From contig JAVTLE010000023.1 in assembly GCA_033439295.1 (NCBI GenBank), forward strand, positions 310,001-374,000: a stretch of DNA of 64,000 nucleotides. Direction: 5' to 3'. Source of the DNA: Deuterostichococcus epilithicus (Eukaryota; Chlorophyta; Trebouxiophyceae; Prasiolales; Stichococcaceae). Below, piece after piece: positions 1 to 64,000 of the stretch. Positions within the stretch are counted from its first letter, which is position 1. Every line of letters begins with the position of its first letter. The position numbers and the translations under genes were made by a program. Below the pieces are notes generated by a model. It made no database searches. It was given only the letters and a program-made list of their open reading frames with translations, and was not told the DNA's origin.

Positions 1-50
1 AAATGAGCAACAGCAACACAGACCAGAAGCGGCCAGGCGGCAGGTGGATG

Positions 51-1909
51 CTAGAAAGACTCACGAAGGATGGACAGCAGCACCGCCGCGACTGCGCCGA
101 TCACGGCGCCGATGATCGCGCCGACGGGGGCGGCACTGCTCTTGGGCTTTGGGAGCTTGATGCCGCCCTCGACGGCAGCCACCAGCAGCAGCCTGTCGAT
201 GTCGAGGCCTGCGCGGCGACAGCACCGCTGAAACTGTTCTGGAAATGAGGTGTCTTTGGCAGGGACAGGTGGATGCCGCCTTCAACCATGGCCACCAGCA
301 GCAGCGGATCGACGTGCAGGCCTGCACGGCAGCAGCACCAGGGTTGAGATGACAAGCCCGAGAACAGCTCGATGTTGCCCTCTCCCGCAGCCGCCTGGCG
401 GTTTCCAGGCCTGCATGGCGACAGCACCAGAGTGTGTTGCTGGAGTTCTATTATTGTCGTCATCCCGAGGCCGGGGATCCCCGACTGAAGCAGCATGCGA
501 CGGGGAGAGGAGGGGTCTCAGGGGCATATTGTGCAGGGTGGCAGCCAGGTAGCAGAGCGCATGGCGTGTGCTGCAGCAAGTTTCTCAGACTCGAAAGATT
601 GCTCAGACTCAAGCTGTCAGCATCCTCACAGCCTGTAAACGCTGGGCTGACACCCAGACCATCACTCTCAGAAGCGCACTGCATTATGGCGGGTCTGCCC
701 GGGAGGCATGTGCAGCCTGCGGTGATTGCGTGGGTGGGAGGCCATGCAAAGCGCCCTGGGTCGAGCACAGCCCCGCCCACCTTGCTGCTGCAGCAGGGCC
801 TTGAAGCTGCGCAGCGTCTGCGGCTGCGCCAGGTCGCTGGCCGCATCGTCGAGCTGCCCCTGCTTCACACCGTCCACGTTATAGTACACGGTGACATTGT
901 GGTCCACCTCGTCTTGTAGCAGCGACCGCCGCCGCCGCTGCCGCCGCCGCCTCCCCGCTGCTTGGCTGGCATCTATATTTTCCTGCGCAAGTGAAATTGC
1001 TGTCAGCGTCCGTGCACCGGCATCGCGCTTGCCGACCTGGGCAGACCCTCAGAAGCCCAGCGAGTGCTGGCGTGCCATCGCGCCACCAGAAAGACGAAAT
1101 GAAACACTGCGTGAAGGAGGGAAGAGGAATCTAGTCCCACCAGCGCCACGGCGCAGGCCGGCCAGAAGGTGCTGATGTCCTGGTCCGCCAGCAAGGATGC
1201 GGTGACTAACCATTGAGTTCATGATCAAGAGGCACGTCCACATCCGACTCACCCGCGCGCCGACAAAGGCCGGCTGGAAGCTGCTGATGTCTTCCTGCGC
1301 CAGCAGGGATGCAAACTGCGCCTCGAAGGCGGCGCGGACGGCGCCCTCCCACGGCAGCAGGCCCGTGCCGTTGAGCGTGTACGCCGTCTGCAAAGACGGC
1401 CATGAAGTCTGAATGACGGGCTGTCTGGAGCCGAGGACGTGTATGGATCGATGCAAACATGTTCAAAGTCCAAGCAATTGATGATGATGTGCTTTCGCAG
1501 TGTGGGGCGAGCGAGCGGGGGACAGATGAGCGCCGACAGCGGCGTGCAGCGCCGGCCGCCTGCAGCGTGGCGGCGCCCATCACACACTATCGCCGTGCCT
1601 CGAGCGGCCGCGCCCTGCCGGCAGTTGGATAGCCACAGAGGGCCGCCACGGGAGGCGCGTCCCGAGGTGGGCTGAGAGCCGCACCCCCAGGACGACTGTG
1701 CCGGGCAGGGATCCGGCGAGTCCAGGTGCTGGCGCCTGAGCATCCCCGTCCCCGCCGCTGCCGCTGTCCTCGACGCTGTCGTCGTCACCGTTGCTGTCGC
1801 TGCTGTCGCCGCTCGAGGCGGTGCCGGCGGCGGCGGGCGCGCCGCCGAGCGCGAGCAGCAGGGCGCACAGCAGCACTGCTGTTGCCGCGCCGCGCTGCGA
1901 GATTGCCAT
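51..1909 (-). CDS. Secreted/cell-surface protein with signal peptide and C-terminal TM helix, function unknown
   Basis: I do not recognise a named family. Four exons join in phase: 1909-1685 (signal peptide MAISQRG..., hydrophobic core LLCALLLALGG, then an acidic Ser/Asp/Gly linker), 1387-1253, 937-781 and 208-51 or 208-65. Exons 2-4 read as two similar units. Each has a beta-like stretch (AYTLNG; VTVYYNVDG), an amphipathic segment (VRAAFEAQFASLL; LRSFKALLQQQ) and a second strand. The start of exon 3 at an acceptor inside a CGG run is the least certain edge. The last exon ends in KLPKPKSSAAPV and a GxxxG-rich membrane helix (GAIIGAVIGAVAAVLLSIL). This predicts a type I single-pass surface protein with a very short cytosolic tail. 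A consensus donor (GTGAGT) overlaps the tail at 64, so translation may stop at 51-53 or the gene may continue past the left edge. Family and function are inference only. Confidence 0.6.
255..330 (-). repeat. Decayed copy of final-exon 5' edge (first gene)
   Basis: On the minus strand a cag acceptor is followed by a reading GLHVDPLLLVAMVEGGIHL. The real exon starting at 208 reads GLDIDRLLLVAAVEGGIKL. The copy lies upstream in the intron and keeps the junction, but runs into Pro/Thr codons instead of the TM segment. Confidence 0.75.
365..422 (-). repeat. Second, more decayed copy of the same exon edge
   Basis: After a cag on the minus strand, frame-aligned codons give GLETA..., followed by a stretch near REGNIEL. 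This weakly parallels GLDIDRLLLVAAVEGGIKL. It lies farther from the real exon than the 255-330 copy and is more diverged. Confidence 0.45.
1140..1200 (-). repeat. Decayed copy of exon 2 3' edge (first gene)
   Basis: The minus strand reads LADQDISTFWPA with a following GTxGGx-like run. The real exon end at about 1300-1253 reads LAQEDISSFQPAFVGAR. The copy sits just inside the downstream intron. Confidence 0.7.
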
Positions 1910-2699
1910 CGGCTGGAGGTATTGCGCTGGAGTTGTTGCGCGAGCTAGCCCTGGATACGGCTCGTGTATGCTGTTTTGTGTACTCGAAGGTGCAGGGATG
2001 CGGCCCTGACGCCGCAGCCCCTTCACCCAGAAGTTCTGTGGGTTGTAGATCTGTTGGCAAGACAGGGGCAACAGGCTACAGCGGCCTCAACCTCGTCGTG
2101 CACGAATCGAGAGCCTTCTGATATACTTGCAGCCGATTGAATCAGTATGGTGATCGAATCAGACTGCCAGAGGACCAAGGCAAGCCAAGGATCTGGCTCA
2201 ACCGCCCTAAGATGACCTAGCTAAATTCGCTCTGGAAGCGCATTCTTGCTGCACACGACCGCTCCCAAAGCTCCGCAATACCCGGACGACTGTGCAATAG
2301 CGTGCCAAGAGCATAGAATGGCTGTTTGAACTCGGCCATAACGAGTGCCAGGGCAGCGTGGAGGCAGGAAGCAGCTGGTTTCAGCAAAATTCAATGATCA
2401 AGGCAGAGCTTGTCATGCACTCACACGTGGTAGAGCTCGCAGCTTTAAAACACGAGAGCATCTCATTGATGCCAGGAATCATATTTCCCGGAAAACACAG
2501 CGAAACGTAGGTACAGCAGTTGCGCCGTCAAATACTCCATCCCATTCCCCAAAAACACATGTCTCAGATAAGGCCTGCCGATATCCTTCCTCAAAACAGG
2601 GCAGTATCACATTGTCGATGGCTGGGCGGAGTGTGCTTTGCCGAAACTGCCCAAAGGGTTATCCCACAGGCGCCCCCCTTCCTGAGCCGATTGCATGCC
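1910..2699. other. Intergenic, tail-to-head
   Basis: Spacer between the 3' end of the Myb gene (2700) and the ATG of the first gene (1909), both on minus. It should hold the first gene's promoter and 5' UTR. Base composition is visibly less GC-rich around 2120-2680. I see no gene or clear TATA element. Confidence 0.5.
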
Positions 2700-5600
2700 T
2701 CACTGCTGCTCCTCCGCAGCCGCCGCTATGACGGCCGGCGCCGGCGCCGCAATCCCATCGCCCTCGACGGCAGCCTCGTCCGTATCCGCTGCCGTCGCTG
2801 CCGCGTCTCCGCCGCCCCCTGCGGCTGCCGGCACGGGGCTCGCGGCATCATCCTGCTCCGCTGCCACGCCGCCGTCTCCACCCACGCCCGCCAGCCGTGA
2901 CTCCACAGGCTGAGTCGCCGCCTGGCCGGCGCCGCCGCCCGCCGCTTCGCCGGCGCCAGCACCGGCTGCCGTGCCGGCGCTGTTGCCACTGCCCTGGGGG
3001 CCGGGTCCCCCCTCCGCAGCGGCGGCGACCTCCGCGCCGCCGGCGNCGCCATCCGCGCCGCCGGCACTGCCGCGGCGGGCGGCAAGGCGGGCGGCCGCGC
3101 TGGTGCCTGCCTTCCGCCACTTTCTCTCCAGGTTGCGCCACTTGTCCTTCATGTCCACCTGCACGGGTGGTTGCACAGGGTTCTGCGCACCTGGACGAGA
3201 TGCTGCAACAACATCACAACACCCGAAGGAGTGGGAAGCACTTGTCATGTTAGAAGACAGGGCATGTCCCTCCCTCCAGGGTTGCGCCGTGTGCCCTTCA
3301 GGCCAGCGAGACAGATTGGCAGCGTCCAGAGTTCAACCCTCGGGACAACTTGTGTTATGTTCTACTGCCCTTGGTGGGCGTGGAGTGTGTCAGGACTCAA
3401 CCCCCGCTGCTGTGCAGCATTATGAAGCACAGGCATGCTGTGAGACGTGCAGCGCAGGGCGAGCTCTTGCCTTGAGCCGCCGCAGCGCTGCTGGGGGCCA
3501 GGCGCTCAGGGTGTTTGGATTCTAGGGATGAGCATCGAGACCCGCCTTTGAATCGGTCAGGGGCTAAGCAGGGAGCGGCCCGCAAAAGGCGCCCGGGCTG
3601 CGCTGCCTTGTCGGCGCCGGGGTGCAGATTGATGGTTACTCAACACATCGACTGCCTGCTGGTTGAGACGCATTTGGGGCCCACGTATGGGAAGCCAGCC
3701 ACAGGACATCAGAAAGGGATGCCAGCCGGCATCCATCAGAAGGGGCTCACCTGGGTGCGGCCCTCCAGGCGCCGCGCAAACTCTTCGTCCCGCAGGATGC
3801 CCGCCCAATGGGCAACGCCCCTCTCCCTCTCTGCAGCGGGGTATCTCGCCACGGCCTCCTCCAGGGCCTCCTCTTCCTCCGCATTCCACCGCCGGGTCGG
3901 GCGGCGGGCCTTCTGCGGAGGGGTGCTCGTCGGCCTCGGCTCCTCGGGGTCCGGGACCTGCGGAAACCCAAACACTCGCACACTTCCACGGTGATAGACT
4001 GAGGAGACAAAGCAGGAAGCGGCTCAGTGGCCACATCAGAGTTATCGATGTGGGAGATCCTCATGATGACCATGTTGCGACGACCATCATGCGGTGCCCC
4101 CCCCTCGGGCCCGTGAGCAGGCTGGAAACTGAGGCGGCGCAGGACACACNTCGCCAGCGCAACGGCCGGCCTAAGGTCCTTCAATACGATGTGGTGCCTG
4201 CGGGCGGCGCCCGCTGTGCCGCCGACGAGGCCGGCTGCCGGCGGCCACCGCCCCCCGCCGACTGCCAGGATGGCGGCGTGTGGCTGGTGCTGGCAGGACA
4301 CTGCAGCTGACGGGCGCAGCTTCGCCGCGGAGCAGCTGTGACACGGGAAAGTCGGGGCCTGGCTGAGGCAACCGCAAAGGGAGACCCTTGTGGGCCCGCT
4401 GGGACTACGGTGCTCGGCCGCCTTGCTGCAGCATCCAGGCGCGGCTCGCAGACCCTGCCATTCCCAACAGTTTCCCAGCAGATTCACCCGCTGCCCGCAG
4501 TCGGAGCTGCTGCATGTCTGGACGGGCGACAGGCAGCAGGAAGGAGCAACCACGGCCCACCTCGCCGCCAGGGCTGTCGTCCCCCCAGGTGCGGGTGCGG
4601 CCGCGGCCGGCGCCGGCAACGGGCGGCCGGTGCGCATGCCCCGGCCGCCGTCCCCCGCCGGCCCTGGGGTGGTCCCCCGCGATGTCAGAGCTTGCGCCGC
4701 CGGCGGCGCCGCCGCTGTAGCCGCCGCCGGAAGCAGCCCCAGCGGCGAGCTCCAGGTGTTCCGCGAACCGGCGCGCCGTCGCCGGCGGCATGACCTGGCG
4801 GTAATCCGTCGCCTCGGCCTCGTGCATGCCATTGTCGGCGAAGTCCTCCCGCAGCTGCGGGCCGCAGGACGGCAGCGGGTTCAGTCAAGTCAGAGTACTG
4901 GTTCAGGTTTTAGGGGCCAGGTGGGGGCCCCCTCATGCATGTCGCGGTCCGCAATGTTGTCCTCCACAGCATGTGGTTGTTGCAACAGGGTGCACGGGGT
5001 CAGAGACGCACACCGCACAGTGCAAACAGCAGTCACACGCCCGCCCCCTTCACAATCAAGGCTTGGTGCAAGGGCAGCAGCGTCGCGCAGCAGGGACGCC
5101 TGCCCATGCACAGGGTACCGCGGGATGCATCACAGATGCCGCCTGCTGCCAGCGCGGCGCGGCGCATCGTTCCGTGGAGGCGGCTGGACGCACATTTCCA
5201 GTAGCCGCAAGCAGCTTGTCGCCCCTCATCTCTGGCCGCACGGTGTCATGTCCTGCCGCGCAGGCCTAGATGTTGGAGATCCCCGACTCAGATGTGTTCC
5301 GCACCTGGACGCGCCGACGAAGCGAGTCCGCAGATGCANTNNGGCTCGGCCGTGNCGCGGGGTGGTGCCGCCAGTGCGGCGGCCGCTGCCGCCGCCCCTG
5401 CCGCCGGACGCTACAAGGCGCTGGTACTCGGCAGCCCTCTCTAATGCTTCCTGGATACGATTGCAGGGACAACTCCAAGGTTTAGGGTCAAGGGGTTTGG
5501 CAGCCGAGCTTGCATTCAAACTGTCTCGATTCTGGCTCCTTCTTGGCTTGTCTCACATCAGTGGCAAACTACACGCCCCTGCTGACGGGTCGTCCAATCT

Positions 5601-6584
5601 GCCCACGGCAGGCCCTGCGGTTGCTCCGCAATCGTCAGCTGACGTCTCAGGGCGATGACGAGCATCAGACATGACCGCACTCGTGCACTTGCGGTCACCC
5701 GCAGATGCTGACAGGCGCAGGGCGGTGCAGCCATGCCAGGGACATGCAGCAGAGATTGATGACAAGGGCAAGAACCACTCGAGGCTTATTTGTGGCCTAC
5801 AAAGGAAAGGCAGAAGGTTGCGAGGCACGGCGGATGTGGCAGGCACGGAGTGCCGCCTGAGCGAGAGGGCAAACATGGTAAGGGCTCTCTGCTCAAGCTG
5901 CGCACCTCCGGCGGCCCTCGGAACTCGACGATGCAGACTGTGGGCCGCTCCTCTCCCGCCTGGTGAGCGGCCCCAGCAGCCGCCGCCGGCGTGCCGGCGC
6001 CGCCGTCTGGCGTCCCGGCAAAGCCGCCGCCGCCCGCAGGCGTTCTGACGCCGTCACCTCCGGCCGGCACAGCCCCGCTGCCACCTCCGGCGCCGGTGGC
6101 CGGAGGCGCCCTGCCGGCTCCGCCTCTGCCCGCACCGTCGTTGGCGGCGACACGGTGCTGCGGCGTCTGCAGCAGTGGCGGTGCTTCCTGCTCCTGCGAG
6201 TAAAGCAGACAGCTTCGACGGCTCCTGCCTCTAGGGTCCGGGCACAGGCTCTAGAGGGACTGGGGCTGCGTGACGAAGAAATGGTGAAATGCACACCCTG
6301 TGGCGGCGAACTTGCCGCAGGCTGCCTGCCCTGCAGTGACTGGCGCCTGGACCCAAGGGAAAGGCATGCTGCATGCCAGGCAGCATTGGCGAGCCAGGCA
6401 GCGCTGGCCTGCGCTCATGAGGGGCTGCCTCCGCATGCACTGCATGACGACAGGCCAGTGCCGGCAGCTGCTGACTGAGTCGACCGTCAGCATGTTCAGC
6501 ATCAGCATGTTTAGCATCAGGTTGCTCACCTCTGACTCCTCTATTCGTGGCCGTTTGCGGGTAGGCCCCACGTCGACCTCCTCC
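2700..6584 (-). CDS. TRF/SMH-type telomere-repeat-binding Myb protein (5' end not found)
   Basis: Probable nuclear DNA-binding protein of the telobox-Myb class, which binds double-stranded telomeric repeats (established for TRF/TRFL/SMH families). Exons seen: 6584-6530 (basic NLS-like TRKRPR), 6193-5906 (Gly/Pro-rich, phase 0), 5450-5305 (contains n), 4854-4561 (LREDFADNGMHEAEATDYRQ, then Gly-rich), 3957-3751 and 3158-2700. The last two build one Myb domain. Its first helix carries RRWNAEEEEALEEAV, its second HWAGILRDEEFARRLEGRT. The recognition helix is VDMKDKWRNLERKW, matching the telobox consensus VDLKDKWRN. A Gly/Ala-rich tail of about 135 residues follows. The Myb is C-terminal to a long low-complexity region, unlike plant SMH proteins where it is N-terminal, so TRF-like architecture fits better. 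I could not identify a TRF dimerisation domain or the start codon. A generic Myb/SANT factor is the alternative. Confidence 0.7.
3265..3335 (-). repeat. Decayed copy of Myb recognition-helix exon junction
   Basis: The plus strand shows ctccagggttgcgccgtgtg, against ctccaggttgcgccacttgt at the real exon (3125-3150). It lies about 140 bases upstream of the exon on the minus strand, inside the intron that splits the Myb domain. Confidence 0.65.
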
Positions 6585-7267
6585 CTGCACGCAGTATGAG
6601 GGTTGAGCGTTCAGCGCCAGGTTGTTGTGTGTTGGTTGCTGTGGGCGTCAGCGTCGAGCAGCAGCCGAGCTGCTATTCAATCTAGCCTGCAATCGAATGT
6701 CCAGTGAAGCTGTGCAAGCTGTACAGTACACTGTGCAGGCAGCTGCTAGTTGGGACGCCCACAGTCCTCGCGTCGTCTCCATTAGGCAGCAACCGAGTGG
6801 ACACCGTTTTGACGACAGGCGGCGCCGTGTTCGAGGGAGAAGTCACAGGAGAAGGGACGTGCAAAGGACAGATGATCGGCAAGGAAGCACCTGGTGTTGT
6901 CGAAACCCGAGGCGGCGGCCTCCGCTGCCTCCCCTTCCGGTTCCTTCAACAGAGGAGCAGTGAGGTTGCTTGAGACAATCAACAGGCCCCGCCAGCCGGC
7001 GCCTCAGGAGCGGCAGACGGGCGAGCTGCTACCTAGCAGCCTATTCTCTGTCCGGCAGACGAGAACCAATGCCCGGCACGCAGTCAGCCAGGAGGCATGC
7101 GGTGCCACTCCTGCTGCCCAGGCCTCCAGCAGCTGCACACGCGCAGGTGCAGCGGCACAAAGCGTGGCATGGGGCGGCTCACTCGATGGCAAACCCCGCA
7201 TTCGATGGCGCACGCCAAGCAAGCCAGGCGCCCTCCCGCAACAAGCTTTTCCTTTTTCCCTTCACCG
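6585..7267. other. Region between Myb gene 5' exon and unknown gene 3' end
   Basis: This stretch probably contains the missing first exon(s) and promoter of the Myb gene and the 3' UTR of the next gene. Short open frames exist on both strands around 6700-6980, but none has a family motif I can support. Confidence 0.4.
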
Positions 7268-8577
7268 TCATGCTGTGAGGCCGCGCACCTGCTGCCCTGG
7301 GGCCGCCAGCGCCGCGCGGGCTCGCTGTTCGTACCTCGCCACCCGCTTCAGCACATGCTTGTGCGGGTAGCGCTCGCTCAAGGCCTGTGCGGCCGCCGCG
7401 TCGGGTCCCTCCGGCCGGGTGGCGCCACACAGGTCGCCCTCCCTGCAGCGGAATGGCAGCTCATGCCGGGCAAGCTCACGCCGGGGAGAGGCGGGTCGAG
7501 GGAACTATACAACCCAAAAGCAGGGAAAAGTGCAGATCCCGGTGCTCTGTCGTGTTCTGTCGTAGTCCCAAGCCCCCCCTTCCCCTCTATGCAGAGAGGT
7601 TGCAGCACACATTCCAGGCCCGCGCTGGCGAGACGCTGCAGCCTGCTGCAGCGTGGGGTTGCACGGCCAGCCCCCTTTCACGGCAAAACTCGCACGCCCA
7701 CCCGAGAATGTGCGCTCAGATGCTCTGCAGTTAGTGCGCAGGCGGGCATGAGATGCACAGGCCTAGAGGCAGCCTGGTGCGAGAGGCTGCCTGGACTTTC
7801 TGGGGCGGGAATTGTCACTCATAGCAAGAAAGAACTGGACACTCACAGCTTCAGCTTGTGGCCGGCGGTCGCGGGGGTGTCCAGCATGTAGCAGTAGCGG
7901 GCAAACAGATCTTGCGGCGTCGCTCCCTCTGGCACGCCCGCCACTGCCTCCCCCCGCAGCGCCGCCAGAACCAGCTGCCAGCCCACCTGCATGGTCCCAG
8001 AGGCCCGCCGCCCTGATCCAAGGATTGACTTGCACAGATCTGGGGCTATGACACAAGTAAACAACTGATGAAGCGTATCCGTCTCGCGGGGCGCGCCAGG
8101 CCTGCCAGCCAGCAGCACACCGCTGGCTGTCAATTTTTTCGTCAGCCGCTGGACCTGCGGTATAAGCAGTCAGAATGGGCCGCCCGCACAGCGACCAACC
8201 TTGAAACCGCGCATTTGCCTAGCAAAATTGCCAGCGTGATCGAAGGAGCGCACTCGGCGCGCAGTGCGGCTGTTCACCTGGGCCGTGAGGTCCAGCGTCG
8301 GATCCAGGCCATCAAGGTCGAAGTCGCCAGGTCGCGTGTTCTGTTCGGCAAGGTCGTCCGCAATGTCGCCCAGCTGCACCAGATCCTCGAAAAGCTCTTC
8401 GTCGAACAGCGCCTTGGCAGCCACCGCCTTGCGCACGCGAAAAAGGTGGCAGCGCGCCAGCAGGAGCTTCGGGGGCTCGGGCTGTGCTCGCAGCGCGGTC
8501 TCGATCCCAACCACCACTTCGGCTGTAGTGGCCTCCGAATCAAGGAGCTGTTCCAACACGCGGTCGCCCAAACTCAT
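7268..8577 (-). CDS. Unknown 230-residue protein, three exons
   Basis: Three exons join perfectly in phase: 8577-8278 (300 bases), 8064-7847 (218) and 7442-7268 (175). The sum is 693 bases, 230 residues plus stop. The ATG is MSLGDRVLEQLLDSE. The protein looks soluble and mostly helical, with no signal peptide or TM. The first part is acidic (FDEELFEDLVQLGDIADD). The middle has WQLVLAALRGEAVAG and DLFARYCYMLDT. The C-terminus is basic (ERYPHKHVLKRVARYEQRARAAL). Exon 3's acceptor is inside a ctgcag palindrome. I do not recognise a family and infer no function. The in-phase model with canonical splice sites makes a real gene likely. Confidence 0.6.
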
Positions 8578-9286
8578 GGTTATGACTGAAGGAACAGAAC
8601 CTGCCGAGGTTTTCCGAGGCAAACCCTGGCGATATCTGGCACGCGGATCAAGTCTGGTTAGGGACACAGTGCCGCGATCGCGGCGCCGCCCCACCCAGCG
8701 CAGCCTTGGGAGTGCCCAGCAGGCCAAACGGGCCTGCTGCTGCGCTTGATGCGGACTTGTGCTGCAGCCCAGCACACATAGCACGCGGTTTGCTGATGTG
8801 CTCTTGATAATTTATAATATTGAGCTGACTCAGATCTGCGTCACCGCCGGGCCACGTGTTACTGTACAGCAATGGCGGGAATCGTGCAATTTGTTGGCTT
8901 TGAGTTCTGGTAAAGGCTTGCTCGCGAAGATGTGCATCCGCCCAGCCTTGAGGGTTTGGCGCTTCAGGTGGAGTGCAACCCTATAGGTCACACAGGCCCT
9001 ACCGCACAGGCAAGCAACAAACCATATAACTATAACAGAGGTGTATTGCAATGACGGAGGGCCCCGAATTTGCTCTAGGTAGTGCAGCACTGTTGCTCTT
9101 TTGAGCAGTCATCATGGCCTTGGCGAGTTGGCGGCCCTAAAGAACGCTGTCGCTGCTGCACATCGCCGTCGCTACTGCCGCCGGCGCTCCACCCAGATAT
9201 GCAACGCAGAGCTTTTGGCCATCCGCTGGCAGCGGTGCAGCCCGTCCCAAAGGGTGTCCTCCCTGCTTCCCTCCATTCTGACACCC
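8578..9286. other. Intergenic
   Basis: Spacer between two minus-strand genes: the promoter side of the unknown 230-aa gene and the 3' flank of the transporter. It has an AT-richer patch around 8805-8825 (ataatttataatattgagc). No gene is visible. Confidence 0.5.
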
Positions 9287-12200
9287 TCAACTGACGTTCG
9301 CGAAAAAGCGAAGCCCGCCGGCACGGGTCGACAGGTCGTAGACCGCTCCCACTGTGGCGCACACAGCGACGCACACCCAGAGCACGGACGCCCCGATGTG
9401 CGCAGCCCGGCGGATCCGCCCCGGCCGCCGCGCGGTGTTGTGCATCAGCAGCGGCATCACGATGTCCTGCAATGGAGGGTTTAGGGTTCAAGTTGCAGCA
9501 CCAGCCACGGTGTCAAGCGCCCCTGCTGCATTCATGTCAGTCGTCTAATCGGAAAAACGTCAGTGCCAGGTCAACGCAGTCCTCGTGAGGCTGGCCGGCG
9601 GCAATCAGCACGCATTCGGCGTCGTGGCATGACTGTTCTGATCCCCATTCGCCAAAATCAGGTGACGTATCAACCAGCACGCCATAGGAAAGCCCTAGCG
9701 CAGCAGACGGCCCCACGGCAGCCAGTGCGGGAGCTTGGCAGCATGACCAGGACTGACATGAGGAGGCCGCAGCAGCGTGTGAGGGCAGCACAGCCGAGCC
9801 GTGTGCGGCTCCGCAGCTGACCGGATGCAATGGCGAGCAGAGCCGGACCCACCAAGCTGATGTAGCAAGTAGAGCCGACGACGGCGGCCACATTGGAGAG
9901 TGCGCCAGGCAGCAGGGCTGCCAGGAACGACAGCGTGAGTACGTATACTGTCGTGCCGCCCTGGCGTCACACGAAAGTATCGTGTTACATGAAGCCCGCA
10001 TGGTGATGCCCGGCCTGGTTGGGAACCTTGAACGAGCATGCCAGTTGGTGTCGTGGCTATTAAGGCCATACCCATGCTTGAAGGGCAGCAGCGAGACAGG
10101 GCACAAGAGCAAGGTGTTGCACGGACGGCCATGTCCGATGGAGTCATCCGAGCAGGAGGCCTGCGCGGCTGCAGGCTGGCGCTCACCAGGCGTGACAAAC
10201 AGTTCTTGGGCGACATCAGGCCTGCAGCGTCGTGTCAAGATTCAGCGGGCTTTGGCCGCAGCAGCGTATGCAATGCTGTATGGCAGAATGTGGCACTGAT
10301 GCAGATGCAGGCGGCGTGATGCAGCCAGGGCAATCGGCATGCTTGTCGGGCAGCGGGCCATCGCAGCATGGACAAAGACGACTCGCACAGTATCGCTACG
10401 TGGGAACACAGTGCACGTGCAGCACGTTAGGGTGTCGAGGACGCACTGTCGGTGGTGTCCATTAAGAGGTACTCGAGGACCTCGAACCTGCACAATGGCA
10501 CAGGAAATGACATTGCCATGAAGCAGCCAGGCTGGCACATGCGCAGCGACAGTCGTTCTGGAATGCTGATGCGAGCGAGGCATGCATCCTCTGCTGGATG
10601 CACAGCGGATGCGAGCGGCGGCCCACAGTGCTGCAGCCTGGCTGCACGCCGCAGGGATCCCAGGAGTCGATGTTGGCTGGCAGCAGGGCAGCAAGCAACG
10701 AAACTCAAAACGACATCCAAGGGGGCGGGAGGCGCACGAGGGCTGCGCAAACGTCTGCAAGACAACAAAGTCCAGATTGGTATTCCTGAATACATGCACA
10801 AGGTCGGGGCTTTGCGAGGATGCTTGCACCTACGCCGCAGCAGTAGCTTCTGCAAGACGCATGGTGCTTCTATGCGACAGGGGAATGCTTCTGTGGGTCA
10901 GCGGCACGAGCTGTGTCGCAGCACAGCTCGCAGCCTGACTGCAGACGCCATGCGCCAAGCACCAGAACAGGCAATACAGTCACTCGTAGCCAAAAGTGAC
11001 TTGTTCCACACATGTCCACAAATGTCACCTGGTAGTTGCAGGCTGCATGGGACACCAGGAGAACCTGGTCGCACCATCAGAAAACTTGTGTTCAAAACCT
11101 TGGCTTTTTGGTGATAGACTCGCATCTTGGAAGCAGCCATGGTTGCATCACCGAAGCAGGAGCGGCACCTGCGCGGTGACGGTCTTCCAGTTGCGGTCCG
11201 GGAACAGAGACTGCACCACCAGAGGCTCCACCGCATTGCCAAATGCCTGCGGGGCACAGCACGGCTCAGCCTCAGGCGTGCATGGCTCGGGGACAGCACT
11301 TCAGGGTGGTAGGATATGAACCCAGTTCGGGGAAGGCGGCACATCAGCAGCAGCAGCAGCGGGAGCAGCGGCGGCGGCTAGCGCAGACCTCCACCCCACG
11401 GCCCGGGCACGGCAGCTTGAAAGGTGGTGTCGCCCTGCAGACTTCGAGGAATGCGGCAGTGAGGGGCAGCCTGTGCAGCAGAGCGAACCCAGAAGCCGGC
11501 CACAGCCACCAGCGGGTAGACAACGAAGATGAACGCAAATGCCAGGGAGACGCCCTTCTGGCCGTTGGCCGCCACCGGCGGCTTGACCACTGCCTGGATC
11601 TGCAGCGCAACAACATACGACCAAAAGCTCGGACATCGCCTGCAAACTGCAGCGCAAGCCCGCGCTGGTCAAATAAAGACTGGTGCTGACGCCCTGCCGC
11701 TCTGGTTATTTTCTCCGGGCGCTAAGGGCTTCAGGTAACCAGCCAGTGCTGTTCTGTGAAGGCCAGGGCTGCATTAAACCTGCGAATGGGATGCATTTGG
11801 CAAGGCTGCTGGTGCCGCCCCGGAGTGGCTAGGCAGCTGCCTTCAGACGTGACAACGCAGACAACGCATGCACTCTTAATTCCCTATCTTACAGCAGATA
11901 TCTGCCAATACGCCCCCGCCGCCACCCCCGGCCATCATGCGAATGCAGCATGACCTGGGCACGACCAAGAAAACGTTTCCTTGTGGAGATCGATGAACCC
12001 AGGCCGTCCAGCTCTTGCAACATTCGACGCGGTTTGACTTTGAGAGGGTAGGCTCTACCTCCGGCAGAAGGATGTTCGCGAGCGAGAATGCCATGAGACC
12101 TGCGCCTGTAAAACCTTCCATGACTTTTGCCATCGCTGTGCTGGCTGGCAGGTCGTAGTCAACCATCGCCCGCTGCTGCGGCTCTCTGCCTGCAAACGTG

Positions 12201-14408
12201 GCACATGTCAGCCACATTGAAGCATTTGAGGCCACAAACAGGTGCATGTGCGACGGCGCGCCATCAGAGGCTGGGCAGTCGTGATGTGGTCGGGCAGCGC
12301 GCCCCTGGAGAGGGCAGGGGAAAAAGGGAAGGGGGTGGATAGGCAGAGGCTAATCAGGAAAGGGAGAGGGAGTTTGCACCATTGATGAAGCATGCCGCAG
12401 CAGTGATGATTGCAAACAGAAAGCTTCCAGCAGTCGCGACGGCGTTCAAATGCCGCAGGTGGTGCAGCGTCGGCAGCTGACACAACAGCAGCTGAAATCC
12501 AGCAAAAACCGCCAGCCAGACGTGGATAGAGATGTCGTTGCCGGGGTGGAAGGCGGCATGCATGTCCTGCAAATGTCCATGCATGGCCGAGGGTGTAAGG
12601 GGTTAGGGAATCATGATCAATCGGTAGCAGAGCTGGAATGCGGTACGCTGAGTTGGAAAGAAAAGACAAAAAAGGAGGGAGCCATCGCCATTCACAGTTT
12701 CCAGCCATCTGGCGCACCTTCATGACGATTGCGCTGCTCAGCTGGATGGCTACATTGTTGCCGAGCGAGCCGAGCTGCTGCGCAATGAACGCTATGTGGT
12801 AGCCTCGCATCTGAAACACACAGGGCGCTGCAGTTCAGTGATGTCAGTGGTCCACACGTTCAACTGGCAAAGCTGTTACAATACGGCTGCGCACTGACAG
12901 CCCGCAGGCTGCGCTAGGCGGCAATCACACGGCAGGCAAACCGCCACTGCCCAGTGTGCTGTGTGCCGACGGCTGCGTTCTTGACTTGGGAGACATCGAT
13001 CGAACAATGCTGACATCATGCAAGGAGCCGGAAGCATGACGCACCCCCCAGATGCTCTTAGCTAGGTCCCGGTACCGTGTGTACCGCATGATGACCTGAG
13101 GCGGCAGCGACAGGCGGCCATGGGAGTGGTGCCCTTGAACTCGAGTCACAGGAGACGCAGCAATGAATGCACAAGCGTGTATCACATATCTGGAACTCGG
13201 CACAAGATAAAGGCCAGGCATGTACTGCACCTACCTTCCACGCATGGAGCTCCGCCTGCATGTCAAAGGTACATCCAGTGGGTCTGAGATGTATGGCACG
13301 CCGTCAATTCTTGTGGCTGTGTGCATCCACCGTCCACACGGCAAAACCGACGGGAAGTCCAACAGACGCATCGCGCTTGGCGGCATGCAGCGGCTGTGGG
13401 CAGGGCGGGTGCCCCAGAAGAGCAGAGCTTAACGCCGTCACTTCAGAAAGTGCCAGAAATTCACTCCAAGAGCCCACAACGATGGAAGCATACCGTCAGC
13501 ATGGAACAGTAGTACACCGTCCCGATGGAGAACAGCAGCATGGGTACACCGCCGAACCATGTGAGGCGCGCCATTGCGAAAGGCAGCGTGGCATAGGCTG
13601 CACGGCATCGAGCAGCTAGCTGACGTGTTTTGAGGCCTGGCTTGTGCACGTGGTCGTTGACTGAACGGCAGCTGGAAAGGAGGCGAGTGCACTGCCTGAG
13701 GGCCAAGCATCATAGGATGGCTCCGCATGGACTTGGTATTGCTGCACCTGCCGGTGTGGCGGTGGCCGTGAGGATGTGCCAGGTAGACTCTGTCCATCTC
13801 CCTACGCACCGCAATCACAACTTGGAAATGGAGGTGTTTTTAATGTCGTGGTTGCGAAGTGCAGCTGTGGGCTCTAAGATGTAGACCCAAGCGCGCTAAT
13901 GTCGAGAAGCGTTCGCCACAGAGAGCGATCGGTGGAAAACGGAACATCTCCATGCAGAGCCAAAACGCTCACCGCTGCCGATCTCAGAATAAATGGGTAC
14001 TGAGATGCGCGGCAGCTTCCAGTGGCCCATCATCCGCGTGGGGCTGACGCTGCCGCTGCGTTCACCGCTGCTGTTGCTGCTCATGCTGCCGACGCTGACG
14101 CCGCCAAAGCTACCGCCGCAGTCGGCATCGCTGCCCCTGACTTCTGCGCTCGGCAAGTGTCCGTCTCCGTTCTCCAGCGAGTCCAGCTGCGCCTCAGCGT
14201 GCTCGGGCGTGAACCGGAACCGTTCCGGAATGAAGTGCCCGCCAGTGTCGAAAGCAGCGCCGCCCAGCGGCGACCCCACATCCGAGCCTGACGAATAGTT
14301 GTCGCGCGTGCGGCCGCTGGTGCTCAGGTCCTCCGCGAAGCTGACAGAGTCGCAGAAGCTGACCGACTTCTTCACGCGAGGCTGCAGCGGGTGCCCGTGC
14401 AGTTGCAT
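9287..14408 (-). CDS. AAAP-family amino-acid/proline-type permease (3' part partly unresolved)
   Basis: Multi-pass membrane amino-acid transporter (PF01490-type). Exons: 14408-13973 (cytosolic Ser/Gly-rich N-terminus from ATG MQLHGHPLQPR), 13597-13494 (TM1, AYATLPFAMARLTWFGG), 13255-13235 (21-nt microexon AELHAWK, tentative), 13095-13045 (MRYTRYRDLAKSIWG), 12810-12718, 12566-12380, 12189-12059 (DYDLPASTAMAKVMEGF...ILLPE), 11599-11489 (IQAVVKPPVAANGQKGV), 11246-11169 (AFGNAVEPLVVQSLF), 9960-9822 (last TM pair, YVLTLSFLAALLPGALSNV) and 9466-9287. The ILLPE/IQAVVKPPV and AFGNAV signatures resemble proline/GABA-type plant AAAPs. Phases agree up to 11169. The stretch expected to hold TM8-9 was not found between 11169 and 9960, and the 9822/9466 junction is out of phase. 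At least one or two exons are therefore missing from my model. Substrate is inference. Confidence 0.82.
9470..9490. repeat. Telomere-like motif at transporter last intron
   Basis: ggagggtttagggttcaagt, directly next to the acceptor of the last exon of the minus-strand transporter gene. Confidence 0.75.
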
Positions 14409-15415
14409 ACCGCGCCCGCAGCGCAGGCTGGCGCCACCGGCGCCACACCCGCCGGGTGGCAGCGGCGCCCGCCTGACCGCGCCGCAGCAGTGGCTACAAA
14501 AAAGCTGCGACTCAGGTCCTAGCCGGATCGCGGCCTGCGCCACGGAACAGACAGAAACGTGCAGGCCATCACTGAGTTCCGTCTGCGTGTCAGACAGCCA
14601 AGGCTCCACGCAGCGTTTGCAGCCAGCAGCTGACCTCTGCAGTGGTGGATGACTGCAGTCACGGCAAATGCGGTGGCTCTGCAAACACGTCTCTTCGTAG
14701 AAGTAGCCACAGGCAGGACTGACAGGGGCTGTTTTGGCTGCCGGTTTCGAGCTCCGACACGCAGCGTGTAGAATTGTGGACCCAGATGAGGCCAGGTCTT
14801 TTGATACTAAGTAAAAGAAATACACAGGGACCGGCATGATAGACCTGTAATGAAACACGCACATGTCCCGTACACGCGCTTCCCGTGGGTCCCCGTGACC
14901 GTGTCCAAGCCGGTTCCACGCGCAACCGACGCTATCTCGTGGCCTTGACGAGGCGCAGCAGGAGTAGGTGTCGATCGCCCGTCCGAATTGGCCCTTGAAG
15001 CGCTTGGGCAGAGGAGTGGCGACACCGCCGATGCGCGGGGTTGCAGCGTGTGACAGCGTCGGTACGGCAGCAACGCCTTGCCAACCGTGCCTCAGCGCAA
15101 TGTGGCACTAAATTTCACTACTTTGCCTGCTCAGTCTAAATTGCCATCAAGCAGCACCGATTACCTGTTCTTCTCGGGGTTGAGTCAGCATCAGCCAGAA
15201 CCTACGTTCGGTTGTCATCTGTCATCCGCGCTATCTGCCGCGGATGTGGTAGCACCTTCTCAAGGTGAACGCAGGAGAGGCGGAATGCGCCGAGAGTATG
15301 CACCAGACCGCAACACCTCTTGTCGTGTCCATGCTGCCGCGGGCAACCCCGGTTCACACGACCTGCCGAGTGCATCCACGCCGTTGGCACCGGCCCGCCG
15401 CCACTCACAAGTGCT
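14409..15415. other. Intergenic / possible 5' UTR of transporter
   Basis: Promoter side of the transporter and 3' flank of RFC2, both on minus. Open frames here are composition-driven. No gene is supported. Confidence 0.45.
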
Positions 15416-18400
15416 TCACTTGCGCCGCAGCTGCGCCGACAGCTTGCACATGCGCGCCAGCAGGCCCGACAGCTGCAGCCGCGAGCCGACGCCGTCGCTG
15501 ATGCGCATGTGCGTCAACCCAATTTCCTGCGGCGCAGCATGTTACACATCAGAGAGCCGAGCGGGCCAATTGGTCAACCGTGAAAACAGTGTGCGCCGGA
15601 CGTAGCAGCCCGTCAGCCTCCCGCAGCACCGTGTGCAAGGCCTGACTGGACGGTGCAGCAATTGCTGCACATCGGGTTGCGGCTGCCCCCGCCCCTGGGG
15701 CCTGCAGCCATGGCGGAGCGGCCATCTATGGCAGGCAGATGCTGCCAAGGGTGCGCAGTCTCTGCCAGTTGACATGCAGTGCCAGGGTGGGAACGCCCAC
15801 AGCACCTCGAGCAGGCTCGCAGCCATGTGCAGGGCACACTTGGACACATGAAGCACAGACGTTATGCCAGGGCACCAGCGACCTAAGCATGCCTTGATGT
15901 CATCCAGCCCAGCACCTCGGGCATGTCCGTGGCACTGCACACTAGCACAGCACAGCGTGGCGACAGAAGCCTGACTCAAGGTTTTCAAGAAAGGGGCGAA
16001 AACATCATGACAGAAAAATCATCACCTTAATGTACTCCAGCTTCAAAAATTCCGCCATGTCGGTGTTGCGCACAACGCGAAACAGCGTGGTGATGATGTC
16101 CGTGCTGCTGTAGCCGGCGTCGAACAGGCTCTGCAGCAGCAGCAACAGCAACAGAGTGAAGACTTTTGAGGCATGGATGAGGAAAGGGTTGAGGGCACAT
16201 GCGTCCAATGGGTGTTGGGTAGAGGTGCCGCTGGTGGAGCCTTCACCTGCACTGAACAGGAGCTGCATTTCAGGGACAGAAGGAGCTCAAATTTGAGATG
16301 TGTGAAGGGTCGTGCGCTGTGGCCATGCCCATGACTCCGGCCCCGAACAGCACCCAGGAGGGGGAGGCCTAGGCTTCAGGGCTGCGGCGCCAGCATACGT
16401 GCTCCTGCCGCAGCTGGGGCGCCAGCCAGGCCCTGGGATTCATGGTCCCCAGCGAAACACACCTTCATGCCCACGTAGGCGGGTTGAAGGTTGGCCGCCA
16501 GGCAGTTATGGATGATCTTCGCCACCAGCAGCGGGTGGGGCTGGTCGCACACCTGCATCACAAAGACACAGAGGCTGTGAATGATGCCGCCGCGGCGCGC
16601 ACGGCTGAAACGGGCGGGAGCATCTGACCTGGGCTGCCCACAGGAGCTGCACACTGCTGACAGCTCAGCCGCGATCGTGGCCATACCCGGCATGTGCAGG
16701 CTGCAGCGCCGCTGCGCCGCCGTGCGCTGGCATCATGTGCCAGGACCCCTGCAACTGTTGTTCTTCTTTGTTGTTTATATACAACCAGGTGAGCGGTGCA
16801 CAGGGGTGACGTCTCCGCACCTTGAAGACGTTCTCCCGGTCCACCAGTCCGAAGCCCGCCACCGTGGCCTGCAACAGCGTCAGCAATGGCGCTTCAGACC
16901 CTCCAAACGCACGCACACACAAAACATCCTCTGCAGAGCGCCGTATCGTGCGCGCCGCTGCGCCACGGCTGGGGAGAGGCCGATGGACAGTAGGAGTGCA
17001 CCGTGTGCATCTGCTTCTGGGCTTCACTGCACTTTCGAGACGCAGGCTTTTTCTGAAGGCAGTCTGGGTTTTAAACCCTCAACCCTAAAACCCTACATGC
17101 CTGCAGGTTGTTGAGCGCCTGCCGCATGTCGCCGTCCGCAGTGAAGATAATGGCCTCTAGACCCTCTGGCACAGTCGCCACCTGGCACACAGAAACATTT
17201 TAGATGTCATGAACAAGGCGAGGTTTAATCTGAGCCTGAGAATTGGGAAGTGCTCGCAAGGGACGCTGCCGGCGGGCCTGCATGGCAATCCCCGCAAGGG
17301 GCCGCCTCTGCTGAGGCGCTGCACAGCTCGCGGCTCCAAGAAAGGACACACACGGCCACAAGAGCTGCGGTGCCGGGTTTGCAGCCACGGCAGCGGGCTT
17401 GGGAGCACGAGAGAAGGTTTCAGATTCCGTTCTGCCGGCTGGCCGCGACACTAGCGCGCAGTCGACGGGCGGCGCGGCAGCCTTGGCCCCCGCCCACTGC
17501 CACCCCCAAACTCAGGATCCCGCACCAGCGGATGTGCGGTGCAGCAGCTTCCCCCCGTCGCGCAGCCGCGCGCGCTGGAGGGTGCACCAGCAGTGGACAC
17601 GCAGGATGCGCAGAGCAGGCATGCAGATGCGCGGTGGCGTTGCCAGGTGGCTCAGTCCCATCATTCCTGCCAAGGCCCACTTCTCGCCCGGTGTCTTCGT
17701 TGGAAATTCTCTAGGTTAACACTTTCTCGCCTGCTCTTGCTGGCACACCCACTGCAGGCGGCCCAGCAGCTCGGCGTCGCCCAGCCGCACGAAGCGCAGG
17801 ATCGCGCACCGCGACTGGATCGGCTCGATGACCTGCGGGCAGCGAAGACGCTGCAGGGTGAGCCCGCATGTATGTGGGGTCCATGAGCTGGGAGGCGTGG
17901 CCTGCCCGAGCCCAGGATCGCGCGCCGCGACTGCCAGACCCTGACCTCTACACTGCTCATCTGCTCGATGGCCTGCGCACAGGCAGGCGGCGCGGTGGCC
18001 CGGTACACAGACACGTGTTCACGACAGCAGCACCACTGCATGCAGGGGACATAGGAGTGCGGGCCGGGGCTCTGCCCGGGAAGTTCAGGGTCATCGCCGC
18101 GCGGCCGCTGCACTTCGGCCTTTCACGATGCACTCCATGTGTGCAGGGTGCTGCGTTGCATCTTTCTGGGTTTGGCGGCTGTGAAAGGGCATCAGGCGCC
18201 TGTACGGCTGATGCCGGATGCGGCAGTGATGAAGGGGAAAACAGGCTCTGAGGATATACCGCACCTTTGAGGACTGATTGCATGCGAGCGCAAAGCGCGT
18301 CGTCGCCGAGTAGATCTCCATCGTCCGCCGCAGCGCCTGCTGCGCGCCGCTGGTCATGCTGCAAAGGCACATCACAGCATTGCATGGCTTGGGGTGAAAC

Positions 18401-20284
18401 CTCCACAGTGATCGAGTGGATGTCCATTGTCCGCCGTAGCGTCTGACACATCCTGCTGGTCATGCTGCACTGTGGCAGGTGAACCAGGGGTCGGACATGA
18501 TGTAGCGAGCATCGGGCAGGAGAGTCGAGCAAATTTTCCGCCATTTGCCGCGATGCCAGGAGAGCAAGCGCAAAAGAATCGCTTTGCGCTCCTGGACCGC
18601 TTCGGTGAGGAGAACCACCGAAGCTGTGCACAGGACTGGATATCTCATCTGTATGCCACGTCCAGGATGAGGATACTCGATGGGAAACTTACCAGATCGC
18701 CAGAGAACCAGCTGATCCCAGACCCTAATTGAGCAGAGAGTGTGCAGTGTTCCCTCAGCTGTCAGCAGTGTTCCCTCAGCTGTCCGCCTCGTCCCGATGA
18801 CGACCTTGTGGGTAGCCGATGCTGCAGCAGCGACGCAGTCGAGAGGCTGTATATGGACGCCTTCTGTCAACTGTGCACCCCACCTGTCTGCCTCGTCCAG
18901 GATGACGATCTTGTGGCGGCCCGGTGGCAGCGTCACCTTCTTCTGCGCAAACATCTTGATCTTGTTGCGCACCACATCGATGCCCCTGCGGCGGCAGGCA
19001 AATTAGATGGCCACGGATCAGGCCTGAACATCACGGCACACAATATTGCGCTCCAGGAGATGTCTGTTCCTCCTATGATCGCCGATGGCCCCTCCTGCGC
19101 TGTTGCGGCAATTGCAACGCCCCCGCTTCTGTGCCGGCCCTACTCTGGTGCATTGTTCACCGCCTCAAGGCCCGGCACTTGTGGGGGTCTAAGTGGAGGC
19201 CCGGCACTTGTGTGTGTTCAGGTGGCGTGTGCAGGCTGCGCATGCCACAGCAACTTCCTCTGTCAGCCAGAGGGTGCCAGCCGCCGGAAGGCTGGCTCAG
19301 GCACCAACAGCAGAGCCCGCAAACCTGTCATCTGAGGCGTTGAGCTCCAGCACCGCATCCCGGTAGCTGGGCCCGAGCAGGCCGTGCGCCAGCGCCAGGA
19401 TGCTGGTTGTCTTGCCCGTTCCTGGCGGCCCCTGCGGAGGATGTATCACAGCGGTGTGTCACGGTGTAGACCCTGAAAGCCAGCTCGTGATGCGCCCCGG
19501 CAGGGCGTGTGCCAGCGTCGGGACTGGCCCGATGCTGGTCGAATTGCCAGCGTCCGGCGGCCAATGCCGAGAAGGCTGCGGCGGCGATGCTTCAAGATGA
19601 AACGGCAACTCGTGCTGGGGCGGTGTTTTGATTAGTTTCTCTCTGGAACGGTGAGCTTGGCCAGCGCCGGGACGCTGGTCGTCCTGCTGGGCGCTTGGCG
19701 GTGCCTGCAGAACAACAGTCGCAGGCATGATGCAAATGGCGAACAAAACATCCTCACCGACAGGATGATGTTGGGGAAATTGCCCTCGCGGCCGATGACC
19801 TGTAGCCGCGAGACAGCTTCCACGTTGCCCACCACGTCGTCGATGTTCTTCGGCCGGTACTTCTCCACCTGTAACGAAGCCCATGCACACGGCTTTGCAT
19901 GAGCGTTTTAGGGTTTAGGTAGTACACGGGAGGGTGTGTCTTGAAGGCGGCAGCACCCTTACATGCAACGGTAGACATGCTCGGGCAACAAACTGAGGGC
20001 CTGTCCAAGCCGGAGATGCGGAAGACGACAGCATGGCCGCACAAACGTTCAGTTGACCATGCTGCTGACTGCGTGCCGGCCAAGCAGCCACATGCCGCCA
20101 TTGCGGCGGTGTCTGATGGAGGCCAGCAGGATCTAGATGAGGAGGCGGAAATGTGCAGCTTGGGTGTTGAACCTACCCAAGGCAGGTCATATGAGGCTGC
20201 TGCCTTCTTTGCTGGCGCGACCGTGGGCGCAGGCGCCGCCGCATCGCCGTCATCGATGTCCATTGCTGTTGCGGACCCCGCCAT
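15416..20284 (-). CDS. RFC2: Replication factor C subunit 2 (RFC2/Rfc4-type), clamp loader
   Basis: AAA+ ATPase subunit of the RFC complex that loads PCNA at primer-template junctions. Eleven exons join in phase: 20284-20177, 19868-19758, 19431-19325, 18985-18884, 18358-18265, 17832-17731, 17181-17101, 16868-16821, 16552-16463, 16130-16026, 15526-15416. The sum is 1,059 bases, 352 residues, normal for the family (about 330-355). The RFC box reads [21 protein letters not shown], Walker [11 protein letters not shown], and Walker B VILDEAD. The arginine-finger SRC motif lies in [13 protein letters not shown], and GLEIIF-type [19 protein letters not shown] follows. The C-terminal collar contains [17 protein letters not shown] and [13 protein letters not shown]. 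Two introns start with GC: after 17731 (CAG|GCGAGA) and after 17101 (CAG|GCATGT). Both are required by phase. Introns hold decayed exon copies. The gene is divergent from VPS50 across 1.6 kb. Confidence 0.95.
17068..17096. repeat. Telomere-like motif at RFC2 GC donor
   Basis: ttaaaccctcaaccctaaaa then ccctac; read on minus, the intron after exon 7 begins GCATG followed at once by TAGGGTTTTAGGGTTGAGGG. Confidence 0.8.
17908..17982 (-). repeat. Decayed copy of RFC2 exon 6 (SRC-motif) 5' edge
   Basis: The minus-strand reading [20 protein letters not shown] parallels the real [14 protein letters not shown] but is split by an insertion. Plus-strand blocks ggatcgcgcgccgcgact and ctgctcgatggcctgcg match ggatcgcgcaccgcgact and ggctcgatgacctgcgg. 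It lies in the intron upstream of exon 6. Confidence 0.75.
18408..18475 (-). repeat. Decayed copy of RFC2 exon 5 5' edge
   Basis: The minus-strand reading [19 protein letters not shown] corresponds to the real [19 protein letters not shown] at 18357-18300. The copy retains the tgcag acceptor-like edge. Confidence 0.85.
18776..18840 (-). repeat. Decayed copy of RFC2 exon 4 3' edge (Walker B)
   Basis: The plus strand has ctgtccgcctcgtcccgatg then acgaccttgtgg, against ctgtctgcctcgtccaggat then gacgatcttgtgg at the real exon end (18884-18925). It lies downstream of exon 4 within the intron and keeps the donor-side junction. Confidence 0.8.
19478..19575 (-). repeat. Decayed copy of RFC2 Walker A exon
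   Basis: The minus strand reads [20 protein letters not shown], against the real [17 protein letters not shown] (exon 19431-19325). The Gly and Lys that contact ATP are lost. It lies immediately upstream of the real exon. Confidence 0.85.
19640..19708 (-). repeat. Second decayed copy of RFC2 Walker A exon
   Basis: The minus strand reads [17 protein letters not shown] in one frame. The nucleotide blocks cgccgggacgctggtcgtcc and ggcgcttggcggtgcctgca on plus match the corresponding parts of the Walker A exon edge. The frame is broken relative to the real exon. Confidence 0.7.
19897..19922. repeat. Telomere-like motif in RFC2 intron 1
   Basis: gcgttttagggtttaggtag, about 30 bases from the exon 2 acceptor (minus-strand gene). 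Confidence 0.75.
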
Positions 20285-21915
20285 GCTAAATGGTATTGCC
20301 GCCGTCAGTGCATGCGCGTGGAAGCCGTTGCAGGCGTTTCCTGGGCTGCAACTGCCACCGGCTGGCTGCGGCAGCTCTCCTCAGCACAATGCCTCTGCTG
20401 CGGTCTTGCCCGCTTCCAGCACAAGGGCGGGAACAGACGCCTCGGCGTGACCAGGTGCTATCGGTGCTCTAGATCTACCTTGTGGTCGAGGCAACCGTTG
20501 CAGGAGCAGGAAGCGGCAAGATGTCAGAGTGTAGTTTGAATCGATTTCGAATTCGATAAATTGCTGAGCTGCGACACGCCGTCACGAGATCTATTGATCG
20601 GGGTGTGCTCGCACTGGACTCTGCGGGTAGCTTTGCGAGTCTCTGTGCAATCGCCGGTATGCCGGAGCGCAGCGTGCATGTCACGGCATTTGCGTGCTAA
20701 GTAAACCCTCCGAGCTCTGAAACGAGGTACAGCTGTGGCACAACCCGAATAGGGTGGGCATGCCGTACGCAAGTCCCACTACACATTTGTGCAGTTTGAT
20801 GGATCCGACACCTTCGGCTCCCCGTCTCACGCGTGCATGAGAGGCGTCTCGACAAGGCTGCATCGACGCGTTGCTCCCACCCCTGGCTGCAAGGTTCCAG
20901 ACCTCACGCGTCGATATCAGGTAGCCTGTAGTTGTTTGCAAGCTTCACTCGACACTGACTGGGTAATTCCATTGCTGTTTGGCTTGCATCGATGGGTCAG
21001 ATTACTTCTCACTCTGGGGCTTTCAGCTGGTCTCGACATACAATATACAAGCGAGGGGTAGGAAGGCAGTAGTGCGCAAGGACGGCTGTCGTGGCTGCCT
21101 GCTACTGTGCAGCTGGAAATGGCTCCGGGACTCTGTGCGCCCATGCCGATGCCACAGCAAGGCGTCAGCGCGGCGTCAGCGGCGGGTGGCAAGACTGCAG
21201 CGTTTGCAGGAACTCACGGCAAGGCTACCAGCTTGCCAACCATTCTTTGTTGTGTGCAGATCAGCTTCCGGACTCAGCAGGCGACGCCGCGGTCGCGTCA
21301 CATATGGTGCAGCTCTGTATGACCTGACAGCGATCAGCGGCACCTGGCGCACCGGCCAGCAGCGATAGCACGCTGCTGTCGCACGTTGAAACGACGACCA
21401 TCATTCCCAGCGGGACACACACGGGAAACTACAGCATGTCGTTTGCTGCGCGCACGGTTGTGCAGCAAGGCGGCGGCGATGCTCATTCTATCAGTGTGGG
21501 ATTGGGTGCCGCCAGCCCGGTGGCGCGGCGCAGCACTTCTGCCGCCGCCATGGCCGGCAGCCTGACGCAAGCGTCGATTTAACGACCGAGTTGTGGTCCT
21601 GTGACGGAGCAACGGCGGCCGCGGCGGCGGCAGGGCCGGCAGCGCCAGCCCGCCAACGGCAGCGTCAGCCTGTGTTCTGAAACCCTGCCGGGTCGACACG
21701 CCCACTGCCCGCTCAGCTGGCTGGCTGCTACGGCGGCGGGGGTTGCAGCGATCAAGGCTGCCTGATTGACTCCGCTAGCGGCAGCGGCGCCGGCCGGCTG
21801 CNGCGGCGGCAGGCGACCGGGAGGGGTCGCCGCAGGCGACAGCTGTCCCGGGTGCGGGCAGCGGCGCCAGCGGCAAGGACAACCAACTGAGGGCAAGGGA
21901 AGGTGCCCAGCGGCC
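20285..21915. promoter_or_regulatory. Bidirectional promoter region RFC2 / VPS50
   Basis: 1.63 kb between the start codons of divergently transcribed RFC2 (-) and VPS50 (+). It is less GC-rich from about 20520 to 21060, with a CGG-rich 5'-UTR-like stretch at 21600-21915 ahead of the VPS50 ATG. No coding motif was found. The promoter role is inferred from gene arrangement only. Confidence 0.5.
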
Positions 21916-24900
21916 ATGCTGCGGCGGCTGCGAAAGCCAAAGCCGGAGGCGCCGTCCGATCTGCAGCACCTCACAGCGGCGCGGCATGACGTCATCTCCG
22001 AGCGCATGCTGTCGCTCTCCCCCAGGTGGGACATGCTTCACTAAGCTCTGGAGGAAGATGGTATAACAGTCTGCTTCTGATGGCGTTGCAACATGACATC
22101 ATCTGCGAGCGTACTCTGTCGCTGGCCCCAAAGTCTGGCACCTCGACACTTGAAGAACATCAAGCACTCGGCAATTGCTGCGCTGCTGCCGACATCATCA
22201 CCTTGGCCTGGACACCGTGACTCTGGCTCCCCCAGTGGGTCTGCAGCAGGGGGAAGAGCCAGAGGCGGCGCTGCAGAAGGCAATCCTGAGATGTCAAACC
22301 TGTGCACTGCAGGTCGCTGTCGCAGCGAGGAGGAGGAGCAGGAGGCAGCGCTGCGGGATCTGGGCGATGGTTTTCGGCCTTTGCACACCCCGATTGATAA
22401 ACTCTGAAATGTAATCGCTTTCTATTGCAGGTCGCTGTCGCAGCGGGAGGAGGAGCAGGAAGCAGCGCTACGGGAGATGGGGGAAGATTACCTGGAGGAA
22501 ACGTACGACTCCGTCGCGGCGGAGATGGGCCGGCTGCCGCCCAACTTTGATGCGCACATGCTGGACGCGCTGGTCGACCGCCGCTCCTGGGTGCTCGAGG
22601 TGGAATTGTAGTTTGGTAGCCCTTCAGCCCGGCTTTTGTGCGCCTCTGATTTGCACGCGTCCAGCGCTGGGCACCCTCACGAAGAGGCAGGACGCAGCCA
22701 TTGCTGAGTGTGTGCCGATGCTCGGCGCGCTGGCCGTCTGCCGCCCGTGGGTGCTTTGTGGAGCGGTCTCCCACCGAGCCTGCGCCTCTGTGGCCGTGAA
22801 TGAACCCTGACGGCAATAAAGCTGCACGGCGCCGATGCCATGTGTGTCTTTTGCGCCGTGCGAGCTGTCAGCGAGCAGCTTGCAGCAGATGCTGTAGCTA
22901 ATTTTGAATTTCTTAGCCTGGATGCCGCGCAGACTGTGAACGAGAAGCTAGCGGCCATTCGTCTGCTGTTGTACCTGTGGACGTGCTGGCTGCCAGCAAG
23001 TGATCGAGGAGCTCTGGCCCAATGGGGCTGAAATGTCAGCGCTTTTTAGGGCGGGTTTCCTGATCAGAAAGTCACCCTCGGGTTTTTCTGCGAGCAGAAA
23101 GTGAACGAGAAGCTAGCGGCCAACGTGGTGCTCAACTGGCAGCGCTTTGTGGACGGACTGCACGACGTGACCGTCATCCAGGGCGACATAGAGGTGGGCC
23201 TGAGTTTCATTGCAGTGCGAGTAGTTCAAGCCTCATGTCACATTGCACTGGGCATGAACGGCTGCAACAATGTAAACTGTCATCCAGGGCGACAGTGAGG
23301 TGGGCCGGTATTTCGTTGTAGTAGTTGGAACCCTCGTTTCTCAAAACGCGGTGGGCAAAGACAACTGCACGATGTGACTGTCAACCACAGCCGACTCTGG
23401 TGAGGGTGGGCTGGTTTTCGAGGAGATGTTATCGGGCAGTCTTGCTGAGACCCGCCGCTATAACAGATTCAAGGTTTGGTACATTCTGCAGCGGTACGCT
23501 GCCCAGGTGTATGCGAGTCGAGCTGCGTCTCTGCAGGGGTGGCCATGCATTGCACATAAGCCGCCTCTGCTCAGGCTCCAGGTGAAACTCGTTTGCACCT
23601 GCATGCAGCACCCAGAAGGTTCTGCACAGGCCCCTGGCCTGGCGACAACACAAACCTCTTCGGAAATGGCGCAACAGCAGGCTTGTCTGATCACTTCCAG
23701 CGAGAACGCTTCTCTGATCGCGCTGCAGGACGCCTACCTGACCGTCAAGGACGTGCGCGCGAAGCTGGCATGGCAGGCTGCGGGGACGCCTTCGACACCA
23801 GTGCAACAGCTGTCTTGTCTGGACCACTTCCAGCGAGAACGCTTCTCTGGTGATGCCACAGGACGCCTACCTGACCGTCAAGGACGTGCGTGCGGAGTTG
23901 GCGTGGCAGGCGGCGGATGCACAGGCGGGGCTGGCGATCGGCGGGGCATGGCACCGCCGCGCAGGCCTCGACGCAATGCTGCAGCTGGTCGGCAGCCTCG
24001 CGGCGGCCAACGCGGCGCGGGCGTCCATCATGTGAGCGTCGCGGGACTGTTCAGGGTTTATACTTGTTTGGGTCCACAAACTTCCTAACATTTGCTACAA
24101 CAAAGGAAGTAGCTCATCTCGAGCCAGACGCTCAGTGTCAAGCATGGGCGACCATGGCTGGCGGCACGCAAGACACAGCCTCTCCCATCCACACTGGCAC
24201 GGCGGGCCGCCTGCCATGGTGGAGGTAGAGCCGCTCTGTCTTCAGGTTGCTGGCAGCTGCAAGCGTCAGGCCGCCGCCAATGCCCTAGAAAATTTGCTGC
24301 TGCGCAAGCATGTTTATCGGCGTTTGTCACCACTGTGCGGAGGGCCGACCGGCTCTGCGGCCCCTCCACACGACCCCACGGCCCCTCCACACGACCCCAC
24401 ACAATCGTGGGGTCGTACGGAGGCCGTTTGCGAGTCGGTCGGCCCTGGGGCGTGTTGCGACCTGCTCAAGGCATCGCACAGGGCTGTGCACGCTCAGTTT
24501 CCTGACTGCGGCTGGAAACATCTCTCAACGGCTGTGTTATGACGACTCAGCACGACGCGGCGCTTGTCCTGAAGCGCTCGCCCTGCGGCGCCGCGGCCAC
24601 CCTGAAAGCACGCACTGCGAGCGTGGGGTCCTCAACCTATGTGTGCTTCGAGGCCTGTTCCCGACGTCTCAACCGCCGCCGGAAGCAGACCCGCGAGCCT
24701 GACACGTTCATTTACTTCATCCACCGCGGTCGACATGTCGTCCTGGGGATTCGACAAACCCTGACCCCGAACCCTGAACCCTGGATCCTCATTTCCACTC
24801 GCAGGGAGGCGCAGGCAGACGGGGAATATTCGGAGGCGCTGGCGCGCTGCGGCGCTGCAGCAGCGGCGCTCGACACCGTCCGCGGCCTGGCGGTGGCGGA

Positions 24901-27900
24901 CCAGATGGCAGTCGCCGTCGACGGCCTGGCGGCCGACACCGCCGCGCAGCTGGCGTCCGCGCTGCAGGCGGTGTGCGCCGACTTCCGGGGCGGCCAGTTC
25001 CTGCGGGTGAGTCAGTATACACCCTAGCAGCTGCTGTGAAACCCTGACCATTATGCCTACTCGCATCCCGAGGTGACTGTGAATTGAAGGCTGCTGACGG
25101 CCGGCCGGCATCGCGGCGCAGCTGGCGCCAGCGCTGCAGGCCGTGTGCGCAGACACTCCTGGACGGGACTTGGGCACATCGCACATGCTGCACCTGTGCG
25201 GCTTGACGCCTCCGAAACTGTCATCCACAGCCGCATCCGGCCGGCACAGCGTCCCGGATTTCTGACAGTGTCTGGAAAATGCCTCAAACACGACTGGCTG
25301 GGAAGCGCAACCAGCTTGGCCGCAAACGACTTGTCGGAGTATCCGAGACAGGTCCGCTTGGCCAGCACGCCGTACAGGTGTCTCCTCGTAGTCTCATCGC
25401 TTGGCCTCATTCCAACTCTCAAGTTGTTGCTGATCCTTAGGTGCTGGAGGGGTACCATGCCTTGGGGGGCGGCGCCGCGCTGGGTCCGGAAGTCGGCGCC
25501 GCCTTCATCGCCGCCGCCACCGCGGCCACCCTCAAGGCAAGCACCGCAGTCCCCCCCGCCCCCTCTCGCCGCAGCGATGAAACCCTGAATCCCAAACCCT
25601 GGCACGCTGCCCTTGTGAATCCGCACATCCAAGGCCCGACAGCCGCGCCAGCAGGTCGTGCAGCACACATTGTGGGTGGAGGGAGTCCCATGAAGTGTGC
25701 CCGCAAACCCTAAATCCAGATTCTTCACAGCGGGCAGCGCCGCGGGACGCGGCGCCGACACAGCCCAGCCTAGCCGCCCTGCGTCGTGCATGCTCTCCCG
25801 AGCGAGCCCACTCCGGGCTCTGAGTCACCTACCCTGAACCCTGAGCCACCCTGGACCCTAAACCCTGAGCCACCCTGGACCCTAAACCCTAATCGTATCC
25901 GCAACTGCAGGTGGTGCGGGGTGTGGTGCAGGCGCGGCAGGGCCTGCGTGAGGCGCCTGGGCGGCAGGTCACCAGCCTGCAGGAGGCTGTCCGGTCGCTG
26001 CCCTCTGAGTCCTTCCGCGCCTGCCTCTCGCGGGTGCGGCTCATGACACGGTTCTTGACATGGCTGTCGACGGTTCCGCGCGTCTTGACGGTCCTGCGAC
26101 ATTTGTGGGGCAGTTCCTGCAACCCAGCTGCGAGCTTCCCGTCCACGGCCCGGCGGCGGGGGCCCGGTCGCTGCCGTTGGAACCCCTGCGGTTCTGCCAC
26201 TCGCGGGTGTAACGCCCCACCCACCATGCCGAGTCTCTGCGAGGGTTTAGACTTCATTTCGACTCCTTCTAGCCCATGCTTGCAGTCCCTGGTGTCAGCC
26301 CCTGCTCGCACACATCCACCCCCGAGGTGCTCAGGTGCTGAGGCACGAGTCGATGGCAATGGCTTGAGCACAGTGTTGGCTACGGCATCCGGAATCTCAC
26401 TGTGCCGTCAGCACACGTGTCAACCTGAGCCGGACATTGCTCCGGCTCAGGTCGATGATCTTGATGACGTTACAGTGAGACATGCCGACGATGAGCGTCG
26501 CAGTCTTTACCCACCATTGGCTCTGGAAACCCATGTTCCGAAGTGGCAATATCATGTATCCATCATATGATAATGAACGCATGTCTTGGTAACATATGAC
26601 GTTATGTATATATTTCGATGATATATTTTGATTCCGTAGGTGCTGATGGTGCTATGGGATGTGCTGGCGGCGCACCACCGCATGCGCGCCTGGATCGCCG
26701 CGCAGCAGCGGTCCTCCGCCGCCCGCGCCGCTGCGCTTGACCAGGTGAGCTCATGCGGAGGGATGTGCAAGAACCCTCCAGACAGTTTGACCACCCGAGA
26801 CCAGGCGGGGCGGCCGCCGGGCGTGTGGGTCGGCAGGCAGCAACCGGCCCGCCGCCTGCGTCACTTCGTCAGACTGGTCATGCAGCGTATGCGCCTGGCT
26901 TCCGCCGACAGTCTCGACAGGAGGTATCCGTGACTTTGAAGTCCTGGGTCGGTTCGATGTCCTCCTGCTGCGCTGGCAAGCCAGTACAGGTGCAGCATCG
27001 CGGGAACCCGCTGCCGCTGCTGCCCGCTGTCTGAGCCAGTTTGCACCTGAGGGAGCCGAGCGATGGTTCTGGATGCAGCTCGCACAGTCTGCTCGCAAGA
27101 GCAGTGCATTCTCCCCCATGGACGCAACTCCGCTCTCCCATTGCAGCGGCCGGGCCGCGGCAGCACGGCGACAGGGGTACCAGTTGCCGCGCTGCTTAGT
27201 TCATAAGGCAGAACCCCGTCCACCCTGCACCCGCAACCTCCTCAGGTCCGCCGCCTCACGCGCAGGCCACCAGGCATTGCTCAAGGCAGCCGGAGGAGCC
27301 GGGGGAACACTTTCAAGCCGAGAGCGCCGCCGCCGGCGGAGGCAGAACCCTGTATACCTTCGTCACATGCCGCTGCCTCCTGCGCAGGCCATCAAGAACT
27401 GCGCGGGGCAGGAGGAGGACCTCGGTGCAGATTCCGGACCGGGAACACCGCCGCCGGTGGAGACGCGGCCGAGCCGCACCACCGCCATGGAGCGCTCGCT
27501 GATGGCGCTGGGCGGCAACGGCGATCCGACAGGCAGCGGCGGCGGCGGCGAGGCTGACGGCGGCGGGGCAGCTGGCGGGATCGACAGCAGCGGCAGTCCT
27601 GCTGCAAGTGGCCAGCCGCCGGCTGCCAATGGCGCGGCCAAACGAGGGGCGTCGCCGCCGGCGTCGCCACGGTCGGCCGAGCCGGTCTCGCCGAGCACAG
27701 ATGCTGAGCCGGCGGCTGAATCGGATGTGCTGGCCACTGAGCACGCGATGCTGGACGTCAATTCCTCAGGCGACCTGGACAGCCGCGCTGGGCAAGCGGC
27801 GGCGCGGGCAGCCGGCACAGCTGGCGCAGTTGCTGCCGCAGCCGACGGCGCAGCCCGAGACAGGGGCGNGGCNGGGGGNGGGGGNGGCGGCGGCGGCGGC

Positions 27901-30900
27901 GGCGGCGGCGAGGCTGCCGGTGGCAACGCAGGCGGCGAGGGCGACGAGCAGCCGGTGCTGCTGCGCTTTGGCGAGGCCGACGGGACCCCAGAGGCGCTGG
28001 CCGCAGCCGAGACCGCCTGGGCCGGCACCCTGGAGGTGGGATGAAGCTCTTCGGATGTGCTCGTGGCAGGGGTGGACAGTGAACTCGTGAAACCCGCAGA
28101 CGCGAGCCTCGGCGGAGGGGGGAGCCTGAGATGGCACCCCGGAGGTGAGGTCATCGGTTCGACACCTGAGTGTCTGATGAGTGGACTGACGAGTTGCAGA
28201 TGCGGACAGCAGCGCTGTGGCTGAGGTAGGATTTTTCTTTTCAAATAAAATTATTGTTACCAGAGTCTGCGCCGGCGCCCTGGAGGTGGGAGCCAAGCGC
28301 TCTGAGTCTTGGTCTGGGTCGACGAAGTAAGAGAAGCAAGCTGGTGGGCGGTGTAGTTAAAGAGGCGCGCGCCGCGGCGTGAAAGGCCCTCGCAGGCGCC
28401 CAGTGAGGAACCCTTGCTATGAGATTCCGGCTGTTGACCAGAAGCCGCCGGCCTCATGTCTTGACGGAGGCCTGAACTGGCACTCCGTTCAGGATGGGCA
28501 CTCCTTTTCAGACGGGCACTTCTGCTTTCGGGTGTGTCTCAAACCTGTGAAGGACGCACTGGGGATCTGGCACTTGAACAGACTGTTGCCTGCCATGAGG
28601 CTGCTCTCCAGTCAGGCCGCTGGACAAGCTGTCGACCAGCGGGAGCAGCAGCATCGAACGTGGTGCTGTGGTCAACTGCCATCACCCCGAGGGGTTCAGC
28701 GGCCCGCCGTGAGCAGCCGCATGCACAGCGGGAGGCTCGGTGGGGTGATCCTGCACAGCTTGACGGAACGCCGCCGTCTGAGCTGCATTTCACTGCAATC
28801 TCGGCTCTTGGCACCCATCCAGACCTCTTGATAACCACTCCATGATCTGCCGTGTGCAGACGGGGCGGGGGAGCTGCACATCGTGCGGTGAAGCTGTGGG
28901 CTGAATTTTTCCATCGGTGAACTAGGATGTTGCGTATGGGGTGGGCATCCAGCTGGTAGCTTCACAACTTGGTGCCAGGCCCTCAAGCACGAGCTTCTCT
29001 GCCTTCGGTTTGCAGACGGTGCGGGGCGAGCTGCACGCTGGGCGGGAGGCGCTGTGGGAGGATGTCGCCCAGCGGGTGGGCGTGCTGCTGTCCGCGCCCG
29101 CGGCCTTCGCCGGGGAGCACTTCGTGCAGGTGTGTTTCATCATGTTTGAGCTTGAGTGATACACATGACTTATTAATTCAATTCATCGCAACGTTCATGT
29201 TGTGTTAATCCTTGCGCAACACACACGCCTCGACATTTGAGCTGGGGGACGCAGCACCATTTGCTTATTCTATTTACTTTTGCCGCAAGCATGCCGCCGT
29301 CGTGATGCCGCAAGTGGTGCAGATGCAGCGGCGGCGTGCATTCCCTTGGGTGGCACATCGCGGCGACATGCGTCGCGATGCAGCGTCGGTGACCCTGCAG
29401 GCGGGGGAGGCCTTCCTCTGGTGCCATCAGATGCTGTGACGTGTACTTGAAGATTCGAAGCCGATCTATGCTGACTCGTGTCCCGCAGGTCGTGGAGGGA
29501 ACGCAGGCGGTTCTGCAGGCGGGCAAGGCCTCCTGCCGGCGGCCCCTGCACCATCAGTTGCTGCGCAGGCTCGTACCAGTTCATTGCCGAGCCCTGCTAA
29601 TTATTACATCCACGTGACACCCGCAGGTCATGGAATGGACGCAGACGATCCTGCAGGCGGGCGAGGCCTTTACTGGTGGCCCCTGCGCAGACCTGCGCGC
29701 AAGCCTGCAGAAGGCTTCAGGCCGCTTCTTCCCGGCGCACCACTCCGCGAACGTCTCCCTGGCGGTGTCGCTGCTGGACGCGGAGCTGTGGACGCCGCTT
29801 CCGGTGCCGCCCGCGCAGTGAGTGCCTGCAACGTCAGCTACTATAAAGGGTTTGGGGGCTGTGGACGCCGCTGCCGGTGCCGTTTTGCGCACTGGTGCAC
29901 TCCAGTGCACACGGCTAGCCACCAAGCACTGTGGCGAGCTCATTCAATCAGTTTGCGATCAGTTCTACTGCATCCATCCCCGTGCGGCAGGGTTTGCTGC
30001 TCGACGCAGAGCTGTGGCCGCCGCTGCGGGTGCCGCCCTCGCAGTGCACTTTCAGTCTTTTGTGTCGACTCACTCCGCCCATGACTGGGGTGTGCCGAGG
30101 TTGGTGTCAGCCCTGGAGCCTCGGGCTCCTTTTGAAGTATTCCTGACGGGTGGCAGTGGTGCAGAGTTCAGGGTTCAGGGTTGAGGGCAGCGGCGCCCGC
30201 CAGTGGCTCGACGCAAGGCTGTTCCTCCATCATCTTCCTGCCACAGCTCTTTCCGAGCCTGCCCGGAGCATGCTTGCGTGGGAACACATGCGTTTTATGT
30301 ATGCACGCGTGCTTGAGAGTCGGTCGTGTGTTGGGGGCAGAGAGCCATGAGCTGCCATGTTTGCTGGCCCGCCCGCTGATGGGTGGCGGCATGCTCTGTT
30401 TGTGGACTGGATGCCTCGGCGACTGCTTGCTCCCAGTGATGGGCTGGCTATTGTCCGTTTCATCCTGTTGCAATCAGCAGCATGTTCACACGTCAGCCTG
30501 GGCGGCATTGTGGCAGGCCTCCGCCGCCTGCAGTAACAGGCATTGTGGTGCATGTTAGGTAAAGGTTATCCAGTCGCTTTGCCTTCCAGAGTTGCTCGCG
30601 CCTCACAAACTGCATGCCATGGTGAAGCAGCGACATTCCTCACGGAAGGGTGGCCAAACCCAAGTCCCACTGCTGACTTGCGCCTTCAACCTTTCTTATC
30701 ATTACACCCTAAAACCTTCATTGTTTTGCAACCGGCCCAGCTGCTCTGCTGTGACGTTTTCCATCAATGTCGGGGACCTCTGCAACCTGCGCTGCTGCTC
30801 TATTGTGCAGGATTCCCTCCGTGACTCTGTTTGAATGATGATCAATATTGGGACCTGTGCAAGCCGCGCCGCCGCTCTGCTGCGCAGGATTCCCTCCATG

Positions 30901-33900
30901 GCGGGCGCTTTCGCGGCCGCGGGCGGCGGCGGCGCCGCCCCGCAGGGCGCGGACTTTGCGGCATGGGTGGTGGCCGGCAATCCCTGGCGCTCTGGGCAGG
31001 GTGGGTCTCTGGATTGCATGTCTGCACATCTTGCGGGGCGCCAAAGCTTTGTGAAAAGTTCAGGGTTAAGGTCTAGGGTTTGTTTCAAGGGACTGGGCTG
31101 GTGTCCAGGGTCCACAACCTGGCACTGTCTGCAGTCCGGCACGGATTGCACATCATTGAGCATCGCTCGCTCTTCAGGTATGACCGAGGGATTCTGGGGG
31201 CTGTTGTGACAACCGTCGCTCTTTTGCGCCACTGTTGTGCTGTCTCTGCTCGACCTGACTTCCGTTTCTGGTGCTTGCTGTGCAGGCGCCTCGGCTCCCA
31301 ACGCACCGGCAGCTGCGGCCCGCGCGGCGGCCGCCGATGCGAGGCGACGGCAGCAGCATTTGCGGCACGAGGCAGCCAACGGCAGCCCGACGCCTGACCC
31401 GGATGGGGCGGCGGAGGATGCGGCAGTGGAGGAGGCAGCGGAGGGCGGCGCCGGCGGCGGCGGCGGGGAGGGCGAGAATCTCCAGCCGGTGGTGACCAAT
31501 GCTTCGCTGAAGCTGCTCACTTGGCTGGCGGACTATGCCGCGCTCACCAGGTGCGAGAAGTTTCAAGCTTTCGCAGTAGGTTTCTTCACATTTCGCCTGT
31601 GCTGTTCACCTGAGACTGCGAAACAGCTCTGTGCCCAAAGGCAACCGGGTCCAGCTCGCTGACGCCATGCACACGCGCATGATTGCACTTTCTACACCTC
31701 AAGAGATGGGCACGGGCAGCATCCATGGCATCTGGGCAGCTTCGGGTTGCCTGTTGAGTCCTGCACGGCTCGCGGCCTGACCAGCGGAGGCAGCGCCTGT
31801 CATCGCGGCGATGCACTCGGGGAGCTGGACTCCGCATCCGGAGTGAAGGCCGCCACAGCGGTTCCACGCGTTCCGGCTCTGCTGTCAGCCCGCAACTGCC
31901 TGGCCCTTCGGTCGGCCCAGAGCCGCGATGGAAGTCCGGTCTGCACAAACGAAAGCAGGTGGTGCGACCTCTGGAGGAGGACTGATGCTTTGTTTAGAAA
32001 TATGATGATTATTTATGTTATGTTTGTGGTGTGCCCTGCATCCCGAGCAAGCACTGTCTACAGCGTTGCGCGCTGGGAGCGCTAGCGGCGGAGATGCGTC
32101 GCTTGCTGTATGAGCTAGCGCCAGAGATGCGGGACAAATGCGCGTGTCGCCCAGTTTGAGATGAGTCTGAGACTGACGGCACACAGCCTCCTAGAAATGC
32201 AGCGCAGTGGTTTTCCTGCCTCCGCAGGGCTGGCGGCAGGTGCGGGTCACGGGCTCCCGCGCTTGCCAGCTGTCCGAGATGCCCGTCCATTCTCACCTGT
32301 GCCTGCAGGCCTGCAACATGCGTAGACTGCCATGTCTCACAGGGGTGCTGGCGGCGGACTTAGGGACGTCCGACTCCATCGTCTGCCAGCTGTTGCTTGT
32401 TTCTGCTGGCGGTGTTTTAGGTGTTTTCCTTCTCCGTGTGTAAGCTACTCTTTCTTGCAGGGTCTTGGCGGCAGACACACGGCAGGTCTACCCTTCACCC
32501 TGCCCAGCTCTCGCTTTGCTGGCGGTCTTCAGAGCGTTCCCGGACGTCACGCCGCCCAACATAGTGGATTGATGCAACCAGCATCTTAACAGGAAACAAC
32601 ATACAAAGTCCACTCATGCTGCAGGGTCTTGGCGGCGGACGTCCGGGAAGTCTACTCCTCCATGTGCCAGCTCTTCGAGCTGTTCCTGCTGGCGGTCTTC
32701 CGAGCGTTCTCCGACGTGCCGCTGCCGGCCATCGTGGGCGAGACGGCGGCGTCGCATGCCTCACAGCCGCAGCCCACACTGCAGCAACCGGACGAGGTAA
32801 GTTACAAATCGAGGTTTTTTCCCTGTAGTGTGCAATGGCCAGCACTGGGTAGGTCAGCCAGGCTGCTGCTGAAGCGCCCTGGCCGCAGCAGCACACTAGC
32901 AACAGGCCCACCTGTGGTGCGGCAGCCTGCGTGTGAACATGGGCCGGCGTCTGCCGGAAATCCTGGCACACTTTGCTCCGTGTCGCCAAACATGACTTCA
33001 CGAGTGGCGTGAAATGAGAGGCACCGGCTAACCACCAAGACTGTAAATTTTAAGACGCTATCAGCTGCTGGGGTCGTTAAGCCGGCAACCTTCGTCACCG
33101 CCACTCTTGGCGCCTGACATCCTTGTTTCCGACTGATGTGCGGCATAGGCGCTGCCGAGCCGGCTGCAAGCGCTGTTCAGCCGCAGCGGCGGCTACAGCC
33201 CCCTTCCGCCTCAGCCTCTAAGCTACCCGCCTAGCGGCTGCGATGTGTGAATCTGTCATGAACCGTGCCTGGTTCGATGCCACCGACCAGCCCGCATCGT
33301 GGCCTTCGGTGTACACTGGCTTCGTTCTCCACAGGGCCTGCTCACGCCTCAGCACCCGCTAGAGAGCTCACAGGCCCGGCCGCAGGAGCCCACGCCACAC
33401 CCGCAGCGGCCAACGCGGCGCTTGACGCCCACGGCCCAGTAGCTGAGAGCCCCGAGGGTTAGCCCTTACCCGGCGAGAAGGAATTGTCCCAATGGACCCG
33501 ATGTCTTTTTGCTAAACCCTGCAGGCGGACCGCTCGGACGGCGTACCGAGGCGGCTGCACGCGGTGCTCAACCGCATCGCCAACCGCAGCCTCGCGCCCT
33601 ACCGGGCCATCATCCTGCCGCCGCCGCCGCCGGGCGCCGCCGCCGCGTCCGTCGCTTCCGCCGCTTCCCCTGGCTCCGGCGGCGGCGGCCGCGCCGCCTC
33701 CGGCAGCCTGGCGCTNCTTCCGGCGCCCAGCGGCGGCAGCGGCATCAGCCTGGTGTCCATGGCGTCGGGCGGCGGCGGCGGCGAGGCGGCCCGGCAGCGG
33801 CGCGGCGCCGGCGGCAGCATCCTGTGGCACTCGGGCAACATGTTTGGCATGCAGGTCAGTTTGCTAAGGCGCATGCTTTGAGTGAATCCAAGTGGCTTGC

Positions 33901-36900
33901 GAATTGAGCAGCGGGCCTGTGCCAGCATCACATTCGCATCTGGACGGGCCGACTGCTGGAGAGTCGTCACCTGCATTCAAGTTTCCGGCACCCTTGGCCG
34001 GAAACTTGAATGCTGTGCCATCTTGAATGCTGCGCCGCAAGTGTCTCGGCATATCATACCCCTTGTGTTGCGGCAGTGTAGGGGTATGTCAATGCACATA
34101 ATCGGAACAGGCTGGCATCGCCTTTGACTGACTAACACCGCTGACGCACATGGCTGCATCCCAACCAGGAGCGCAAGGTGGCGGTGGACGCTCTGGGGAC
34201 GGTTGCAGCGCAATTCTCAGCGGCGCGACAGCAGCTGCGCCGCGTCGCTGGCAGCGTGCTTGGCATCCCGGACTCGCATTCACCGGACGCCTTCTTCCAA
34301 ACAGTGGCAGCAGCAGGTGAGAGATTTCTCGACAAGACCAGGACTCGCACGCGCCGGCCGCCTTCTTCCAGACCGTCTCGACGGCAGGCAGGCAGCATAG
34401 TTTCAGATCGTAGAAGGTGTTCTTGTGTGTGAGCTTGCTCTTGTAAACATGCCTGGTTCCAGGACTTGCACGCACCTGATGCCTCCTTCCAACACGGCGA
34501 AACCAACACGGCGGAAGGTGGGCGTTCCATGATACAGGTTGCTCAAGGTTTGAAACACACTGACAGTAGCGTCTGCGCCACCGTGAGCCTACAAACCATC
34601 GAGACCTAGGAAAGGACTTTGCAGCACCCTGACTCTGTGAGGCGGTGCAGCTCAGCAGGAGCCACCCCTGCTGAGCTGTACTGGGTCTCACAGACTCGGG
34701 CAAGAAACTCTGTGCACCTGCCCAGCGTTGAAATCTCGCCGGGACAATCACTGCGCCGGTGACAGCGGTGAGCATCTCCACCACGAAGCACGCAAGAATT
34801 GAACCAGCCGCCTTCTTGGTTTGTTTCCTGGTCTGACCTGTGGTCGTGCTTTGGACTGGCATGCTGATGGCTGGTGTGCATGTTGCTGCACATCTGGCGC
34901 ACGCTTTCCGATCCGAATTCGCTCAACCTCAGAAACGCAGGTCTACCTACGGGGCTCTGGTCTCGGAAGATCCTGCGTTGCCCCGTTTTGTATATGATGC
35001 GCGGGACCGCATCTTGTGCCCCGGCGGGCGTGCTGACCTGCCGAGGGACTGGCTCCATGCTTGCATGGTTCCCTGGAATGTGATTCCATACTTCGATGCA
35101 AACGCGTTGCTGCGCCATGCCACCCTGCAGGCGATGTGCGGGACCACATCTGGCGCACAGGGGCACGCGCAAATCTGCCGACGGGCTGGCTGCCGGGCCG
35201 CGTCGCCGGCGGCGCCTTCGCGGTGCTGGAGCCGCCCAGCCGGCCGTCCGCCTGGGTGGGGGAGCTGCTGCAGCAGGCGCGCGCGTTCGGGCAGAAGCTG
35301 CACGCCGCAGAGCGGCTGCAACCGCCAGACAGGGAACAGGTGAGGGAACATGCTTCGCATCTGCACGGCATTCGAACCCGCCTCTGCGGGCGTCGTCACA
35401 CTCGCCTCACACACACGTGGCAACCACGCGGCAGTCGGCAACAGAACCGTCCACATCGTCGGCAACCACCGTTCCTCTTGTTGCCGCAGCTGTGGCGGCA
35501 TGCACTGGCGGTGGTCGCTGAGGGCGTACTCGCGGGCTTTGCCGGGGTGACCGGGCGCTGCACGCCGATGGGCCGCGCGGCCATGAGCCTCGACCTGCAG
35601 CAGGTATGGTCATGGAAATTTCTCTGCCTCTCCTTCTGTCTCTGCATCCGCACCTGCCTCTTTCGCTGATGTCTAGCTGCGCGCTGAGTACAAACGCCTC
35701 CATGAGCCTCGACCTGCTGCAGGTACGGCCCAGGGAGATCTGCCCTTCCCACTTTCAACCTCTGTTCGGTTTTTCTTTAATTAGTTTTGTGACAGGCGAT
35801 GGCTGTAAACTGGGCCTGGACCCCCAGTGGCTGAACGTTCCTCTCTGCGCCGCCGCCGTGCTGCCTCATGACTCCCCCTGCGGGCGCTGAGTTGCGGGTT
35901 GGCTGCGGCTCCCGCAGCCGCTGCTGCCGTCACGCCCCCGCCGGTTTCTGGCCGCCGGTGTCGATGGGGCAAATGCCGGCTGCGAGAACTCAGGGCAGCG
36001 CCTCGCACTGACAGGATCATTCGACACATGCTGCCATGCAGCTGCTCTTCAGACGCCTGCCGGCCCTGACAAAACCGCGGCTGCATTTGCAGCCAGCTGG
36101 ACTGTCTGACGGCGGAGGCGTCACTGGCTGGCACAGGAGGCATTTGATCGATATGCTGGCAAGGCTGCGTTCCAGTGTCACGCCGCAACCCGAAATGCCG
36201 TCTGGTTCCTGGCCGTCCACTTTCGTCTCGAGAGTTCTGCTGCTGTCGTTCCTGCTGCAGCTGGCCAGCAGGCTGGCGGGGCTGCTGCTGCCGCGGCTGC
36301 AGAGGCGCCAAAGCATGGAACCGTCGTCGTTGGCCCTACACCTTGTTCTCGCGGCACGGCTGCAGTTGACCAACAGGCTGGCGGGGTGGCGAAATCATGC
36401 ACTGGGGGGCTGCAGAGGCCGGCTGTACTCCCGATCGTTCTCGTACATATATTCAGAACTTTTTTATGTTTGCTGCAGCTGACCAATGGGATGGCGGAGC
36501 TGCTGCCGGCTGGCGTGTCGGCTTCAGACGCCCTCCGCATTGTGGACACCTACGTCAAGGTGGGGTCCTTGCCATGCACAAAATCGTCAGGGGCAGCCTC
36601 GTGCCTCCTGTCTCGTGAATGATTCTTGTGAGGCGCGCAACCATGGCCGCACGAGCTGGGGCAAGGGTGTCGTGAAACGATGTCAAATCCGGGCGGAAAC
36701 AGAAAGTTCCTGTGGACCCATGCTGCGGACCGCTGCGCACCTATTGCACAGATTATCCGTCTTCGACCGCCTCACCTGGCACAGGCAACCCGGCTCCCGG
36801 GGGGCGCCGTGCCGCAGAGGCGCACCGCAGAGGATGGACCCATGCAAACGATGAGCGTCTCTGGCGGAGCTGTCCTTGCCAATCCGCAGGCGTTCGCAAT

Positions 36901-37180
36901 TCTGTGGGGTGCTGACTTGCAGGGCTCGGCTGCAGTGCACCCGAGGCACTGACCAACACCCTCACTATAGACATGTTCCAGACGGAAAGTGCCGCTGCAT
37001 GCCCTGCAGGCGTTCTACATCCCGTGGGGCGCGGACCTGCAGCGCTGGGCGGCAACACACCCGGAGTACTCAAAGCGGCAGCTGGCGGCCTTGGTGGCGC
37101 TCGTGGCCGACAGCCAGGGCATCCGGCGGCGGGAGCGCGCCACAGCGCTGGCGGCCATTGACGCGGAGCTGGTGGAGTGA
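21916..37180 (+). CDS. VPS50: VPS50/syndetin, EARP tethering-complex subunit, complete
   Basis: Membrane-tethering subunit that replaces VPS54 in the GARP-like EARP complex and acts in endosome recycling (established for plants and animals). Exons: 21916-22025, 22431-22599, 23098-23193, 23862-24031, 24805-25006, 25441-25536, 25911-26033, 26640-26744, 27388-28035, 29016-29129, 29627-29817, 30888-31000, 31286-31550, 32625-32796, 33525-33854, 34169-34316, 35131-35339, 35490-35603, 36479-36559, 37010-37180. All phases agree; 3,627 bases, 1,208 residues. Family landmarks in order: VNEKLAANVVLNWQRFVDGL, RGGQFLRVLEGYHALGGG, LPSESFRACLSRVLMVLWDV, ILQAGEAFTGGPCADLRASL, TNASLKLLTWLADYAALTR, NMFGMQERKVAVDALGTVA, GRAAMSLDLQQ and THPEYSKRQLAALVALVAD at the C-terminus. 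Exon 9 (216 residues) is a Gly/Ala/Ser-rich insertion with n runs at 27870-27890; exon 15 also has a Gly-rich insert. Intron 6 uses a GC donor (AAG|GCAAGC). Nearly every intron carries decayed exon-edge copies. Confidence 0.94.
22085..22140 (+). repeat. Decayed copy of VPS50 exon 1 3' edge
   Basis: catgacatcatctgcgagcg then tactctgtcgctggccccaa parallels catgacgtcatctccgagcg then catgctgtcgctctccccca at 21984-22024. It lies just downstream of the real donor. Confidence 0.9.
22308..22385 (+). repeat. Decayed copy of VPS50 exon 2 5' edge with acceptor
   Basis: The copy begins at ctgcaggtcgctgtcgcagc and reads SEEEEQEAALRDLGDG, against the real SQREEEQEAALREMGED starting at 22431. It includes the intron-exon junction. 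Confidence 0.92.
22707..22775 (+). repeat. Decayed copy of VPS50 exon 2 3' edge
   Basis: The reading PMLGALAVCRPWVLCGA corresponds to AHMLDALVDRRSWVLEVE at 22550-22608, across the donor. Confidence 0.85.
22866..22965 (+). repeat. Two decayed copies of VPS50 exon 3 5' edge
   Basis: SEQLAADAVANFEFL (22870-22914) and TVNEKLAAIRLLLYL (22934-22978) both parallel the real KVNEKLAANVVLNWQRF starting at 23098. The second matches the real exon over gtgaacgagaagctagcggc exactly. Confidence 0.9.
23272..23395 (+). repeat. Decayed copies of VPS50 exon 3 3' edge
   Basis: gtcatccagggcgacagtga at about 23279-23298 and the gcacgatgtgactgtcaacc block at about 23367 echo gcacgacgtgaccgtcatcc then agggcgacatagaggtgggc of the real exon end (23161-23199). 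Confidence 0.82.
23690..23860 (+). repeat. Decayed copy of VPS50 exon 4 5' half
   Basis: The reading LQDAYLTVKDVRAKLAWQAA at 23722-23781 is nearly identical to the real DAYLTVKDVRAELAWQAA at 23862-23915. The flanking intron sequence (cacttccagcgagaacgctt) is duplicated too, so the repeat unit spans intron and exon. Confidence 0.93.
24352..24400 (+). repeat. Short perfect tandem repeat
   Basis: A 21-base unit (cggcccctccacacgacccca) occurs twice head to tail inside VPS50 intron 4, followed by acaatcgtggggtcgt, which is partly complementary to the unit. Confidence 0.85.
24757..24783 (+). repeat. Telomere-like degenerate repeat
   Basis: Consecutive aaaccctgaccccgaaccct-type heptamer variants in VPS50 intron 4, about 20 bases before the exon 5 acceptor. 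Confidence 0.7.
25090..25150 (+). repeat. Decayed copy of VPS50 exon 5 3' edge
   Basis: gcgcagctggcgccagcgct then gcaggccgtgtgcgcagaca matches gcgcagctggcgtccgcgct then gcaggcggtgtgcgccgact of exon 5 (24944-24985). Confidence 0.9.
25559..25605 (+). repeat. Telomere-like degenerate repeat
   Basis: gatgaaaccctgaatcccaa then accctgg, directly downstream of the GC-donor of VPS50 exon 6. Confidence 0.6.
25828..25895 (+). repeat. Interstitial plant-type telomeric tract
   Basis: A 24-base unit with ccctgagccaccctggaccc at its core is tandemly repeated and ends in cctaaaccctaa. It sits 15-80 bases upstream of the VPS50 exon 7 acceptor. The CCCTAAA heptamer is the plant/green-algal telomere type (complement TTTAGGG). 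Confidence 0.85.
26110..26215 (+). repeat. Decayed copy of VPS50 exon 7 3' edge
   Basis: The reading ARSLPLEPLRFCHSRV (about 26160-26210) parallels VRSLPSESFRACLSRV of the real exon end at 26033. Confidence 0.82.
27255..27295 (+). repeat. Decayed copy of VPS50 exon 9 5' edge
   Basis: cgcgcaggccaccaggcatt parallels tgcgcaggccatcaagaact at the real acceptor (27381-27400). Confidence 0.65.
28110..28300 (+). repeat. Two decayed copies of VPS50 exon 9 3' edge
   Basis: gatggcaccccggaggtgag (about 28131-28150) and gcgccggcgccctggaggtg then ggag (about 28268-28291) echo the real exon/donor junction gccggcaccctggaggtggg (28021-28040). Confidence 0.8.
28852..28908 (+). repeat. Decayed copy of VPS50 exon 10 5' edge
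   Basis: gcagacggggcgggggagct then gcacatcgtgcggtgaagct parallels gcagacggtgcggggcgagc then tgcacgctgggcgggaggcg at 29012-29051, including the acceptor. Confidence 0.85.
29300..29575 (+). repeat. Decayed copies of VPS50 exon 11 5' edge
   Basis: TLQAGEAFLWC at about 29391-29423 and VVEGTQAVLQAGKASCRRPL at 29490-29549 parallel the real VMEWTQTILQAGEAFTGGP starting at 29627. The nearer copy keeps its cgcag acceptor. Confidence 0.9.
29845..30045 (+). repeat. Decayed copies of VPS50 exon 11 3' edge
   Basis: gctgtggacgccgctgccgg (29858-) and LLLDAELWPPLRVPPSQC (29995-30048) echo LLDAELWTPLPVPPAQ at the real exon end (29773-29820). The second extends across the donor position. Confidence 0.9.
30160..30186. 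repeat. Telomere-like motif in VPS50 intron 11
   Basis: cagagttcagggttcagggt then tgaggg. Confidence 0.7.
30735..30832 (+). repeat. Decayed copies of VPS50 exon 12 5' edge
   Basis: cctgcgctgctgctctattg then tgcaggattccctccgtgac matches ccgcgccgccgctctgctgc then gcaggattccctccatggcg before and at the real acceptor (30887). Confidence 0.85.
31058..31082. repeat. Telomere-like motif in VPS50 intron 12
   Basis: tcagggttaaggtctagggt then ttg, close after the exon 12 donor region. Confidence 0.65.
32330..32560 (+). repeat. Two tandem decayed copies of VPS50 exon 14
   Basis: At 32345 the reading is VLAADLGTSDSIVCQL. At 32461 it is VLAADTRQVYPSPCPA and then LALLAVFRAFPDVTPPNIV followed by a stop. 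The real exon at 32625 reads VLAADVREVYSSMCQLFEL. The nearer copy retains the acceptor, an open frame across the duplicated part and a 9-base in-frame deletion. Confidence 0.95.
33145..33205 (+). repeat. Decayed copy of VPS50 exon 15 5' edge
   Basis: ccgagccggctgcaagcgct then gttcagccgcagcgg parallels ccgaggcggctgcacgcggt then gctcaaccgcatcgc at 33546-33580. Confidence 0.75.
34338..34520 (+). repeat. Two decayed copies of VPS50 exon 16 3' edge
   Basis: gactcgcacgcgccggccgc then cttcttccagaccgtctcga (34343-) and gacttgcacgcacctgatgc then ctccttccaacac (34463-) echo gactcgcattcaccggacgc then cttcttccaaacagtggcag of the real exon end (34271-34310). Confidence 0.9.
34878..35085 (+). repeat. Decayed copies of VPS50 exon 17 5' edge
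   Basis: gatgcgcgggaccgcatctt (34996-) with gacctgccgagggactggct (35034-) matches gatgtgcgggaccacatctg and aatctgccgacgggctggct of the real exon (35133-35190). A shorter cacatctggcgcac block lies at about 34890. Confidence 0.88.
35690..35730 (+). repeat. Decayed copy of VPS50 exon 18 3' edge with donor
   Basis: ccatgagcctcgacctgctg then caggtacggc repeats ccatgagcctcgacctgcag then caggtatggt at 35581-35610. Confidence 0.92.
36250..36420 (+). repeat. Two decayed copies of VPS50 exon 19 5' edge
   Basis: ctgcagctggccagcaggct then ggcggggctgctgctgccg (36254-) and ctgcagttgaccaacaggct then ggcggggtgg (36360-) parallel ctgcagctgaccaatgggat then ggcggagctgctgccgg at the real acceptor (36473-). Confidence 0.9.
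36885..36955 (+). repeat. Decayed copy of VPS50 exon 20 5' edge
   Basis: gcaggcgttcgcaattctgt then ggggtgctgacttgcagggc parallels gcaggcgttctacatcccgt then ggggcgcggacctgcagcgc at 37006-37045. Confidence 0.93.
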
Positions 37181-37221
37181 CGGGAGGCTGCAAGCAGGGC
37201 GTCGCACGAAGCCGGGCGCCA

Positions 37222-37485
37222 GCGGGCGACAGCCAGGACACCCGGCGGCAGGAGCGCGCCGCAGCCACCAGTGACACAGAGCTCCTGGACTGAGGCTTTT
37301 GTGCTCCAGCGACGGCAAAGCTGAATAGAGCGCCAGCAGCAAACATCAAGAGCATCCGGCGGCGGGAGCGTGCTGCAACACTGGCGGTGATAGCCACGGA
37401 GCTTATGGAATGACCAGGCAATGGTGGCCTGACAGCCAACGCATCCAGCGGCAGCACACTGGTTGAGAGACATGGAGCTTGTTAG
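37222..37485 (+). repeat. Three echoes of VPS50 last-exon 3' end after the stop codon
   Basis: The real end reads SQGIRRRERATALAAIDAEL then VE and stop (37111-37180). Downstream are SQDTRRQERAAATSDTELLD plus stop (about 37230-37294), SIRRRERAATLAVIATELME plus stop (about 37351-37413) and a weaker third block from about 37431. Each of the first two keeps a stop codon at the homologous place. Confidence 0.93.
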
Positions 37486-39338
37486 AGGCAGCGGCAGACA
37501 GGGGGCAGGTGCGGCTCTAAAGGCTGTCGATTCTGCCGGCACTCTCGCACAGTGCGGTGGGAACAAGCATCCGGAAAATGGTGTCGGAAGATACGGAGTT
37601 TCTGGACATGTGTGCTGTCATAGTGCCACCTGACTGTGTGTGCTGCGGCATGCGGGAAATCACCAACATTGCTGGCAAAACAGTTGATAAAGTCGGGCCC
37701 ACGAGCCATTGTAGCGCATATCGCCAGGTAGCGCCGCCTAAAGTGCCATATACCGGCTGGCAGACATGAACAAATCGGGTTTCAGGATCGTTGTAGCAGC
37801 TGCTCTGGAGATCCGATATCAGGTTGGTTGCCGGTGTAGTCTGGTTTTTTGAACCAAAATTCTGAACAAGCATGTGGCATGGAGCGGCTGGCATACCGAT
37901 TGCTAGCAATACTTGATAAAGAACTTTTGCTTTCATAAAAGGTTCCATGCTTCATTGTCCAGGCCTGGTGTTCTGCAAGTTCGCACAGCATGCATATATC
38001 ACTCGCTACGGACTTGAAATCCAACCAGGTACCCAGACATTTGGCAATAGCACGCTGGCTGTCCCATTGCACAGGAAGTGTGCGCTCCTGTGCCCCCGGC
38101 GGTTGGTGCTTGCTGCAACCCAATCTGGGACGGCGCCGCTGCCTAGAATGCCATCCCCTCATGACCTTGCGTTGAACCCTGCCCACATGCAGTTTAGTCA
38201 CCTTTTTTGTGTCTGAGAGTAGGTAGAGGTTCATGGCCCCGTGCAAAACCTCGTGGGATCACGATCTCCACAGTGCAGATGGCGCATGCCAGCTACTCTC
38301 CAGGCAATGGCTTCTGGGCCCAGGTATCGCCGCCGGCCCCTTTGCCAGCGCCCGCTCACAGCAGGTGTCCCAGCATCGGCTGCTGCTCCGGCGGCGCCTG
38401 CAGCGCTGCCTTCCGCTGCGCCGTTACGGGCTACTACGGCGGCGGCGGCCGCAGCGCCACCAGCCGTTGCGCCGTGACNGGCTGGTGGGCCGGCGGTGGC
38501 CGCAGAGGAGCCGCCAGCTGCTGCGGCGCTGGTGCGGGCAGCAGGATCAGCTGCAGCGGCGGCGGCGGCTGCTTGGCTGGCGGCGGCTGCTTGGCCGGCG
38601 GTGGCAGTGGCGGTGGCGTCTCAGCAGTCGCCTGGCGGCCGTCCGCGGTCAGGGGTCCTGCGCGCCGCAGCTTTAGATTTCAGAACACCCTGTCGGATGG
38701 TGCCTCCGCGTGCCGACTTCGATGGTCGTGCAACATGGTGGACTCTCATAGCAGCGCCCCGACAGCAGAGCAGCTGTTGCTGTCCTTCTGCAACAGGCGC
38801 GAGTGCACGCCGGGCAGCAACATCTGTCAAGTACAAGAAGGTTTTTCAAAGATGAATACAGCACTGCGAGCTTGCGCAGCGCCAGCGAGCCATAGCCGCC
38901 GAAACTTCCAGGGGCGGCAGCGAGAGGGTTGTCAATATCCGCCGCAGGCGGCATAGCAATCACGGCTGGCTGAGCGCAGACGGGGCGGCGCAGCTCGCAG
39001 AGGCTGTGCTGCTGATGGCAGCGTGCTGAAGAACGTTTCTGTCGTTCACCAACAGGCACCTCATACGAGCTTGCTGCCCAGAACAGCTGGCCCGCCAATG
39101 TGTCGTCATGCGTTTCCTCCCAACAGCATCCCCTCACAGCCGGTCCCCTGGTCGGTCGACTCGATGGCATCACCTCGGGAGCCGTTGGTTGCGAACGACA
39201 GGCGAGGGCACACGAAGCGCATCTGGCAAGCTGCGTCGGGTGGCCCAGACCGCGAATTGCGACTCTCTGGCAGCTGATTTTTAATTTCTTATGTTTGCAG
39301 GCAGTCTGTTGCGCTGCTGTCAGCAACAGGGCCGAAAA
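37486..39338. other. Convergent intergenic region; possible Ala-rich ORF at 38280-38860
   Basis: Between the convergent 3' ends of VPS50 (+) and the sialidase gene (-). 37500-38200 is relatively AT-rich and empty. 38280-38860 is GC-rich. One plus-strand frame gives an Ala/Pro-rich string interrupted by an n at 38459, after a short candidate exon MAHASYSPGNGFWAQ. No family motif, start or clean splice chain was established, so I do not call a gene. Confidence 0.3.
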
Positions 39339-42300
39339 TTAAAAATCTGAGAGGATGACATCGTCCTCAAAGGCAGAGCCGCCTGCAGAGCCCCTACCCA
39401 GGTGCAAGTATGGTGCAGCGCCGCCAGAGCGTGCCAGCATCGCACGCCACGCCGGCACCCGCAGGAAGGTCAGCCGGTTGCTGTTGTGATAGCTGTTTGC
39501 GCCGCGGTACCTGTACAGAGCGCAAATTAAAACATCCAAAAGCATAACGTACCATCCTCATGCATGCGTACAATGTTGACACGGCATCAGCGCAGACACA
39601 GCACCAAGGCAGGATGTCCAGCGATGCGGTTGTCGAACACTGCAGCTTCGCAATGGATGCCCAACAAACGCAGTACAGATGCGGTGCCCCCAGACTCGGA
39701 GATTTCGCACTTGTCCCCGCTCAAGCCTGTGGAAACCTGCCTGTAATCCAGATAGATGCAGGTGCAGCGGCACTGGAATGAAGACACGCTGCGCTGGCGG
39801 GCAGAGTTTCCGCAAAGTTTCAATCTCATTGTGCAGTGCAGGCGTCAGCGGCGCGGCCGCATGACTGCGGTTGCTCCTGCCGAGTGATAAGCACAGAGAC
39901 CTTCTGCAGCGCAGTCAGACTGCAGACACCGTCCACAGTGGAGGCGCCGTCTGCACAGCCGCTGCAGCCACCAGCACTGTGCGCACTGTGCGCAAAGCGC
40001 CGTTCATTTGTAGGCGGCGCTCTTTGATGAGCAGGCCTTCGACAGACAGCCTGACAACTACCCTTAGTTTGAACGTTTATAGCAGGGCAGAAGATCGCAA
40101 CGTCAAGGAGACGCACGCCGTGCGGATGACGGCGATGATGTCGGCGCCGTCGAAGTGCCAGTCTGCGTAGGAAAAGGCGGTGTACTGCAGCGAGGTCGCC
40201 CACAGCACGCCGGTGTCGTCTCCCAGCAGCTGGGTGACCGAGGTCCTGTGGAAACAGCACATCAGTCGGTGATGAGGACATGTCCAACTCAAAGTAATGT
40301 GGCAACCTGCTTCCCGGATGATGGCCATGTTGCCAAGAGGCCCAGCCAGCCAATCAGTGCCTGGCAACTGACAAGGCCTGGCGAGGGGCTGAGGCCCCGG
40401 CCTCCTTGTCTGATGTTGACCGTTGTGAGGCATGGTTGGGTGAGGTCGACCGAGCTGGAGTGCATTTCGCTGCCGCTCGTGCCTGCCCCCACCTCAATGT
40501 CGCACCTGGCTCGCTCGCAAGGTCCTNNTTGAGGCCCCCCCCCCAAAGAGCAGCAGCCCGCACAGAGCGTCAGGTGCGCACCAGCTGACCAGGTCCGCAG
40601 ACGTGACGAGCTGCAGGATGTTGCGCTGGGGCCGCCGGCGGCGGCGGGCGTCTGCGGGTTGGCCAGCGCCACGTACAGCCGCGTGGCCGGGTCCCGTCGG
40701 ACCGTGAACTTGTTGCCGCCGCCCGGCATCGCCTGTCCGCAGCATGGGAAGCTGTGTCTGTGGGTAGGTAGCAGAGTTGCCGGTCTCCCCTAGCGCCCAA
40801 AGGCAAGAGCCACCGGGGTCCTGCTGCGGTCTGAACTCGCTGCCGCCGCCCGGCATGCTCGTTGAGGGAATAACCGAGGATATCACAGACAAAGAAGCAT
40901 AACAGAAAACCAAATGGGTACGGGTACGTGGCCCAGAGTACGGGACCTGTTCGAACAGTGCAATGAGCTTGTTGCCGCCACCAGGTTTGGACTGTCTCGC
41001 CCACCAGAGATTGTGGCAGTAAGACTGTGGCACGGTGCCGTTGCAGTGGGGTTGTGTTCTGCTGACATCAACGTAATTCGCAGACCGTGCAGCGGGCTCT
41101 GTGCTTCACCCTCCGTGCTCCGCTGGTGAGAGCCGCATCAATGCATGCTGGAGCTGTTGCTACCTTCTAGTGCACTTCGTAATGCCCTGCCGCCGCCAGT
41201 TGCTTCAAGCCCCTGAGAACATCAGCCCCTCATCGAACCAGTGAATACCACGAGGTCTGGAGGTGCCTCACCAGGATCCTGTGGTAGACGAGGCTGCCAT
41301 TGCCTGTGCGGGCCGCCGCCAGCTGCTGCGTTGCGGCCGCTGGAGCGGCCTGCACCGTGGGGGAAGCCACTGGTGACGCCAGCAGCGGCGCTACCGCCGG
41401 CGCCCGCAGCGACGCCGGCGTCTGCAGCATCGCAACCTGCAGACCGCGCCCCAGCTGCAGCAGGCGGCGTGCGGCGGCGGAATGCCGCAGCCAGTCGCTG
41501 GCTGCGGACGCCGTGGCAGGCTGACCTCCCGCGGCCGCTGCCCGCGGCAGCTCTGCTGCGTCCTGCGGGAGAACTCCGCCTGCCGCTGCCGCCGTCGGCA
41601 GCCGCTGGTCCGTCCGCTGGCGCTGCAGGTGCCGCTGCCACCGCTGCTGCCGCGCCGCCGCCGGCGACAGCAGCCGGCGGCGGCCGGCCAGCACGCCTGC
41701 TGCAGCGCCGACCAGGTCTGTGAGGCCGCCCGCCGCTCCAGGCAACTCCCCCTCGCCCCGCAGCGCATTCCCCGCCTCGATGACGGCGTTGGCTCCGGCC
41801 GACGCCTTGCCGCTGCCGCTGCCAGCAGCCACAGGCGCTGTGTCCTGGCCGCCCGCTGCCACCAGAATGGCGGCGTATGGCGCAGGGGTAGGCATTTGGG
41901 TAGTAGGCCGCCCTCGTGTCGGGGCTTGTGTGGGGGCAGGTGCTGCTACCGGCGAAGGGCCAGGAGCAGGCGCCCGGGTTTGTGCTGCCGAGGGGCCGGG
42001 TGCACGCGTGGGGGCGGCGCCGGGGCCTGCAAGTGACAGCAGGGTCGCATGGTTGAGGTCGCAGCTGCCGTCCGGCCCCGGGTCCAGCAGCGGCGTGCGC
42101 ATCAGCAGGCCCACGCTGCCATCAGGGCCCTCGACTGCATTACCTGCGGGCACCGGCAGGATGTAGCGGGAAGTAGTAGAAAGTAGAGAGCGACGAACAC
42201 TGTGGGGTGTGTCGAAGGTATGGGGCCTCTGCAACAAGAGGACCGTGAGGGCGTGCAAGGGATGGGACTTTTGGGGGCAAATGTCAGTCTGCCAGTTTCT

Positions 42301-43993
42301 GGCTGCAGCAGCCGGCATCGCCCTGCGGGTCCTGCCAACACAAACAAAGCACCCGGGAAAGGGTGATACGAATACACTTAGACGGCCGCACCCTCGAGAT
42401 AGCCGCCGGTATGCGGCGGGGCGGCGGCGGGCTGCACACCCGCCAGCCAGGCGGCATCAAATGCCAGCGCCTGCGTCTGGCTCCAGGCGGAAGGAATCAT
42501 CAGATCGGCGCCGGATGGCGCCGAGATGAGGAGCGCCTTAAAGTCCTGTGGCCACCTGGCGGCAGTGCGGAGGGATACCCAGCTCAGATGCATTGGCCAG
42601 CTTGCCACAAATCAGGCAGCGGGATTCGGTGGACGTCGCGCATGTGACTGCACCCAGCCCCTGACATGCTGCCGCTGACAGCGTTCAGCCGCAGCCATCC
42701 AGCATCTTTCCATGCTTGAGACAACACCCTGCACTGGGCCTGAGCGCATGGCTGCACTCCCATGTTGCAGCAGTGCCCGCTAGGGCTTGCTTGGTGAGCA
42801 GGTAAACAGAATGCGTTTTTGCAATATGGCAGCGATCATCAGCACTACTTCCTTGATGGGTCGCAGCACAGCGGTGCCTAGTTTGGGTTCGACTTCCTCA
42901 CAAGGGAGAAGCAGTAGCAGAGGTGGCGGAGCAAGCATCCGCCACAAGAATGGACTCACCCCCGAGGCTCCGCCCAGAACTCAAAGCCGCGCCACAGGCG
43001 GCCACCAGATTCGAGGACCGGCGTGGGCCCGGTGGCGTATGTGCCATTCACCGGCGACGGGAAGAGCTCCTGCGGCAGTCAATCAGGGGGTCGAGTCGGT
43101 TCGGTATTCCCTCCTGTCCACACGGCTCAGTGGCCTTCCAGCAAATCTGACAGAAAGTGTGTGTGGCTGACTCCGTGTCTGTGATGAGCGGACGATCACG
43201 AGAGTGCCGGCAGCCAGCGGGCGCCGGCGTCGCTTGCAGCGCAAAGCCCGCAGCCCGTGGGCCGCTGGATGCTGCCGCCGCCAGAATGACATCAACCCGC
43301 CCCTTTCACCTGCTGGATCCAAGTGCGACCGCCGTCACGGCTGCGCGAGACCCCGATGCCGTTGCCGCTGTCGCCGCCGTCGGACGTCACGCCCAGCAGG
43401 AACAGATGCCCTGTGGCGTTCTGTACGAACAGGGTGCTCCAGTACTGGTCGCCAATGGTGGCGGTGTGCTCCCAGTTCACGCCGCGGTCGTGAGAAATGT
43501 ACACATGCGTTCGGTTCGCCGCCTGCAGTTTCGATTATGACAGGGCGTGCTTGGATGGATGTGGACTTTGCTCTCAAGTGGTTACGGACCCTCTCTTCCT
43601 CCCTACGGGAGATGCAGATCGCCGTTCCACAGCACGTGCTACTACCGGGCGACTAGCCGGTAGCCAACGGCATCGGAGCGTCAGGACTGCATCGCAAAGC
43701 AGCTAATGTGACAAAAGAAGTCATCTTGCTGCGGCTGCACACGCTGCGAGGACGTAGCCGTGAGGTCTCACCGCCTTCGGACCGAAGTCATCGTGCGACG
43801 CCACCAACGAGCCGTTCGAGAGGGCAACGATGCTGGGCGATCCAACAAAAATGCCGTCGCCTTCCGGCCTCCAGACAACCTCAGATAGGGGCAGCGTCGT
43901 GTCGGACATCGGCCGCGCATTCGTACACCGCACGAAAAGTGGCGCGATCGCGAGTGCGGACAGGATCATCCGGGATGCGATGCAGAATGGCAT
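39339..43993 (-). CDS. Sialidase/BNR beta-propeller protein, secreted, with large low-complexity insert
   Basis: Predicted glycoside-hydrolase-like six-bladed propeller of the bacterial/fungal-type exo-sialidase superfamily; enzyme activity is not proven for algal members. Exons: 43993-43772 (N-terminal hydrophobic segment, then VVWRPEGDGIFVGSPSIVAL), 43522-43310, 43069-42960, 42555-42392, 42143-41272, 40732-40582, 40245-40117, 39510-39339. Two Asp boxes lie in exon 2: SHDRGVNW and SRDGGRTW. Later landmarks are WPQDFKALLISAPSGADLM, GNAVEGPDGSVGLLMRT, MPGGGNKFTVRRDPATRLYV, ADWHFDGADIIAVIRTA and YRGANSYHNSNRLTFLR. Exon 5 holds an Ala/Pro/Arg-rich insertion of roughly 200 residues. Exon 6 is one base short: phase and homology (PQRNILQLVTSADLVSW) require an extra base near the G4 run at 40628-40631. 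With it the CDS is 2,034 bases, 677 residues. An n run lies in the following intron at 40527. Confidence 0.85.
40805..40995 (-). repeat. Two decayed copies of sialidase exon 6 5' edge
   Basis: On minus, KPGGGNKLIALFEQ (about 40990) and MPGGGSEFRPQQDPGGSCLW (about 40857) parallel MPGGGNKFTVRRDPATRLYV at 40729. Both lie upstream of the real exon in the intron. Confidence 0.88.
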
Positions 43994-44618
43994 TGCGTTG
44001 CAAGCAAGGGCGTTTTACAAAAAAAACGCCTAGCCCTGAACCAAAGCGGACCTGTTTGACCAAAGACATGTAGCTCGGATCTGTGATCGTCGTCAGTGTG
44101 ACGCCTCATATAACGTGTGTCGCCTCGGAACGTCCGAAAGTGCGACACTGGTGGCCCCTCAGATCGGGGCACGCTAGGAGTGACCAGCTCGGCGCAAGCT
44201 GAAGCATGCAAGTCTGCATCTCGCCGATCCATCAGCTGGTGAGCTGCGACATGCGCTGGCTGCCGCCGCCAACTGCCGTCGCTGATGGAGCAGCGTCATG
44301 CGCTGATGGGCGATCGGCATGCAGTGCCACCCGGCAATACGAAGCTGCCCCAAGCCTGCCATGTTTCACTACAGTTGCACCCTTGTGCAGTCGATGCTGG
44401 AGCCGCTGCACAGCGAGCAGCGTGCCCAGCAGGGCGCGCGGCTGCCGCCACGGCGGCGCCGGTTCCGGGCACCGTTCACGCACCCCCCTCCGCCTGTCCC
44501 CTCTGTGAGTCCGTGAGACAATCAGGAGGACATCGTCAAGGAGCCCGCGCTGGTTCGAATGTGGGTTAGGGTGTTTGTGTGGGCTACCCGTCTTCTGTTT
44601 TGAGAGAGGGTACTGACC
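43994..44618. other. Intergenic
   Basis: Spacer between the QNG1 stop (44619) and the sialidase ATG (43993), both on minus. It should hold the sialidase promoter. No gene is visible. Confidence 0.5.
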
Positions 44619-47600
44619 TCAGTAGTAGATGGTGAGTGTGCGATGGTGCGGCGGCGCCGTCTCCCGGGCCCCCTCACCGCGCCCCCACAACAGCCAGTCC
44701 ACCGCCACCGCCGTGATTGTAGGATTCGGGGTTTTCCCGCTGCGTACTGCTGCCGTGACGCCGCTGCTGTGCGTCCCCATCGCCCGGCCCGCCGCCACCC
44801 CGCTGCCGGCTGGAGGTGCGCTGGGAGTGGGCCCCGCCACCGCCGCCGCGCCATCGAGCGTCGGCGCCAGCCGGGCGTTGAGCTCGAGTCGCAGCGCCTC
44901 CACCGCCGCGATCGTGCAGGCACGGATCTCCACCTCGGCGGCGCCGCCCGGCGGAATCTCTTGTCTGCCATCCACCTGAGGTGAGGGGCAGGGCGGCAAA
45001 TGATAAGGGGTGTGTTCCTCTTCAGGCATGAATGATCGGCATGCGACGGGCGCAACCCGGAGACACCTCCCACCGGCTGCCCACCCTGTGGTCGCAGGCA
45101 GCCCTCTGTCACAAGCAGGCAGCGATGGCAGGCAGGGGCGCCAACAGGGCGGGAGGCATCGGAAGGCAAGGAGTGTCGCGTCAGCTGCTGTGCTGTGTCC
45201 GATCGCAGCTGAATGTCAACGTCCTTCCTGACGTGAATTGATGACTGCAGGAGCATGCTATCGGTCATATACCCAGGCCTGCCAGCTCTGACTCCAGAGC
45301 CTGCCAGAACCCAAGAACTCCAGCAGAGTCAGTGTGCAAGGTCTCACAGCGGGCACATGTGATGGTCGAACTGCCGAGTTTTGGGTATTCGCGAACCTGG
45401 GCCGCCAATTCGGCGCTGTACACGAGGACGCCCATCTGCCGTAGCACGACAGGCACCCTGTAGTCAGCGAAGGTCGTCAGGCGGTGGAGATCGCGGAAGG
45501 CGCCGGCGCCGGTGCCGCCGAACGCGCCCCACACATCGGCCGCAAAGATCTGCGCACGCTTGTATAGAAACACCTGGCGGCCCCTGCGGGAAAGTTGCAG
45601 AGCTTGCTCGAAAAGCACATTGACGGTGAGACAAGCTGCCTTGTCGAACTCGCATCGGGCATGAATCCACCCTGGGACCTTGCGCATGCGCGGCGGGCAG
45701 AGGACGCTGCACAGCTGCAGAACGCCCCTCGGAAGCCCCGGAAAACCCTAGACCCCAACACCTCTGGCCCTCCATCAGCACGACTTGCTGAGCCATCGTG
45801 ACGCAGATGCACCACATCTCAGCTGCCTCCCAGTTCAGAGCCACCACAGCCCGCACCACACCTGTACACGGTATGGTCTCGGAACCCGGGGAACGCCGCC
45901 GTGACGAGCCGCACCAGAGCCGCCGCCGAGCCGCCCGCAGCCGCCACGAGCTCGGCGGCTCGCCCACCATAGGATTCGGCCAGACCGTGGCCGACCTGAG
46001 GAGTGAACAGCACTTCACGTCAGAAAGTGTGTCCGCATCAGGGGCGCCCGCCGCTGGGTCAGTGGCTTGCCAGATGCAGCCCTCCGCCGGCGCAGAGCCG
46101 AGCTGTGGCAGATGTGGCATCTCAATGTCAGAGGCTGTTTATGGCATTTTGGCTGCACACCTGCGTTGGGTGTGACTTCATTGCTGATTATCAAGCTGCT
46201 AGCCTCAACTTGCGGCACAGACAGTCCAGGCAGCAGCAAGAGCTGTGACGCCCCACGATGGAAGCTGCCCAAACCACGCAAGACACACAACAGCCCAGGA
46301 CTGCAACAGCATAACCTCTGCCCGCCATGCAGGGCCTTGCACGGTGCTCTGCGCTTGCCTGGCAGTGTGTCAGTCCTCATCAATGCCGAGGGGTTGAAGG
46401 TGACACACAGGGACAAGGCGAGGCACAACCTGCAGCATTCGGCTCGCTCACGCTGCCGCTGCGGCAGGGGCGGAATGGGCGAAGTCCTTTCACCCCCATT
46501 TCCACAAAGCTGCGACAACCCACACATGGTGTCTTCACCGGCATCCCCCCCGCAGCAGCAGCCTTGCTCGCCCGAGTTGCAGCAGCAGCCGCGGCGGTGG
46601 GGCAGCAATGCGTCCTGGTCTTTCCAAGTGAGCACGAGACGTAGAGCCACATCAATGCAACCACAGCCGCAAGTCCGCAGTTTCCTGTCCAGAAAGGGAA
46701 ACTGTACGAGAATACGGCGCACCTCCCGCAGCAGCCGAGCCCGCTCGTCCTGCAGCGGCAGCGGCTCCCGCCGCCGCGCCAGCGCCTGCACCGCAGCGCC
46801 GTCTGCTTCCTGCAGCCGTGCCGCATCCAGCGCCCCGGGGTCTGCCAGCAGCGACTCCTGCAGTCCAGGCGTCGACAAGATTGCCGATCAAACATGTTGC
46901 GACCCAATGCCGCTGCGGCGCCGCCTGCTTCCTGCAGCAGTGCTGCATCCAGTGCGCCAGCATCCTCCTGCTACGACTCCTGCGCGCATTGGTGCGCAGT
47001 CAAACCAAAACCTTGCCCGCATGTGGGGCTTGCATCACTGCGCCACCTGCTTCCCAGGAGGCGTGGCCGCTGGATGCGATGACTATTTGGATCAACAACT
47101 TGGATTTTTTTTGTTGGGGCTCCCACCTTGAGGCCGCGGGCCAGGTGCTCGTACTCCAGCCCCGGCTGCGGCCAGAAGCAGAAGTTGAGGGCGTCCAACA
47201 CCAGCAGGTACTGCATCGTCGCGTTGTCGCTGCCGCAAAAGTGCATGCCTGCAACCAAAGGGACCGCCAGTGGGATGTCCAGCAGCAGAAGGCAGTGCAT
47301 CGTTGCGTCTTCGCCGGCCCAAGAGACGGTGTCTGCAGCCCAGAAAGTGTGTAAGGTGCGGCCAGAATGAGGATGTCTAGCACAGGTGCTAAATGGCGCA
47401 TTGTCTTGGCGCCAAAATTCCTGCCTGCAGCCAAGACTTCGTCAAATCTTTCAACAACCTGCAACTTGGCATACCTGTGTCCCACTTCGGGCGCTGCAGC
47501 TCGGCGAGCTCCGCCGGCATCACCGCCACCGCCGCTGCCCGGAGCGCTGCATGGAGGGGGGTGCATCTCTTCAACGAGTGCGGCGTCGTGCACATCTGCA

Positions 47601-47852
47601 TGATCCGGCGGATACAGTACAACGCATTCGGTAGCTCATCAACTTGGTGCCCGACGAGTCGTGCAGCGGAAGGCGTGCATGCCAGCGGCGGCGCTCTCCC
47701 TGGCACGCTGCTGACGCGGCAGGTGTGAGGCTGAGGCTATCAATGAACGCACCTGCATGGTCAATGCGCACGTGCTGCGCGCGTTCTACCACCCAGGCGG
47801 CGCTGTCGGACACGTCCGCAAGGCAATCGCGTGGTGCGAGGGGCATTGGCAT
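44619..47852 (-). CDS. QNG1: Queuosine 5'-phosphate N-glycosylase/hydrolase (DUF2419), queuine salvage
   Basis: Enzyme that releases queuine from queuosine-5'-phosphate so that the base can be reused for tRNA modification in eukaryotes (family PF10343). Exons: 47852-47753 (ATG MPMPLAPRDC..., SAAWVVERAQHVRIDHA), 47595-47475, 47248-47127 (GMHFCGSDNATMQYLLVLDA then LNFCFWPQPGLEYEHLA), 46857-46723, 45995-45862 (AESYGGRAAELVAAAGGSAA), 45583-45397 (LYKRAQIFAADVWGAFGG; FADYRVPVVLRQMGVLVYS), 44975-44619 (ending VDWLLWGRG...PPHHRTLTIYY). Exon 2 is one base too long for its phases: a C6 run (plus-strand G6 near 47556-47561) must be C5 to read EEMHPLHAALRAAAVAVM and join KWDTG to exon 3. With that correction the CDS is 1,155 bases, 384 residues, close to family length. 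An ATG two codons downstream is an equal start candidate. Divergent from the secreted-protein gene. Confidence 0.92.
46895..46985 (-). repeat. Decayed copy of QNG1 exon 4 5' half
   Basis: The minus reading DAGALDAALLQEAGGAAAAL parallels DPGALDAARLQEADGAAVQAL of exon 4 (46842-46780). It lies in the intron upstream of the real acceptor. Confidence 0.85.
47262..47455 (-). repeat. Decayed copies of QNG1 exon 3 5' half
   Basis: Plus-strand blocks gtgcatcgttgcgtcttcgc (about 47297) and gcggccagaatgaggatgtc (about 47357) repeat ctgcatcgtcgcgttgtcgc and gcggccagaagcagaagttg of the real exon region 47169-47230. Both lie upstream in the intron. Confidence 0.75.
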
Positions 47853-48384
47853 GCCGCAGCAGGTGCGAAGGTTGGCTCTGAGCTGCAAGGGTGATCCGCT
47901 GCGAGAGCCGAGCACTTCGAAAGCTAAAAGCCCAGACGCCCGACCCTTGAGCATGCGAGCTGGCTGACGACTAGAGAGTTTCGGCCGTCCGAACGTGTCG
48001 GAGAATGGGATTGAATCAAAATGTGAGTCTGGGCGTTGTGCCGATCGTCAGGCAGGGAAACTTTGGCCTTCGACTGTTCTTACGTGCACAAAGCAGATTG
48101 ATCGACAAGGTGCCTCCTTACTTGGATGATATGGAAACTGGGTGGAAGCAACAACGGTCGCAGGACGTTTCGGAGTCGTACACGAAAAAGATCTCGAGAT
48201 TCACTCACGAGATTCTGTGTGCTGGGGAGTACTGGTGCAGATGTGGCAAATTTGAGACCGCGCCTCAAGAGTGTGCCTCCCACGATCCTCAAAGCTCAAG
48301 GCGCATTCCTGTGCGATTGCGACGAGCTGGCACTGGTACAGTTGGGAGCTGCGGCGTAAGCAAGCAAGCAAATAGCAGTTGCTC
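47853..48384. promoter_or_regulatory. Bidirectional promoter region QNG1 / secreted protein
   Basis: About 530 bases separate the two start codons. It is visibly less GC-rich than the flanking exons (48000-48360). Promoter role is inferred from arrangement. I see no clear motif. Confidence 0.5.
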
Positions 48385-51216
48385 ATGTGCGCACGGGTGC
48401 GGAATTTCACAGCAGCCGCTGCCACGCTGCTGGCGGCGGCCCTGCTGGTCGCATTGGCCGACGCAGGCTCACTGCCAGTGTGCCCGGTGAGCTTTTGCTG
48501 CATCAACGGTCCATGAATTGAATTCACGAACAATAGGTGCATGCTGAGGGCGTTCGAAGCGGATGCAGAACTGTCGGACCGTGGCGCTGTGAGGTCAATG
48601 GCCGGCTGCGCCGTGGCGCCATCGCAGCTGCAGCCGCGGCCCTCGCAGCAGCTTGCAGATGCCGGGTTCGGACGCTCTTGCAAACCTTCTGGTAGCTGGC
48701 GAAACCAGATTGAAGGACCATCTGCTGTGCGAGCTCCACTGCAGCGCCCTGCATGTCACCGTGTCTCCCAGCCGCCGCTGGCCACCTCCGCTGCCGACGC
48801 CGCACCTTGCACACTAGTTGCGTCGCTTCGAGGTTCTCGTGATGAGATGGTGACTTCTGCAGGCGAAACCAGTACCTGAAGTACTGGGGCCTGGGTCTAG
48901 CATACCAGGAAGAATGCCTTCTCGGTTGGGTTGACCCGAGTTTTTGTTGTGACATCTGGAGACATGTTCCGTGCAGGCGAAGCAGTACCTGGACCCGGGG
49001 TTGGGCTGCCGGCCGTGCATCGCCCGAAGCAGCCCCTTCACGCGCGTGCTGCCCGGCAACGCCGGCCGCAAGTGCTACAACCCGGAAACCGCGCTGGGCC
49101 TCGTCTCCTGCAGTGCGCCCTTTACACCCGCTGTTGGCAATGGAATCTGACGCTGCCTGGCAACGGCGGCTGCAAGTGCTGCAGCGCAGAGACCGCGCTC
49201 AGCCTCGACTCCTGCACGAACCCTCCACCATCGGGGGCTCGCACAACAGCTGTTTATAGATCCTGAGGCAGCAGTACGGTGCGTCCATCCTGTCATGATA
49301 CAGCAGTCAACAGTCATTCGATGGTCGTGCACCCGGTAAGAGCTTGTTTTGGATTGCTGTGGCGTCCGGCGACCTGGCAGTAACAACTGTTCAATTTTAT
49401 GGAGCAGCAGAGGAGCCTGTTCAATCCCTAAACGCTCACCTCGACTTGGCGTTCACTCGTGTCAGCCCTGTAGGTCCAAGAAGCAGCGGCATGGGACTAT
49501 ACATAACATGCATACTTTCCGGCGCGCAGCTGGGGTGGAGGTGGCGGTGAAGATCCGCTCCCAGGCCAACGCTAGCAAGGTCGTCATCTGCATCAACCCG
49601 AATGACAAGTGCGTGGCGCGGCTCGTCTGCCCTCTTGACTCATGTCTCTGCCTTGACGCCTCGGTGGCACCGCGTTGCCTGCATGCTCGCCTCTCACCTG
49701 GCGCTGCGGCATACTTTTCGTGGCAAAACTCGCTGCGCCGCGCTGCCTGCATTCTCGCCTCTCGACTGGCGGTGCCGCTTGTGGTTCGAAACAAAACCTG
49801 CAGAGCACTCGGCGCTGCTGCGAGCTGCTCCGAGTGCCATTGCGCATGTGGCAGCAGCGGACACCACAAGACGGTCGTTCTGCGCAACCGAGCTGCCTGG
49901 CCATTTTCATGCACGAGATCCCCTTGGCGGTTGCTCCAAACCATCCTCGCGAATGACCAGAAAGAGAGAGCTTTGCATTGCTGCGTGATGCAGATACCAC
50001 ACCATCATCTTCCCAACGGCCAGCACTCCAGAGCTACCCGGCCTCACATATCGTAATTACAAGAAGACCACCCTGCGGCTGGCAGGTGCAATGTTGGTCC
50101 TTTCCCTTTTCCTTTTCCCTTTGTTTCTTCCCAACCACATAACACACATGACACTTGAGACGATGCACCCAGCATGGGTCGCACTGTCGTGCGCGGATGG
50201 GGAGCGGCCTGCCAGGCTGCCGCTGGAGCTGTTCGGGGTTTTTCCGAGTAACTACTATATATCAAAATGGCTGCTGGAGGCGGAGGTGGGGAGACAGCCC
50301 TCGCTGTGCATCGGCCATCATGATCGTGCCAGCCGCTCCTTGCCCCCCCCCTCCCCCATCACCTGCCCAATACGTCTGGGTGATGCGGCGCATTCGGCTG
50401 TGCCGTCCCAAAGTGCAGCGCATGGCGCCGCCGGCTTCGTAGCTGTATGCTGTTGTCCCGAACACTACATATTCTTGTTAGGAGCGTGAGCCTTTACTCG
50501 AAAGCTTTGCTAGGAAAACCCGCCGCTAAGCAATGTTCAGTGGCTGCAAGTCATACCACCCTGTCCACCTCACAACCTTTCCACATAGCCAGCGGCGTCA
50601 CCAGCAGCGGCAGCCGCGCCTGCCTGCTCACCTGGGAGCTTTGCCGCCTGCAGGCTTGAAAACACGCAAAACCCGGAGGGGCGCCGTAATTTTGAATAAG
50701 ACGTCGGGTCCGACCAAGGGGCTGCACGTCACCTTCTCCGACCTGTACGGAAAGTTCAAAAAGCGGTGCGCTTTAGGGTTCAGGGTGTAGGATGCGGCGG
50801 TGCCTCCTGTCATCTATGCTCATCGCGGGTGCCTTTCGGTGGGCTGAGCCAAAACCAGCTTGTGAGCGAGCTGACGGAGATGCGGTGTCGTCTGAGACGA
50901 CTCCGCAGATGTTCAAGACGCTGGCGGCCTGTAGGGCGTCCCTTGCTGTTGCCAACGAGTCACGCTGCAGGGTGTAACAAGGAGCCATGTTCGGCAGCAA
51001 ATGCTGTGACGTGGTTCAGCTGCAATGAAGCTTCTTTTCGCTACATTTGTCAACCTGCGAAATCCCTTCAGCTAACCTGAGCACTCTTGGGCGCGCAGGC
51101 GGAGCGCGGCTGTCTCGCTGCAGGGTGTCCTCAAGGACCCGCGCGGCAGTGAGCTGGACCTGTGCTTTGTGTCCTTCCCCGTCGTCTGCCCCAACGTGTC
51201 CAACAGGCAGAACTGA
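48385..51216 (+). CDS. Small secreted cysteine-containing protein (middle unresolved)
   Basis: Exon 1 48385-48486 is a textbook signal peptide (MCARVRNFTAAAATLLAAAL then LVALADAG). In-phase exons follow at 48977-49112 (LGCRPCIARSSPFTRVLPGN; KCYNPETALGLVSC) and 49530-49608 (GVEVAVKIRSQANASKVVIC). Two 3' exons also join in phase: about 50702-50765 (TSGPTKGLHVTFSDLYGKFK) and 51099-51216 (LQGVLKDPRGSELDLCFVSF, ends VVCPNVSNRQN). A GC-rich block at 50588-50654 (SGVTSSGSRACLLTWELCRL) probably supplies another exon, but I could not join it in phase. Spaced cysteines suggest a disulphide-bonded extracellular domain. There is a loose resemblance to pherophorin-type domains, but not enough to assign. 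Function unknown. Confidence 0.55.
49138..49235 (+). repeat. Decayed copy of secreted-protein exon 2 3' half
   Basis: The reading LPGNGGCKCCSAETALSLDS parallels LPGNAGRKCYNPETALGLVS of exon 2 (49049-49108), directly downstream of the donor. Confidence 0.92.
49615..49800 (+). repeat. Diverged tandem repeat downstream of exon 3
   Basis: ccgcgttgcctgcatgctcg then cctctcacctggcgctgc (about 49669-) and ccgcgctgcctgcattctcg then cctctcgactggcggtgc (about 49738-) are about 69 bases apart. A weaker third unit precedes them near 49620. Confidence 0.85.
50768..50790 (+). repeat. Telomere-like motif at a splice donor
   Basis: gctttagggttcagggtgta lies within the first 25 bases of the intron after the KFKKR exon. 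Confidence 0.7.
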
Positions 51217-52705
51217 GGCAGCATGGCGCACTCAGGCGCCACGATACCCCTTCCTCTCAGCTGGATGAGGTTCATGGGCGGGATAGATGCCGTGTCATCT
51301 CACAGTTTGAATGGCGCAATGCAAAGTCATTGCCGTGCAACCCTGTCTACGTAGTCCGTGGCAGTGGCAAGGCCGCTGTCTGCGGCAGGCGGCAGCGCCA
51401 CTTTGTGTTTTCGAATTAGCAGTGACTGCTAGCACAGATGATGAGTTGACGAGGGCTGCGAGGGGTGGTTGAAGTGTGCCTATGAAGTGCCCGCTGAATC
51501 GAAAGTATCAGATCGTTAACTTTGAAGTGACAATTTTGTGGGTGTGCACGTTGGTACATATCTATAATAGGGGAACGGACAGATGCTTGGATTGCTGGAG
51601 GACAAAAACTGCTTCATTCATGCCATAGGTAGGTACGTGGTACAATACGTTACGAATCAAGAACAACAAAACGAATACCTGAAACAGCGTCGCAACCTGT
51701 GGTCTACGTCCTGCGCTCCATCTTCAAAATGCGTCTCTGCAGTGCTGGCATCGTTCCCGCAGCACAGACGCCAAGCGACGTGCCAGTGGTGGTCCAAACT
51801 CCCATCTGTCTCAGACGCTTCTGCAGTGGACAGCCAGCGGACGGACAGCCAGCCAGGGTGCACGGCAGCCAGTCTGGCGGTGTAGCAGATGCCCATAGCG
51901 CACATGTGTTCGCCACTTCACGGCAACCGGTCTGGGGAGCAGGCAGCAGCCGTCAGTCTGCAGGCCGCCAGGGAGGAGTTCCGCCACCGCAGTCCACAGC
52001 GGTGCAACTGCTGCCCCCTGTCTGATGCGGCCTCCTGCAAGGGGGGTGCCTGCCCCCGATGAGGAGCAGGCCACCTGCTGATTGCGGCGTGGCTTCTCGG
52101 CGGCAGGGACCACTCGGTGCCGCCTGCTGCTGCAGGGGTGGCCACGGCGGCGGAACGTCGGGGCAGCGGCCCTGGCCACAGGCGGCCCGACCACCCCACG
52201 GTCACCGCTTTGGCGGCACAGCCTGCTGCCAGGCCGCTGCTGCCCTTGCAGCGCAGCAGCGCTGCGCAGAGCCCCCCGACTTGCCGCCTGCCGCCCATTC
52301 CCCCACGCGCTTGCACTGGCTGCGCAGCCTGGTGGATCCGAGCTTCACAGTCGCGAACCTGACGCCGCCAGCCACGCAATGTAGCGCAGCCGCTCGCGCC
52401 CCCTCTCCCCGGCCGCCGGGCGGCCGCCCGCCGCTCGCCGCCGCCGCCGCGACGCCCTGCCGCCCGGATGCGCCCTCGGACATGACAGCGGCAACTGGGC
52501 TTCCCCTGCCAGCGCGCAGTGCAGCACGGTAGCGACTGCGCTGCGATGGACCCCTGTCCGTGCGGGCGGTCCATCAGCGGCAAGTGGTCGGCGGGGCTGC
52601 GGCAGGGGGCACTGCCGCCGCATGCCGTCGCCGCCGCCGCAGCCCCGCCGCTGCGTCCCCCTTTCCCCCTTGGCCTCTCTGGCGACCCGCGTGCCGCGCG
52701 GCACG
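51217..52705. other. Convergent intergenic region
   Basis: Between the 3' ends of the secreted-protein gene (+) and the DUF212 gene (-). 51420-51700 is AT-rich. 51950-52700 is very GC-rich and open in several frames on both strands (one minus frame exceeds 350 codons), but all contain only compositional Gly/Ala/Arg/Pro strings. No gene is supported. Confidence 0.45.
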
Positions 52706-55281
52706 TCAGGGCAAGGGGTGCGCCCAAGACACTCCCACCAGGTAGCCGACCACAACGCCCAGAACCGCCCCAGCCCCCACCTGCACCAGGGGCGACCACT
52801 GTGTGAGAGCCTGGTACGGACCTCGAGCCTGCTCGGCCGCGGAGGCACCATGTCGAAACGCGAAACAGGCAGACGAGAGGCTGGAGAACAACCGGAAGCT
52901 CAACACTGCGCAGCACAGGCAAGTGTGTGGCGCGGGCTGTTGGCGTTGCTGCCTGGATCCATCGAGCCAAACTGGACCCGTCCATAACGATTTCTCAGTC
53001 CGCCAGAGGCTCAGGACAAAGCGAGCCCCAGGATATAGTCTGGCACCTGCAGCGGCGTGTGGCCAAGCGTGTCGCGCAGCGGCCGCGTGTCCGACACCGG
53101 GTGGTCCGGCGGCAGCTCCGTGATGATCATGTTGAGCACGCTGGCCTGCTTGCCCGCGTGCAGCCGCACTCCGCTGGCGTCGTACATTACCACCTGCAGA
53201 GTTGAGGATGTTTAGAAAGTAGGCTTTGGGGCTGAGCGTTGCAGGTGTGTGTACCGAGCAGGCGATGCTGCTGATGGCGCTGCGACGGCAGTTCATCAAA
53301 GCGCTTGTCGTGGATGCCGTGAGCTGGCGGGGCTGCGCCAGGCGCCACAAGTCGAGGGCAGTAGCAATCGTGTGCGAAGCCGGCAGGGCTTGAAGAGGGC
53401 GTGCCGTCAGCCGCACGCGTGCCGCACCCCCATGCACGCAGGGAGTTGGGGGTGACAGGGTCTGACGGCGCGGGCACAGCACAGGTCACTCAGCAAACGG
53501 AGCCCCAGTCTGTTGCGGCGAGCGCAGGCGCCGGCGCATCGCTGTCTGCACGATGCAAGGGTACTGAAGCGACTTAGGTCACACAAAGACCCCTGACGAG
53601 GGCGCACCATGCTGAAGACGAGCGCGATGGCAAAGGGCGATGAACTCGTGCCGCCAATGACGCCCAGCGCCGTTGTCAGCCCGAGCACCTGCATGCAGTC
53701 GCACGGCAGGCCCTGAAGTCTCCGTTACCTCGTTGCAGCATGCGGATGGTCTATTCAGGGGCCCGCAACCCCGCTGCAACACGGCCAAGTTGTGCACTGG
53801 TGGCAGCCTGGGTTGCCGATGCGCCGGCGGCGTCCAACAGTCTTCCCATCGGTCCAAACCTGGCATCTGCAGCTGCTGCAAACAGTCGTCTGTGCCATCT
53901 TAGAATGACAACATCGGTTAGTCCATGTTCACTTCTCACCCTGGAGGTGTGGGAGGCTGGGGGTGTTATTGCCGGTGATGCGTATCTCAGCATCTGTTGC
54001 CAAACTGCTGCAAAGTTGGAACCGACGTAACAGACACATGTGCGGGCAGCTCACCATGGAGGTGAGTCAACGATGGTTTAAGAATCCTAAAGCCTAAAAC
54101 CCACCATGGATGTGTGCGAGGAGGGCATGCCGCCGGAGCCGATGATGCGGGTCACGTCCCACTTGTTTTCCGTGTAGTAGTAGGTGAAGCACTTCGTGAT
54201 CTGCGCGATCGCAAAAGCGATGAACGCCGCCACGAACGGCCTGCGCACAGCAAAGACTAGAACCTGGTTAGGAGGCTGCTGTGGACAGGCACGCTTTGTG
54301 TGATCTGCGAAATGCCGATGGGCGCCGCCACGAGCGGCCTGCAGGACAGCAGATAGGAACTTATAGAGGAGGCCGGTCAAGGGTCAACGGTGAAGCCCTC
54401 TGTCCACAGCACAGTTGAGAAGGCAAAGGCCGCCCAGCATATCTGCAGGGGGACACAAGACTCAATGGCAGCGTGGGGCAAGACGAGGGCACATTTTCAT
54501 TCGTACGATCACGAAGGCGTCGGCCGCCGCCATGAGCGGTTCATGCGCAGACGGGGAAGAAACCAAAACACCATCAGCACTGTCATCAGATTGCCTGCAC
54601 CCGGCGAGCAAGGGTGCACTCTGAGGATGACTGCCACCCACGGGCAGCTCCGGCCCTGCAATGGAACCTGCCGCATTCACCTGGCTAAGCTGCACATGTC
54701 TGTGCCCCACACACGTGACTGCACTTCGACAGTGTCAGCACCCACAATGGGCGGCTCCGCCCTTGTCTGCACCAACAAAGCTCTGCGCCGGGCCGAGCAG
54801 GCCGGCGACATTGCGCGGTGCTCCGCCGCAGCTCAGGCGACACTTACTGGATGTGACGGATGTGACGATGCTCACGGAGCAGAGTCGACTCAGCAACCTC
54901 AGTCCGGTCCCAGTCGCTCAGCCAAGATGGGCTGCGGCCACTGGCAGGGTGATTTTCAATGAATCATCCTAAACTGAATATGAAAAGTGCTCACCCATTC
55001 TGCAGCAGGCCCCGCAGGCCGCCCGAGGCGTACAGGAAGTCGCCGCTGTGGGCGGCGCCGTCTGCCATGGAATTGGCGGCGATCCGAGCCCCGGGCCCGG
55101 TCACGCCCGTGGCATCGCGCGCCGCGCCACCGACCCAGTCGTTTATGCTGCTCGGACAAAGGGAGGCGCGCCGTCCGTCAAGTGCTATCTCTGAGCCGTG
55201 ATAGGTTCTTGATGGGATCTTGATAGGTTCACTTGTGGCGACGCACGGCGGTGCAAAAGGCGCCAGACCGTCAGCTGTCAT
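52706..55281 (-). CDS. Divergent PAP2 (DUF212) family membrane protein
   Basis: Plant/algal/bacterial family PF02681, described as acid phosphatase/vanadium-haloperoxidase-related; the biochemical role is unsettled. Exon 1 ends at 54995 (LYASGGLRGLLQN). Then come 54240-54105 (PFVAAFIAFAIAQITKCFTY; IGSGGMPSSHTSM), 53688-53608 (VLGLTTALGVIGGTSSSPFA), 53193-53047 (VVMYDASGVRLHAGKQASVL; ELPPDHP; LGHTPLQ) and 52780-52706 (VGAGAVLGVVVGYLVG). All junctions agree in phase. The GSGGMPSSH, YDAxGVRxHAGxQA and LGHTPxQV signatures are diagnostic. The start codon is uncertain: ATG at 55281 gives 241 residues with an organelle-targeting-like extension; ATG at 55068 gives 170 residues, close to the bare domain. 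Confidence 0.9.
54050..54066 (-). repeat. Decayed copy of DUF212 exon 2 3' edge
   Basis: caccatggaggtgag (plus) echoes ccaccatggatgtgtg at the real exon/donor junction (54101-54116). It is short, so low confidence alone, but the position matches the pattern seen elsewhere. Confidence 0.45.
54082..54104. repeat. Telomere-like motif at DUF212 exon 2 donor
   Basis: aatcctaaagcctaaaaccc, directly adjacent to the donor at 54104 on minus (intron begins GTGGGTTTTAGGC). Confidence 0.7.
54290..54348 (-). repeat. Decayed copy of DUF212 exon 2 5' edge
   Basis: tgtgatctgcgaaatgccga then tgggcgccgccacgagcggc parallels cgtgatctgcgcgatcgcaa then aagcgatgaacgccgccacg at 54195-54234. It lies upstream in the intron and retains the cctgc acceptor complement. 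Confidence 0.85.
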
Positions 55282-56576
55282 GATGCCAGACTGGAGATGG
55301 CAGATGTCTGCAGGCTGACGGGTGCGGCATTGCAGACACACCCACCTGTTAACGATCACGAGGACTGCGCTCCAGAGAATGGTGTCAGCCTGACCGGGGC
55401 TGCGGCGGCGCCGCAAGCCCTACCCTCACCGCAGCGCGCGGCACCGCTCGCGGTCAGCGTCGTCAGCGGTCTAGAGCGACTGCGGCTCGACGACTCCAAA
55501 TCGCTTGCGCTGCCACAGCGCTGGCCAAGCTAGTCTTGCGGCGTCGCCAGCGACGATGCCCGTTTCTGGGAGTGGGAACCAATTTTCGGGTCAACTGTCG
55601 AATCTGCGCCCAAACTGACGCAACTGCAGCCACTAGGGTGGTTGAAATCATAGAGAGCACTCAAACAACCTGTCGTCCGGCAGCGCGGCTGCTCTGCGCT
55701 GCACCGTGAACACAGCTTGATAATGTGCGAAATCTCAACTCGACACTGCAACCGATCAGTGCTGGCACTGCTGCGTTGGCAGCACCTTGTGGTTGTAAAG
55801 TTGGCTGTGCACGGGGCGACGGCTGCGCACGACGGCAGGGATGTTCGCGACTAGCTGCAGGCTGTTAGTGATCTTGCCTGGACCGTGCAAGCGTCGGCTT
55901 TGAGGCGGGCTCAGATCCAGCAAAGGTGCCTCAGATGCTGCGCTGCATGTCAATAAACAACGCTGGCGATGCCGGGAGCGAATTCTCACGCACAATCGTC
56001 CTGCACCACCACCAGTGCTGTTTACTCACCGCTTTCACACTTCACACCAGACGCGCAACTGGACAAACCCTGAGCATTCCAACGTACGGAAGCTGGAAGC
56101 ACCAGCCGCAGCAGATGGTAGCAAATGCCTCGGCACCGCGTCACGGCGTCAATCTCTGGCGATTGCAACAAAATGCACTGGACTTTGAAGCAAACGATCG
56201 TCTGCTGCAGCTCTGCAAGCGCACGCGGCGATTCTTTCTCCGATCTGCCCTCCTCAGGATCGGCCTTGCCCTCGACCTCCTGATAAACAACAGCGCGCCA
56301 GCAGCTGCTCGGAATTCGGTAGCCGCAGATGTGGCACGAGAAGTGCAGCTCATTATATCTTCCGCTGCGCCTTTAGGATTGGCCCTCATTCACTCAGCCC
56401 ACTCTAGTTGGTTAATTTAGTTCGATCTGCACAACTCGACTCCGCTCGGCGTGTCAAATAAGCACGGAGCCGGCTGACGCCAGACCTGTCAGCCTGACGC
56501 CCGGGACACGAGTGCTGCAGCAGCGGCGCGGTTGGTCAGCGCGAGCGGCGGCGGCAGCCGGCTGCGGCGCCGCAGC
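55282..56576. promoter_or_regulatory. Bidirectional promoter region DUF212 / SRP9
   Basis: Divergent start codons, about 1.3 kb apart. A plus-strand open frame of 164 codons at 55926-56420 shows no recognisable domain and no splice continuation. I treat it as chance. No clear core-promoter motif was identified. Confidence 0.45.
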
Positions 56577-57427
56577 ATGCCCTACATCGACGACTGGGAT
56601 AGCTTCCAGACCCAAGCGGAGGCGCTGTACCGCTCGCGCCCGCTGCACACGCGATACGTGCTCAAGTACAGACATCGCGACGGCACACTCGTGCTGAAGG
56701 TCACAGATGACGTCGCGGTGAGCGCATTGGATTAACCTTCGGTTCGATGCCGTCTTGGCGGCGTGCTTCGGGGTCCTGTTTGCACGATCCAGTGCCAGGC
56801 AAGCGACGTGCGGGGCCGCCCTGAGACGCACAGATGTCTTGCCTGGAACAATATGCATGCGTTTCCAGCAAGTTGTGCAAGACTGCACATCGGCTCAGGA
56901 CACTCCCCCTGCCGCCGCAGTGCCTCAAGTTCTCGACGGACCAGCAGGCAGACCTGAAGAAGGTGGAGGCGCTGAACAACACCTTCTTCCGACTCATGGC
57001 GCGTGGCGCCGACGCCCCAGGTGATGAAAAAAGCAAATGGCATGCCGAGCTTGGCACAACATCAGCTCCTGCAACACGACCTTGTGATGGCGATGACGCG
57101 CGGCGCAGACGCCCTGCTGACGAAATCGCGAATGTTTTAGCGTCAGACATCCATACCATGACCTGCTGAGTCTCCTGTGGCACGACTTGGGTTTTAAAGG
57201 CCCTCGCAGTGATGTGAAATTAAATTTATTCGTCTGTGTGTCTCGCCTTCTGCGGTGGCGCTGCACAGCTGCCGCTAGATTTCCTTTTGTCTTGACGTCT
57301 GGTGTCGTGATGTGCAGGCGGTGAAGCAGAGACGACAGCAGAGGCAGAGGCAGCAGCGGCGCAACAGCCGCAGCAGCAGCCGGCAGCGGCGGCGCACGGC
57401 AGAAAGTCAAAGAGGAGAGGAGGGTGA
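56577..57427 (+). CDS. SRP9: Signal recognition particle 9 kDa protein
   Basis: Subunit of the SRP Alu domain. With SRP14 it arrests elongation while ribosomes are targeted to the ER. Three exons join in phase: 56577-56717, 56921-57020, 57318-57427; 351 bases, 116 residues. It begins MPYIDDWDSFQTQAEALYRS, then HTRYVLKYRHRDGTLVLKVT, CLKFSTDQQADLKKVEALNN and TFFRLMARGADAP, all standard SRP9 landmarks. The tail is Ala/Gln-rich and ends in basic GRKSKRRGG, as in other SRP9 proteins. The ATG is fixed by the universally conserved MPYI start. Confidence 0.97.
57088..57132 (+). repeat. Decayed copy of SRP9 exon 2 3' edge
   Basis: gatgacgcgcggcgcagacg then ccctgctgacgaaa echoes catggcgcgtggcgccgacg then ccccaggtgatgaaa across the real donor (56996-57029). 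Confidence 0.85.
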
Positions 57428-58098
57428 GGAATTGAAGATGCAGCGCGGGGACAACAGACTGACGGAGTCGAGCCAGCTGGCTGCATGTTTTGCTATGCGA
57501 TCTGCTGCAAGGCAGGGTTGCGGCAGCTCGTCTGCACATGCAGGCCGCCGCAGCCACAAAACAACGTTGTTGCAGCCTCAGAACCTCAGAGTGCATTCCA
57601 CCCGCTCACGAATCGGCGGCGATCACCATTGTTGCAAGGACCGTAGTGCAGCCTCAGAACGTCGTGGCGGATTGATAAGGCGCGGCAGAGCACTCAGAGC
57701 CTGCTGAAAGGCCGAACGAAGGTCGGGAGGGCTTTGAAAGATCACATTGTTGTTGTCACACTCTGAGACTGCTTTCATTATAACAGGGCAGAAATTGGAG
57801 CGGATCCTGCCTTCAAGATGCCTGGACACCTATCTCAGGGATGCTGGATAACCATATTAGGGATGCTGAAGTCTGGTCCCAGGTTCACTCGGGTACCTCG
57901 TGCGGCTCACTGTAGATAATGAGGACTCCAATGAGGATTGCACAGGTGCCGCACCCAGAACCTCAGCTGCGCTGTCAATTTCACAACTGCATTAGCTACA
58001 CTGCTAATGGCGGCTTCAGACCATCCACTGTCGCAGTGTGAGTCTTCGTTTTCCAGCACAGTGGCATTCCAATGCGCGTCCTCAAGCACCAGCACTCT
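57428..58098. other. Convergent intergenic region
   Basis: Between SRP9 (+) and the LDLa-domain gene (-). Relatively AT-rich from 57720 to 57900. No gene is visible. It should contain both 3' UTRs. Confidence 0.5.
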
Positions 58099-60101
58099 TC
58101 AGATGTACGCCAGGTCTTCGTCCACCGTAGACTTGCAGGTGCTGCGGCACCGCTCGCGCGGCGGCCGCTCGTCCGACCCGTCGCAGCAGTCGCAGACGCC
58201 ATCGTCCACGAAGCTTGTTGGAATGCTGCTGCCGTCGCGGCACATGAATCGCACACCCTGCAACAGCAGCGCACACTTGATGTGCTGCTGCTAGAGGGCC
58301 GTGGGCGTGCTCGAAACTCGAAGAGGATGCAGCACCGGTGGCGACCAATGGCAACGCCGTGCGGTGTGCGGTGCAGCAGCAGATCCCGCAGATCGCAGCT
58401 CCCAGCCGCAGGGCGGCCTGACGGCCCGCCGCACCACCGCCGCAGCCATCAAGACACGGCGCCTCCACACAGCAGGCCCATTGCCGCGGGACTGCTCGAG
58501 CCCCGCGCGACCCGACGCACACCCTATGCTCACCTGCCCATGTCGAGCACACAAGGGCGGCATCACGGAGCAGCCGGAAAATACACTTCCTCACCAGGCG
58601 GCCGGCTGCGGAGGTTCCCGGCTCGTCCGAGCCGTCGGCACAGTCGACCACATCGTCGTTGACGCGCTCGCAGCCGACGGCCTGCGGTTGTTTTGGCACT
58701 GCGCCCATGGTGCCGTTCAGGGTTTTGTCGCCGCGGCCACCGCCGCCGCACACGAAGCTGCCTTCGCAGCAAAAGCGTTCGACTGCACCACGCAGCACGC
58801 CCCGCTCACACCTGACAGCGGAAAAATGGCGCTGCAGTCTCCAGAGTGAAACATGGTAAGCGTTGATGGACGGCTGCAGCTGTTCTGCAGGAGCAGCGTT
58901 CATTTAGGGGATTGGACGGCGGCTTTGTACAGGGGCAGGGCGTGGACACAGCCATGGGACCGAGCTTGTTGAAAGTTAAGCACCAGGAGGCATCCCGCGC
59001 ACACACCTCGCGGGCTCGCCGCGTTGGCCCTGCGGCCGGCCGCGCGAGCTGCCGCCGCTGCCGCTGCCCGTGCTGCCGCCGCCGTCGGCCGCCATCGCGC
59101 CGCCGGGCGCCCCGGCCGGCTGCCCGCCGCGCCGCCTGCCGCCGCGTCGGTCGCCGCTCTGCAGCCCCGAAGGGATCAAGGAAGCCCCCACCCGCCGCTC
59201 CGTGGCATGGCCCTGGACGGCGTCGCGCAGCACCGCGTCCAGCTTGCCGGCAGCTGCGTGCGCTCCGTCGCTCGCAGCCCGCAGCCGCTGCCCGGCGTCG
59301 AATGCCACGGTCGTGGCGCTGCCGCCGCCGGGCCGGGCGGCGTCCCGGCCGCCTCCCTCCGCCGCGCCTGTGTCTGTTTTGTGCTGCGGGCCGCCGCCGT
59401 GTTGATCAGCCCCCTGCGCTGCATCTTCAGTGGGGCTGGACCCCGACCCTATCACGCGCTGCCGCTGCCGCTTGCCGAAGCCGCCTGCGGCAAGACGCAC
59501 ATGCTCGCCGGCTGCCGGCCCTGCCGCNCCGCCGCCGCCCAGCTGCCTCCTCTGCCGCCGCCGCCGCCGGCCGCCGCCGCGGCCTGGGCGTTCCGGTCGT
59601 GCAGCCAGTCTGCGGCGTTCGCCGACCGCAGGCTGTGGTTCCGCAGGACGCTGTGCTGCAGCTGCGAGCTGCCAGACAGGTCGGCGCCGCGTGTCTGATC
59701 ACTGGCGCGCCGCCGCAGTGACAGCAGCTGCGTGCGGCTGTACCGCTGGAAGCCGGAGCCAGTCTGCGAACACAGGCGCAGCGTATCATGCTTGACCATC
59801 CAGAGACGTTGTAGGCAATCGAAGACTGGTCTCCTGCTGCGTCGATCGTCCCCCAGGGTAGTCAGGCAGCAGTGCGCGCAGGCAGGTTCAGCGATGACAC
59901 GGAAAGGCAGCGCACGGCATCCAGTCATGTCTGCAGGCCGCTAATGGTATGATACGCGCTGAATCACCGGTCGCGTTGCTACGGCGGCTCTTGCCAACCC
60001 CCACCTCTAGGCGCTGAAGGTACACAATCGTGTAAATGGTGCCGAGAACACCAAAGGTGAGGATCGCCAGCAGTCCCGCCTTCAGGTGCGTGCGGCGGGC
60101 C
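58099..60101 (-). CDS. Membrane-anchored protein with two glucosidase-II-beta-type LDLa modules (5' exon missing)
   Basis: Exons seen: 60101-60005 (RTHLKAGLLAILTFGVLGTI then YTIVYLQRLE, one TM helix), 59763-59007 (Ser/Arg then Gly/Ala-rich linker, interrupted by an n at 59527 that disturbs the frame), 58811-58595 and 58257-58099. The last two encode tandem LDL-receptor class A modules like the PRKCSH N-terminus: CERVNDDVVDCADGSDEPGT and FVDDGVCDCCDGSDERPPRE. True glucosidase II beta continues into a coiled coil and an MRH domain. Here a stop follows soon after RCRSTCKSTVDEDLAYI and I find no MRH motif. The family Cys after EPGTSA is absent (SAAGRL). Basic residues before the TM suggest a type II anchor with the LDLa modules in the ER/Golgi lumen. 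The first exon lies upstream of 60101 and was not found. Confidence 0.72.
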
Positions 60102-61118
60102 CTGCGACACCCCAAATACATTACACAAGATTCCAGCGATTGTTGTCACGGTGCGTTGAGTGCTGCTATTGCGAATGCAACGCAGCTCACATGGCGACAC
60201 ATGCGCAGCGGACTGCTGCGGCGCGCACATTGAGGAACCGCGCTCACATGCGGTTTCGGGCTACCAAAACTGCGCGTGTCGCATGTCAGTGGAAAGTATG
60301 GGGTTGCTGATTGTTCCGAATATGCATCTGAGTCTGTGCAGAATGTAATTCCATCTTTCAGTGCTGTGCAGGACCGCGATGGCGAAATTGGATCAACCAG
60401 CAGTGTACTGACACCGTCGTCTTGCACACACGTGTGGCAATGCTCTCTTGCAACTCTGACAAACGAATTGAAATGTGCATTTTGATGGCTGCCACATCAG
60501 CGTGTACGGGCACGGCGTGTGCCCCGCCCTCGCAGACTTTTAGATTGGCTGGTTTTGCGCTTGAGATTGGCGCTGTCAGACTGTGCTTGACCTTCCGCAT
60601 CCTATTCTGGAACCAGCGGCAGACGAAGTTTGTGGTGCAACGCTATTTGAACGCAAGTTGTCCAACAGAAGGTCATTTGGAGCCCTGGTGTCAGCCAGTT
60701 CACGTCAATACAGCGGTGATTTCAAGACCTCGACTCTTGTAGACCAATTCTCAATTGGGACCCCGCACCAGAGTTTGCTCTGATCAACTTTCGAAAGGCT
60801 AGCCAGCTGCTCCGACTCTGCACCTGAGAACACAGGTATTTGAGGCCCTCTTAATGCATTTGCAGCAGCCATCATGCCGTCTTGTATCTACTTGGCAGCC
60901 CCAACGAGCAGCGCGTCGAGCTTCGTCACACGAGGCTGCCCCTTCAATCTGTGGATGCTGACCAGCACATTTCAGCAAAAGAAACAGTAGCATCCGCTGC
61001 AGATGTTACTTTAGGTATCTCAGGCAAGTGAAAAGTTCTTTGTGTTACGTCAGGGCCGCCCAGGTCCCAGCAGGCCGCGATCTTCGGCGGGCGGCAGTCT
61101 CGGCTGTCGCGGCATATT
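60102..61118. promoter_or_regulatory. Bidirectional promoter region (LDLa gene / GT92 gene)
   Basis: Divergent genes. It must include the missing 5' exon of the LDLa-domain gene and the promoter of the GT92 gene. Less GC-rich from 60280 to 61030. No motif can be claimed. Confidence 0.45.
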
Positions 61119-64000
61119 TTGCCCACGCCGATCCACCATCAGGCTCACGAAATCGACAGCCGCGCCGCATCAGCAGTGGATAACTCGCTGCACAGCGGCA
61201 CCTTGACAGCGTCTGCGGCGGCAGCACCAGCGGCGGCAGTGGCAGCAGGTGCGGCGGCAGCACGGCTGCAACCGGCAGCAGCAGCTGGCGGTCGAATGCG
61301 CACATTGGGCTCAGACAGCAACGGGGGCGCCAGCTTGTACAGCGTTCGCACGCGCATCTGTGCTGCCTACAGCCAGGGGGCCTTGCTGCTGCGCCGAGCC
61401 GGCATCATCCGAAAAGATGGCCGGCTGCCGCGGGCGCTGCTCGTGGGCTGCCTTGCGGCAGTGGCGCTGGCGCTGCTGCTGCTGGCGAGTCCACACAGCA
61501 GGCTGCCCAGGTGCGTGGCACCCTTCTCGTCTGCCCGTGTGGGGGAGCGCAAACCACGGGTTTTTGGGGTTTCTACCCCCCCAAACATAAGACTGAATCT
61601 CAATATTGGTCTCAGGGGGTAGGGGAGCGTCAGTCAGCACAGCGCCAGCTTGCAGAGCCTGAGCGTGCACGCCGCTGCAAACAGCTCCATAGACTGCACA
61701 AGGCGGTGTCAGCAACACGGGATGGTCTCAACGAGGTTGGTTTCTGAAACACGTCGCAAGCGTTTCAAGATGCTGCATCGTCCCGAAAGCGCGCTGCAGC
61801 ATGCAGCGCAAGGCAGCACCCCAAGGAGCCACATGCTGCTGCCCGATCCTGCTTCAGCTTGCTGATGTTACGAGGGGATGCTCATGCCACAGGGAGCAGC
61901 GAGAGGCGCGGCTGCTGCAGCTGGGCCGGGCGCCCGCCGGCGGCGGCTGGTCGCTGTGGGGCAGCGGTGGCGGCGGCGGCGGCGGCGGCGGCGGGCAGTG
62001 CAGCTGCGCAGCACGAGACGCGGCGGACGCGGGCGCGGAGAAGTATGGCAGCCAGTACTTTGCGCTCTGCCTGGCGGTGAAGGTGGGTCCGGGCAGTGGG
62101 GTGTGTTAGGGATGATCAGGGTGCTGCACATTGCCTTGGGGGGGATCACGTTGCGGCTGATGGGCTTGGCTGGAGGCCTGTTGCGCCTGGGCAGAGGGGC
62201 AGGCAGGTGTTTTCACTGCTGCATACGAGGTCTCGACGATGGTTTTTGCTGAGTCAACGGCTTTGCTGAGTTGTAGTGGATGATGATAAGAATTGTCTCT
62301 GCAACAACTTGCAGGATCAGCAGCGGGACCTGCCGGAGTGGGTGGCGCACCATGCGGCCATCGGGGCCGGTGCGCAACCAGACGAGTTGGAACTTCTGCC
62401 AGACTGCAACATCTTGGCTGGTTTAAGATCGCAAAGGCTCCTGTGATGCCTTGCTTGCGCCGCCTCGACTTGAGCGCATGCCTTGTGTGCGGGAGCCCCG
62501 CCTCGCAATGCTGCTGGACCGCCCCGATCAACCTGCCAGCATCTGTTGAGAAAACCGCCGCCAAGGGTCAAGCGTTCGCCATGGTGACCGGCCACATGCT
62601 TGCAGGCAAGATCTACATCTTCGACACCGGCAGCTCGCCGCCGCTGAACGAGACGCTGCAGGTAGTGTAGCCCCATGCAAACCCCGGTCAGAGAATCCTT
62701 GTAGGTTGGTCATGCTTTGCTGGGCCTGGGATGTCAGGCCCTGAAAAGCAGCTTGTGGACTCGGCTGCCCGGTGTGCATACCACGCCTCGCACAAGCAGG
62801 GTGACGCAACATGGCAACGGACCTGACCTGCCCTGCGGCAGCTCCCTGACTTGAACATGCCGCCCCACCTCAGCAGCGCAGGGCTGCTGGGGTTCAGGGT
62901 TTAGGGTCTCAGACATGTGGCACAGCCTGCCGCCGCCAGATGCGCGGGGCCTGTCGCGCAATTTCACAAACCCTGACTGATGTCCCATTGGGCGCATCGC
63001 CTGCAGGAGCATATAGAGTCGGGTTTGGTGGAGCACATCTGGCGGAGGGCGGACTTTGGCTCCCAAAAATTTGGGCGGTGAGGCGCTTCTGCCCTTTCAA
63101 CCCTACAAGTCGTATCCAGCACAGCTGCGCAAGTCAGCGAACCTTACACAGGGCACGAAGCCGGGGGCCTGCTGCGCTGGCTGCGACACCGTGTCTAGGG
63201 ATTTTGAGTACTTCCTAAGCTCGCCGCACCCTGCCTGCGGCGCTCCCCGGCTGTGGCCGCTGCCTCCCTGTGGCGGAGCCGCCTGCTGCGCAGCTGCGGC
63301 GGCTGTGCACTCGTGTGCGGGCGCCAGCTGACTGCCGCAGCCGGGGGCAGCTCTTCATTCTTGCCGTTCCGCCCCAGGGCCGGTGTCCAGCAGCGCCGGG
63401 GGTCAACAGCGGGGCAGCCGCACGACACACGCAGGGCGAACTGCTCCTGTGACTGGGCTTCTGCCCCGTTCGACACATTTCGAAAAGAAAACACCAACAT
63501 CATATAAAAAGGTTTTGCCTGCCCACCCGGCCGCAGGAGGTATCCGCAGAACGAGATCTACGCGGAGTGCATGCGGCGGTATGGGCGGAGGCACCAGTTC
63601 CTAGGTGCGGCCCATGCCTGGATGAGGGTTAGGGAATCGTGCTTCAGTGCCCGAGGGGTCCATGCCTCAGTGCCTCACTGCCCAGCTTGCAGTGGATGCT
63701 CGCACCGTCGCTGGCATGCATCTCCAGCTCCGATCGTGGGGGTGGCCCCCCCCGCATGCCCGCGTGCCACATCAGCAACACCGCCCCGCAGCCGCGTGGA
63801 CGGCCGTGCTGCTTCGTGCTGCCGGCTCCTTGAACCCAGGCGTTGCTGACCCTGAGCAACCCGTCGCCCGCAGGGTTCATCGACTCTGATGAGGTGCGCG
63901 GGCGGCGCGCTCTGTGCTCGCGAGCCAACTGAAGTCTGCGCAGTTGGGATGCTATGCGTTCTGCACATCGACACCTGGAAGCTGATTACACAGCTGATCA
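61119..64000 (+). CDS. GT92 (DUF23) glycosyltransferase, type II membrane, runs off right edge
   Basis: Golgi-type glycosyltransferase family 92 (PF01697). Seven exons in phase: 61119-61510, 61893-62082, 62315-62369, 62606-62661, 63007-63077, 63537-63604, 63874-63893, then beyond the window. Exon 1 has a cytosolic tail and signal anchor LPRALLVGCLAAVALALLLL; exon 2 a Gly-rich stem and YGSQYFALCLAVK. Exons 3-4 give DQQRDLPEWVAHHAAIGAGK then IYIFDTGSSPP, the family KDxxxxLxEWxxxHxxxG/xYxxD motif. Exon 6 has NEIYAECMRRYGRRHQFL and exon 7 GFIDSDE, equivalent to the acidic F-D-V-D-E metal/nucleotide-sugar motif of the family. Exon 7 is a 20-base microexon. The start is ATG 61119 or, more conservatively, ATG 61296 (MRTLGSDSNGG). 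Acceptor sugar is unknown. Confidence 0.83.
62886..62912. repeat. Telomere-like motif in GT92 intron 4
   Basis: gctggggttcagggtttagg then gtctc, inside the intron between the 62661 donor and the 63007 acceptor. Confidence 0.75.

Follow-up and report, generated by a model that had tools for sequence, protein, structure and literature searches.

The introns of the green alga Deuterostichococcus epilithicus raise the question why pieces of an exon edge, together with its splice site, recur within the adjoining intron. In a contig stretch of 64 kb, here called the window, an initial annotation had described introns filled with such decayed copies and had considered a process acting at the junctions themselves. 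It has to be asked whether these copies exceed chance, how widely they occur and whether their position demands any preference for splice junctions.

Sequences and gene models

The material consisted of the window and random 10-kb loci from the same genome (L001-L008 were excluded from all analyses). Exons are the output of a self-trained predictor and the gene models are predicted from sequence alone. In the RFC2 model two short stretches without counterpart in homologues were added and most of a segment of 18 protein letters was missed, and VPS50 appears as two separate models. The exon-edge test comprised 397 predicted introns, i.e., 794 exon edges, from the window and 16 random loci; introns below 80 bp (30 of 427) were omitted here and those below 60 bp in later scans. 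As suggested in the initial annotation, each query of 60 exon and 30 intron bases was compared with its own intron, and a score of at least 36 was regarded as strong. The two-sided edge search was restricted to exons of at least 50 bp between introns of at least 80 bp, and the counts of spacings and pair classes excluded a tandem gene array (L019) and a long repeat (L020).

Exon-edge copies and their patchy distribution

Strong copies in the own intron were found for 15 of 397 donor edges and 25 of 397 acceptor edges, together 40/794 and on the same strand. None occurred in four controls. Three of these, the shuffled intron, the reverse complement and introns from other genes, comprised 397 comparisons per edge type, and the fourth, a different intron of the same gene, comprised 386. 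The local copies described initially are real and occur far more often than by chance. Within the window 40 of 210 edges exceeded all 60 null draws, where 3.4 were expected.

A self-comparison of the window at E ≤ 1 likewise yielded 68 direct pairs, of which 41 were 50–300 bp apart, and 39 inverted pairs, none of them 50–500 bp apart. In the window and 14 loci, 82 direct and two inverted pairs with a score of at least 36 were found at 50–500 bp, which rules out inverted repeats serving as RNA partners, and order-3 Markov versions of the 16 loci contained no direct pair at E ≤ 0.01. In an ungapped diagonal scan, which recovered fewer pairs, the counts were highest at 110–120 bp. The GC content of about 62% and the presence of simple GC repeats could speak for chance similarity or low-complexity sequence, but the zero controls and the ratio of 82 to 2, with no orientation-free signal, rule this explanation out and leave it a negligible probability. 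Among 87 pairs only 11 were exon–exon, so that in-frame exon repeats are ruled out as the main cause; six were intron–intron, and in five the similarity covered at least 80% of the period. Dispersed elements are ruled out as well, because none of the 397 edges per type matched an intron of another gene at a score of at least 36 and the VPS50 stretch 31900-35400 had only two other matches in the genome, each below 60 bp, with no paralogous segment.

The copies are, however, patchier than first claimed. VPS50 supplies 20 of the 40 positive edges of the window; 20 of its 54 edges exceed 60 of 60 length-matched null draws, and a copy is present for 18 of 29 predicted exons and for 16 of the 20 with at least 60 bp, close to the 17 of 20 exons estimated before. 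The pattern had been attributed to at least eight named genes. This holds at a score of at least 34 for the first gene, RFC2, VPS50, QNG1, the gene of a secreted protein and DUF212, whereas SRP9 (2/6 edges, score 29) and the Myb gene (2/18 edges, scores 27 and 21) have weak copies only and the sialidase has one at 1/22 edges with a score of 21. With no copy at the 24 edges of the amino-acid transporter and the 16 edges of the GT92 gene, the pattern is not window-wide. Nor is it genome-wide: 38 of 512 introns contain a copy with a score of at least 34, and a 40-kb stretch of contig C12 had none in 85 introns and none at 158 edges even at a score of at least 28. Among introns with 250 bp or more, 33 of 205 had a detectable copy, and among shorter ones 5 of 307; introns in general thus cannot be called filled.

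Orientation, spacing and position at the junction

For 269 internal exons the introns on either side were searched, and donor-edge copies were found 13 times downstream and never upstream, and acceptor-edge copies 20 times upstream and never downstream. This asymmetry of 33 to 0 is the one described at the outset, and 19 of these 33 copies cover the splice junction.

Copies of acceptor and exon start are seen on the minus strand in the first gene as a triplet (159-226, 272-339 and 384-428, spacing 113 and 112 bp) with its middle copy predicted as exon, in RFC2 (18307-18363, upstream copy 18413-18469, 106 bp, 79% identity), in QNG1 (46793-46861, upstream copy 46915-46983, 122 bp) and in DUF212 (within 54218..54351, 98 bp). 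On the plus strand, VPS50 has upstream copies of this type for 22426-22484 (copy 22308-22367, 118 bp, 90% identity), for 23091-23122 (22926-22957, 165 bp), within 27248..27462 (122 bp, 71%) and 36886..37063 (120 bp), and for 32620-32737 (32456-32567, 164 bp), the longest exon-edge copy of the window; the exon start 35133-35191 recurs upstream at 34996-35054 (137 bp). Exon end and donor are repeated downstream in the first gene (1250-1312 at 1138-1200, minus strand, 112 bp), in RFC2 (18864-18916 at 18759-18811, minus strand, 105 bp) and twice in VPS50 on the plus strand (23170-23216 at 23276-23322, 106 bp; 35581-35609 with its copy within 35581..35728, 119 bp, 93%). In the secreted protein (plus strand) the exon end 49048-49112 has a downstream copy at 49152-49216 (104 bp) that lacks the donor. 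Triplets have spacings of 113/112 and 161/160 bp. The spacing peaks at 95–135 bp (28 of 59 exon–noncoding pairs), with detection rising with the period.

With respect to the junction, 63% of copies end within −8 to +9 bp of it and 19% continue into the intron by more than 9 bp; ungapped identity declines to background within 10–20 bp of the junction. Several copies stop short of it, like the VPS50 copy of an inner exon part (24930-24982 at 25102-25154, plus strand, 172 bp), which ends 24 bp before the junction. Nearly complete duplications whose intron half can still be recognized are present in VPS50 (23671..23916, plus strand, period 132 bp, 114 bp aligned with 87% identity, 49 of 58 intron–intron bases identical) and in locus L015 at 4648, and tandem duplications confined to an intron were found in L016 at 4019 and in L023 at 3821. 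Finally, the plus-strand coding end of VPS50 including the predicted stop codon is followed by two more copies past the stop (37096..37414, spacing about 119 and 114–115 bp).

These positions bear on the view that the introns themselves arose when an exon segment containing AGGT was duplicated in tandem, a mutation of the same class and an accepted route to new introns (PMC3443670). Such a birth predicts similarity at an offset of one intron length, but in 512 introns the identity there was 0.265 and 0.266 and thus within the 0.263–0.272 observed at offsets 1–9 bp away. Moreover, the copies are situated inside long introns and mostly distant from the opposite splice site. Intron birth is ruled out as the general cause and is highly improbable for the copies described here, while single cases could still exist.

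Decay and age of the copies

Judged from their substitutions and gaps, the copies are non-coding and not conserved exons, because divergence from the exon is equal at codon positions 1 and 2 (0.177 and 0.169) and 16 of 17 gaps have a length not divisible by three. The view that they are alternative or decoy exons used under selection could draw on the small number of stops (3 vs. 7.0 expected, sd 2.3), a weak hint toward a kept reading frame, and on the splice dinucleotides (AG in 14 of 21 acceptor copies, GT or GC in 9 of 14 donor copies). This retention is, however, the level given by neutral decay at the identity of the copies, which moreover represent partial exons, and with the codon-position and gap data selection for use becomes very improbable. 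The earlier proposal of duplication across existing junctions, longer introns, decaying decoy splice sites and one working copy kept is supported.

The flanking intron halves retain weak similarity. Their global score was −0.067 against a null of −0.164 (sd 0.145, n = 41), with 5 of 41 beyond 95% of the null, and a second comparison gave −0.022 (n = 35) against −0.070 (sd 0.072). For high-scoring copies the value was −0.033 (n = 15) vs. 0.046 in simulations with small indels and 0.3 substitutions.

Among 43 scored copies none looks young, none scores above 81 and the range of similarity is narrow. With ages spread evenly over 0.05–0.40 substitutions per site and small indels, 41% of simulated copies scored above 81 (observed 0/43, P about 1e-10). 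Such an absence of young copies would be unusual if duplication still went on, and it suggests a past episode of duplication. One possible, still tentative reading is that in a subset of genes the long introns were built by a single episode of tandem duplications of about 110 bp, now ended (during a mutator phase or at local hot spots), with VPS50 as the best-preserved site.

Narrow similarity might also result if short gene-conversion tracts had kept the exon-like part of old duplications similar, which would explain the lack of young copies. One copy in L021 has a tract of 31 bp with 100% identity between unlike flanks. Such a short tract may, however, arise by chance among many copies, and gene conversion should also have kept young intron halves alike; thus we regard it as improbable.

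Origin of the copies

The copies are direct, local, peaked in size and fully asymmetric, with non-coding, neutral-like decay and some faint similarity left between the intron halves. We consider it probable (roughly 0.7) that they go back to ordinary local tandem duplications, mostly 95–135 bp in length, which fell by chance over exon–intron and coding–3′UTR boundaries. After a duplication spanning such a boundary the protein would stay unchanged with one junction only, which is the first of two donors or the last of two acceptors. The surplus junction would become intron together with its piece of exon, with acceptor and exon start upstream or exon end and donor downstream, and the redundant copy would then decay neutrally. 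Both halves probably derive from one event, the intron–intron half having been erased by age (about 0.25–0.35 neutral substitutions per site in simulations), and the duplications may have been made by break repair or replication error.

In the simulations we set the rates of exon positions 1 and 2 to 0.05 and of position 3 to 0.4–0.5 of the neutral rate and used periods as observed; the fit needed longer indels, chosen after the data had been seen. Under these settings randomly placed duplications with about 0.25 neutral substitutions per site reproduced most measurements. In the best of 12 settings the simulated vs. observed values were 49.6 and 49.9 for mean score, 0.835 and 0.827 for identity, 51.8 and 50.6 for length, and −0.004 and −0.022 for the intron half. 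Since random duplications match most measurements, targeting to junctions would not be needed under this model. The junction-limited look may arise because old intron-only repeats fade while exon–intron matches stay legible; at 0.3–0.4 substitutions per site 1–10% of simulated intron-only but 22–53% of junction-crossing duplications were detected. Duplication with ages even over 0–0.6 fails (intron half 0.36, with an intron portion above 9 bp in 72% of copies vs. 19% observed). A process acting at junctions, as proposed earlier, is not supported: random old duplications look alike, the duplications in L016 and L023 are restricted to introns and the three copies of the VPS50 coding end cross a predicted stop codon, a site without splice junction.

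One misfit is left unexplained by random duplication, namely the excess of copies ending at the junction, with a share of 0.63 vs. 0.30–0.49 in the 12 settings and up to 0.54 in another simulation. Further points against duplication are the small number of pairs similar over at least 80% of the period, which the simulations nevertheless produce with age, the few intron halves beyond the null, the low intron-half similarity of high-scoring copies, the identical tract in L021 and the lack of young copies. The excess at the junction is the strength of an alternative in which the exon edge and its splice site alone were copied into the intron close by, either via RNA or through templated insertion during break repair, and the intron half was never included. 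An exon-only simulation gave a share of 0.72 at 0.3 substitutions per site, and both the loss of identity close to the junction and the low number of intron–intron pairs are in line with it. But such copying predicts an intron-half score of −0.077 to −0.091 (observed −0.022) and an intron portion above 9 bp in 4–7% of copies (observed 19%), and it does not account for near-complete duplications including intron, for copies crossing a stop codon or for those that stop before the junction. Therefore, we consider it unlikely, though less so than the other alternatives.

Comparison with known systems

If local tandem duplication is the source, the introns of this alga illustrate intron lengthening without transposons, and the copies represent a set of splice-site duplications whose losing copy decays freely. 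They also call for caution, since decayed duplications seem targeted to exon edges because only there selection holds one copy still. If the lack of young copies were true genome-wide, it would mean a burst of one mutation class, and the size of 95–135 bp may show which repair or replication pathway was involved. Introner elements, which are known in green algae and repeated in many genes, change intron content as well; unlike them, each copy described here matches one exon edge only and the controls with other introns were zero. A plant study of Schiml et al. from 2016 is reportedly cited beside small tandem duplications at breaks.

Related phenomena have been published. Breaks with overhangs yield small tandem duplications (PMC8355091) which share with the present copies the direct tandem units, the limited size and an ordinary repair route, the latter being only presumed here; the algal units of about 95–135 bp are old and longer than the 43-bp overhangs. 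Intron gain via tandem duplication of an exon segment (PMC3443670, PMC2891723) is likewise local and within genes, with one copy given up to the intron, but in the alga the offset does not equal the intron length, donor copies are found downstream and acceptor copies upstream, and the introns are pre-existing.

The initial annotation knew of no earlier description of the phenomenon, but to call it undescribed would go too far. No systematic account of junction-spanning duplication was found among the literature matches listed, and the accessible part of the Coccomyxa genome paper does not mention it; the Chlorella variabilis genome paper may hold one. One boundary-crossing case is nevertheless published, a tandem duplication across the boundary of intron 1 and exon 2 in a potato RdRp gene. 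There, as proposed for this alga, one local duplication comprises the 3′ end of an intron joined to the beginning of the following exon, but the duplicate led to a new intron and an altered gene structure (PMC4974935). In Deuterostichococcus, by contrast, introns already present became longer on many occasions, and nothing points to new introns.

Gene models and gene identities

The window belongs to a genome of 46.8 Mb in 21 contigs with intron-containing genes. Exons were placed without annotation by a simple gene finder. It was trained on the window together with 16 random 10-kb loci of the same genome and predicted 427 internal introns and a splice consensus resembling CAG/GTGCG (donor) and YGCAG/G (acceptor). 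Among the genes covered by a Pfam scan, RFC2, VPS50 (Vps54_N, Syndetin_C), queuosine salvage, DUF212, SRP9, an amino-acid transporter, glucosidase II beta and GT92 are confirmed. A BNR_2 hit of 21 bits against a cut-off of 31.4 no more than hints at a sialidase. For the predicted RFC2 the best-scoring protein is a Malus baccata record (P0001) annotated as RFC with an internal repeat of ~130 residues, followed by a protein of mmetsp source at 77% identity and by numerous chlorophyte matches with 66–70% (Trebouxia, Symbiochloris, Myrmecia, Micractinium, Chlorella variabilis). The genome is treated here as that of a green alga.

Occurrence of exon-edge copies

In a self-comparison of the window 41 of 68 direct pairs are spaced 50–300 bp and none of 39 inverted pairs is spaced 50–500 bp. 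In the test proposed in the initial annotation, in which exon edges are aligned with their own introns, copies were detected at 15 donor and 25 acceptor edges (397 of each examined) versus none at equal score in four controls (shuffled intron, reverse complement, intron of another gene, other intron of the same gene). Of the 210 edges in the window, 40 outscored all 60 null draws (expectation 3.4), among them 20 of the 54 VPS50 edges. The copies reported in the initial annotation are present, but they are less general than the window-wide filling of introns described there. By the same null draws SRP9 and the putative Myb gene are only weakly supported as copy-bearing genes and the sialidase is not supported. 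Beyond the window 16 of 590 edges have a copy with a score of at least 36, and a replicate 40-kb stretch, chosen afterwards, has none in 158 edges even at a score of at least 28. Copies are grouped by gene more than intron length accounts for (1 of 500 permutations equally extreme), and 33 of 38 introns with a copy are at least 250 bp long.

The introns of VPS50 (window 21916–37180) are unusually long, with medians of 359 and 417 bp in the two models of the gene, and VPS50 holds half of all copies in the window. Its intron region at 25831–25890 contains 2.5 copies of a 24-bp unit with CCCTAAA; this unit resembles the telomere repeat known from plants and from green algae. Short matches in other parts of the genome were seen for 31971–32027 (contig C20, 90%) and for 33768–33821 (contig C9, 86%), the latter inside a GC-rich simple repeat. 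Two random loci were omitted from the counts of pair spacing and class: L020 (1–10000), with a long repeat of 1784 bp (96% identity, 7.3 kb apart) that is possibly a transposable element, and L019 with tandem coding repeats at 5522–9106 (spacing ~1.4–1.5 kb, 68–81% identity).

Structure and origin of the copies

Among 87 local pairs 49 join exon sequence, alone or together with intron bases, to an intron; 6 are intron–intron and 11 exon–exon, in a further 11 both copies include exon alongside intron bases, and 10 reach into intergenic sequence. Spacing peaks at 95–135 bp (28 of 59 exon–noncoding pairs), with simulated detection itself increasing with period. Triplet copies occur, part of them evenly spaced. 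At the end of VPS50 the coding end and the predicted stop codon are common to three copies and the bases after the stop have no match. Alignment ends tend to fall close to the junction, beyond which ungapped identity drops to background within 10–20 bp. Near-complete duplications including the intron half are found at window 23671 and at position 4648 of the random locus L015.

Two models were simulated on the real exons and introns. With random tandem duplication and neutral decay (0.3–0.4 substitutions per site) 1–10% of wholly intronic duplications are detected versus 22–53% of junction-crossing ones. Among 12 settings the best one, with 0.25 substitutions and longer indels, agrees with the observed score, identity, length and similarity of the intron halves. 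Its misfit lies in the share of junction-ending copies (0.41 versus 0.63 observed) and of copies that extend past the junction (0.28 versus 0.19 observed). If instead the exon edge were copied without its intron half, 0.72 of the copies would end at the junction at 0.3 substitutions (0.63 observed), 0.04 would extend past it (0.19 observed) and the intron-half score would be −0.085 (observed −0.022). We favour tandem duplication as source of the copies, with the excess of junction-ending ones left over; possibly both processes are at work.

When every edge of 269 exons was searched on both sides, 13 donor copies were found downstream and none upstream, and 20 acceptor copies upstream and none downstream. 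Duplication over a donor would leave the protein unchanged only with the first donor in use, and duplication over an acceptor only with the last acceptor in use. Under tandem duplication this asymmetry would thus be a filter and not the mechanism.

Decay and age

There is no clear sign that the copies are functional. Mismatches to the exon at codon positions 1, 2 and 3 are 0.177, 0.169 and 0.242 (42 pairs), 16 of the 17 gaps disrupt the reading frame, and stop codons show a weak deficit (3 versus 7.0 expected, sd 2.3). Of the acceptor copies 14 of 21 retain their splice dinucleotide, and of the donor copies 9 of 14, roughly as expected from neutral decay. None of 43 copies has a score above 81, whereas a simulation with small indels and equal frequency at ages of 0.05–0.40 predicts 41% above it. 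Either the process belongs to the past and has stopped or something keeps the copies ~80% identical. A genome search found no useful paralogue.

Relation to known routes of intron gain

The literature matches listed (the Chlorella variabilis genome paper being outside this scope) contain no account of intron lengthening by many junction duplications. It is accepted that introns can arise when segments of exons are tandemly duplicated (PMC3443670, PMC2891723), small tandem duplications arising at breaks with overhangs are under study in mouse cells (PMC8355091), and in one case from potato a duplication over an intron–exon boundary created a new intron (PMC4974935).
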